NCBI GenBank assembly: GCA_947650365.1
Contig: CANTAL010000101.1
Coordinates: 620,001 to 684,000 of the forward strand
Origin: Chamaelirium japonicum
Taxonomy: Eukaryota > Streptophyta > Magnoliopsida > Liliales > Melanthiaceae
Direction: 5' to 3'
Length of the DNA: 64,000 nt
This document shows positions 1-64,000 of this stretch, one piece after another. The notes below the pieces were generated by a model. The model searched no databases and was not told the origin of the DNA. It saw only the letters and a list, made by a program, of their open reading frames with translations. The position numbers were made by a program, and so were the translations under genes. Each line of letters opens with the position of its first letter. Position 1 is the first letter of the stretch.

Positions 1-930
1 AATGTATCCATTCTAATTCATTCGTACGATCCATTCTAATTCATTCGTACGATCCATTCTAATTCATTCGCACGAGTGTATCCATTATAGTTCATTCGTA
101 CGATCCATTCTAATTCATTTGTACAATCCATTCTAATTCCTTCGTACGATCCATTCTAATTCATTCGTACGATCTATTCTAATTCATTCGTACGATCCAT
201 TCTAATTCATTCGTACGATCCATTCTAATTCCTTCGTACGATCCATTCTAATTCATTCGTACGATCCATTCTAATTCCTTCAAATCCATTCTAATTCACT
301 CATACGATCCATTCTAATTCATTCGTACGATCCATTTTAATTCATTCTTACAATCCATTCTAATTCATTCGCACGAATGTATCCATTCTAATTCATTCGT
401 ACGATCAGTTCTATTTCATTCACAAAATCTATTCTAATTCATTCATACGATCCATTCTAATTCATTCACACGAATGTATCTATTCTAATTCATTCATACG
501 ATCCATTCTAATTCATTCGTACGATCCATTCTAATTCACTCATACGATCCATTCTAATACAATCATACGATCCATTCTAATTCATTTGCACGAATATATC
601 CATTCTAATTCATTCGTACGATCCATTCTAATTCCTTCGTACGATCCATTCTAATTCACTCGTACGATCTATTCTAATTCATTCGTACGACCCATTCTAA
701 TTCATTCGTACGATCCATTCTAATTCCTTCGTACGATCCATTCTAATTCACTCGTACGATCCATTCTAATTCATTCATACAATCCATTCTAATTCTTTCA
801 CACGATCCATTCTAATTCATTCGTATGATCCATTCTAATTCATTCGTGCAATCCATTCTATTTCATTCGTACGATCCATTCTTACTCATTCGTACGATCC
901 ATTCTAATTCATTCACACGAATGTATCCAT
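1..930 (+). repeat. F array
   Basis: About 40 units on the + strand. The window opens inside a 28-mer. Further 28-mers start near 69 and 370. A CTAATTCCTTC variant (A to C in the terminal CATT) recurs, for example near 137, 232 and 715. The block ends at the JC switch (929-940). Confidence 0.95.
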
Positions 931-940
931 TCGTACGAAT
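929..940. repeat. Switch junction JC (F to R), recurrent
   Basis: The ATTCGTACGAAT palindrome, preceded by CACACGAATGTATCC and followed by GAATTAGAATAGATTG. It occurs at 929, 31829, 53453, 58469 and 62628. It is reversed, with GGATACATTCG on the right, at 29763 and 41519. Confidence 0.9.
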
Positions 941-2258
941 GAATTAGAATAGATTGTATGAATGAATTAGAATGGATCGTACGAATGAATTAGAATGGAT
1001 CGTACGAAGGAATTAGAATAGATTGTACGAATGATTTAGAATGGATTGTACGAATGAATTAGAATGGATCGTACGAAGGAATTAGAATGGATCGTACGAA
1101 TGAATTAGAATGGATATATTCGTGCAAATGAATTAGAATGGATCGTATGAATGTATTAGAATGGATCGTATGAGTGAATTAGAATGGATCGTACGAATGA
1201 ATTAGAATGGATCGTATGAATGAATTAGAATGGATAGATTCGTGCGAATGAATTAGAATTGATCGTACGAATGAATTAGAATGGATCGTGCGAATGAATT
1301 AGAATGGATCGTACGAATGAATTAGAATCGATCGTACGAATGAACTAGAATGGATACATTCGTGCGAATGAATTAGAATGGATCGTACGAATGAATTAGA
1401 ATGGATCATACGAATGTATTTGAATGGATCTTATGAATGAATTAGAATGGATCGTACGAATGAGTAAGAATGGATCGTACGAATGAAATACAATGGATTG
1501 TACGAATGAATTAGAATGGATTCGTAAGAATGAATTAGAATGGATACATTCGTGCGAGTGAATTAGAATAGATCATACGAATGAGTAAGAATGGATCGTA
1601 CGAATGAAATAGAATAGATTGTACGAATGAATTAGAATAGATCCTACGAATGAATTAGAATAGATCGTGTGAAAAAATTAGAATGGATTGTATGAATGAA
1701 TTAGAATGGATCGTACGAATGAATTAGAATGGATCGTACTAATGAATTAGAATGGATACATTCGTGCGAATGAATTAGAATTGATCATACGAATGAATTA
1801 GAATGGATCGTGTGAATAAATTAGAATGGATCGTACGAATGAATTAGAATGGATCGTACGAATGAACTAGAATGGATACATTCGTGCGAATGAATTAGAA
1901 TGGATCGGACGAATGAATTAGAATGGATCGTACGAATGAATTAGAATGGATCGTACGAATGAATTAGAATGGATACATTCGTGCGAATGAATTAGAATGG
2001 ATCAGACGAATGAATTAGAATGGATCGTACGAATGAATTAGAATGGATCGTACGAATGAATTAGAATGAATCGTACAAATAAATTAGAATGGATACATTC
2101 ATCCGAATGAATTAGAATGGATCATACGAATGAGTAAGAATGGATCGTACGAATGAAATAGAATAGATTGTACGAATGAATTAGAATGAATCATACGAAT
2201 GAATTAGAATATATCATGTGAAAGAATTAGAATGGATTGTATGAATGAATTAGAATGA
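931..2258 (-). repeat. R array, left copy of a 6.7-6.9-kb duplication
   Basis: Units lie on the - strand and read GAATTAGAATGG then ATCGTACG on the + strand. The 28-mers appear as TACATTCGTGCG or TATATTCGTGC, for example near 1110, 1346, 1755 and 1975. The right part closely matches 8160-9120. The block ends at the JA switch (2257). Confidence 0.94.
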
Positions 2259-2271
2259 ATTCGTACGATCC
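2257..2271. repeat. Switch junction JA (R to F), recurrent
   Basis: A GAATTCGTACGATCC core, preceded by a TTGTATGAATG unit and followed by a CATTCGAATTC unit. It occurs at 2257, 9119, 10622, 12811, 17501 (variant), 26172, 28354 (variant), 30864, 36567 and 39025. Its exact reverse complement (GGATCGTACGAATTC) occurs at 5411, 5989, 53042, 58104 and 60975. Confidence 0.93.
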
Positions 2272-2984
2272 ATTCGAATTCATTCGCACGATCCATTCTA
2301 ATTCATTCATACGATCCATTCTAATTCATTCACACGATCCATTCTAATTCATTCGTCTAATCCATTCTGATTCATTCGTACAATCTATTATAATACATTC
2401 GTACGATCCATTCTTACTCATTCCTATGATCCATTCTAATTTATTCGGACGAATGTATCCATTCTAATTTATTTGTACGATCCATTCTAATTCATTCGTA
2501 CGATCCATTCTAATTCATTCGTACGATCCATTCTAATTCATTCGTCCGATCCTTTCTAATTCATTCGCACGAATGTATCCATTCTAATTCATTCGTACGA
2601 TCCATTCTAATTCATTCGTACGATCCATTCTAATTCATTCGTAAGATCCATTCTAATTCATTCATACGATCCATTCTAATTCATTTGTACGATCCATTCT
2701 AATTCATTCGCCCGAATGTATCCATTGTAGTTCATTCGTACGATCCATTCTAATCCATTCGTACGATCCATTCTAATTCATTCGCATGAATGTAACCATT
2801 CTAATTCATTCATTTGATCCATTCTAATTCATTCGTACGATCCATTCTAATTCATTCATCCGATCCATTCTAATTCATTCGCACGAATTATCCATTCTAA
2901 TTCATTCGCACGATCCATTCTAATTCATTCGTACGATCCATTCTAATTCATTCGTACGAACCATTCTAATTCATTCGTAGGATC
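2259..2984 (+). repeat. F array
   Basis: The block opens with the JA tail, whose first full unit has the GAATTC variant (CATTCGAATTC). It carries 28-mers near 2567, 2710 and 2783; the last belongs to the GTAACC/CATTTG module. It ends at JD reversed (2978-2997). It matches 9121-9702. Confidence 0.93.
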
Positions 2985-3112
2985 TTAGAATGGAATATAC
3001 GAATGAATTAGAATGGATCGTACGAATGAATTAGAATGGATCGTATGAATGAATTAGAATGGATCGTACGAATGAATTAGAATGGATCGTGCGAATGAAT
3101 TCGAATGGATCG
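2985..3112 (-). repeat. Short R array between two switches
   Basis: About five units on the - strand. The block ends at GGATCGTACGATCC (3107-3120), a perfect 14-bp palindrome where R turns to F. A matching short block occurs at 9703-9831. Confidence 0.92.
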
Positions 3113-4022
3113 TACGATCCATTCTAATTCATTCATACAATCCATTCTAATTCATTCGCACGAATGTATCCATTCTAATCCATTCGTACGATCCATTCTA
3201 ATCCATTCGTACATTCTAAATCATTCATTTGATCCATTCTAATTCATTCGTACGATCCTTTCTAATTCATTCGCACGATCCATTCTAATTCATTCATAGG
3301 ATCCATTCTAATTCATTCGTACAATCCATTCTAATTCTTTCACACGATCCATTCTAATTCATTCGTACGATCCATTCTAATTCATTCGCACAAATGTATC
3401 CATTCTAATTCATTCGTACGATCCATTCTAATTCATTCGTACGATCCATTCTAATTCATTCGTACGATCCATTCTAATTCTTTCACATGATCCATTCTAA
3501 TTCATTCTATGATCCACTCTTACTCATTCGTATGATCCATTCTAATTCATTCGTACGATCCATTCTAATTCATTCGTATGATCCATTCTAATTCATTCGC
3601 ACAAATGTATCCATTCTAATTCATTCGTACGATCCATTCTAATTCATTCGTACGATCCATTCTAATTCATTCGTACGATCCATTCTAATTCATTCGTACG
3701 ATCCATTCTAATTCATTCGCGAATGTATCCATTCTAATTCATTCGTACGATCCATTCTAATTCATTCGTACGATCCATTTTAATTCATTCGCACGAATGT
3801 ATCCATTCTAGTTCATTCGTACGATCCATTCTAATTCATTCGTACGATCCATTCTAATTCCTTCGTATGATCCATTCTAATTCATTCGTACGATCTATTC
3901 TAATTCATTCGTACGATCCATTCTAATTTATTCGTACGATCCATTCTAATTCCTTCGTACGATCCATTCTAATTCATTCGTACGATCCATTCTAATTTCT
4001 TCGTATGATCCATGCTAATTCA
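3113..4022 (+). repeat. F array
   Basis: A truncated unit (CGTACATTCTAAATC, near 3209) is shared with 9927, which is 6,718 bp downstream. The 28-mers have CGCACAAATG near 3389 and 3599. The array turns to R near 4022. Confidence 0.94.
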
Positions 4023-4494
4023 TACGAATGAATTAGAATGGATCGTACGAATTAATTAGAATGGATCATACGAATTAATTAGAATGGATCCTACGAATGA
4101 ATTAGAATGGATCATACGAATGAATTAGAATGGATCGTACAAAGGAATTAGAATGGATCGTACGAATGAATTAGAATGGATCGTACGAATGAATTAGATA
4201 GAATGGATCATACGAATGAATTAGAATGGATACATTCGCGAATGAGTTAGCATTGATCATACTAATGAATTAGAATGGATCGTACGAATGAATTAGAATG
4301 GATCTTACGAATGAATTAGAATGGATCGTACGAATGAATTAGAATGGATCGTACGAATGAATTAGAATGGATACATTTGTGCGAATGAATTAGAATGGAT
4401 CGTACAAATGAATTAGAATGGATCGTACGAATGAATTAGAATGGATCGTACGAATGAATTTGAATGGATCATACGAATGAATTAGAATGGATCA
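4023..4494 (-). repeat. R array
   Basis: About 20 units. One unit near 4197 has a 4-bp duplication (TTAGATAGAATGG). The block ends in an irregular R-to-F junction near 4492-4502. Confidence 0.93.
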
Positions 4495-4650
4495 CTCATT
4501 CGTATGATCCATTCTAATTTATTCGAACGAATGTATCCATTCTAATTCATTCGTATGTCTAATTCATTCGTACGGTCCATTCTAATTCATTCGCACAATC
4601 CATTCTATTTCATTTGTACGATCCATTCTTACACATTCGTATGATCCATT
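4495..4650 (+). repeat. Short F array ending in switch JB reversed
   Basis: About seven units, one of them shortened (CGTATGTCTAATTC, near 4552). The end is the ATCCAT-T-ATGGAT dyad at 4644-4656. Confidence 0.92.
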
Positions 4651-5417
4651 ATGGATACATTCGTGCGAATGAATTAGAATGGATCATACGAATGAGTAAG
4701 AATGGATCGTACGAATGAAATAGAATGGATTGTGCGAATGAATTAGAATGGATCGTACGAATGAATTAGAATGGATTGTACGAATGAATTAGAATGGATC
4801 GTACGAATGAATTAGAATCTGTACGAATGAATTAGAATGGATCCTACGAATGAATTAGAATAGATCGTGTGAAAGAATTAGAATGGATTGTATGAATGAA
4901 TTAGAATGGATCGTACGAATGAATTAGAATGGATCGTACGAATGAATTAGAATGGATGCATTCGTGCGAATGAATTAGAATTGATCGTACGAATGAATTA
5001 GAATGGATCGTGCGAATGAATTAGAATGGATCGTACGAATGAATTAGAATGGATCGTACGAATGAACTAGAATAGAATGGATCGTACAAATGAATTAGAA
5101 TGGATCGTACGAATGATTTAGAATGGATACATTCGTGCGAATAAATTAGAATGGATCGGACGAATGAATTAGAATGGATCGTACGAATAAATTAGAATGG
5201 ATACATTCATCCGAATGAATTAGAATAGATCATACGAATGAGTAAGAATGGATCGTGTGAAAGAATTAGAATAGATTGTACGAATTAATTAGAATGGATC
5301 CTACGAATGAATTAGAATGGATCGTGTGAAAGAATTAGAATGGATTGTATGAATGAATTAGAATGGATCGTATGAATGAATTAGAATGGATCGTGCGAAT
5401 GAATTCGAATGGATCGT
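4651..5417 (-). repeat. R array
   Basis: The block carries the GAGTAAGAATGG unit typical of the JB side near 4694, and a shortened unit near 4816 (AGAATCTGTACG). It ends at JA reversed (5411-5425). Confidence 0.93.
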
Positions 5418-5798
5418 ACGAATTCATTCTAATTCATTCATACAATCTATTCTAATTCTTTCACACGATCAATTCTAATTCATTCATACACATTCTAATT
5501 CATTCGTACGATCCATTCTAATTCATTCGTACGATCTATTCTATTTCATTCGTACGATCCATTCTAATTCATTCTTACGATCCATTCTAATTCATTCGTA
5601 CGATCCATTCTAATTCATTCGTACGATCCATTCTAATTCATTCGCATGAATGTATCCATTCTAGTTCATTCGTACGATCCATTCTAATTCATTCGTACGA
5701 TCCATTCTAATTCATTCGCACGATCCATTCTAATTCATTCGTACAATCCATTCTATTTCATTCGTACGATCCATTCTTACTCATTCGTATGATCCATT
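5418..5798 (+). repeat. F array
   Basis: The block runs from JA reversed to JB reversed (5792-5804). It includes the CTATTTC/CTTACTC variant pair just before its end. Confidence 0.92.
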
Positions 5799-6170
5799 AT
5801 GGATATATTCGTGCGAATGAATTAGAATGGATCATACGAATGAATAAGAATGGATCGCACGAATGAAATAGAATGGATTGTGCGAATGAATTAGAATGGA
5901 TCGTAGAATGGATCAGAATAGATCGTGTGAAAGAATTAGAATGGATCGTATGAATGAATTAGAATGGATCATGTGAATAAATACGAATGGATCGTACGAA
6001 TTCATTCTAATTCATTCATACAATCCATTCTAATTCTTTCACACGATCTATTCAGATCCATTCTACGATCCATTCTAATTCATTCGCACAATCCATTCTG
6101 TTTCATTCGTACGATCCATTCTTACTCATTCGTATGATCCATTCTAATTCATTCGCACGAATGTATCCAT
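5799..6170. repeat. R array (5799-5995) then F array (5996-6170)
   Basis: The R part holds truncated units (CGTAGAATGG near 5903). It turns to F at JA reversed (5989-6003), and the F part ends at JB (6165-6177). It looks like a shortened version of neighbouring modules. Confidence 0.9.
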
Positions 6171-6177
6171 AATGGAT
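6165..6177. repeat. Switch junction JB (F to R), recurrent
   Basis: The ATCCAT-A-ATGGAT dyad, preceded by GAATGT and followed by a CATACGAATGAGTAAG unit. It occurs at 6165, 17069, 23166, 24632 (variant), 25637, 27391, 39224 and 40692. The reverse complement (ATCCAT-T-ATGGAT with CTTACTC on the left) occurs at 4644, 5792, 38851, 41023, 51364 and 56311. Confidence 0.93.
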
Positions 6178-7014
6178 CATACGAATGAGTAAGAATGGAT
6201 CGTACGAATGAAATACGTACGAATGAATTAGAATGGATCGTACGAATGAACTAGAATGGCTCGTACGGATGAAATAGAATAGATTGTACGAATGAATTAG
6301 AATGGATTCGTACGAATGAATTAGAATGGATACATTCGTGCGAATGAATTAGAATGGATACATTCGTGCGAAAGAATTAGAATAGATCGTATGAATGAAT
6401 TAGGATGGATCCTATGAATGAATTAGAATGGATCGTGCGAATGAATTAGAATAGATCGTACGAATGAATTAGAATAGATCGTACAAATGAATTAGAATGG
6501 ATCGTATGAAGGAACTAGAATGAATCGTACAAACGAATTAGAATGGATATATTCGTCCAAATGAATTAGAATGGATCGTGCGAATGAATTAGAATGGATC
6601 GTACGAATGAATTAGAATGGATCGTACGAATAAATTAGAATGGATCTTACGAATGAATTAGAATGGATCGTACGAATGAATTAGAATGGATCATACGAAT
6701 AAATTAGAATGGATACATTCGTGCGAATGAATTAGAATGGATCGGACGAATGAATTAGAATGGATCGTACGAATGAATTAGAATGGATCAAATGAATGAA
6801 TTAGAATGGTTACATTCATGCGAATGAATTAGAATGGATCGTACGAATGAATTGGAATGGATCGTATGAATGAATTAGAATGGATCGTACGAATGAATTA
6901 GAATGGATCAAATGAATGAATTAGAATGGTTACATTCTTGCGAATGAATTAGAATGGATCGTACGAATGGATTAGAATGGATCGTACGAATGGATTAGAA
7001 TGGATACATTCGAG
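6171..7014 (-). repeat. R array
   Basis: The block starts at JB. The reversed CATTTG/GTAACC module (ATCAAATG ... GGTTACATTC) occurs twice, near 6788 and 6908, about 120 bp apart, as a local duplication. Near 7014 the array turns to F inside a variant 28-mer (TACATTCGAGCG). Confidence 0.93.
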
Positions 7015-8158
7015 CGTATGATCCATTCTAATTCATTCGTCCGATCCATTCTAATTCATTCGCACGAATGTATCCATTCTAATTCATTCGTACGATCCAT
7101 TCTAATTCATTCGTACGATCCATTCTAATTCATTCACAAGATCCATTCTAATTCATTCGTATGATCCATTCTAATTCATTCGTACGATCCATTCTAATTC
7201 ATTCGCACGAATGTATCCATTCTAGTTCATTCGTACGATCCATTCTAATTCATTCGTACGATCCATTCTAATTCATTCGCACGATCCTTTCTAATTCATT
7301 CGTACGATCCATTCTAATTCATTCGTATGATCAATTCTAATTCATTCGTACGATCCATTCTAATTCATTCGCACAAATGTATCCATTCTAATTCATTCGT
7401 ACGATCCATTCTAATTCATTCGCACGATCCATTCTAATTCATTCGTACGATCCATTCTAATTCTTTCACACGATTCATTCTAATTCATTCGTACGATCCA
7501 TTCTAATTCATTCACACGATCCATTCTAATTCATTCGTACGATCCATTCTAATTCATTCATACGATACATTCTAATTCATTCGTATGATCCATTCTAATT
7601 CATTCGCACCAATGTATCCATTCTAATTCAGTCGTACGATCCATTCTAATTCATTCGCACGATCCATTCTAATTTATTCGTACGATCCATTCTAATTCAT
7701 TCGTACGATCCATTCTAATTCAATTGTATGATCCATTCTAATTAATTCGTACGATCCATTCTAATTCATTTGTACGAATGTATCCATTCTAATTCATTCG
7801 TACAATCCATTCTATTTCATTCGTACGATCCATTTTTCCTCATTCGTATGATCCATTCTAATACATTCGTACGATTCATGCTAATTCATTCGCACGATCC
7901 ATTCTAATTCATTTGTACGATCCATTCTTATTCATTCATACGATCCATTCTAATTCATTCGCACAATCTATTCTAATCCATTCAAATCCATTCTAATTCA
8001 TTTTTAAGATCCATTCTAATTCATTCGTACGATCCATTCTAATTCATTCATACAATCCATTTTAATTCTTTCACACGATCCATTCTAATTCATTCGTACG
8101 ATCCATTCTAAATCATTCGTGCAATCCATTCTATTTCATTCGTACGATCAATTCTAAT
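7015..8158 (+). repeat. F array
   Basis: About 48 units, with 28-mers near 7064, 7205, 7371 and 7606. The block ends at an F-to-R junction (CTAATTCATTAGAATGG, near 8153) shared with 22277-22293. Confidence 0.94.
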
Positions 8159-9122
8159 TCATTAGAATGGATCGTACGAATGAATTAGAATGGATCATAT
8201 TAATGAATTATAATGGATCGTACGAATGAATTAGAATGGATCGTACGAACGAATTAGAATGGATCGTACGAAGGAATTAGAATGGATCGTACGAATGAAT
8301 TAGAATGGATATATTCGTGCAAATTAATTAGAATGGATCGTATGAATGAATTAGAATGGATCGTACGAATGAATTAGAATGGATATATTCGTGCAAATGA
8401 ATTAGAATGGATCGTATGAATGTATTAGAATGGATCGTACGAATGAATTAGAATGGATCGTACGAATGAATTAGAATAGATTGTACGAATGAATTAGAAT
8501 AGATCCTACGAATGAATTAGAATGGATCGTGTGAAAGAATTAGAATGGATTGTATGAATGAATTAGAATGGATCGTACGAATGAATTAGAATGGATCGTT
8601 CTAATGAATTAGAATGGATATATTCGTGCGAATGAATTAGAATTGATCGTACGAATGAATTAGAATGGATCGTGCGAATGAATTAGAATGGATCGTACGA
8701 ATGAATTAGAATGGATCGTACGAATGAACTAGAATGGATACATTCGTGCGAATGAATTAGAATGGATCGAACGAATGAATTAGAATGGATCGTACGAATG
8801 AATTAGAATGGATCGTACGAATGAATTAGAATGGATCATACGAATGAATTAGAATGGATACATTCATGCGAATGAATAAGAATGGATCGGATGAATGAAT
8901 TAGAATGGATCGTACGAATGAATTAGAATGGATCGTACAAATAAATTAGAATAGATACATTCGTCCGAATGAATTAGAATGGATCATATGAATGAGTAAG
9001 AATGGATCGTACGAATGAAATAGAATAGATTGTACGAATGAATTAGAATGGATCCTACGAATGAATTAGAATAGATCATGTGAAAGAATTAGAATGGATT
9101 GTATGAATGAATTAGAATGAAT
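8159..9122 (-). repeat. R array, right copy of the 6.7-6.9-kb duplication
   Basis: It closely resembles 1090-2258, including TATATTCGTGC 28-mers and the TGTGAAAGAATTAG unit before the switch. It ends at JA (9119). Confidence 0.93.
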
Positions 9123-9831
9123 TCGTACGATCCATTCGAATTCATTCGCACGATCCATTCTAATTCATTCATATGATCCATTCTAATTCATTCACACGAT
9201 CCATTCTAATTCATTCGTCTAATCCATTATGATTCATTCGTACAATCTATTCAAATACATTCGTACGATCCATTCTTACTCATTCCTATGATCCATTCTA
9301 ATTAATTCGGACGAATATATCCATTCTAACTCATTCGTACGATCCATTCTAATTCATTCGTACGATCCATTCTAATTCATTCGTCCAATCCTTTCTAATT
9401 CATTCGCACGAATGTATCCATTCTAATTCATTCGTACGATCTATTCTAATTCATTCGTACGATCCATTCTAATTTATTCGTAAGATCCATTCTAATTCAT
9501 TCATACGATCCATTCTAATTCATTCGTACGATCTATTCTAATTCATTCGCACGAATGTATCCATTCTAGTCCATTCATCCGATCCATTCTAATTCATTCG
9601 GACGAATTATCCATTCTAATTCATTCGCACGATCCACTCTAATTCATTCGTACGATCTATTCTAATTCATTCGTACGAACCATTCTAATTCATTCTAGGA
9701 TCTTAGAATGGAATATACGAATGAATTAGAATGGATCGTACGAATGAATTAGAATGGATCGTATGAATGAATTAGAATGGATCGTACGAATGAATTAGAA
9801 TGGATCGTGCGAATGAATTCGAATGGATCGT
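9123..9831. repeat. F array (9123-9702) then short R array (9703-9831)
   Basis: This is the second copy of 2259-3112. JD reversed is at 9696-9715, and the terminal GGATCGTACGATCC palindrome is at 9825-9838. The offset from the first copy is 6,718 bp at JD and 6,862 bp at JA, so unit number changed between the copies. Confidence 0.93.
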
Positions 9832-10452
9832 ACGATCCATTCTAATTCATTCATACAATCCATTCTAATTCATTCTCCCGAATATATCCATTCTAATCCA
9901 TTCGTACGATCCATTCTAATCCATTCGTACATTCTAATTCATTCATTTGATCCATTCTAATTCATTCGTACAATCCTTTCTAAGTCATTCGCACGATCCA
10001 TTCTAATTCATTCATAGGATCCATTCTAATTAATTCGTACAATCCATTCTAATTCTTTCACACGATCCATTCTAATTCATTTGTACGATCCATTCTAATT
10101 CCTTCGCTCAAATGTATCCATTCTAATTCATTCGTACGATCCATTCTAATTCATTCGCACGATCCATTCTAATTCATTCGTACGATCCATTCTAATTCTT
10201 TCACATGATCCATTCTAATTCATTCGTATGATCCATTCTTACTCATTCGTATGATCCATTCTAATTCATTCGTACGATCCATTCTAATTCATTCATACGA
10301 TCCATTCTAATTCATTCGTACGATCCATTCTAATTCATTCGTACGATCCATTCTAATTCATTCGCACAAATGTATCCATTCTAATTCATTCGTACGATCC
10401 ATTCTAATTCATTCGTACGATCCATTCTAATTCATTCGTATATTCCATTCTA
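9832..10452 (+). repeat. F array
   Basis: This is the second copy of the 3113 array; the shortened unit CGTACATTC near 9927 marks the correspondence. It ends at JD (10441-10460). Confidence 0.93.
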
Positions 10453-10460
10453 AGATCCTA
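10441..10460. repeat. Switch junction JD (F to R), recurrent
   Basis: TATTCCATTCTAAGATCCTA at 10441, 12630 and 49250. Its reverse complement (TAGGATCTTAGAATGGAATA) lies at 2978 and 9696. The flanking CGTA and CGAATGAATTAG correspond in both orientations. Confidence 0.92.
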
Positions 10461-11959
10461 CGAATGAATTAGAATGGTTCGTACGAATGAATTAGAATGG
10501 ATCGTACGAATAAATTAGAATGGATCGTACATTCGTACGATCCATTCTAATTCATTCGTACGATCCATTCTAATTCATTCATAGAAAAGAATTAGAATGG
10601 ATTGTATGAATGAATTAGAATGAATTCGTACGATCCATTCGAATTCATTCGCACGATCCATTCTAATTCATTCATACGATCCATTCTAATTCTTTCATAC
10701 AATCCATTCTAATTCTTTCACATGATCCATTCTAATTCATTCGTAGGATCCATTCTAATTCATTCGTACAATCTATTCTATTACATTCGAACGATCCATT
10801 CTTACTCAATCGTATGATCCATTCTAATTCATTCGGACGAATGTATCCTATCTAATTTATTCGTACGATCCATTCTAATTCATTCGTACGATCCATTCTA
10901 ATTCATTCGTACGATCCATTCTAATTCATTCGCATGAATGTATCCATTCTAATTCATTCGTACGATCCATTCTAATTCATTCGTACGATCCATTCTAATT
11001 CATTCGTAAGATCCATTCTAATTCATTCATAAGATCCATTCTAATTCATTCGTACGATCCATTCTAATTCATTCGCACGAATGTATCCATTCTAGTTCAT
11101 TCGTACGATCCATTCTAATTCATTCGTACGATCCATTCTAATTCATTCGCACGATCCATTCTAATTTATTCGTACGATCCATTCTAATTCATTCATACGA
11201 TCCATTCTAATTCATTCGTACGATCCATTCTAATTCATTCGCACAAATATATCCATTCTAATTCATTCGTACGATCCATTCGAATTCATTCGCACGATCC
11301 ATTCTAATTCATTCGTACGATCCATTCTAATTCATTCGCACGATCTATTCTTATTCATTCGCACAATCCATTCTAATTCATTCGCACGAATGTATCCATT
11401 CTAATTCATTCAAACAATCCATTCTAATTCATTCGTACGATCTATTCTAATTCATTCGTATGATCCATTCTAATTAATTCGTATGATCCATTCTAATTCA
11501 TTCGTATGATCCATTCTAATTCATTCATACAATCCATTCTAATTCATTCACACGAATGTATCCATTCCATTTAATTCGTACGATCCATTCTAATTCATTC
11601 GTATGATCTATTCTTATTCATTCGCACGATCCAGTCTAATTGATTCGCACGATCCATTCTAATTCGTTCGCACGAATGTATCCATTCTAATTCATTCGTA
11701 CGATCCATTCTAATTCATTAATATGATCCATTCTAATTCATTCGTACGATCCATTCTAATTCATTAATATGATCCATTCTAATTCATTCGTACGATCCAT
11801 TCTAATTCATATGCACAAAGGTATCCATTCTAATCCATTCGTAGGATCCATTCTAATCCATTCATACGATCCATTCTAATTCATTCGTACGATCCATTCT
11901 AATTCATTGGCTCGAATGTATCCATTCTAATCCATTCGTATGATCCATTCTAATTCATT

Positions 11960-11996
11960 CGCATGAATGTAACCATTCTAATTCATTCATTTGATC
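11960..11996 (+). repeat. GTAACC/CATTTG variant pair (marker module)
   Basis: A 28-mer with GCATGAATGTAACC is followed by a 23-mer with CATTTGATCC. It is found on the + strand near 2784, 11960, 14149, 15887, 19091, 38240, 44418, 45633, 51992, 56969, 61807 and 63688. On the - strand (ATCAAATG ... GGTTACATTC) it lies near 6788, 6908, 22492, 39628, 42555, 49800, 52590 and 57650. It is a useful tracer of module movement. Confidence 0.9.
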
Positions 11997-12495
11997 CATT
12001 CTAATTCATTCGTACGATCCATTCTAATTCATTCGTCCGATCCATTCTAATTCATTCGCACGAATGTATCCATTCTAATTCATTCATACGATCCATTCTA
12101 ATTCATTCGTACGACCCATTCTAATTCATTCGTACAATCCATTCTAATTCATTCGTACGATCCATTCTATTTTATTCTAATTCTTTCACACGATCCATTC
12201 TAATCCATTCTAATTCTTTCACACGATCCATTCTAATTCATTCGTACGTTCCATTCTAATTCATTAGCACGATCCATGCTAATTCATTCGTTCGATCAAT
12301 TCTAATTCATTAGCACGATCCATTCTAATTCATTCGTACGATCCATTCTAATTCATTCGTACGATCCATTCTAATTCATTCGCACGATCCATTCTAATTC
12401 ATTCATAGGATCCATTCTAATTCATTCATACGATCTATTCTAATTCTTTCGCATGAATGTATCCATTCTAATTCATTCGCACGAATGTATCCATT

Positions 12496-14705
12496 CTAAT
12501 TCATTCGTACGATCCATTCTAATTCATTCGTACGATCCATTCTAATTCATTCGCACAAATGTATCCATTCTAATTCATTCGTACGATCCATTCTAATTCA
12601 TTCGTACGATCCATTCTAATTCATTCGTATATTCCATTCTAAGATCCTACGAATGAATTAGAATGGTTCGTACGAATGAATTAGAATGGATCATACGAAT
12701 AAATTAGAATGGATCGTACATTCGTACGATCCATTCTAATTCATTCGTACGATCCATTCTAATTCATTCATAGAAAAGAATTAGAATGGATTGTATGAAT
12801 GAATTAGAATGAATTCGTACGATCCATTCGAATTCATTCGCACGATCCATTCTAATTCATTCATACGATCCATTCTAATTCTTTCATACAATCCATTCTA
12901 ATTCTTTCACATGATCCATTCTAATTCATTCGTAGGATCCATTCTAATTCATTCGTACAATCTATTCTATTACATTCGTACGATCCATTCTTACTCAATC
13001 GTATGATCCATTCTAATTCATTCGGACGAATGTATCCTATCTAATTTATTCGTACGATCCATTCTAATTCATTCGTACGATCCATTCTAATTCATTCGTA
13101 CGATCCATTCTAATTCATTCGCATGAATGTATCCATTCTAATTCATTCGTACGATCCATTCTAATTCATTCGTACGATCCATTCTAATTCATTCGTAAGA
13201 TCCATTCTAATTCATTCATACGATCCATTCTAATTCATTCGTACGATCCATTCTAATTCATTCGCACGAATGTATCCATTCTAGTTCATTCGTACGATCC
13301 ATTCTAATTCATTCGTACGATCCATTCTAATCCATTCGCACGATCCATTCTAATTTATTCGTACGATCCATTCTAATTCATTCATACGATCCATTCTAAT
13401 TCATTCGTACGATCCATTCTAATTCATTCGCACAAATATATCCATTCTAATTCATTCGTACGATCCATTCGAATTCATTCGCACGATCCATTCTAATTCA
13501 TTCGTACGATCCATTCTTATTCATTCGCACGATCTATTCTTATTCATTCGCACAATCCATTCTAATTCATTCGCACGAATGTATCCATTCTAATTCATTC
13601 AAAAAATCCATTCTAATTTATTCGTACGATCTATTCTAATTCATTCGTATGATCCATTCTAATTAATTCGTATGATCCATTCTAATTCATTCGTATGATC
13701 CATTCTAATTCATTCATACAATCCATTCTAATTCATTCACACGAATGTATCCATTCCATTTAATTCGTACGATCCATTCTAATTCATTCGTATGATCTAT
13801 TCTTATTCATTCGCACGATCCAGTCTAATTGATTCGCACGATCCATTCTAATTCGTTCGCACGAATGTATCCATTCTAATTCATTCGTACGATCCATTCT
13901 AATTCATTAATATGATCCATTCTAATTCATTCGTACGATCCATTCTAATTCATTAATATGATCCATTCTAATTCATTCGTACGATCCATTCTAATTCATA
14001 TGCACAAAGGTATCCATTCTAATCCATTCGTAGGATCCATTCTAATCCATTCATACGATCCATTCTAATTCATTCGTACGATCCATTCTAATTCATTGGC
14101 TCGAATGTATCCATTCTAATCCATTCGTATGATCCATTCTAATTCATTCGCATGAATGTAACCATTCTAATTCATTCATTTGATCCATTCTAATTCATTC
14201 GTACGATCCATTCTAATTCATTCGTCCGATCCATTCTAATTCATTCTCACGAATGTATCCATTCTAATTCATTCATACGATCCATTCTAATTCATTCGTA
14301 CGACCCATTCTAATTCATTCGTACAATCCATTCTAATTCATTCGTACGATCCATTCTATTTTATTCTAATTCTTTCACACGATCCATTCTAATCCATTCT
14401 AATTCTTTCACACGATCCATTCTAATTCATTCGTACGTTCCATTCTAATTCATTAGCACGATCCATGCTAATTCATTCGTTCGATCCATTCTAATTCATT
14501 CGTACGATCCATTCTAATTCATTCGTACGATCCATTCTAATTCATTCGCACGATCCATTCTAATTCATTCATAGGATCCATTCTAATTCATTCATACGAT
14601 CTATTCAAATTCTTTCGCATGAATGTATCCATTCTAATTCATTCGCACGAATGTATCCATTCTAATTCATTCGTACGATCCATTCTAATTCATTCGTACG
14701 ATCCA
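12496..14705. repeat. 2,189-bp higher-order repeat, copy 2
   Basis: This is the direct tandem partner of copy 1. Near 14483 it lacks one 23-bp unit: copy 1 has TTCGATCAATTC followed by a TTAGCACGATCC unit, while copy 2 has TTCGATCCATTC directly. Similarity to the start of copy 2 stops near 14705. Confidence 0.92.
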
Positions 14706-17075
14706 TTCTAATTCATTCTTACGATCCATTCTAATTCATTCATACGATCTATTCTAATTCATTCATACAATCCATTCTAATTCTTTCACACGATCCATTC
14801 TAATTCATTCGTACGATCTATTCTAATTCATTCGCACAATCCATTCTATTTTATTCGTACGAGCCATTCTTACTCATTGGTACGATCCATTCTAATTCAT
14901 TCGCACGAATGTATCCATTCTAATTCATTCGTACGAATCCATTCTAATTCATTCGTACAATCTATTCTATTTCATTCGTACGATCCATTCTTACTCATTC
15001 ATATGATCCGTTCTAATTCATTCGGACGAATGTATCCATTCTAATTTATTCGTACGATCCATTCTAATTCATTCGTACGATCCATTCTAATTCATTTGTA
15101 CCATCCATTCTAATTCATTCGTCCGATCCATTCTAATTCAATCGCACGAATGTATCCATTCTAATTCATTCGTATGATCCATTCTAATTCATTCGTACGA
15201 TCCATTCTAATTCATTCGTAAGATCCATTCTAATTCATTCGTACGATCCATTCTAATTCACTCATACGTTCCATTCTAATAAATTCATACGATCCATTCT
15301 AATTCATTTGCACGAATATATCCATTCTAATTCATTCGTACGATCCATTCTAATTCCTTTGTACGATCCATTCTAATTCATTCGTACGATCTATTCTAAT
15401 TCATTCGTACGATCCATTCTAATTCATTCGTATGATCCATTCTAATTCATGCATACAATCCATTCTAATTCATTCGCACGAATGTATCCATTCTAATTAA
15501 TTCGTACGATCCATTCTAATTCATTCGTATGATCTATTCTTATTCATTCGCACGATCCAGTCTAATTGATTCGCACGATCCATTCTAATTCATTCGCACG
15601 AAAGTATCCATTCTATTTCATTCGTATGATCCATTCTAATTCATTAATATGATCCATTCTAATTCATTCGTACGATCCATTCTAATTCATTAATATGATC
15701 CATTCTAATTCATTCGTACGATCCATTCTAATTCATATGCACAAAGGTATCCATTCTAATCCATTCGTAGGATCCATTCTAATCCATTCATACGATCCAT
15801 TCTAATTCATTCGTACGATCCATTCTAATTCATTCGCTCGAATGTATCCATTCTAATCCATTCGTACGATCCATTCTAATTCATTCGCATGAATGTAACC
15901 ATTCTAATTCATTCATTTGATCCATTCTAATTCATTCGTACGATCCATTCTAATTCATTCGTCCGATCCATTCTAATTCATTCGCACGAATGTATCCATT
16001 CTAATTCATTCGTACGATCCATTCTAATTCATTCATACGATCCATTCTAATTCATTCGTAAGATCCATTCTAATTCATTCGTACGATCCTTTCTAATTCA
16101 TTGGTACGATCCATCCTAATTCATTCGCACGAATGTATCCATTCTAGTTCATTCGTACGATCCATTCTAATTCATTCGTACGATCCATTCTAATTCATTC
16201 GCACGATCCATTCTAATTCATTCATAGGATCCATTCTAATTCATTCATACAATCCATTCTAATTCATTCGCACGAATGTATCCATTCTAATTCATTCACA
16301 AAATCTATTCTAATTCATTCATACGATCCATTCTAATTCATTCACACGAATGTATCCATTCTAATTCATTCATACGATCCATTCTAATTCATTCGTACGA
16401 TCCATTCTAATTCACTCATACGATCCATTCTAATACATTCATACGATCCATTCTAATTCATTTGCACGAATATATCCATTCTAATTCATTCGTACGATCC
16501 ATACTAATTCCTTCGTACGATCCATTCTAATTCATTCGTACGATCTATTATAATTCATTCGTACGATCCATTCTTACTCATTCGTACGATCCATTCTAAT
16601 TCATTCGTCCGATCCATTCTAATTCATTCGTACGAATGTATCCATTCTAATTCATTCGTTCGATCAATTCTAATTCATTAGGACGATCCATTCTAATTCA
16701 TTCGTATGATCCATTCTAATTCATTCACACGATCCATTCTAATTCATTCATAGGATCCATTCTAATTCATTCATACGATCTATTCTAATTCTTTCGCACG
16801 AATGTATCCATTCTAATTCATTCGCACGAATGTATCCATTCTAATTCATTCGTACGATCCATTCTAATTCATTCGTACGATCCATTCTAATTCATTCATA
16901 CGATCTATTCTAATTCATTCATACAATCCATTCTAATTCTTTCACACGATCCATTCTAATTCATTCGTACGATCCATTCTAATTCATTCGCACAATCCAT
17001 TCTATTTCATTCGTACGATCCATTCTTACTCATTCGGATGATCCATTCTAATTCATTCGCACGAATGTATCCATA
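12811..17075 (+). repeat. Longest F array (about 4.3 kb)
   Basis: The array is uninterrupted from JA (12811) to JB (17069-17081). Marker variants include the CCAGTCTAATTGATTC unit (13820, 15557), the TATGCACAAAGGTATCC unit (near 14000, 15737), AATATGATCC units, and the GCATGAATGTAACC/CATTTG pair (near 14149, 15887). Repeated marker sets show two or more partial higher-order copies within the array. Confidence 0.95.
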
Positions 17076-17504
17076 ATGGATCATACGAATGAGTAAGAAT
17101 GGATCGTACGAATGAAATAGAATGGATTGTGCGAATGAATTAGAATGGATCGTACGAATGAATTAGAATGGATCGTATGAATGAATTAGAATGGATCGTA
17201 CGAATGAATTAGAATGGATACACTTGTGCGAATGAATTAAATGGATACATTCGTGCGAAAGAATTAGAATAGATCGAATGAATGAATTAGAATGGATCCT
17301 ATGAATGAATTAGAATGGATCGTGCGAATGAATTAGAATGGATCGTAAGAATGAATTAGAATGGATCGTGCTAATGAATTAAAATTGATCGAACGAATGA
17401 ATTAGCATGGATCGTGCTAATGAATTAGAATAGAACGTACGAATGAATTAGAATGGATCGTGTGAAAGAATTAGAATGGATTGTATGAATGAATTAGAAT
17501 GAAT
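17076..17504 (-). repeat. R array between JB and JA
   Basis: It contains the GTGCTAATGAATTAG / ATCGAACGAATG / TTAGCATGG cluster near 17368-17430, which appears reversed in many F arrays. A similar R array lies at 20299-20652; AGATCGAATG is at 17271 and 20421, 3,150 bp apart. Confidence 0.93.
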
Positions 17505-18211
17505 TCGTAAGATCCATTCGAATTCATTCGCATGATCCATTCTAATTCATTCATACGATCCATTCTAATTCATTCATACAATCCATTCAAATTCTTTCAC
17601 ACGATCCATTATAATTCATTCGTTGGATCCATTCTAATTCATTCGTACAATCTATTATATTTCATTCGTACTATCTATTCTTACTCATTCGTATGATCCA
17701 TTCTAATTCATTCGGACGAATGTATCCATTCTAATTTATTCGTACGATCCATTCTAATTCATTCGTACGATCCATTCTAATTCATTCGTACGATCCATTC
17801 TTACTCATTCGTATGATCTATTCTAATTCATTCGTACGATCCATTCTAATTCATTCGTACGATCGATTCTAATTCATTCGCACTATCCATTCTAATTCAT
17901 TCGTACGATCCATTCTAATTCATTTGTATGATCCATTCTAATTTATTCATTCAAATATATCCATTCTAATTCATTCGTACGATCCATTCTAATTCATTCG
18001 CACGATCCATTCTAATTCATTCGCACGAATGTATCCATTCTAATTCATTTACACGATCCATTCTAATTTATTCCTATGATCTATTCTAATTCATTCGTAC
18101 GATCCATTCTAATTCATTCGTACGATCCATTCTACGATCCATTCTAATTCATTCGTATATTCCATTCTAATTCATTAGCACGATCCATGCTAATGAATTA
18201 GAATGGATCGT
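17505..18211. repeat. F array with a terminal single inverted unit
   Basis: F runs to about 18191, with a 3' part of truncated units (CATTCTACGATCC near 18130). One R unit (about 18192-18211) follows, and the array returns to F at GGATCGTACGATCC (18206-18219). This is the shortest R block seen. Confidence 0.9.
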
Positions 18212-20298
18212 ACGATCCAATCTAATTCATTCATACGATCCATTCTTACTCATTCGTATGATCCATTCTAATTCAATCGTACAATCCATTCTAATTTATT
18301 CGTACGATCCATTCTAATTCATTCATACGATCCATTCTAATTCATTCGTACGATCCATTCTAATTCATTCGCACAAATATATCCATTCTAATTCATTCGT
18401 ACGATCCATTCTAATTCATTCGCACGATCCATTCTAATTCATTCGTACGATCCATTCTAATTCATTCGCACGATCTGTTCTTATTCATTCGCACAATCCA
18501 TTCTATTTCATTCGCACGAATGTATCCATTCTAATTCATTCAAACAATCCATTCTAATTCATTCGTACGATCTATTCTAATTCATTCGTATGATCCATTC
18601 TAATTAATTCGTATGATCCATTCTAATTTATTCGTATGATCTATTCTAATTCATTCATACAATCCATTCTAATTCATTCACACGAATGTATCCATTCTAT
18701 TTAATTCGTACGATCCATTCTAATTCATTCGTATGATCTATTCTTATTCATTCGCACGATCCAGTCTAATTGATTCGCACGATCCATTCTAATTCATTCG
18801 CACGAATGTATCCATTCTAATTCATTCGTACGATCCATTCTAATTCATTAATATGATCCATTCTAATTCATTCGTACGATCCATTCTAATTCATTAATAT
18901 GATCCATTCTAATTCATTCGTACGATCCATTCTAATTCATATGCACAAAGGTATCCATTCTAATCCATTCGTAGGATCCATTCTAATCCATTCGTACGAT
19001 CCATTCTAATTCATTCGTACAATCCATTCTAATTCATTCGCTCGAATGTATCCATTCTAATCCATTCGTACGATCCATTCTAATTCATTCGCATGAATGT
19101 AACCATTCTAATTCATTCATTTGATCCATTCTAATTCATTCGTATGATCCATTCTAATTCATTCGTCCGATCTATTCTAATTCATTCGCACGAATGTATC
19201 CATTCTAATTCATTCATACGATCCATTCTAATTCATTCGTACGACCCATTCTAATTCATTCGTACAATCCATTCTAATTCATTCGTACAATCCATTCTAT
19301 TTCATTCTAATTCTTTCACACGATCCATTCTAATCCATTCTAATCCATTCTAATTCTTTCACACGATCCATTCTAATTCATTCGTACGTTCCATTCTAAT
19401 TCATTAGCACGATCCATGCTAATTCATTCGTTCGATCAATTCTAATTCATTAGCACGATCCATTCTAATTCATTCATACGATCCATTCTAATTCATTCGT
19501 ACGATCCATTCTAATTCATTCGCACGATCCATTCTAATTCATTCATAGGATCCATTCTAATTCATTCATACGATCTATTCTAATTCTTTCGCACGAATGT
19601 ATCCATTCTAATTCATTCGCACGAATGTATCCATTCTAATTAATTCGTACGATCCATTCTAATTCATTCGTACGATCCATTCTAATTCATTCTTACGATC
19701 CATTCTAATTCATTCATACGATCTATTCTAATTCATTCATACAATCCATTCTAATTCTTTCACACGATCCATTCTAATTCATTTGTACGATCCATTCTAA
19801 TTCATTCGCACAATCCATTCTATTTTATTCGTACGAGCCATTCTTACTCATTGGTACGATCCATTCTAATTCATTCGCACGAATGTATCGATTCTAATTC
19901 ATTCGTACGAATCCATTCTAATTCATTCGTACAATCTATTCTATTTCATTCGTACGATCCATTCTTACTCATTCGAATGATCCATTCTAATTCATTCGGA
20001 CGAATTTTTCCATTCTAATTTATTCGTACAATCCATTCTAATTCATTCGTACGATCCATTCTAATTCATTTGTACCATCCATTTTAATTCATTCGTCCGA
20101 TCCATTTTAATTCAATCGCACGAATGTATCCATTCTAATTCATTCGTATGATCCATTCTTATTCATTCGTACGATCCATTCGAATTCATTCGTAAGATCC
20201 ATTCTAATTCATTCGTACGATCCATTCTAATTCACTCATACGTTCCATTCTAATATATTCATACGATCCATTCTAATTCATTTGCACGAATATATCCT
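18212..20298 (+). repeat. F array, displaced copy of 13.3-15.3 kb
   Basis: The marker units CCAGTCTAATTG (13820 and 18761) and TGCACAAAGG (14001 and 18942) are both 4,941 bp apart. ACGAGCCATTC (14859 and 19833) is 4,974 bp apart. The block also matches 15.5 kb at an offset of 3,204 bp. It ends in a broken 28-mer (TATATCCTTTGTGCG, near 20290) where F turns to R. Confidence 0.94.
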
Positions 20299-20652
20299 TT
20301 GTGCGAATGAATTAGAATAGATCGTACGAATGAATTAGAATGGATCGTACGAATGAATTAGAATGGATACATTCATGCGAATGAATTAGAATGGATACAT
20401 TCGTGCGAAAGAATTAGAATAGATCGAATGAATGAATTAGAATGGATCCTATGAATGAATTAGAATGGATCGTGCGAATGAATTAGAATGGATCGTAAAA
20501 TTGAATTAGAATGGATCGTGCTAATGAATTAGAATTGATCGAACGAATGAATTAGCATGGATCGTGCTAATGAATTAGAATGGAACGTACGAATGAATTA
20601 GAAAGGATTGTGTGAAAGAATTAGAATGGATTGTAGAATTAGAATGGATTCA
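20299..20652 (-). repeat. R array
   Basis: A diverged copy of 17240-17504. The block ends in a shortened unit (TTGTAGAATTAGAATGG) and an irregular R-to-F turn near 20650. Confidence 0.92.
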
Positions 20653-22286
20653 TTCGTAAGATCCATTCTAATACATTCGTACGATTCATGCTAATTCATT
20701 CGCACGATCCATTCTAATTCATTCGTACGATCCATTCTTATTCATTCATATGATCCATTCTAATTCATTCGTATGATCCATTCTAATTAATTCGTATGAT
20801 CCATTCGAATTCATTCACACGATCCATTCTAATTCATTCATACGATCCATTCTAATTCATTCATACAATCCATTCTAATTCTTTCACACGATCCATTCTA
20901 ATTCATTCGTAGGATCCATTCTAATTCATTCGTACAATCTATTCTATTTTATTCGTACGATCCATTCTTACTCATTCGTATGATCCATTCTAATTCATTC
21001 GGACGAAAGTATCCATTCTAATTTATTCGTACGATCCATTCTAATTCATTCGTACGATCCATTCTAATTCATTCGTACGATCCATTCAAATTCATTTATC
21101 CGATCTATTCTAATTCATTCGCACGAATGTATCCATACTAATTCATTCGTACAATCCATTCTAATTCATTCGTACGATCCATTCTAATTCATTCGTAAGA
21201 TCCATTCTAATTCATTCGTACTATCCATTCTAATTCCTTCGTACGATCCATTCTAATTTATTCGTATGATCCATTTTAATTCTTTCGCACGAATGTATCC
21301 ATTCTAATTCATTCGTACGATCCATTCTAATTCATTAATATGATCGATTCTAATTCATTCGTACGATCCATTCTAATTCATTTGTACTATCCATTCTAAT
21401 TCTTTCACACGATCCATTCTAATTCATTCGTACGATCCATTCTAATTCATTCGCATGATCCATTCTAATTAATTCTTATGATCCATTTTAATTCATTCGT
21501 ACGATCCATTCTAATTCGTTCATACAATCCATTCTAATTCATTCGCACGAATGTATCCATTCTAATTAATTCGTACGATCCATTCTAATTCATTCGTATG
21601 ATCCATTCTTATTCATTCGCACGATCCAGTCTAATGGATTCACACGATCCATTCTAATTCATTCGTACGAATGTATCCATTCTAATTCATTCGTACGATC
21701 CATTCTAATTCATTAATATGATCCATTCTAATTCATTCGTACGATCCATTCTAATTCATTAATATGATCCATTCTAATTCATTCATATGATCCATTCTAA
21801 TTCATTCACACAAATGTATCCATTCTAATTCATTCATACGATCCATTCTAATTCTTTCGTACGATCCATACTAGTTCACTCATATGATCCATTCTAATAC
21901 ATTCATACGATCCATTCTAATTCATTTGCACGAATATATCCATTCTAATTCATTCGTACGATCCATTCTAATTCATTCGTACGATCTATTCTAATTCATT
22001 CGTACGATCCATTCTAATTCATTCGTACAATCCATTCTAATTCCTTCGTACGATCCATTCTAATTCATTCGTACGATCTATTCTAATTCATTCGTACGAT
22101 CCATTCTAATTAATTCATACGATCCATTCTAATTCCTTTGTACGATCCATTCTAATTCATTCGTACATTCATTCATACAATCCATTCTAATTCTTTCACA
22201 CGATCCATTCTAATTCATTCGTACGATCCATTCTAAATCATTCGTGCAATCCATTCTATTTCATTCGTACGATCAATTCTAATTCA
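20653..22286 (+). repeat. F array
   Basis: About 70 units. It includes a CCAGTCTAATGG variant (21627) that differs from the TTG form at 11631-18761 and agrees with copies at 50897 and 55861. It ends at the same F-to-R junction type as 8158. Confidence 0.93.
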
Positions 22287-22824
22287 TTAGAGTGGATCGT
22301 ACGAATGAATTATAATGGATCATATTAATGAATTAGAATGGATCGTAGGAATGAATTAGAATGGATCGTACGAATGAATTAGAATGGATCTTACGAATGG
22401 ATTAGAATGGAAACATTCGTGCGAATGAATTAGAATGGATCGGACGAATGAATTAGAATGGATCATACGAATGAATTAGAATGGATCAAATGAATGAATT
22501 AGAATGGTTACATTCATGCGAATGAATTAGAATGGATCGTACGAATGGATTAGAATGGATCGTACGAATAGATTAGAATGGATACATTCGAGCGAATGAA
22601 TTAGAATGGATCGTACGAATGAAATTAGAATGGATCGTACGAATGAATTAGAATGGATCGTACGAATGAATTAGAATGGATCGTACGAATGAATTAGAAT
22701 GGATCGTACGAATGAATTAGAATGGATCGTGCGAATGAATTAGAATGGATCGTACGAATGAATTAGAATGGATCATGCTAATGAATTAGAATTGATCGAA
22801 CGAATGAATTAGCATGGATCGTGC
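22287..22824 (-). repeat. R array
   Basis: The reversed CATTTG/GTAACC module lies near 22492. One 24-bp unit with an extra A (GAATGAAATTAGAATGG) near 22618 is shared with 52727 and 57787. The block ends at GTGCATTCGTACG (near 22821). Confidence 0.92.
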
Positions 22825-24115
22825 ATTCGTACGATCCATTCTAATTCATTCGTAAGATCCATTCTAATTCATTCGTATGATCCATTCTAATTCATTCGTA
22901 CGTTCCATTCTAATTCATTCGCACGAATGTATCCATTCTAGTTCATTCGTACGATCCATTCTAATTCATTTGTACGATCCATTCTAATTCATTCATACGA
23001 TCTATTCTAATTCATTCATACAATCCATTCTAATCCTTTCACACGATCCATTCTAATTCATTCGTACGATCCATTCTAATTCATTCGCACAATCCATTCT
23101 ATTTCATTCGTACGATCCATTCTTACTCATTCGTATGATCCATTCTAATTCATTCGCACGAATGTATCCATAATGGATCATACGAATGAGTAAGAATGGA
23201 TCGTACGAATGAAATAGAATGGATTGTGCGAATGAATTAGAGTGGACCATACGAATGAATTAGAATGGATACATTAGTGCGAATGAATTAGAATGGATCA
23301 GACGAATGAATTAGAATGGATCGTACGAATGAATTAGAATGGATCGTACGAATGAATTAGAATGGATCGTACGAATAAATTAGAATGGATACATTCATCC
23401 GAATGAATTAGAATGGATCATACGAATGAGTAAGAATGGATCGTACGAATGAAATAGAATAGATTGTACGAATGAATTAGAATGGATCGTGCGAATGAAT
23501 TAGAATGGATCGTACGAATGAATTAGAATGGATCGTACGAATGAATTAGAATGGATCGTGCGAATGAATTAGAATGGATCATATTAATGAATTAGAATGG
23601 ATCTTACGAATGAATTAGAATGGATACATTCGTGCGAATGAATTAGAATGGATCGTGCGAATCCATTAGACTGGATCGTGCGAATGAATAAGAATGGATC
23701 ATACGAATGAATTAGAATGGATCGTATGAATTAATTAGAATGGATACATTCGTGCGAATGAATTAGAATGAATTGTATAAATGAATTAGAATGGATCGTA
23801 CGAATGAATTAGAATGGATCGTACGAATGAATTATAATAGCTCATATGAATGAATTAGAATGAATCGTATGAATGAATTAGAATGGTTACATTCGTGCGA
23901 ATGAGTTAAAATAGATCGTACGAATGAATTAGAATGGATCATACGAATGAATTAGAATAGATCTTACGAATGAATTAGAATGGATCGTACGAATGAATTA
24001 GAATGGATCGTACGAATGAATTAGAATGGATACATTCGTGCGAATGAATTAGAATGGATCGGACGAATGAATTAGAATGGATCGTACGAATGAATTAGAA
24101 TGGATCGTACGAACG
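22825..24115. repeat. F array (22825-23171) then R array (23172-24115)
   Basis: F turns to R at JB (23166-23178). The R part has units reading CGTGCGAATCCATTAGACTGG (near 23655), the reverse complement of the CCAGTCTAATGGATTC marker of F arrays. The return to F near 24115 is irregular (GTACGAACGAATCC). Confidence 0.92.
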
Positions 24116-24808
24116 AATCCATTCTAATTCATTCATACGATCCATTCTAATTCATTCGCACGATCCATTCTAATTCATTTGTACAACCCATTCTAATTCA
24201 TTCGCACGAATGTATCCATTCTAATTCATTCGTACGATCCATTCTAATTCATTCGTACGATCCATTCTAATTCATTCGTACGATCTATTCTAATTCATTC
24301 GTACGATCCGTTCTAATTCATTCGTACGATCCATTCTAATTCCTTTGTACGATCCATTCTAATTCATTCGTACGATCCATTCTAATTCATTCATAAATCC
24401 ATTCTAATTCTTTCACACGATCCATTCTAATTCATTCTTACGATCCATTCTAAATCATTCGTGCAATCCATTCTATTTCATTCATATAATCCATTCTAAT
24501 TCTTTCACACGATCCATTCTAATTCATTCGTACGATCCATTCTAATTCATTCGCAGAATCCATTCTATTTCATTCGTACGATCCATTCTTACTCATTCGT
24601 ATGATCCATTCTAATTCATTCGCACGAATGTATCCAAAATGGATCATACGAATGAGTAAGAATGGATCGTACGAATGAAATAGAATGGATTGTGCGAATG
24701 AATTAGAATGGACCGTACGAATGAATTAGACGTACGAATGAATTAGAATGGATACATTCGTGCGAATAAATAAGAATGGATCATACGAATGAGTAAGAAA
24801 GGATCGTC
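24116..24808. repeat. F array (24116-24637) then short R array (24638-24808)
   Basis: F turns to R at a variant JB (24632-24644, CCAAAATGG). The R part contains a fused unit, TTAGACGTACG (24727), and ends at GGATCGTCATTC, where F resumes. The same fused unit and the same ending recur 2,759 bp downstream. Confidence 0.92.
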
Positions 24809-26175
24809 ATTCTAATTCATTCGTATGATCCATTCTAATTCATTTGTATCCATTCTATTTCATTCGCACGATCCATTCAAATTCATTCGCGCAATCTATT
24901 CTAATTCATTCGTACGATCCATTCTAATTCATTCGTACGATCCATTCTAATTCATTCATACAATCCATTCTAATTTATTCGCACGAATATATCCATTCTA
25001 ATTCATTCGTACGATCCATTCTAATTCATTCGCACAATCTATTCTAATTCATTCATACGATCCATTCTAATTCATTTGCACGAATGTATCATTTCTAATT
25101 CATTCGTACGATCCATTCTACTTCATTCGTACTATCCGTTCTAATTCACTCATACGATCCATTCTAATTCATTCATATGATCCATTCTAATTCATTTGCA
25201 TGAATGTATCCATTCTAATTCATTCGCACGATCCATTCTAATTCATTCGTACGATCCATTCTAATTCATTCGCACGAATGTATCCATTCTAATTCATTCG
25301 TACGATCCATTCTAATTCATTCGTAAGATCCATTCTAATTCGTTCGTATGATCCATTCTAATTCATTCGTACGATCCATTCTAATTCATTCGCACGAATA
25401 TATTCATTCTAGTTCATTCGTACGATCCATTCTAATTCATTCATACGATCCATTCTAATTCATTCATACGATCTATTCTAATTCATTCATACAATCCATT
25501 CTAATTCTTTCACACGATCCATTCTAATTCATTCGTACGATCCATTCTAATTCATTCGCACAATCCATTCTATTTCATTCGTACGATCCATTCTTACTCA
25601 TTCGTATGATCCATTCTAATTCATTCGCACGAATGTATCCATAATGGATCATACGAATGAGTAAGAATGGATCGTACGAATGAAATAGAATGGATTGTGC
25701 GAATGAATTAGAATGGACCGTACGAATGAATTAGAATGGATACATTCGTGCAAATGAATTAGAATGGATCGGATGAATGAATTAGAATGGATCGTACGAA
25801 TGAATTAGAATGCATCGTACGAAAGAATTAGAATGGATATATTCGTATGAATGAATTAGAACGGATCGTACGAATGAATTAGATTGGATACATTCGTGCG
25901 AATGAATTAGAATGGATCGGACGAATGAATTAGAATGGATCGTACGAATGAAATAGAATGGATCGTACGAATGAATTAGAATGGATTGTACGAATAAATT
26001 AGAAGGGATACATTCGTCCGAATGAATTAGAATGGATTATACGAATGAGTAAGAATGGATCATACAAATGAAATAGAATAGATTGTACGAATGAATTAGA
26101 ATGGATCCTACGAATGAATTAGAATAGATCGTGTGAAAGAATTAGAATGGATTGTATGAATGAATTAGAATGAAT
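24808..26175. repeat. F array (24808-25642) then R array (25643-26175)
   Basis: The switches are JB (25637-25649) and JA (26172). A shortened unit (TTTGTATCC) lies near 24845. The R part includes GAGTAAGAATGG and TGTGAAAGAATTAG units flanking the switches, as in other JB-to-JA intervals. Confidence 0.93.
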
Positions 26176-27396
26176 TCGTACGATCCATTCGAATTCATTC
26201 GCACGATCCATTCTAATTCATTCATACGATCCATTCTAATTTATTCATACAATCCATTCTAATTCTTTCACACGATCCATTCTAATTCATTCGTAGGATC
26301 CATTCTAATTCATTCGTACAATCTATTCTATTTCATTCGTATGATCCATTCTTACTCATTCGTATAATCCATTCTAATTCATTCGGACGAATGTATCCCT
26401 TCTAATTTATTCGTACGATCCATTCTAATTCATTCGTACGATCCATTCTATTTCATTCGTACGATCCATTCTAATTCATTCGTCCGATCCATTCTAATTC
26501 ATTCGCACGAATGTATCCATTCTAATTCATTCGTACGATCCATTCTAATTCATTCGTACGATCCATTCTAATTCATTCGTAAGATCCATTCTAATTCATT
26601 CGTACGTTCCATTCTAATTCATTCGTACGATCCATTCTAATTCATACGCACGAATGTATCCATTCTGGTTCATTCGTACGATCCATTCTAATTCATTCAT
26701 ACGATCCATTCTAATTCATTCGCATGATCCATTCTAATTCATTCGTACGATCCATTCTAATTCATTCATACGATCCATTCTAATTCATTCGTACGATCCA
26801 TTCTAATTCATTCGCACAAATGTATCCATTCTAATTCATTCGTACGATCCATTCTAATTCATTCGCACGATCCATTATAATTCATTCGTACGATCCATTC
26901 TAATTCATTCGCACGATACATTCTAATTCATTCGTACGATCCATTCTAATTCATTCGCATGATCTGTTCTTTTTCATTCGCTCAATCCATTCTAATTCAT
27001 TCGCACGAATGTATCCATTCTAATTCATTCGTAGGATCCATTCTAATCCATTCGTACGATCCATTCTAATTCATTCGTACGATCCATTCTAATTCATTCG
27101 TACGATCCATTCTAATTCAATCGCACGAATGTATCCATTCTAATTCATTCGTACGATCCATTCTAATTCATTCGTACGATCCATTCTAATTCATTCGTAC
27201 GATCCATTCTAATTCATTCATACGATCTATTCTAATACATTCATACAATCCGTTCTAATTCTTTCACACGATCCATTCTACTTCATTCGTACGATCCATT
27301 CTAATTCATTCGCACAATCCATTCTATTTCATTCGTACGATCCATTATTACTCATTCGTATGATCCATTCTAATTCATTCGCACGAATGTATCCAT
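26176..27396 (+). repeat. F array
   Basis: The block runs from JA (26172) to JB (27391-27403). It has 28-mers near 26501, 26648, 26812 and 27000, and CTATTTC/CTTACTC-type units at both ends. Confidence 0.94.
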
Positions 27397-28357
27397 AATG
27401 GATCATACGAATGAGTAAGAATGGATCGTACGAATGAAATAGAATGGATTGTGCGAATGAATTAGAATGGACCGTACGAATGAATTAGACGTACGAATGA
27501 ATTAGAATGCATACATTCGTGCGAATAAATTAGAATGGATCATACGAATGAGTAAGAATGGATCGTCATTCTAATTCATTCGTATGATCCATTCTAATTC
27601 GTTTGTATCCATTCAATTTCATTCGCATGATCCATTCTAATTCATTCGCGTAATCTATTCTAATTAATTCGTACGATCCATTCTAATTCATTTGTACGAT
27701 CCATTCTAATTCATTCATACAATCCGAATGAATTAGAATGGATCATACGAATGAGTAAGAATGGATCGTGCGAATGAATTAGAATGGATCGTACGAATAA
27801 ATTAGAATCGATACATTCGTGCGAATGAATTAGAATGGATCGTACCAATGAGTAAGAATGGATCGTACGAATGAAATAGAATGGATTGTGCAAATGAATT
27901 AGAATGGATCGTACGAATGAATTAGAATGGATCGTGTGAAAGAATTAGAATGGATTGTATGAATGAATTAGAATAGTTCGTATGAATGAATTAGAATGGA
28001 TCGTACGAATGAATTAGAATGGATCGTACGAATGAATTAGAATGGATCGTACGAATGAATTAGAATGGATACATTCGTGCGAATGAATTAGAATGGATCG
28101 TGCGAATGAATTAGAATTAGAATAGATCGTATGAATGAATTAGAATGGATCCTATGAATGAATTAGAATGGATCGTGCGAATGAATTAGAATGGATCGTA
28201 CAAATGAATTAGAATGGATCGTGCTAATGAATTAGAATTGATCGAACGAATGAATTAGCATGGATCGTGCTAATGAATTAGAATGGAACGTACGAATGAA
28301 TTAGAATGGATCGTGTGAAAGAATTAGAATGGATTGTATGAATGAATTAGAATGAAT
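27397..28357. repeat. R (27397-27566), F (27567-27724), R (27725-28357)
   Basis: The first R block is the second copy of 24638-24808 (TTAGACGTACG at 27486). The F part has a shortened TTTGTATCC unit and stops abruptly at CATACAATCCGAATG (near 27724). The second R block ends at a JA variant (28354) that lacks the C of TTCGAATTC. Confidence 0.91.
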
Positions 28358-29768
28358 TCGTACGATCCATTGAATTCATTCGCACGATCCATTCTAATTC
28401 ATTCATACGATCCATTCTAATTCATTCATACAATCCATTCTAATTCTTTCACACGATCCATTCTAATTCATTCGTAGGATCCATTCTAATTCATTCGTAC
28501 AATCTATTCTATTTCATTCGTACGATCCATTCTTACTCATTCGTATGATCCATTCTAATTTATTCGGACGAATGTATCCATTCTAATTTATTCGTACGAT
28601 CCATTCTAATTCATTCGTACGATCCATTCTAATTCATTCGTCCGATCCATTCTAATTCATTCGCACGAATGTATCCATTCTAATTCATTCGTACGATCCA
28701 TTCTAATTCATTCGTACGATCCATTCTAATTCATTCGTAAGATCCATTCTAATTCATTCGTACGATCCATTCTAATTCATTCATACGATCCATTCTAATT
28801 CATTCGCACGAATGTATCCATTCTAGTTCATTCGTACGATCCATTCTAATTCATTCGTACGATCCATTCTTATTCATTCGCACGATCTATTCTAATTCAT
28901 TCGAACGATCCATTCTAATTCATTCATACGATCCATTCTAATTCATTCGTACGATCCATTCTAATTCATTTGCACAAATGTATCCATTCTAATTCATTCG
29001 TACGATCCATTCTAGTTCATTCGCACGATCCATTCTAATTCTTTCGTACGATCCATTCTAATTCTTTCACACGATCCATTCTAATTCATTCGTACGGTCC
29101 ATTCTAATTCATTCGTACGGTCTATTCTAATTCATTTGCACGATCCATTCTAATTCATTCGTACGATCCATTCTAATTCATTCATACGATCCATTCTAAT
29201 TCATTCGTACGATCCATTCTAATCCATTCGCACAAATGTATCCATTCTAATTCATTCGTACGATCCATTCTAATTCATTCGCACGATCCATTCTAATTTA
29301 TTCGTACGATCCATTCTAATTCGTTCGCACGATCTGTTCTTATTCATTCGTACGATCCATTCTAATTCATTCGTACGATCCATTCTAATTCATTTGTTTG
29401 ATCCATTCTAATTAATTCGTATGATCCATTCTAATTCATTTGTACGATCCATTATAATTCATTCATACAATCCATTCTAATTCATTCGTACGATCCATTC
29501 TAATTCACTCATCGATCCATTCTAATACATTCATACGATCCATTCTAATTCATTTGCACGAATATATCCATTCTAATTCATTGTACGATCCATTCTAATT
29601 CCTTCGTACGATCCATTCTAATTCATTCGTACGATCTATTCTAATTTATTCGTACGATCCATTCTAATTCATTCGTACGATACATTCTAATTCCTTTGTA
29701 CGATCCATTCTAATTCATTCGTACGATCCATTCTAATTCATTCGTATAATCTATTCTAATTCATTCGT
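28358..29768 (+). repeat. F array
   Basis: About 60 units running from JA to JC reversed (29763-29774). 28-mers lie near 28658, 28806, 28971 and 29229. Confidence 0.94.
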
Positions 29769-30867
29769 ACGAATGGATACATTCGTGTGAATGAATTAGA
29801 ATGGATTGTACGAATGAGTAAGCATGGATCGTACGAATGAAATAGAATGGATTGCACGAATGAATTAGAATGGATCGTACGAATGAATTAGAATGGATCG
29901 TGTGAAAGAATTAGAATGGATTGTATGAATGAATTAGAATGGATCGTACGAATGAATTAGAATGGATCATACTAGGATCCATTCTAAATCATTCGTACAA
30001 TCTATTCTATTTCATTCGTACGATCCATTCTAACTCATTCGTATGATCCATTCTAATTCATTCGGACGAATGTATCCATTCTAATTTATTCGTACGATCC
30101 ATTCTAATTCATTCGTATGATCCATTCTAATTCATTCGTACGATCCATTCTTACTCATTCATATGATCGATTCTAATTCATTCGTACGATCCATTCTAAT
30201 TCATTCGTACGATCGATTCTAATTCATTCGCACTATCCATTCTAATTCATTCGTACGATCCACTCTAATTCATTCGTATGATCCATTCTAATTTATTCGT
30301 TCAAATATATCCATTCTAATTCATTCGTACGATCTATTCTAATTCATTCGCACGATCTCGCACGAGTGTATCCATTCTAAATCATTTGCACGATCCATTC
30401 TAATTCATTCCTATGATCTATTCTAATTCATTCGTACGATCCATTATAATTCATTCTAATTCATTCGTACGATACATTCTACGATCCATTCTAATTAATT
30501 CGTACAATCTATTCAAATTCATTCATACGATCCATTCTAATTCATTCGCATGAATGTATCCATTCTAATTCATTCATACGATCCATTCTACTTCATTCGT
30601 ACGATCCATTCTAATTCATTCGCATGAATGTAACCATTCTAATTCATTCGTACGATCCATTCTAATTCATTCGTACGATCCATTCTAATTCATTCATCCG
30701 ATCCATTCATACTCATTCGTATGATCAATTCTAATTCATTCGCACGAATGTATCCATTCTAATTCATTCGTACGATCCTGAATTAGAATGGATCGTACGA
30801 ATGAATTAGAATGGATACCTTTGTGCATATGAATTAGAATGGATCGTACGAATGAAATAGAATGAAT
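29769..30867. repeat. R (29769-29973), F (29974-30778), R (30779-30867)
   Basis: The first R block ends at CATACTAGGATCC. The F block contains truncated units near 30354 (CGATCTCGCACG) and 30478. F turns to R at CGATCCTGAATTAG (near 30776), and the last R block has a CCTTTGTGCATATG unit before JA (30864). Confidence 0.9.
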
Positions 30868-31834
30868 TCGTACGATCCATTCGAATTCATTCGCACGATC
30901 CATTCTAATTCATTCATACAAGCCATTCTAATTCTTTCACACGATCCATTCTAATTCATTCGTAGGATCCATTCTAATTCATTCGTACAATCTATTCTAT
31001 TTCATTCATACGATCCATTCTTACTCATTCGTATGATCCATTCTAATTCATTCGGACGAATGTATCCATTCTAATTTATTCGTACGATCCAATCTAATTC
31101 ATTCGTATGATCCATTCTAATTCATTCGTACGATCCATTCTAATTCATTCGTCCGATCCATTCTAATTCATTCGCACGAATGTATCCATTCTAATTCATT
31201 CGTACGATCCATTCTAATTCATTCGTACGATCCATTCTAATTCATTCGTACGATCCATTCTAATTCATTCGCACGAATGTATCCATTCTAGTTCATTCGT
31301 ACGATCCATTCTAATTCATTCGTACGATCCATTCTAATTCATTCGTACGATCCATTCTATTTTATTCATACGATCCATTCTAATTCATTCGTACGATCCA
31401 TTCTAATTCATTCGCACAAATGTATCCATTCTAATTCATTCGTACGATCCATTCTAATTCATTCGTACGATCCATTCTAATTCATTCGCACGAATGTATC
31501 CATTCTAATTCATTCGTACGATCCATTCCAATTCATTCGTACGATCCATTCTAATTAATTCGTATGATACATTCTAATTCATTCGTATGATCAATTCTAG
31601 TTCATTCGTACAATCCATTCTAATTCATTCGTACGATCCATTCTGATTCATTCGCACGATCCATTCTAATTCATTCATACAATCCATTCTAATTCTTTCA
31701 CACGATCCATTCTAATTCATTCGTACGATCCATTCTAATTCATTCGTGCAATCCATTCTATTTCATTCGTACGATCCATTCTTACTCATTCGTACGATCC
31801 ATTCTAATTCATTCACACGAATGTATCCATTCGT
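30868..31834 (+). repeat. F array
   Basis: The block runs from JA to JC (31829-31840, with CGTGCG in place of CGTACG). About 40 units, with regular 28-mers near 31168, 31270, 31408 and 31490. Confidence 0.94.
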
Positions 31835-32544
31835 GCGAATGAATTAGAATAGATTGTATGAATGAATTAGAATGGATCGTATGAATGAATTAGAATGGAT
31901 CGTATGAATGAATTAGAATGGATCATACCAATGAATTAGAATGGATCGTGCGAATGAATGAGAATGGATCGTAAGAATGAATTAGAATGGATCATACGAA
32001 TGAACTAGAATGGATACATTCATGCGAATGAATTAGAATGGATCGTACGAATGAATTAGAACGGATCGTACGAATGAATTAGAATGGATCGTACGAATGA
32101 GTAAGAATGGATCGTACGAATGAAATAGAATGGATTGTACGAATGAATTCGAATGGATCGTGCGAATGAATTCGAATGGATCGTACGAATGAATTAGAAT
32201 GGATCGTACGAATGAATTAGAATGGATACATTCGTGCGAATGAATTAGAATGGATACATTCGAGCGAAAGAATTAGAATAGATCGTATGAATGAATTAGA
32301 ATGGATCCTATGAATGAATTAGAATGGATCGTACGAATGAATTAGAATGGATCGTGCTAATGAATTAGAATTAATCGAACGAATGAATTAGCATGGATCG
32401 TGCTAATGAATTAGAATGGAACGTACGAATGAATTAGAATGGATCGTGTGAAAGAATTAGAATGGATTAGAATGGATCTTACGAATTAGAATGGATCCAT
32501 TCCAATGGGTAAATAGAATGGATCGTACGAATGAATTAGAATGG
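31835..32544 (-). repeat. R array with disordered 3' end
   Basis: Regular up to about 32460. It then breaks into partial units (TTACGAATTAG, GGATCCATTCCAATGGG), including a GGGT found nowhere else nearby. It leads into the hairpin at 32545. Confidence 0.9.
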
Positions 32545-32590
32545 ATACATTAGAATGATTCTATTTCTAATGTATAGCTCATATGAATGT
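32545..32590. repeat. Hairpin plus TAGCTC element, copy 1
   Basis: ATACATTAGAA (32545-32555) and TTCTAATGTAT (32565-32575) form perfect 11-bp arms around a 9-nt loop. They are followed by TAGCTCATATGAATGTA, which does not fit the monomer. The same block recurs at 43315-43360, and related TAGCTC copies lie at 43061-43200 and 43460-43475. Origin unknown; it may be a breakpoint scar or a remnant of a different sequence. Confidence 0.85.
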
Positions 32591-32925
32591 ATCCATTCTA
32601 ATTCATTCATACGATCCATTCTAATTCATTCGTACGATCCATTCTAATTCATTTGTACCATCCATTCTAATTCATTCGTCCGATCCATTCTAATTCATTC
32701 GCACGAATGTATCCATTCTAATTCATTCGTATGATCCATTCTAATTCATTCGTACGATCCATTCTAATTCATTCGTAAGATCTATTCTAATTCATTCGTA
32801 CGATCCATTCTAATTCACTCATACGATCCATTCTAATACATTCATACGATCCATTCTAATTCATTTGCACGAATATATCCATTCTAATTCATTCGTACGA
32901 TCCATTCTAATTCATTCTAATTCAT
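32588..32925 (+). repeat. F array
   Basis: About 14 regular units that resemble 15.1-15.35 kb (TTTGTACCATCC unit near 32652). The block decays into partial units near 32915. Confidence 0.92.
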
Positions 32926-33000
32926 TCGCATGACATATAATTCATTCGCACGATCCATTCTAATTCTTATCGTATGAGTGAATTAGTTCTAATTCATTCT

Positions 33001-34349
33001 AATTAGAATGAGTAAGAATGAATGGATCGTACGATTAATTCTAATTCATATGATACATTCTAATCCATTCGTACTCTAATATGGATCGTACGAATGAAAT
33101 AGAATGGATTAGAATGGATCGTACGAAGGAATTAGAATGGATCGTACGAATGAATTAGAATGGATCGTGCTAATGAATTAGAATTAATCGAACGAATGAG
33201 TTAGCATTCTAATTCATTCAAACGATCCATTCTAATTTATTCGTACGATCCATTCTAATTCATTTGTACCATCCATTCTAATTCATATGAATTCATTTGT
33301 ACCATCCATTCTAATTCATTCGTCCGATCCATTCATACATTCATACTCTAAATAGAAATGAATGGATCGTACGATTAATTCTAATTCATTTCTATTTATT
33401 CATACAAATGAATTAGACTGGATACATTAGAATGGATCATACGTACAAATGTATCCATTCGAATGTATCGTACGATCCATATTAGAATGTATCCATTCAT
33501 ACAATCCATTTTAATTCATTCGCACAAATGTATCCATTCTAATTCATTCGTACGATCCATTCTAATTCATTCGTACGATCAGTTCTAATTCATTCATACG
33601 ATCCATTCTAATTCATTCGTATGATCCATTCTAATTCACTCATACGATCCATTCTAATACATTCATACGATCCATTCTAATTCATTTGCACGAATATATC
33701 CATTCTATTTCATTCGTACGATCCATTCTAATTTCTTCGTACGATCCATTCTAATTCATTCGTACGATCTATTCTAATTCATTCGTACGATCCATTCAAT
33801 TCATTCGCACGAATGTATCCATTCTAATTCATTCGTACGATCCATTCTAATTCATTCGCACGATCCATTCTAATTCATTCGTGCGATCCATTCTAATTCT
33901 TTCACACGATCCATTCTAATTCATTCGTACGATCCATTCTAATTCATTCGCACGATCCATTCTAATTCATTCGTATGAATTAGACTCACACGATAAGAAT
34001 TACAAATAAATTAGAATGGATCGGACGAATGAATTAGAATGGATCATACGAATGAATTAGAATGGATCATATTAATGAATTAGAATGGATCGTACGAATG
34101 AATTAGAATGGATAGTATGAATGAATTAGAATGGATCATACGAATGAATTAGAATGGATCATACGAATGAGTAAGAATGGATCGAACGAATGAAATAGAA
34201 TGGATTGTATGAATGAATTAGAATGGATACATTCATGCGAATGAATTAGAATGGATCGGACGATTGAATTAGAATGGATACATAGGATCCATTCTAATAA
34301 GAATATATTCTAATTAGAATATATTCATTTGCACGAATATATCCATTCT
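33001..34349. repeat. 1.35-kb mosaic module, copy 1
   Basis: Landmarks are AATTAGAATGAGTAAG (33001 and 34350), the CTAATATGGATCG block (near 33077 and 34426, and also 35792) and AACGAATGAGTTAGC (33191, 34540 and 35904). Spacings are 1,349 bp between the first two copies and 1,364 bp to the third landmark. Scrambling therefore preceded the duplication. Confidence 0.88.
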
Positions 34350-35700
34350 AATTAGAATGAGTAAGAATGAATGGATCGTACGATTAATTCTAATTCATAT
34401 GATACATTCTAATCCATTCGTACTCTAATATGGATCGTACGAATGAAATAGAATGGATTAGAATGGATCGTACGAAGGAATTAGAATGGATCGTACGAAT
34501 GAATTAGAATGGATCGTGCTAATGAATTAGAATTGATCGAACGAATGAGTTAGCATTCTAATTCATTCATACGATCCATTCTAATTCATTCGTACGATCT
34601 ATTCTAATTCATTTGTACCATCCATTCTAATTCATATGAATTCATTTGTACCATCCATTCTAATTCATTAGTCCGATCCATTGTTACATTCATACTCTAA
34701 ATAGAAATGAATGGATCGTACGATTAATTCTAATTCATTTCTATTTATTCATACTCTAATTCATTCTAATTCATTCGAATGTATCGTACGTACAAAAGAA
34801 TGGATCGTACGAATAAATAAGAATGGATACATTTGTACAAATGGATACATTCTAATATGGATCTATTCTAATTCATTCGTACGATCCATTCTAATTCATT
34901 CGCTCGAATGTATCCATTCTAATCCATTCGTACGATCATTTGTACCATCCATTAGAATGGATAATTCACATTAGAATTAGAACGGATCATACGATCCATT
35001 CTAATCCATTCTAATATGATCCATTCTAATCCATTTGTACGATCCATTCTAATTCATTCGTACGATCCATTCTAATTCATTCTAATTCGAATGAGTACAA
35101 ATGAATTAGAATGGATCCATTCTAATTCGAATGTATCCATTCTAATTCATTCGCACGAATGTATCCATTCTAATTCATTCGTACGATCCATTCTAATTCA
35201 TTCATATGATCCATTCTAATTAATTCGTATGATCCATTCTAATTCACTCGTACGATCCATTCTTATTCATTCATACGATCCATTCTAATTCATTCTAATT
35301 CGAATGAATGAATTAATTCTAATTAAAATGGATCAAATGAATTAGAATGAATAATTAGAGTATGAATGTATCCATTCTAATTCTTTCACACGAATTAGAG
35401 TATGAATGTATCCATTCGAATGTATCGTACGATCCATTCTAATTCATTCGTACTCTAATTCGTTCGTACGATCCATTACAATCCATTCTAATTCTTTCAC
35501 ACGAATTAGAGTATGAATGTATCCATTCGAATATATCGTACGATCCATTCTAATTCATTCGTACTCTAATTCGTTCGTACGAATGAATTAGAATGGATTC
35601 ATTTTAATTCTTATTTATGAATAAATAAGAATGGATACAATCCATTTAGATTCATTCGCACAAATGTATCCATGCAAATTCATTCGTACGATCCAGTCTA
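34350..35700. repeat. 1.35-kb mosaic module, copy 2
   Basis: It shares the first part (34350-34760) with copy 1 and then diverges. It contains the 14-bp palindrome CATTTGTACAAATG (34830-34843), a GGATCC-centred 26-bp palindrome (35103-35128), and two nearly identical stretches about 124 bp apart (ACACGAATTAGAGTATG, near 35388 and 35502). Confidence 0.85.
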
Positions 35701-35769
35701 ATTCATTCGTACGATCCATTCTAATTCTTCGTACGATCCATTCTAATTCATTCGTACGATCTATTCTAA

Positions 35770-36110
35770 TTCATTCGTACGATCCATTCTAATATGGATC
35801 GTACGAATGAAATAGAATGGATTAGAATGGATCGTACGAATGAATTAGAATGGATCGTACGAATGAATTAGAATGGATCGTGCTAATGAATTAGAATTGA
35901 TCGAACGAATGAGTTAGCATTCTAATTCATTCATACGATCCATTCTAATTCATTCGTACGATCCATTCTAATTCATTTGTACCATCCATTCTAATTCATA
36001 CGAATTTATTTGTACCATCCATTTTAATTCATTCGTCCGATCCATTCATACATTCATACTCTAAATAGAAATGAATGGATCATACGATTAATTCTAATTC
36101 ATTCGTACGT
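35770..36110. repeat. 1.35-kb mosaic module, copy 3 (partial)
   Basis: Only the middle part is present: the CTAATATGGATCG block, AACGAATGAGTTAGC at 35904, the TTTGTACCATCC pair, and TAAATAGAAATGAATGG near 36062. It ends in diverged mosaic. Confidence 0.84.
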
Positions 36111-36627
36111 TCGTATGAATGAATTAATTCGTACGATCCATTCTAATTTATCAATTCATTCTAATTCATTTGTATGAATTAGAATGGATCATACAAATGA
36201 ATGTATTAGAATGGATCCATTCTAATTCTAATTCATTCTAATTCGTCCGAATGAATTAGAATGGATCGTACGAATGAATTAGAATGGATCGTACGAATGA
36301 ATTAGAATGGACCGTACGAATGAATTAGAATGGATACATTCGTGCGAATGAATTAGAATGGATCGGACGAATGAATTAGAATGGATCGTACGAATGAATT
36401 AGAATGGATCATACGAATGAATTAGAATGGATCATACGAATGAGTAAGAATGGATCGTACGAATGAAATAGAATAGATTGTACGAATGAATTAGAATGGA
36501 TCCTACGAATGAATTAGAATAGATCGTGTGAAAGAATTAGAATGGATTGTATGAATGAATTAGAATGAATTCGTACGATCCATTCGAATTCATTTGCACG
36601 ATCCATTCTAATTCATTCATACGATCC

Positions 36628-36669
36628 ATTCGTACGATCGTACGAATTAGAATGGATCCATTCTAATTC
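36628..36669. repeat. Compound palindrome in mosaic
   Basis: ATTCGTACGATCGTACGAAT (36628-36647) is a perfect 20-bp palindrome. It overlaps a second perfect 26-bp palindrome centred on GGATCC (36644-36669). Together they bring F, R and F units head to head within 42 bp. Confidence 0.9.
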
Positions 36670-37599
36670 ATTCGTAAGATCCATTCTAATTCATTCATAC
36701 GATCCATTCTAATTCATTCGTACGATCCATTCTAATTCATTCGCACGAATGTATCCATTCTAGTTCATTCATATGATCCATTCTAATTCATTCGTATGAT
36801 CCATTCTAATCTATTCGTACGATCCATTCTAATTCATTCACACGATCCATTCTAATTCATTCATACAATCCATTCTAATTCTTTCACACGATCCATTCTA
36901 ATTCATTCGTAGGATCCATTCTAATTCTAATGTGAATGAGTAAGAATGGATACATTCAATTATCGTACGATCCATTCTAATTCATTCGTATGATCCATTC
37001 TAATTCGTATGATCCATTCTAATTCATTTGTACTCATTCGAATTAGAATGAATTAGAATGGATCATACGAATGAATTAGAATGGATCGTACGAATAAATT
37101 AGAATAAATAATTCGTATCATAGAATGAATTAGAATGGATCGTACGAATTAGAATGTATACATTCATATTCTAATTCATATGAATGATCCATTCTAATTC
37201 ATTCGTACGATCCATTCTAATTCATTCTAATTCGAATGAGTACAAATGAATTAGAATGGATACATTCGTGCGAATGAATTAGAATGGATCGTACGAATTA
37301 ATCCATTCTAATATGGATTAGAATGGACCGTATGAGCTATTCTAATTCTAATTCATTCGTACGATCCTTTCTAATTCATTCGTATGATCTATTCGTACGA
37401 TCCATTCTATTAGAATGAATTAGAATGGATCGTATGAATGAAGTAGAATAGATCTTAATTCTAATTTCATTCGTACGAATGGATCATTTGAGTGAATTAC
37501 AATGGATCGTACGATCCATTGTAATCCATTCGTATGATCTATTCTACTTCATTCATACGATCTAATGAGTGGATCGTACGAATTAATTAGTATGATCCA

Positions 37600-38857
37600 T
37601 TCTAATCCATTCGTATGATCTATTCTAATTCATTCGCACCATCCATTCTAATTCATTCGTACAATCCATTCTAATTCATTCGTATGATCCATTCTAACTC
37701 ATTCGGTGGATCCATTCTAATTCATTCGTACGATCCATTCTAATTCATTCCCACGATCCATTCTAATTTATTCGTACGATCCATTCTAATTCATTCGTAC
37801 GATCTATTCTAATTCATTCACACGAATGTAACCATTCTAATTCATTCATACGATTCATTCTAATTCATTCGTATGAGCTATTCTAATTCATTCGTACGAT
37901 CCATTCTAATTCATTCGTAAGATCCATTCTAATTCATTCGTATGATCCATTCTAATTCATTCGTATGATCCATTCTAATTCATTCACACGAATGTATCCA
38001 TTCTAATTCATTAATATGATCCATTCTAATTCATTCGTACGATCCATTCTAATTCATATGCACAAAGGTATCCATTCTAATCCATTCGTAGGATCCATTC
38101 TAATCCATTCGTACGATCCATTCTAATTCATTCGTACGATCCATTCTAATTCATTCGCTCGAATGTATCCATTCTAATCCATTCGTACGATCCATTCTAA
38201 TCCATTCGTACGATCCATTCTAATTCATTCGTATGAATGTAACCATTGTAATTCATTCATTTGATCCATTCTAATTCATTCGTACGATCCATTCTAATTT
38301 ATTCGTCCCATCCATTCTAATTCATTCGCACGAATGTATCCATTCTAATTCATTCGTACGATCCATTCTAATTCATTCGTACGATCCATTCTAATTCATT
38401 CGTAAGATCCATTCTAATTCATTCGTACGATCCATTCTAATTCATTCGTACGATCCATTCTAATTCATTCGCACGATCCATTCTAATTCATTTGCACGAA
38501 TATATCCATTCTAATTCATTCGTACGATCCATTCTAATTCCTTCGTACGATCCATTCTAATTCATTCATACGATCCATTCTAATTCATTCGCACGATCCA
38601 TTCTAATTCATACATAGGATCCATTCTAATTCATTCATACGATCTATTCTAATTCTTTCACATGAATGTATCCATTCTAATTCATTCGCACGAATGTATC
38701 CATTCTAATTCATTCGTACGAATCCATTCTAATTCATTCGTACAATCTATTCTATTTCATTCGTACGATCCATTCTAGTTCATTCGTACGATCCATTCTA
38801 ATTCATTCGTACGTATTTCATCGTACGATCCATTCTTACTCATTCGTATGATCCATT
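37600..38857 (+). repeat. F array
   Basis: The array becomes regular again. Markers are TATGCACAAAGGTATCC (near 38049), CGCTCGAATG and a GTAACC/CATTTG module variant (near 38240), the same order as at 15.7-15.9 kb and 18.9-19.1 kb. It ends at JB reversed (38851-38863). Confidence 0.93.
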
Positions 38858-39229
38858 ATGGATACATTCATGCGAATGAATTAGAATGGATCATACGAAT
38901 GAGTAAGAATGGATCGTACGAATGAAATAGAATAGATTGTGCGAATGAATTAGAATGGATCGTAGAATGGATCAGAATAGATCGTGTGAAAGAATTAGGA
39001 TGGATTGTATGAATGAATTAGAATGAATTCGTACGATCCATTCGAATTCATTCGCACGATCCATTCTAATTCATTCATACGATCCATTCTAATTCTTTCA
39101 CACGATCTATTCTGATCCATTCTACGATCCATTCTAATTCATTCGCACAATCCATTCTATTTCATTCGTACGATCCATTCTTACTCATTCGTATGATCCA
39201 TTCTAATTCATTCGCACAAATGTATCCAT
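38858..39229. repeat. R (38858-39027) then F (39028-39229)
   Basis: A compact switch series: JB reversed, JA (39025), then JB (39224-39236). The R part resembles 5799-5940 (CGTAGAATGGATCAGAATAG). The F part has shortened units (CTGATCCATTCTACG). Confidence 0.91.
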
Positions 39230-40212
39230 AATGGATCATACGAATGAGTAAGAATGGATCGTACGAATGAAATAGAATGGATTGTACGAATGAATTAGAA
39301 TGGATCGTGCGAATGAATTAGAATGGATCGTACGAATGAATTAGAATGGATCGTACGAATAAACTAGAATGAATTAGAATAGATTGCGCGAATGAATTAG
39401 AATGGATCGTACGAAAGAATTAGAATGGATTAGAATGGATCGTGTGAAAGAATTAGAATGAAATAGAATGGATCGTACGAATGAATTAGAATGGATTGTA
39501 CGAATGAATTAGAATGGGTCGTACGAATGAATTAGAATGGATCGTATGAATGAATTAGAATGGATACATTCGTGCGAATGAATTAGAATGGATTGGACGA
39601 ATGAATTAGAATGGATCGTACGAATAAATTAGAATGGATCAAATGAATGAATTAGAATGGTTACATTCATGCGAATGAATTAGAATGGATCGTACGAATG
39701 GATTAGAATGGATACATTCGAGCGAATGAATTAGAATGGATCGTACGAATGAATTAGAATGGATCGTACGAATGGATTAGAATGGATCCTACGAATGGAT
39801 TAGAATGGATACCTTTTGTGCATATGAATTAGAATGGATCGTACGAATGATTTAGAATGGATCATATTATTGAATTAGAATGGATCGTACGAATTAATTA
39901 GAATGGATCATATTAATGAATTAGAATGGATCGTACGAATGAATTAGAATGGATACATTCGTGCGAATGAATTAGAATGGATCGTGCGAATCAATTAGAC
40001 TGGATCGTGCGAATCAATAAGAATAGATCATACGAATGAATTAGAATGGATTGTACGAATTAAAAAGAATGGATACATTCGTGTGAATGAATTAGAATCG
40101 ATTGTATGAATGAATTAGAATGGATCATACGAATGAATTAGAATGGATCATACGAATTAATTAGAATGGATCATACGAATGAATTAGAATAGATCATACG
40201 AATGAATAAGAA
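39230..40212 (-). repeat. R array
   Basis: It includes disordered units at 39360-39460, the reversed CATTTG/GTAACC module near 39628, and the CGTGCGAATCAATTAGACTGG marker near 39986. R turns to F at AATAAGAATCCATTC (near 40210). Confidence 0.92.
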
Positions 40213-41029
40213 TCCATTCTAATTCAATCGTCCGATCCATTCTAATTCATTTGCATGAATGTATCCATTCTAATTCATTCGTACAATCCATTCTATTTCA
40301 TTCGTACGGTCCATTCTAATTCATTCGTACGTTCCATTCTAATTCATTAGCACGATCCATGCTAATTCATTCATTCGATCAATTCTAATTCATTAGCACG
40401 ATCCATTCTAATTCATTCGTACGATCCATTCTAATTCATTCGCACGATCCATTCTAATTCATTCATAGGATCCATTCTAATTCATTCATACGATCTATTC
40501 TAATTCTTTCGCACGAATGTATCCATTCTAATTCATTCGCACGAATGTATCCATTCTAATTCATTCGTACGATCCATTCTAATTCTTTCACACGATCCAT
40601 TCTAATTCATTCGCACAATCCATTCTATTTTATTCGTACGATCCATTCTTACTCATTCGTATGATCCATAATAATTCATTCGCACGAATGTATCCATAAT
40701 GGATCATACGAATGAGTAATAATGGATCGTACGAATGAATTAGAATGGATCGTACGAATGAATTAGAATAGATTGTGCGAATGAATTAGAATGGATCATG
40801 CGAATGAAATAGAATGGATACAAATGAATTAGAATGGATCATACGAATGAATTAGAATGACGATCCATTCTTACTCATTCGTATGATCAATTCTAATTTA
40901 TTCGCACGAATGTATCCATTCTAATTCATTCGTACGTCTAATTCATTCGTACGGTCCATTCTAATTCATTCGCACAATCCATTCTATTTCATTCGTACGA
41001 TCCATTCTTACTCATTCGTATGATCCATT
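40213..41029. repeat. F (40213-40697), R (40698-40860), F (40861-41029)
   Basis: The switches are JB (40692-40704), an irregular R-to-F turn (GAATGACGATCC, near 40858), and JB reversed (41023-41035). The first F block carries TTAGCACGATCCATGC near 40344. Confidence 0.91.
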
Positions 41030-41525
41030 ATGGATACATTCGTATGAATGAATTAGAATGGATCATACGAATGAGTAACAATGGATCGTACGAATGAAAT
41101 AGAATGGATTATGCGAATGAATTAGCATGGATTGTACGAATGAATTAGAATGGATCATGTGAAAGAATTAGAATGGATTGTATGAATGAATTAGAATAGA
41201 TCGTATGAATGAATTAGAATGGATCGTACGAATGAATTAGAATGGATCGTACGAATGAATTAGAATGGATCGTACAAATGAATTAGAATGGATACATTCG
41301 TGCGAATGAATTAGAATGGATACATTCGTGCGAAAGAATTAGAATAGATCGTAAGAATTAGAATGGATCTATTCTAATTCATTCTTACAATCCATTCTAA
41401 TTCATTCATACGATCTATTCTAATTCATTCGTATGATCCATTCTAATTCATTCATACGATCCATTGTAATTCATTCGTACGATCCATTCTAATTCATTCA
41501 TACAATCTATTCTAATTCATTCGCA
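41030..41525. repeat. R (41030-41369) then F (41370-41525)
   Basis: R turns to F at a partial palindrome (AGAATGGATCTATTCT, near 41360). The F block ends at JC reversed (41519-41530, with CGCACG). Confidence 0.91.
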
Positions 41526-42638
41526 CGAATGGATACATTCGTATGAATGAATTAGAATGGATCGTACGAATGAGTAAGAATGGATCGTACGAATGAAATA
41601 GAATGGATTGCACGAATGAATTAGAATGGATTGTACGAATGAATTAGAATGGATCGTACGAATGAATTAGAATGGATCGTGCGAATGAATTAGAATGGAT
41701 CATACGAATGAGTAAGAATCGATCGTAAGAATGAAATAGAATAGATTGTACGAATGAATTAGAATGGATTCGTAAGAATGAATTAGAATGGATACATTCA
41801 TGCGAATGAATTAGAATGGATCGTACCAATGATTAAGAATGGCTTGTACGAATAAAATAGAATGGATTGTGCGAATGAATTAGAATGGATCGTACGAATG
41901 AATTAGAATGGATCGTGTGAAAGAATTAGAATGGATTGTATGAATGAATTAGAATAGGTCGTATGAATGAATTAGAATGGATCGTAAGAATGAATTAGAA
42001 TGGATCGTACGAATGAATTAGAATGGATCGTACGAATGAATTAGAATGGATACATTCGTGCGAATGAATTAGAATGGATACATTCGTGCGAATGAATTAG
42101 AATAGATCATATGAATGAATTAGAATGGATCCTATGAATGAATTAGAATGGATCGTGCGAATGAATTAGAATTGATCGTACGAATGAATTAGAATGGATC
42201 GTACGAATGAATTAGAATGGATCGTGCTAATGAATTAGAATTGATCGAACGAATGAATTAGCATGGATCGTGCTAATGAATTAGAATGGAACGTATGAAT
42301 GAATTAGAATGGATCGTGTGAAAGAATTAGAATGGATTAGAATGGATTAGAATGAATCGTGTGAAAGAATTAGAATGAAATAGAATGGATCGTACGAATG
42401 AATTAGAATGGATTGTACGAATGAATTAGAATGGGTCGTACGAATGAATTAGAATGGATCGTATGAATGAATTAGAATGGATACATTCGTGCGAATGAAT
42501 TAGAATGGATCGGACGAATGAATTAGAATGGATCGTACGAATGAATTAGAATGGATCAAATGAATGAATTAGAATGGTTACATTCATGCGAATGAATTAG
42601 AATGGATCGTACGAATGGATTAGAATGGATCGTACGAA
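41526..42638 (-). repeat. R array
   Basis: About 47 units. The GTGCTAATG/ATCGAACG/TTAGCATGG cluster lies near 42227, disordered repeats near 42330-42380, and the reversed CATTTG/GTAACC module near 42555. The arrangement matches 49460-49860 closely. Confidence 0.93.
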
Positions 42639-43050
42639 TTCATTCTAGTTCATACAATCCATTCTAATTCATTCTAATTCACTCATACGATAAGAATTAC
42701 AAATGAATTAGAATGGATCGGGCGAATTAGAATGGATCTTACGAATGAATTAGAATGGATCGTACGAATGAATTAGAATGGATCATACGTACAAATGTAT
42801 CCATTCGAATGTATCGTACGATCCATATTAGAATGTATCCATTCATACAATCCATTTTAATTCATTCGCACAAATGTATCCATTCTAATTCATTCGTACG
42901 ATCCATTCTAATTCATTCGTACGATCAGTTCTAATTCATTCATACGATCCATTCTAATTCATTCGTATGATCCATTCTAATTCACTCATACGATCCATTC
43001 TAATACATTCATACGATCCATTCTAATTCATTTGCACGAATATATCCATT
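42639..43050. repeat. Short mixed blocks, then a copy of 33.44-33.70 kb
   Basis: Short F, R and F fragments (42639-42790) lead into an F stretch whose landmark ACGTACAAATG (42787) matches 33441. The 9,346-bp offset stays constant for about 265 bp, to about 43050, where the copy stops at the TAGCTC element. Confidence 0.9.
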
Positions 43051-43480
43051 CTATTTCTAATGTATAGCTCTTATGAATGTACAAATGTATTAGAATGTAT
43101 GAATGGATACAAATATATTAGCTAATCATTCATTTGTACGTACGATACATTCTAATTCTATTCATTCTAATGTATAGCTCATATGAATGTATAGCTCATG
43201 CGAATGAATTAGAATGGATCGTACGAATGGATTAGAATGGATCATACGAATGGATTAGAATGGATACATTCGTGCGAATGAATTAAAATGGATTGTATGA
43301 ATGAATTAGAATGGATACATTAGAATGATTCTATTTCTAATGTATAGCTCATATGAATGTACAAATGTATTAGAATGTATGAATGGATACAAATATATTA
43401 GCTATTCATTCATTTGTACGTACGATACATTCTAATTCTATTCATTCTAATGTATAGCTCATATGAATGTATAGCTCATA
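43051..43480. repeat. 280-bp tandem duplication of the TAGCTC element
   Basis: TGTATAGCTC at 43061 and 43341 starts two near-identical stretches that include ACAAATGTATTAGAATG, ATATATTAGCTA and CATTTGTACGTACG, then a second TAGCTC pair. Only the second copy keeps the full 11-bp-arm hairpin (43315-43345), which matches 32545-32575. Little of this fits the monomer. Confidence 0.88.
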
Positions 43481-43870
43481 CGAATGAATTAGAATGGATC
43501 GTACGAATGGATTAGAATGGATCGTACGAATGGATTAGAATGGATACATTCGTGCGAATGAATTAAAATGGATTGTATGAATGAATTAGAATGGATCGTA
43601 CGAATGAATTAGAATGGATCGTATGAGTGAATTAGAATGGGTATGAAGGAATTAGAATGGATCGTACGAAGGAATTAGAATGGATCATACGAATGAAATA
43701 GAATGGATCGTACGAAGGAATTAGAATGGATCGTACGAATGAATTAGAATGGATATATTCGTGCAAATGAATTAGAATGAATCGTCTGAATATATTAGAA
43801 TGGATCGTACGAATGAATTAGAATGGATCGTACGAATGAATTAGAATGGATCTTACGAATGGATTAGAAT
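43480..43870 (-). repeat. R array
   Basis: About 16 units with AAGGAATTAG variants and one shortened unit (GAATGGGTATGAAGG, near 43635). It ends at AGAATTCTTTCATTCG, where F resumes. Confidence 0.92.
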
Positions 43871-45066
43871 TCTTTCATTCGTACAAATGATCTATTCTAA
43901 TTCATTCGCACGAATGTATCCATTCTAATCCATTCGTATGATCCATTCTAATTCATTCGTACGATCCATACTAATTCATTCATACGATCCATATTAGAAT
44001 GGATCCATTCTAATTCATTCATACGATCCATTCTACTTCATTCGTACAATCCGTTCTAATTCACTCATACGATCTATTCTAATTCATTCATACGATCCAT
44101 TCTAATTCATTTGCACGAATATATCCATTCTAATTCATTCGTACGATCCATTCTAATTCCTTCGTACGATCCATTCTAATTCCTTCGTACGATCCATTCT
44201 ATTTCATTCGTATGATCCATTCTAATTCATTCGTACGATCCATTCTAATTCCTTCGTATCCATTCTAATTCACTCATACGATCCATTCTAATTTATTCGT
44301 ACGATCCATTCTAATTCATTCATACAATCCATTTTAATTAATTCGCACGAATGTATCCATTCTAATCCATTCGTACGATCCATTCTAATCCATTCGTACG
44401 ATCCATTCTAATTCATTCGCATGAATGTAACCATTCTAATTCATTCATTTGATCCATTCTAATTCATTCGTACGATCCATTCTAATTCATTCGTACGATC
44501 CATTCTAATTCATTCGCACGAATGTATCCATTCTAGTCCATTCGTACGATCCATTCTAATTCATTCATACGATCCATTCTAATTCATTCGCACGATCCAT
44601 TCTAATTCATTCGTACGATCCATTCTAATTCATTCATACGATCCATTCTAATTCATTCGTGCGATCCATTCTAATTCATTCGCACAAATGTATCCATTCT
44701 AATTCATTCGTACGATCCATTCTAATTCATTCGCACGATCCATTCTAATTCATTCGTACGATCCATTCTAATTCATTCGCACGATCTGTTCTTATTCATT
44801 CGCACAATCCATTCTAATTCATTCGCACGAATGTACCCATTCTAATTCATTCGTACGATCCATTCTAATTCATTCGTACGATCCATTCTAATTCATTCGT
44901 ATGATCCATTCTAATTAATTCGTATGATCCATTTTAATTCATTCGTACGATCCATTCTAATTCATTCATACAATCCATTCTAATTCATTCGCACGAATGT
45001 ATCCATTCTAATTAATTCGTACGATCCATTCTAATTCATTCGTATGATCTATTCTTATTCATTCAC
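43871..45066 (+). repeat. F array, first copy of a 1.2-kb duplication
   Basis: The stretch from about 44330 to 45075 recurs at 45550-46290 with an offset of 1,215-1,216 bp (GCATGAATG at 44419 and 45634; ATGAGTTAG at 45067 and 46283). Confidence 0.93.
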
Positions 45067-45225
45067 ATGAGTTAGAATGGATCGTACAAATGAATTAACT
45101 ATGAATTAGAATGGATCGTACGAATAAATTAGAATGGATCGTACGAATGAATTAGAATAATTTATTAGAATAATTTAGAATGAATTATTCGTACGAATAA
45201 TTTATTCGTATGATCTATTCATTCA
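45067..45225. repeat. Short R block and AT-rich palindrome
   Basis: About four R units decay into AATAATTTATTAG-type sequence. AATTATTCGTACGAATAATT (45183-45202) is a perfect 20-bp palindrome centred on CGTACG. F resumes immediately afterward. Confidence 0.89.
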
Positions 45226-46282
45226 TTCGTATGATCTATTCTTATTCATTCGCACAATCTATTCTAATTCATTCGCACGAATGTATCCATTCTAATTCAT
45301 TCGTACGATCCATTCTAATTCATTCATACGATCCATTCTAATTCATTCGTATAATCCATTCTAATTAATTCGTATGATCCATTTTAATTCATTCGTACGA
45401 TCCATTCTAATTAATTCATACAATCCATTCTAATTCATTCGCACGAATGTATCCATTCTAATTAATTCGTACGATCCATTCTAATTCATTCGTATGATCT
45501 ATTCTTATTCATTCGCATGAGTTAGAATGGATCGTACAAATGATCTATTCTAATTCATTCGCACGAATGTATCCATTCTAATCCATTCGTACGATCCATT
45601 CTAATCCATTCGTACGATCCATTCTAATTCATTCGCATAAATGTAATCATTCTAATTCATTCATTTGATCCATTCTAATTCATTCGTACGAGCCATTCTA
45701 ATTCATTCGTACGATCCATTCTTATTCATTCGCACGAATGTATCCATTCTAGTCCATTCGTACGATCCATTCTAATTCATTTGTATGATCCATTCTAATT
45801 CATTCGCACGATCCATTCTAATTCATTCGTACGATCCATTCTAATTCATTCATACGATCCATTCTAATTCATTCGTGCGATCCATTCTAATTCATTCGCA
45901 CAAATGTATCCATTCTAATTCATTCGTACGATCCATTCTAATTCATTCACACGATCCATTCTAATTCATTCGTACGTTCCATTCTAATTCATTCGCACGA
46001 TCTGTTCTTATTCATTCGCACAATCCATTCTAATTCATTCGCACGAATGTATCCATTCTAATTCATTCGTACGATCCATTCTAATTCATTCGTACGATCC
46101 ATTCTAATTCATTCGTATGATCCATTCTAATTAATTCGTATGATCCATTTTAATTCATTCGTACGATCCATTCTAATTTATTCATACAATCCATTCTAAT
46201 TCATTCGCACGAATGTATCCATTCTAATTAATTCGTACGATCCATTCTAATTCATTCGTATGATCTATTCTTATTCATTCGC
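45203..46282 (+). repeat. F array interrupted by one R unit
   Basis: F runs to 45516. A single R unit (45517-45541, GAGTTAGAATGGATCGTAC) interrupts, and F then continues to 46282. The interval 45225-45541 also repeats 44775-45090 at an offset of 450 bp. Confidence 0.92.
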
Positions 46283-48280
46283 ATGAGTTAGAATGGATTG
46301 TATGAATGAATTAGAATGGATCATACGAATGAATTAGAATGGATCGTACAAATGAATTAGAATGGATCATACGAAGGAATTAGAATGGATCGTACGAATG
46401 AATTAGAATAGATCGTACGAATGAATTAGAATGGATCGTACGAAGGAATTAGAATGGATCGTACGAATGAATTAGACTGGATCGTACGAATGAATTTGCA
46501 TGGATACATTTGTGCGAATGAATCTAAATGGATTGTATGAATGAATTACAATGGATCGTACGAATGAATTAGAATGGATCGTACGAATGAATTAGAATAG
46601 CTCATACGAATGAATTAGAATGAATCGTATGAATGAATTAGAATGGTTATATTCGTGCGAATGAATTAGAATAGATCGTACGAATGAATTAGAATGGATC
46701 GTACGAATAAATTAGAATGGATCGTGGGAATGAATTAGAATGGATCGTACGAATGAATTAGAATGGATCCACCGAATGAGTTAGAATGGATCATACGAAT
46801 GAATTAGAATGGATTGTACGAATGAATTAGAATGGATAAATGAAATAGAATGGATTGTACGAATGAATTAGAATGGATCGTGCGAATGAATTAGAATGGA
46901 TCGTACGAATGAATTAGAATGAATCGTACGAATGAACTAGAATGGATACATTCGTGCGAATGAATTAGAATGGATCGTACGAATGAATTAGAATGGATCG
47001 TACGAATGAATTAGAATGGATCTTACGAATGAATTAGAATGGATCGTACGAATGAATTAGAATGGATCGTACGAATAAATTAGAATGGATCGTGGGAATG
47101 AATTAGAATGTATCGTACGAATGAATTAGAATGGATCCACCGAATGAGTTAGAATGGATCATACGAATGAATTAGAATGGATCGTACGAATGAATTAGAA
47201 TAGATCGTACGAATGAATTAGAATGGATCATACGAATGAGTAAGAATGGATCGTATGAATGAATTAGATTGGATACATTTGTGCGAATGAATTAGAATGG
47301 ATTGGACAAATGAATTAGAATTAGAATGGATTGTATGAATTAATTAGAATGGATCGTACGAATGAATTAGAATGGATCATACAAATTAATTAGAATGGAT
47401 CATACGAATGAATTAGAATGGATCGTACGAATGAATTAGAATGGATATATTTGTGCGAATGAATTAGAATGGATTGTGCGAATGAATAAGAACAGATCGT
47501 GCGAATGAATTAGAATGGATCGTACGAATGAATTAGAATGGATCGTGCGAATGAATCAGAATGGATCGTACGAATGAATTAGAATGGATACATTTGTGCG
47601 AATGAATTAGAATGGATCGTACGAATGTATTAGAATGGATCGTACGAATGAATTAGAATGGATCGTGCGAATGAATTAGAATGGATCGTGTGAAAGAATT
47701 AGAATGGATCGTACGAATGAATTAGAATGGATCGTGCGAATGAATTAGAATGGATCGTACGAATGAATTAGAATGGATACATTTGTGCGAATGAATTAGA
47801 ATGGATCGTACGAATGAATTAGAATGGATCGTATAAATGAATTAGAATGGATCGTACGAATGAATTAGAATGGATCGTGCGAATGAATTAGACTGGATCA
47901 TACGAATAAATTAGAATGGATCGTACGAATGAACTAGAATGGATACATTCGTGCGAATGAATTAGAATGGATCGTACGAATGAATTAGAATGGATCGTAC
48001 TAGTGAATTAGAATGGATACATTCGTGCGAATGAATTAGAATGGATACATTCGTGCGAAAGAATTAGAATAGATCGTATGAATGAATTAGAATGGATCCT
48101 ATGAATGAATTAGGATGGATCATGCGAATGAATTAGAATGGATCGTGCTAATGAATTAGAATTGATCGAACGAATGAATTAGCATGGATCGTGCTAATGA
48201 ATTAGAATGGAACGTACGAATGAATTAGAATGGATCGTGTGAAAGAATTATAATGGATTGTATCAATGAATTAGAGTGGA
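46283..48280 (-). repeat. Longest R array (about 2 kb)
   Basis: About 85 units. The marker pair CGTGGGAATG (46723, 47091) and GGATCCACCG (46765, 47133) repeats at exactly 368 bp, that is 16 units of 23 bp, showing a local tandem duplication. The block ends at TGGATCCA (48278-48285), where R meets F head to head. Confidence 0.95.
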
Positions 48281-49017
48281 TCCATTCTAATTCATTCGTA
48301 TGATCCATTCTAATTCATTCGTCCGATCCATTCTAATTCATTCGCACGAATGTATCCATTCTAATTCATTCGTACGATCCATACTAATTTATTCGTACGA
48401 TCCATTCTAATTCATTCGTAAGATCCATTCTAATTCATTCGTACGATCCATTCTAATTCATTCGTACGATCCATTCTAATTCCTTCGTACGATCCATTCT
48501 AATTCATTCGTACGATCCATTCTAATTCATTCGTACGATCCATTCTAATTCCTTCGTACGATCCATTCTAATTTATTCGTACGATCCATTCTAATTCATT
48601 CGCGTAATCTATTCTAATTCATTCGTACGATCCATTCAAATTCATTCGTACGATCCATTCAAATTCATTCGTACGATCCATTCTAATTCATTCGCACGAT
48701 CCATTCTAATTCATTCGCGCAATCTATTCTAATTCATTTTCACGATCCATTCTAATTCATTCGTACGATCCATTCTAATTCTTTCACACGATCCATTCTA
48801 ATTCATTCGTACGATCCATTCTAATTCATTCGTACGATCTATTCTAATTCATTCGTACGATCCATTCTACTTCATTCGTACGATCCATTCTAATTCCTTC
48901 GCACGATCCATTCTAATTCATTCATACAATCTATTCTAATTCTTTCACACGATCCATTCTAATTCATTCGTACGATCCATTCTAATTCATTCGTGCAATC
49001 CATTCTTTTTCATTCGT
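48281..49017 (+). repeat. F array
   Basis: Mostly 23-mers with few 28-mers (near 48342). It has CGCGTAATC and CGCGCAATC variants near 48601 and 48717. It ends at the ATTCGTACGAAT palindrome (49012-49023). Confidence 0.94.
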
Positions 49018-50581
49018 ACGAATGAATTAGAATGGATACATTTGTGCGAATGAATTAGAATGGATCGTACGAATGAATTAGAATGGATACATTTGTGCGA
49101 ATGAATTAGAATGGATCGTACGAATGGATTAGAATCGATCGTACAAATGGATTAGAATGGATACATTCGTGCGAATGAATTAGAATGGATCATACGAATG
49201 AGTAAGAATGGTCTAATTCATTCGTACGATCCATTCTAATTCATTTGTATATTCCATTCTAAGATCCTACGAATGAATTATAATGGATCGTACGAATGAA
49301 TTAGAATGGATCATACGAATGAATTAGAATGGATCGTGCGAATGAATTAGAATGGATACATTCGTGCGAATGAATTAGAATTGATCGTACGAATGAATTA
49401 GTATGGATCATGGGAATGAATTAGAATGGATTGTACGAATGAATTAGAATGGATCGTACGAATGAATTAGAATGGATCGTGCTAATGAATTAGAATTGAT
49501 CGAACGAATGAATTAGCATGGATCGTGCTAATGAATTAGAATGGAACGTACGAATGAATTAGAATGGATCGTGTGAAAGAATTAGAATGGATTAGAATGG
49601 ATCGTGTGAAAGAATTAGAATGAATTAGAATGGATCGTACGAATGAATTAGAATGGATTGTGTGAATGAATTAGAATGGACCGTACGAATGAATTAGAAT
49701 GGATCGTATGAATGAATTAGAATGGATACATTCGTGCGAATGAATTAGAATGGAGCGGATGAACGAATTAGAATGGATCGTACGAATGAATTATAATGGA
49801 TCAAATGAATGAATTAGAATGGTTACATTCATGCGAATGAATTAGAATGGATCGTACGAATGGATTAGAATGGATCGTACGAATGATTTAGAATAGATCA
49901 TACGAATGAGTAAGAATGAATCGTACGAATGAATTAGAATCGATACATTTGTGCGAATGAATTAGAATGGATCGTATGAATGAATTAGAATGGATACATT
50001 TGTGCGAATGAATTAGAATGGATCGTAGGAATGAATTAGAATGGATCGTACGAATGAATTAGAATGGATCGTACGAATGAATTAGACTGGATCGTACGAA
50101 TGAATTTGAATGGATACATTTGTGCGAATGAATCTAAATGGATTGTATGAATGAATTACAATGGATCCTACTAATGAATTAGAATGGATCGTACGAATGA
50201 ATTAGAATAGCTCATACGAATGAATTAGAATGAATCGTATGAATGAATTAGAATGGTTACATTCGTGCGAATGAATTAGAATAGATCGTACGAATGAATT
50301 AGAATGGATCGTACGAATAAATTAGAATGGATCGTGGGAATGAATTAGAATGGATCGTAAATTAGAATGGATCCACCGAATGAGTTAGAATGGATCATAC
50401 GAATGAATTAGAATGGATTGTACGAATAAATTAGAATGGATTGTGCGAATGAATTAGAATGGATCGTATGAATGAATAAGAATGATCGTACGAATGAATT
50501 AGAATGGATCGTGCAAATGAATTAGCATGAATCATACGAATGTATTAGAATGGATCGTATGAATGAATTAGAATGAATCGT
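49018..50581 (-). repeat. R array with a short F interruption
   Basis: R at 49018-49212, F at 49213-49258, JD at 49250-49269, then R to 50581. It carries the CTAATG/ATCGAACG cluster near 49480, the reversed CATTTG/GTAACC module near 49800, and AATCTAAATGG at 50131, also found at 46521 and 55090. Confidence 0.92.
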
Positions 50582-53500
50582 ACGATCCATTCTAATTCAT
50601 TCGTACGATCCATTCTAATTCATTCGCACGAATGTATCCATTCTAGTTCATTCGTACGATCCATTCTAGTTCATTCGTATGATCCATTCTAATTCATTCG
50701 TACGATCCATTCTAATTCATTCGTATGATCCATTCTAATTAATTCGTATGATCCATTCTAATTCATTCGTACGATCCATTCTAATTCATTCATACAATCC
50801 ATTCTAATTCATTCGCACGAATGTATCCATTCTAATTAATTCGTACGATCCATTCTAATTCATTCGTATGATCCATTCTTATTCATTCGCACGATCCAGT
50901 CTAATGGATTCGCACAATCCATTCTAATTCATTCACACGAATGTATCCATTCTAATTCATTCGTACGATCCATTCTAATTCATTAATATGATCCATTCCA
51001 ATTCATTCGCACGATCCATTCTAATTCATTCGTACGATCCATTCTAATTCTTTCGTACGATCCATTCTAATTCATTCGCACTATCCATTCTAATTCATTC
51101 GTACAATCTATTCTATTTCATTCGTACGATCCATTCTTACTCATTCGTATGATCCATTCTAATTCATTCGGACGAATGTATCCATTCTAATTTATTCGTA
51201 CGATCCATTCTAATTCATTCGTACGATCCATTCTAATTCATTTGTACGATCCATTCTAATTCAATCGTCTTATCCATTCTAATTCATTCGTACGGTCCAT
51301 TCTAATTCATTCGCACAATCCATTCTATTTCATTCGTACGATCCATTCTTACTCATTTGTATGATCCATTATGGATACATTCGTGCGAATGAATTAGAAT
51401 GGATCATACGAATGAGTAAGAATGCATCGTACGAATGAAATAGATTGGATTGTGCGAATGAATTAGAATGGATCGTACGAATGAATTAGAATGGATCATG
51501 TGAAAGAATTAGAATGGATTGTATGAATGAATTAGAATGGATCGTATGAATGAATTAGAATGGATCGTACGAATGAACTAGAATGGATACATTCGTGCGA
51601 ATGAATTAGAATGGATCGTACGAATGAATTAGAATGGATCTTACGAATGAATTAGAATGGATCGTGCGATCCATGCTAATTCATTCGTTCGATCAATTCT
51701 AATTCATTAGCACGATCCATTCTAATTCATTCGTACGATCCATTCTAATTCATTCGCACGATCCATTCTAATTCATTCGTACGATCCATTCTAATTCTTT
51801 CACACGATTCATTCTAATTCATTCGTACGATCCATTCTAATTCATTCGTACGATCTATTCTAATTCATTCGTACGATCCATTCTAATTTCATTCGTACGA
51901 TCCATTCTAATTCATTCACTCGAATGTATCCATTCTAATCCATTCGTACGATCCATTCTAATCCATTCGTACGATCCATTCTAATTCATTCGCATGAATA
52001 TAACCATTCTAATTCATTCATTTGATCCATTCTAATTCATTCGTCCGATCCATTCTAATTCATTCGTCCGATCCATTCTAATTCATTCGCACGAATGTAT
52101 CCATTCTAATCCATTCGTAAGATCCATTCTAATTCATTCGTACGATCTATTCTAATTCATTCATACGATCCATTCTAATTCATTAATATGATCCATTCTA
52201 ATTCATTCGTACGATCCATTCTAATTCATATGCACAAAGGTATTTATTCTAATTCATTCGTACGATCCATTCTAATTCAGGATCGTACGAATGAATTAGA
52301 ATGGATATATTCGTGCGAATGAATTAGAATTGATCGTACGAATGAATTAGAATGGATCGTGCGAATGAATTAGAATGGATCGTACGAATGAATTAGAATG
52401 GATCGTACGAATGAATTAGAATGGATCATACAAATGAATTAGAATGGATCTTACGAATGAATTAGAATGGATCGTACGAATGAATTAGAATGGATTGTAC
52501 GAATGAATTAGAATTGATACATTCGTGCGAATGAATTAGAATGGATCGGACGAATGAACTAGAATGGATCGTATGAATGAATTAGAATGGATCAAATGAA
52601 TGAATTAGAATGGTTACATTCATGCGAATGAATTAGAATGGATCGTACGAATGGATTAGAATGGATCGTACGAATGGATTAGAATGGATACATTCGAGTG
52701 AATGAATTAAAATGGATCGTACGAATGAAATTAGAATGGATCGTACGAATGAATTAGAATGGATCGTACGAATGAATTAGAATGGATCGTACGAATGAAT
52801 TAGAATGGATCGTACGAATGAATTAGAATGGATCGTACGAAAAAATTAGAATGGATACATTCGTCCGAATAAATTAGAATGGATCATACGAATGAGTAAG
52901 AATGGATCGTACGAATGAAATAGAATAGATTGTACGAATGAATTAGAATGGATCCTACGAATGAATTAGAATGGATCGTGTGAAATAATTAGAATGGATT
53001 GTATGAATGAATTAGAATGGATCGTGTGAATGAATTCGAATGGATCGTACGAATTCATTCTAATTCATTCATACAATCCATTCTAATTCTTTCAAACGAT
53101 CCATTCTAATTCATTCGTACGTTCCATTCTAATTCATTAGCACGATCCATGCTAATTCATTCGTTCGATCAATTCTAATTCATTAGCACGATCCAATCTA
53201 ATTCATTCGTACGATCCATTCTATTTCCTTCGTACGATCCATTCTAATTCATTCGTACGATCTATTCTAATTCATTCGTACGATCCATTCTAATTCATTC
53301 GTACGATCCATTCTAATTCATTCGTACGATCCATTCTAATTCATTCGTAGGATCCATTCTAATTCATTCGTGCAATCCATTCTATTTCATTCGTACGATC
53401 CATTCTTACTCATTCGTACGATCCATTCTAATTCATTCACACGAATGTATCCATTCGTATGAATGAATTAGAATAGATTGTACGAATGAATTAGAATGGA

Positions 53501-55020
53501 TCGTACGAATGAATTAGAATGGATCGTACGAAGGAATTAGAATGGATCGTACGAATGAATTAGAATGGATCATACGAATGAATTAGAATAGATCGTACGA
53601 ATGAATTAGAATGGATCGTACGAAGGAATTAGAATGGATCGTACGAATGAATTAGAATGGATATATTCGTGCAAATGAATTAGAATGGATCGTATGAATG
53701 TATTAGAATGGATTGTATGAGTGAATTAGAATGGATTGTACGAATGAATTAGAATGGATTGTATGAATGAATTAGAATGGATCGTACGAATGAATTAGAA
53801 TCGATCATACGAATTAATTAGAATGGATCATACGAATGAATTAGAATGGATCGTACGAATGAATTAGAATGGATCGTACGAATGAATTAGAATGGATACA
53901 TTCGTGCGGTCCATTCTAATTCATTCGCACAATCCATTCTATTTCATTCGTACGATCCATTCTTACTCATTGGTACGATCCATTCTAATTCATTCGCACA
54001 AATGTATCCATTCTAATTCATTCGTACGAATCCATTCTAATTCATTCGTACAATCTATTCTATTTCATTCGTAAGATCCATTCTAATTCATTCATACGAT
54101 CCATTCTAATTCATTCGTAATATCCATTCTAATTCATTCATAGGATCCATTCTAATTCATTCATACAATCCATTCTAATTCATTCGCACGAATGTATCCA
54201 TTCTAATTCATTCGTACGATCAGTTCTAATTCATTCACAAAATCTATTCTAATTCATTCATACGATCCATTCTAATTCATTCACACGAATGTATCCATTC
54301 TAATTCATTCATACGATCCATTCTATTCATTCGTACAATCCATTCTTACTCATTGGTACGATCCATTCTAATTCATTCGCACGAATGTATCCATTCTAAT
54401 TCATTCGTACGAATCCATTCTAATTCATTCGTACGATCCATTCTAATACATTCATACGATCCATCCTAATTCATTTGCACGAATATATCCATTCTAATTC
54501 ATTCGTACGATCCATTGTAGTTCCTTCGTACGATCCATTCTAATTCATTCGTACGATATATTATAATTCATTCATACGATCCATTCTAATTCATTCGTAC
54601 GATCCATTCTAATTCCTTCGTACGATCCATTCTAATTTATTCGCACGAATGTATCCATTCTAGTTCATTTGTACAATCCATTCTAATTCATTCGTACGAT
54701 CCATTCTAATTCATTCATACAATCCATTCTTACTCATTCGTATGATCCATTCTAATTCATTCGCACGAATGTATCCATTCTAATTCATTGATACAATCCA
54801 CTGTAATTCATTCCGTACGATCCATTCTAATTCATTCGTACGATCGTACGAATGAATTAGAATGGATCGTACGAAAGAATTAGAATAGATTGTACGAATG
54901 AATTAGAATGGATCCTACGAATGAATTAGAATGGATCGTGTGAAAGAATTAGAATAGATCATACAAATGAATTAGAATGTATCGTACGAATGAATTTGAA
55001 TGGATCGTACGAATGAATTA
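50050..55020. repeat. About 5-kb higher-order repeat, copy A
   Basis: Landmarks and their partners in copy B: AATCTAAATGG 50131/55090, CCAGTCTAATGG 50897/55861, JB reversed 51364/56311, TGCACAAAGG 52231/57242, ACGAATGTATCC at JC 53441/58457, and the 60-bp palindrome 54814/59945. The offset grows from 4,959 to 5,131 bp through small changes in unit number. Blocks run R (to 50581), F (to 51370), R (to 51665), F (to 52280), R (to 53049), F (to 53458), R (to 53909), F (to 54843), R. Confidence 0.92.
54814..54873. repeat. 60-bp perfect palindrome at an F-to-R switch, copy A
   Basis: The two 30-base arms (54814-54843 and 54844-54873) are exact reverse complements with no spacer. The centre is CGTACGATCGTACG. 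Beyond 30 bp an extra C in TTCCGTACG breaks the pairing. Confidence 0.95.
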
Positions 55021-58000
55021 GAATGGATCGTACGAATGAATTAGACTGGATCGTACGAATGAATTTGAATGGATACATTTGTGCGAATGAATCTAAATGG
55101 ATTGTATGAATGAATTATAATGGATCGTACGAATGAATTAGAATGGATCGTACGAATGAATTAGAATAGCTCATACGAATAAATTAGAATGATCGTATGA
55201 ATGAATTAGAATGGTTACATTCGTGCAAATGAATTAGAATAGATCGTACGAATGAATTAGAATGGATCGTACGAATAAATTAGAATGGATCGTGCGAATG
55301 AATTAGAATGGATCGTACGAATGAATTAGAATGGATCCACCAAATGATTTAGAATGGATCATACGAACGAATTAGAATGGATTGTACGAATGAATTAGAA
55401 TGGATTATGCGAATGAATTAGAATGGATCGTATGAATGAATAAGAATGGATCGTACGAATGAATTAGAATGGATCGTGCGAATGAATTAGCGTGAATCGT
55501 ACGAATGTATTAGAATGGATCGTACAAATGAATTAGAATGAATCGTACGATCCATTCTAATTCATTCGTACGATCCATTCTAATTCATTTGCACGAATGT
55601 ATCCATTCTAGTTCATTTGTAAGATCCATTCTAGTTCATTCGTATGATCCATTCTAATTCATTCGTACGATCCATTCTAATTCATTCGTATGATCCATTC
55701 TAATTAATTCGTATGATCCATTCTAATTCATTCGTACGATCCATTCTAATTCATTCATACAATCCATTCTAATTCATTCGCAGGAATGTATCCATTCTAA
55801 TTAATTCGTACGATCCATTCTAATTCATTCGTATGATCCATTCTTATTCATTCGCACGATCCAGTCTAATGGATTCGCACGATCCATTCTAATTCGTTCG
55901 CACGAATGTATCCATTCTAATTCATTCGTACGATCCATTCTAATTCATTAATATGATCCATTCTAATTCATTCGCACTATCCATTCTAATTCATTCGTAC
56001 GATCCATTCTAATTCATTCGCACGATCCATTCTAATTCATTCATACAAACTATTCTATTTCATTCGTACGATCTATTCTTACTCATTCGTATGATCCATT
56101 CTAATTCATTCGGACGAATGTATCCATTCTAATTTATTCGTACGATCCATTCTAATTCATTCATACGATCCATTCTAATTCATTCGTACGATCCATTCTA
56201 ATTCATTCGCACGAATGTATCCATTCTAATTCATTCGTACGGTCCATTCTAATTCATTCGCACAATCCATTCTATTTCATTCGTACGATCCATTCTTACT
56301 CATTCGTATGATCCATTATGGATACATTCGTGCGAATGAATTAGAATGGATCATACGAATGAGTAAGAATGGATCGTACGAATGAAATAGAATGGATTGT
56401 GCGAATGAATTAGAATGGATCCTACGAATGAATTAGAATGGATCGTGTGAAAGAATTAGAATGCATTGTATGAATGAATTAGAATAGATCGTATGAATGA
56501 ATTAGAATGGATCGTACGAATGAATTAGAATGGATACATTCGTGCGAATGAATTAGAATGGATCGTACGAATGAATTAGAATGGATCATACGAATGAATT
56601 AGAATGGATCTTACGAATGAATTAGAATGGATCGTGCGATCCATGCTAATTCATTCGTTCGATCAATTCTAATTCATTAGCACGATCCATTCTAATTCAT
56701 TCATACGATCCATTCTAATTCATTCGCACGATCCATTCTAATTCATTCGTACGATCCATTCTAATTCTTTCACACGATCCATTCTAATTCATTCGTACGA
56801 CCCATTCTAATTCATTTGTACGATCTATTCAAATTCATTCGTACGATCCATTCTAATTTCATTCGTACGATCCATTCGAATTCATTCGCTCGAATGTATC
56901 CATTCTAATCCATTCGTACGATCCATTCTAATCCATTCGTACGATCCATTCTAATTCATTCGCATGAATGTAACCATTCTAATTCATTAATTTGATCCAT
57001 TCTAATTCATTCGTACGATCCATTCTAATTCATTCGTCCGATCCATTCTAATTCATTCGCACGATCCATTCTAATTCATTCGTATGATCCATTCTAATTC
57101 ATTCGTCCGATCCATTCTAATTCATTCGTACGATCCATTCTAATTCATTCGTACGATCCATTCTAATTCATTCGTACGATCCATTCTAATTCATTAATAT
57201 GATCCATTCTAATTCATTCGTACGATCCATTCTAATTCATATGCACAAAGGTATCCATTCTAATTCATTCGTACGATCCATTCTAATTCAGGATCGTACG
57301 AATGAATTAGAATGGATACATTCGTGCGAATGAATTAGAATTGATCGTACGAATGAATTAGAATGGATCGTGCGAATGAATTAGAATGGATCGTACGAAT
57401 GAATTAGAATGGATCATACGAATGAACTAGAATGGATACATTCGTGCGAATGAATTAGAATGGATCGTACGAATGAATTAGAATAGATCGTACGAATGAA
57501 TTAGAATGGATCTTACGAATGAATTAGAATGGATCGTACGAATGAATTAGAATGGATCGTACGAATGAATTAGAATGGATACATTCGTGCGAATGAATTA
57601 GAATGGATCGGATGAATGAATTAGAATGGATCGTATGAATGAATTAGAATGGATCAAATGAATGAATTAGAATGGTTACATTCATGCGAATGAATTAGAA
57701 TGGATCGTACGAATGGATTAGAATGGATCGTACGAATGGATTAGAATGGATACATTCGAGCGAATGAATTAAAATGGATCGTACGAATGAAATTAGAATG
57801 GATCGTATGAATGAATTAGAATAGATCGTACGAATGAATTAGAATGGATCATACGAATGAATTAGAATGGATCGTACGAATAAATTAGAATGGATACATT
57901 CATCCGATTGAATTAGAATGGATCATACGAATGAGTAAGAATGGATCGTACGAATGAAATAGAATAGATTATACGAATGAATTAGAATGGATCCTACGAA

Positions 58001-60120
58001 TGAATTAGAATGCATCGTGTGAAAGAATTAGAATGGATTGTATGAATGAATTAGAATGGATCGTATGAATGAATTAGAATGGATCGTGCGAATGAATTCG
58101 AATGGATCGTACGAATTCATTCTAATTCATTCATACAATCCATTCTAATTCTTTCACACGATCCATTCTAATTCATTCGTACGGTCCATTCTAATTCATT
58201 AGCACGATCCATGCTAATTCATTCGTTCGATCAATTCTAATTCATTAGCACTATCCATTCTAATTCATTCGTACGATCCATTCTAATTCCTTAGTACGAT
58301 CCATTCTAATTCATTCGTACGATCCATTCTAATTCCTTCGTACGATCCATTCTAATTCATTCGTACGATCCATTCTAATTCATTCGTGCAATCCATTCTA
58401 TTTCATTCATACGATCCATTCTTACTCATTCGTACGATCCATTCTAATTCATTCACACGAATGTATCCATTCGTACGAATGAATTAGAATAGATTGTACG
58501 AATGAATTAGAATGGATCGTACGAATGAATTAGAATGGATCATACGAAGGTATTAGAATGGATCGTACGAATGAATTAGAATGGATCGTACGAATGAATT
58601 AGAATGGATCGTACGAAGGAATTAGAATGGATTGTACGAATGAATTAGAATGGATATATTCGTGCAAATGAATTAGAATGGATCGTATGAATGTATTAGA
58701 ATGGATCGTATGAGTGAATTAGAATGGATCGTACGAATGAATTAGAATGGATTGTATGAATGAATTAGAATGGATCGTACGAATGAATTAGAATGGATCA
58801 TACGAATTAATTAGAATGGATCATACGAATGAATTAGAATGGATCGTACGAATGAATTAGAATGGATCGTACGAATGAATTAGAATGGATACATTCGTAC
58901 GATCCATTCTAATTCATTCGCACAATCCATTCTATTTCATTCGTAGGATCCATTCTTACTCATTGGTACGATCCATTCTAATTTATTCGCACGAATGTAT
59001 CCATTCTAATTTATTCGTACGAATCCATTCTAATTCATTCGTACAATCTATTCTATTTCATTCGTAAGATCCATTCTAATTCATTCGTACGATCCATTCT
59101 AATTCATTCGTACGATCCATTCTAATTCATTCATACAATCCATTCTAATTCATTCGCACGAATGTATCCATTCTAATTCATTCGTACGATCAGTTCTAAT
59201 TCATTCACAAAATGTATTCTAATTCATTCATACGATCCATTCTAATTCATTCACACGAATGTATCCATTCTAATTCATTCATACGATCCATTCTATTCAT
59301 TCGTACGATCCATTCTTACTCATTGGTACAATCCATTCTAATTCATTCGCACGAATGTATCCATTCTAATTCATTCGTACGAATCCATTTTAATTCATTC
59401 GTATGATCCATTCTAATACATTCATACGATCCATACTAATTCATTTGCTCGAATATATCCATTCTAATTCATTCGTACGATCCATTCTAATTCCTTCGTA
59501 CGATCCATTCTAATTCATTCGTACGATCTATTCTAATTCATTCGTACGATCCATTCTAATTCATTCGTACGATCCATTCTAATTCCTTCGTACGATCCAT
59601 TCTAATTCATTCGCACGAATGTATCCATTATAGTTCATTTGTACGATCCATTCTAATTCATTCGCACGATCCATTCTAATTCATTCATATGATCTATTCT
59701 AATTCATTCATACAATCCATTCTAATTCTTTCACACGATCCATTCTAATTCATTCGTATGATCCATTCTAATTCATTCGTACGATCCATTCTAATTCATT
59801 TGTACGATCCATTCTAATTCATTCGTACAATCTATTCTATTTTATTCGTATGATCCATTCTTACTCATTCGTATGATCTATTCTAATTCATTCGCACGAA
59901 TGTATCCATTCTAATTCATTCATTCAATCCATTCTAATTCATTCCGTACGATCCATTCTAATTCATTCGTACGATCGTACGAATGAATTAGAATGGATCG
60001 TACGAATGAATTAGAATAGATTGTACGAATGAATTAGAATGGATCCTATGAATGAATTAGAATGGATCGTGTGAAAGAATTAGAATGGATCGTACAAATG
60101 AATTAGAATGGATCGTACGA
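55021..60120. repeat. About 5-kb higher-order repeat, copy B
   Basis: The same series of nine orientation blocks as copy A: R to 55546, F to 56317, R to 56636, F to 57290, R to 58111, F to 58474, R to 58896, F to 59974, then R. The switches JB reversed (56311-56323), JA reversed (58104-58118) and JC (58469-58480) match copy A in order and spacing. A partial further copy of the R part near 53.6/58.6 kb reappears at 62101-62456. Confidence 0.92.
59945..60004. repeat. 60-bp perfect palindrome at an F-to-R switch, copy B
   Basis: The same 30 + 30 bp structure, centred between 59974 and 59975, 5,131 bp from copy A. The same extra C (TTCCGTACG at 59942) lies outside the left arm; allowing a one-base bulge there, the pairing runs on further. 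Confidence 0.95.
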
Positions 60121-60982
60121 ATGAATTTGAATGGATCATACGAATGAGTAAGAATGGATCGTACAAATGAAATAGAATGGATTGTACGAATGAATTAGAA
60201 TGGATCGTACGCAAGAATTAGAATGGATCGTGTGAAAGAATTAGAATGCATTGTATGAATGAATTAGAATGGATCGTATGAATGAATTAGAATGGATCGT
60301 GCGAATGAATTCGAATGGATCGCATGATCCATTCGAATAGAATGGATCGTATGAATGAATTAGAATGGATCGGGCGAATGAATTAGAATGGATTGTAGGA
60401 ATGAATTAGAATGGATCGTATGAATGAATTAGAATGGATCGTATGAATGAATTAGAATGGATCATGCGAATGAATTAGAATGGATTGTACGAATGAATTA
60501 GAATGGATTGTACGAATGAATTAGAATGGATCATACAAATGAATTAGAATGGATCATACGAATGAGTAAGAATGGATCGTACGAATGAATTAGAATGGAT
60601 ACATTCATGCGAATGAATTAAAATGGATCGTACGAATGAATTAGAATGGATCGTACGAATGAATTAGAATGGATCTTACGAATGAATTAGAATGGATCAT
60701 ACGAATGGATTAGAATGGATACATTCGTGCGAATGAATTAGAGTGGATTGTATGAATGAATTAGAATGGATCGTACGAATGAATTAGAATGGATCGTACG
60801 AATGAATTAGAATGGATCGTACGAATGGATTAGAATGGATTGTACGAATGAATTAGAATGGATCCTACGAATGAATTAAAATGGATCGTGTGAAAGAATT
60901 AGAATGGATTGTATGAATGAATTAGAATGGATCGTATGAATGAATTAGAATGGATCGTGCGAATGAATTCGAATGGATCGTA
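59975..60982 (-). repeat. R array with a half-unit F interruption
   Basis: R to 60325; a partial F unit (ATGATCCATTCGAATAG, about 60326-60337); then R to 60982. The block ends at JA reversed (60975-60989). TGTGAAAGAATTAG units occur before both turns. Confidence 0.92.
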
Positions 60983-62100
60983 CGAATTCATTCTAATTCA
61001 TTCATACAATCCATTCTAATTCTTTCACACGTTCCATTATAATTCATTCGTACGTTCCATTCTGATTCATTAGCACGATCCATGCTAATTCATTTGTTCG
61101 ATCAATTCTAATTCATTCGCACGATCCATTCTAATTCATTCATATGATCCATTCTAATTCACTCATACAATCCATTCTAATTCTTTCACACGATCCATTC
61201 TAATTCATTCGTAGGATCCATTCTAATTCATTCGTACAATCCATTCTAATCCATTCGTACGATCCATTCTAATTCATTCGTACGATCCATTCTAATTCAT
61301 TCGTACGATCCATTCTAATTCATTCATATAATCCATTCTAATTCATTCGCACGAATGTATCCATTCTAATCCATTCGTACGATCCATTCTAATTCATTCG
61401 TACGATCTATTCTAATTCATTCGTTCGATCCATTCTAATTCATTCGAACGAATGTATCCATTCTAATTCATTCGTATGATCCATTCTAATTCATTCGTAC
61501 GATCCATTCTAATTCATTCGTATGATCCATTCTAATTCATTCATACGACCCATTCTAATTCATTCGTACGAATCCATTCTAATTCATTCCTAAAATCTAT
61601 TCTATTTCATTCGTACGATCCATTCTTACTCATTCGTATGATCCATTCTAATTCATTCGAACGAATGTATCCATTCTAATTTATTCGTACGATCCATTCT
61701 AATTCATTCGTACGATCCATTCTAATTCATTCGCTCGAATGTATCCATTCTAATCCATTCGTACGATCTAGTCTAATCCATTCGTACGATCCATTCTAAT
61801 TCATTCGCATGAATGTAACCATTCTAATTCATTCATTTGATCCATTCTAATTCATTCGTACAATCCATTCTAATTCATTAGCACGATCCATGCTAATTCA
61901 TTCGTTCGATCAATTCTAATTCATTAGCACGATCCATTCTAATTCATTCGTACGATCCATTCTAATTCATTCGCATGATCCATTCTAATTCATTCATAGG
62001 ATCCATTCTAATTCATTCATACGATCTATTCTAATTCTTTCGCACGAATGTATCCTTTCTAATTCATTCGCACGAATGTATCCATTCTAATTCATTCGTA
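60983..62100 (+). repeat. F array
   Basis: About 47 units. It carries TTAGCACGATCCATGC near 61071 and 61879, and the GTAACC/CATTTG module near 61806. It turns to R at ATTCGTACGAAT (62096-62107). Confidence 0.94.
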
Positions 62101-62767
62101 CGAATAAATTAGAATGGATCGGGCGAATGAATTAGAATAGATCGTACGAATGAATTAGAATGGATCGTACGAAGGAATTAGAATGGATCGTACGAATGAA
62201 TTAGAATGGATATATTCGTGCAAATGAATTAGAATGGATCGTATGAATGTATTAGAATGGATCGTATGAGTGAATTAGAATGGATCGTACGAATGAATTA
62301 GAATAGATTGTATGAATGAATTAGAATGGATCGTACGAATGAATTAGAATAGATCATACGAATTAATTAGAATGGATCATACGAATGAATTAGAATGGAT
62401 TGTACGAATGAATTAGAATGGATCGTACGAATGAATTAGAATGGATACATTCGTGCGATCCATTCTAATTCATTCGCCCGATCTATTTTAATTCATTCGC
62501 ATGAATGTAACCATTCTAATTCATTCGTACGATCCATTCTAATTCATTCGTACGATCCATTCTAATTCTTTCACACGATCCATTCTAATTCATTCACACG
62601 AATGTATCCATTCGTACGAATGTATCCATTCGTACGAATGAATTAGAATAGATTGCGAATGAATTAGAATGGATCGTACAAATGAATTAGAATGGATCGT
62701 ATGAATGAATTAGAATGGATCGTACGAATGAATTAGAATGGATCGTGCGAATGAATTCGAATGGATC
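62101..62767. repeat. R (62101-62456), F (62457-62633), R (62634-62767)
   Basis: The first R block is a further copy of 53.6-53.9 kb and 58.6-58.9 kb (TATATTCGTGC, GAATGTATTAG). The F block ends in two successive ATTCGTACGAAT palindromes (62610-62621 and 62628-62639). R then turns to F at GGATCGTACGATCC (62764-62777). Confidence 0.92.
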
Positions 62768-64000
62768 GTACGATCCATTCTAATTCATTCATACAATCCA
62801 TTCTAATTCATTCGCACGAATGTATCCATTCTAATCCATTCGTACGATCCATTCTAATCCATTCGTACGATCCATTCTAATTCATTCGCACAAATGTATC
62901 CATTCTAATTCATTCGTACGATCCATTCTAATTCATTCGTACGATCCATTCTAATTCATTCGTATGATCCATTCTAATTCATTCGTACGATCCATTCTAA
63001 TTCATTCGTAGGATCCATTCTAATTCATTCGTATGATCCATTCTAATTCATTCGTACGATCCATTCTAATTCATTCGTACGATCCATTCTAATTCATTCG
63101 TACGATCCATTCTAATTAATTCGTATGATCCATTCTAATTAATTCGTACGATCCATTCTAATTCATTCGCACAATCCATTCTATTTCATTCGTACGATCC
63201 ATTCTTACTCATTGGTACGATCCATTCTAATTCATTCGCACGAATGTATCCATTCTAATTCATTCGTACGAATCCATTCTAATTTATTTGTACAATCCAT
63301 TCTATTTCATTCGTACGATCCATTCTTACTCATTCGTATGATCCATTCTAATTCATTCGCACGAATGTATCCATTCTAAATCAATCGTACGATCCATTCT
63401 AATTCATTCGTACGATCCATTCTAAATCATTTGTACATTCCATTCTATTTCATTCGTACGATCTATTCTAATTCATTAGCACGATCCATTCTAATTCATT
63501 CGTACGATCCATTCAAATTCATTTGCACGATCCATTCTAATTCATTCGTACAATCCATTCTATTTCATTCGTACGATCCATTCTTACTCATTCGTATGAT
63601 CCCTTCTAATTCATTCGCACGAATGTATCCATTCTAATCCATTCGTACGATCCATTCTAATCCATTCGTACGATCCATTCTAATTCATTCGCATGAATGT
63701 AACCATTCTAATTCATTCATTTGATCCATTCTAATTCATTCGTATGATCCATTCTAATTCATTCGTCCGATCCATTCTAATTCATTCGCACGAATGTATC
63801 CATTCTAAACCATTCATACGATCCATTCTAATTTATTCGTACGATCCATTTTAATTCATTCGTAAGATCCATTCTAATTCATTCGTACGATCCATTCTAA
63901 TTCATTCGTACGATCCATTCTAATTTATTCGTAAGATCCATTCTAATTCATTCGTACGATCCATTCTAATTCATTCGTACGATCCATTCTAATTCATTCG
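62768..64000 (+). repeat. F array running out of the window
   Basis: About 52 units with 28-mers near 62813, 62886, 63236 and 63356. The GTAACC/CATTTG module lies near 63687. The array is open at the window end, so the satellite continues beyond it. Confidence 0.95.

Follow-up and report, generated by a model that had tools for sequence, protein, structure and literature searches.

An inversion joint of a 23-bp satellite that recurs in both orientations across a genome

The stretch of DNA analyzed here (the window, 64 kb) consists entirely of a 23-bp satellite (F unit, ATCCATTCTAATTCATTCGTACG) whose orientation flips every few hundred bases, which raises the question of whether the flips are separate breaks or copies of a small number of old joints. 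Two-strand decomposition of the window resolved 171 orientation blocks (40,024 bases F and 23,976 bases R), the long ones being ~90 to 95% identical to the 23-bp unit, and no open reading frame of 150 amino acids, tRNA, or Rfam family at gathering score was found in positions 1..64000. The source genome is of eukaryotic size (1,518,659,071 bases, or 1.52 Gb, in 3,253 contigs), with the window at positions 620001-684000 of contig C113, and the repeat has the attributes of a eukaryotic satellite, being a long tandem array of short noncoding units that is abundant and present at many loci. All of the twenty 10-kb outside loci that were fetched by their match to the joint described below (recent duplication may link some of them) are satellite over nearly their whole length, and in these, as in the window, the subarrays run in both orientations. 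One of them, L022, contains a GC-rich nonsatellite insert of ~0.65 kb within the array (~7900 to 8560), with an open frame of 210 amino acids, stop to stop, that is partly satellite. A distant blastn search with window positions 2000-4000 against plasmids and phages, a search for a 46-mer and a 23-mer of the repeat among viral contigs, and a search for a 23-mer and a degenerate 26-mer in a genome contig collection gave no match; these collections may omit records of the source genome, so the absent matches do not show that the satellite is unknown. Six 17- to 18-mers of the repeat were not found in the papers searched. Five short stretches from contig ends, three of them consisting of N, showed no telomere repeat.

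The array is not uniform in its units. A 28-bp variant (CATTCGCACGAATGTATCC, e.g., at 2562-2580) occurs among the 23-bp units, with 81 exact copies on the plus strand and 38 on the minus strand; its extra AATGT resembles a few opposite-strand bases, and four 23-bp units with one 28-bp unit make 120 bp, a period detected in the window. At unit positions 18 to 23, the changes C18T, G19A, C22T, and G23A have a mean of ~13%, whereas C-to-T changes at the four remaining C positions have ~4% (these percentages are shares of monomers, not independent mutations), an excess that CpG methylation and deamination would be expected to produce. The commonest change, T20C (24%), is not of that kind. Sixty-six of the 171 orientation blocks crowd into 5 kb (32545-37589), inside which lies a nested repeat (33027-33403, 34376-34754, and 35782-36086).

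One R-to-F junction, JA, had been claimed in the original prediction to be reused at least 15 times in both orientations, and this count is borne out: 15 copies of the core GAATTCGTACGATCC lie in 2257-60989, and 100 dinucleotide shuffles gave none. Nine of the copies are plus and six minus, where ten and five had been given. The specific neighbors ascribed to every copy are present on most of them (left, ggattgtatgaatgaattagaat; right, attcgaattcattcgcacgatcc), with departures on one side each at 30864, 10622, and 12811 (left) and at 42627 and 5989 (right). The core with its first ten right-hand bases (25-mer GAATTCGTACGATCCATTCGAATTC) is exact in 12 of the 15 copies, 8 plus and 4 minus. The center of JA reads GAATGAATTCG-TACGATCCATT-CGAATTCATTC, in which 11 bases separate the two 11-bp halves of an inverted match. 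The outer flanks of JA recur in relatives at 3109, 9827, and 62765, which carry ggatCGTACGatcc at the center, with a plain palindrome, GGATCGTACGATCC; templating from the opposite arm would produce such a difference, in either direction. The copies and the larger units that contain them are collected in Table 1.

Table 1. JA joints and joint-bearing units in the window
Feature	Position	Strand	Observation
JA joint	2257..2271	+	Arms 94.8% inverted over 348 bp
JA joint	5411..5425	-	Core and flank comparison
JA joint, palindrome center	5989..6003	-	Right monomer mutated; arms 90.9% over 350 bp
JA joint	9119..9133	+	Core match, arm comparison
JA joint	10622..10636	+	Left arm rearranged ~40 bp out
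JA joint, tandem copy of 10622	12811..12825	+	Left arm rearranged ~40 bp out
Near-copy of JA core, one change (GAATTCGTAAGATCC)	17501..17515	+	
JA joint, center of palindrome 25890-26513	26172..26186	+	Arms 97.9% over 329 bp, spacer 61 bp
JA joint	28354..28368	+	Inverted copies at 53042 and 58104
JA joint	30864..30878	+	Different left arm; relative on contig C60
JA joint	36567..36581	+	Core match
JA joint, palindrome center	39025..39039	+	Score 41, within shuffled maxima; arms 92.9% over 309 bp
JA core, ordinary right side	42627..42641	-	Relatives on contigs C9 and C17
JA joint	53042..53056	-	Inside direct 4.6-kb repeat 50047-54675 / 55006-59645
JA joint	58104..58118	-	Second copy of 4.6-kb repeat 50047-54675 / 55006-59645
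JA joint	60975..60989	-	Arms 98.2% over 226 bp, larger offset
Unit with three joints (JB, JA, JB)	5677..6839		Inverted copy 38213-39351, 95.2% over 1163 columns (1.16 kb)
Inverted partner of 5677-6839, three joints	38213..39351		
2.2-kb tandem duplication	10323..14700		Copies 10323-12534 / 12512-14700, direct, 98.6%, 4 switches each

Common descent of the plus and minus copies should be visible in their flanks, and when these were aligned and placed in trees, private flank variants common to both orientations were found, as the original prediction had anticipated. Sharing extends beyond the core: over 0 to 200 bp, the minus copy at 5989 and the plus copy at 39025 have arm identities of 0.97 (left) and 0.96 (right), and the plus copy at 28354 and the minus copy at 58104 have 0.96 and 0.98, against an in-phase background of ~0.85 for unrelated stretches. 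Averaged over all 105 pairs, the left arm is above background only in the first 25 bp and the right arm at 0 to 50 and 100 to 200 bp; the other averages are at or below background because subgroups differ in their neighbors and because monomer gains and losses break the register. In a tree of 14 of the 15 copies (42627 excluded), the pair of 5989 (minus) and 39025 (plus) is supported at 99/97, and a topology with the minus copies as a single clade is rejected (p-AU, 2.6e-63). The best 14-copy tree requires 4 changes of the orientation label, 2 of them forced by well-supported branches, compared with 4.3 for shuffled labels; with 42627 included (15 rows), 5 changes are required. The orientation of JA copies does not track descent, and common descent with repeated flipping is a well-supported reading of the flanks.

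The joint also travels inside larger segments. Besides the units in Table 1, 28220-28547 matches the inverted 57924-58252 at 98.5%, JA included, and the direct repeat 50047-54675 / 55006-59645 has 91.6% identity (97.5% without gaps), with seven joints in each copy. When monomers were scored by shared rare variants, a scheme that gave maxima of 37 to 47 in three monomer-order shuffles (scores of 40 to 47 are thus within the shuffled range), 13 direct and 7 inverted segments scored at least 100. At scores of at least 40 there are 108 direct segments, 17 of them with JA or its near-copy in both arms, and 38 inverted segments, of which 9 have it in both; three of these nine are self-palindromes, with scores of 74, 57, and 41. 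Overall, direct copying dominates in the window: 24-mers found exactly twice are direct in 1,526 cases and inverted in 676 (31% inverted, compared with 47% under random placement). The original idea that a segment with the switch was copied and inverted as a unit holds insofar as inverted JA-bearing segments exist, but the order of events is not fixed: a direct duplication with a later inverted exchange would end in the same arrangement.

JA had been treated as a local event of this window, whereas the joint is genome-wide. The 25-mer occurs at 7,374 forward and 7,355 reverse sites (14,729 in total; control, 0/0), although the even split alone proves little because contig strand is arbitrary. 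Among the 100 JA sites listed, all on contig C1, the first 64 comprise 33 plus and 31 minus sites, followed by an unbroken run of 36 plus sites; within that run, four sites recur at exactly 169,800 bp, and the 1.5-kb stretches at C1 2490326 and 2660126 are identical at 1500 of 1501 positions. Such an exact recurrence suggests that long tandem duplication also spreads the joint or that the assembly duplicated it. The 401-bp JA region has full- or near-full-length matches of 89 to 100% at 40 places on 20 contigs among the 40 of 2,092 candidates that were scored, the window included, and five of eight excised matches, one of them the window's own, have the exact core. Each of the twenty outside loci has 5 to 18 orientation switches, and 18 have the exact JA core; across these loci and the window, the left and right 23-bp neighbors each have no more than 2 mismatches in 42 of 46 copies. 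In a tree of 50 copies (those too near a locus end were omitted here, as in the own-arm permutation and stem scores below), JA subtypes are found on several contigs. Copies from different contigs are intermingled: contig labels change 23 times over 44 rows, compared with 26.1 when shuffled and a possible minimum of 6, although 10 of 200 shuffles were as low, which indicates slight clustering by contig. By rough inference, the satellite may total ~79 Mb from its density in the window (12 25-mers per 64 kb) or ~105 Mb from that in the outside loci (28 per 200 kb).

The other joints behave similarly. When joints flanked on each side by a block of at least 40 bp are counted, the 20 outside loci contain 241, of which 215 have a twin of 95% identity or more in another locus; for the 210 that lack an exact JA core, the figure is 185. 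Artificial joints have such a twin in only 8 of 240 cases at random phase and 22 of 241 at the same phases. This high share relative to artificial joints indicates that the joints in the sampled loci are largely inherited. In the window, 54 of 102 joints have such a twin elsewhere, and about half are thus without one in this sample. A 90% threshold (230/241) was discarded as lax, given that it admits 79 of 240 and 117 of 241 artificial joints and that the clusters are single linkage. A few inversion-site sequences are conserved across the genome, JA according to the genome count and the others according to the 20 JA-selected loci. Joints of type JB (such as 4668, 6168, and 17072 in the window) occur in 12 of the 20 loci, those of type JC (such as 932 and 58472) in 17, and those of type JE (such as 30778 and 57290) in 6; the JD joint (2984) was found in 1.

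Some JA copies are the centers of palindromes, with inverted arms of up to 98% identity over 329 bp and a spacer of 38 or 61 bp. Among 24-mers found exactly twice, inverted, within 1.2 kb, 64 of 94 center on JA. Over 49 copies, median inverted-stem scores were 72 for a copy's own arms, 62 between copies, and 34 for the control, so a short stem is present family-wide; 9 own-arm stems from these nonindependent copies lie above the control's 99th percentile and 16 above its 95th. The spacer offset added to the 15-bp core is 46 in 23 of the 49 copies, 23 in 16, and 0 in 8. Over full arms, the own-arm score of 45 copies was 161, compared with 144.3 (standard deviation, 3.2) for random pairing, a value not reached in 20,000 permutations, and the cross-copy score (144) was hardly above background (139). 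Long palindromic arms in all JA copies were considered and rejected, as the stem and permutation tests find them in a subset only. The variant TATCCCTTCTAATTTATTC (19-mer) occurs in the window solely in the two arms of 26172, for whose palindrome a long DNA hairpin is predicted, and the shared near stem uses a variant pair that is also present elsewhere (153 sites in 264 kb). A first junction test on 76 long-block joints (blocks of <100 bp excluded) was weak overall, with 7 below 0.05 compared with 3.8 expected; five of these seven are JA. We read these sequence patterns as a short inherited stem, probably with later re-copying of the arms in some copies.

We place the probability at about 0.75 that JA is an old inversion joint of the 23-bp satellite, formed once and multiplied genome-wide within the array. 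The many flip points would then be copies of a few old joints, with copying contributing more flips than new breaks do. The founding event was probably a fold-back strand switch: the end of a strand would have paired with its own sequence and been extended backward along it, leaving a 38-bp spacer between inverted arms, or 61 bp with one more monomer. At the joint itself the overlap is 0 to 2 bases, and the 11-bp inverted match of GAATGAATTCG and CGAATTCATTC in the sequence may represent microhomology at the spacer edge. Unequal exchange and segmental duplication would have multiplied the joint, and recombination between oppositely oriented repeats would have flipped the segments containing it. 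The stem-loop would also let each arm of a copy serve as template for the other, which would yield the long near-perfect stems of some copies. No selected function of JA is needed.

How the first joint arose is the point on which an alternative carries most weight. A stem like that of a fold-back would also result if a tandem duplication came first and one of its copies was then inverted, the arms being paralogous copies. We consider this two-step origin possible but doubtful: tandem duplications of high identity are present (2.2 kb at 98.6%) and the longer spacer exceeds the shorter by a whole monomer, but own arms are closer to each other than randomly paired arms are; the two-step origin also predicts a matching far joint for each palindrome. 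It is improbable that JA is instead a self-renewing inversion seed, whose stem-loop would repeatedly prime fold-back copying, invert neighboring satellite, rebuild near-perfect palindromes, and so have set the orientation pattern of perhaps 5 to 7% of the genome. By analogy with what has been suggested for Tribolium inversion sites, selection might maintain JA as an element of centromeric or heterochromatic DNA that forms a hairpin and binds protein, a reading with which its conserved context in the sampled loci and the predicted hairpin at 26172 agree. However, conservation inside an amplified family is no sign of selection, and JB, JC, and JE are likewise shared across several loci, which means that amplification alone suffices; we regard selection on JA as decidedly unlikely.

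Two further readings have very little left to recommend them. Repeated breakage at a preferred sequence could have rebuilt JA many times, and the window, with 933 exact TCGTACGA palindromes, offers a plausible hotspot. As originally argued, though, independent breaks are poorly suited to rebuilding this joint: only 0 to 2 of its bases agree with both consensuses, the number varying with the position that the decomposition assigns to the joint, and copies share private variants on both flanks, which contradicts independent origins. Across unique switch contexts (blocks of <30 bp excluded), the mean overlap is 1.58, compared with 0.77 expected; a location of switch points mainly at TCGTACGA was rejected, as the 8-bp overlap is found in just 3 of 64 such contexts. 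An assembly or fold-back read artefact is equally improbable. Satellite assembly is error-prone, and one pair of stretches 169.8 kb apart is nearly identical, but JA copies are found on many contigs, with several percent divergence among them.

Human satellite arrays contain inverted blocks, with orientation switches inside simple satellites, as here. The closest known system is that of the Tribolium madens satellites, for which orientation changes are described at a few highly conserved inversion sites, reported in 2,044, 3,486, and 6,428 copies of 98 to 99% similarity (PMC13081366). The likeness is one of organization, namely, conserved joints present thousands of times (PMC13081366). The T. 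madens joints are described as having diverged units, with predicted hairpins in TmSat1; the monomers differ (23 bp here, compared with a ~110-bp basic element and 704-bp TmSat2 monomers), and switches are spaced by several kilobases there and by a few hundred bases here (PMC13081366). In contrast to the two-arm macro-dyads of kilobases described for the beetle, the window has 171 blocks in 64 kb and no dominant two-arm layout. Human fold-back inverted duplications, explained by strand self-pairing, share with JA the inverted arms around a spacer; however, each of those described is a rearrangement in an individual patient, usually with a spacer of a few kilobases, whereas JA has spacers of 38 to 61 bp and thousands of copies (PMC3907307). 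Orientation switches in this satellite act as heritable markers, so that past duplication, inversion, and arm conversion can be followed one joint at a time. Beetle inversion sites have recently been proposed to be functional, and the pattern in this 23-bp repeat suggests that such sites can also arise by amplification alone.
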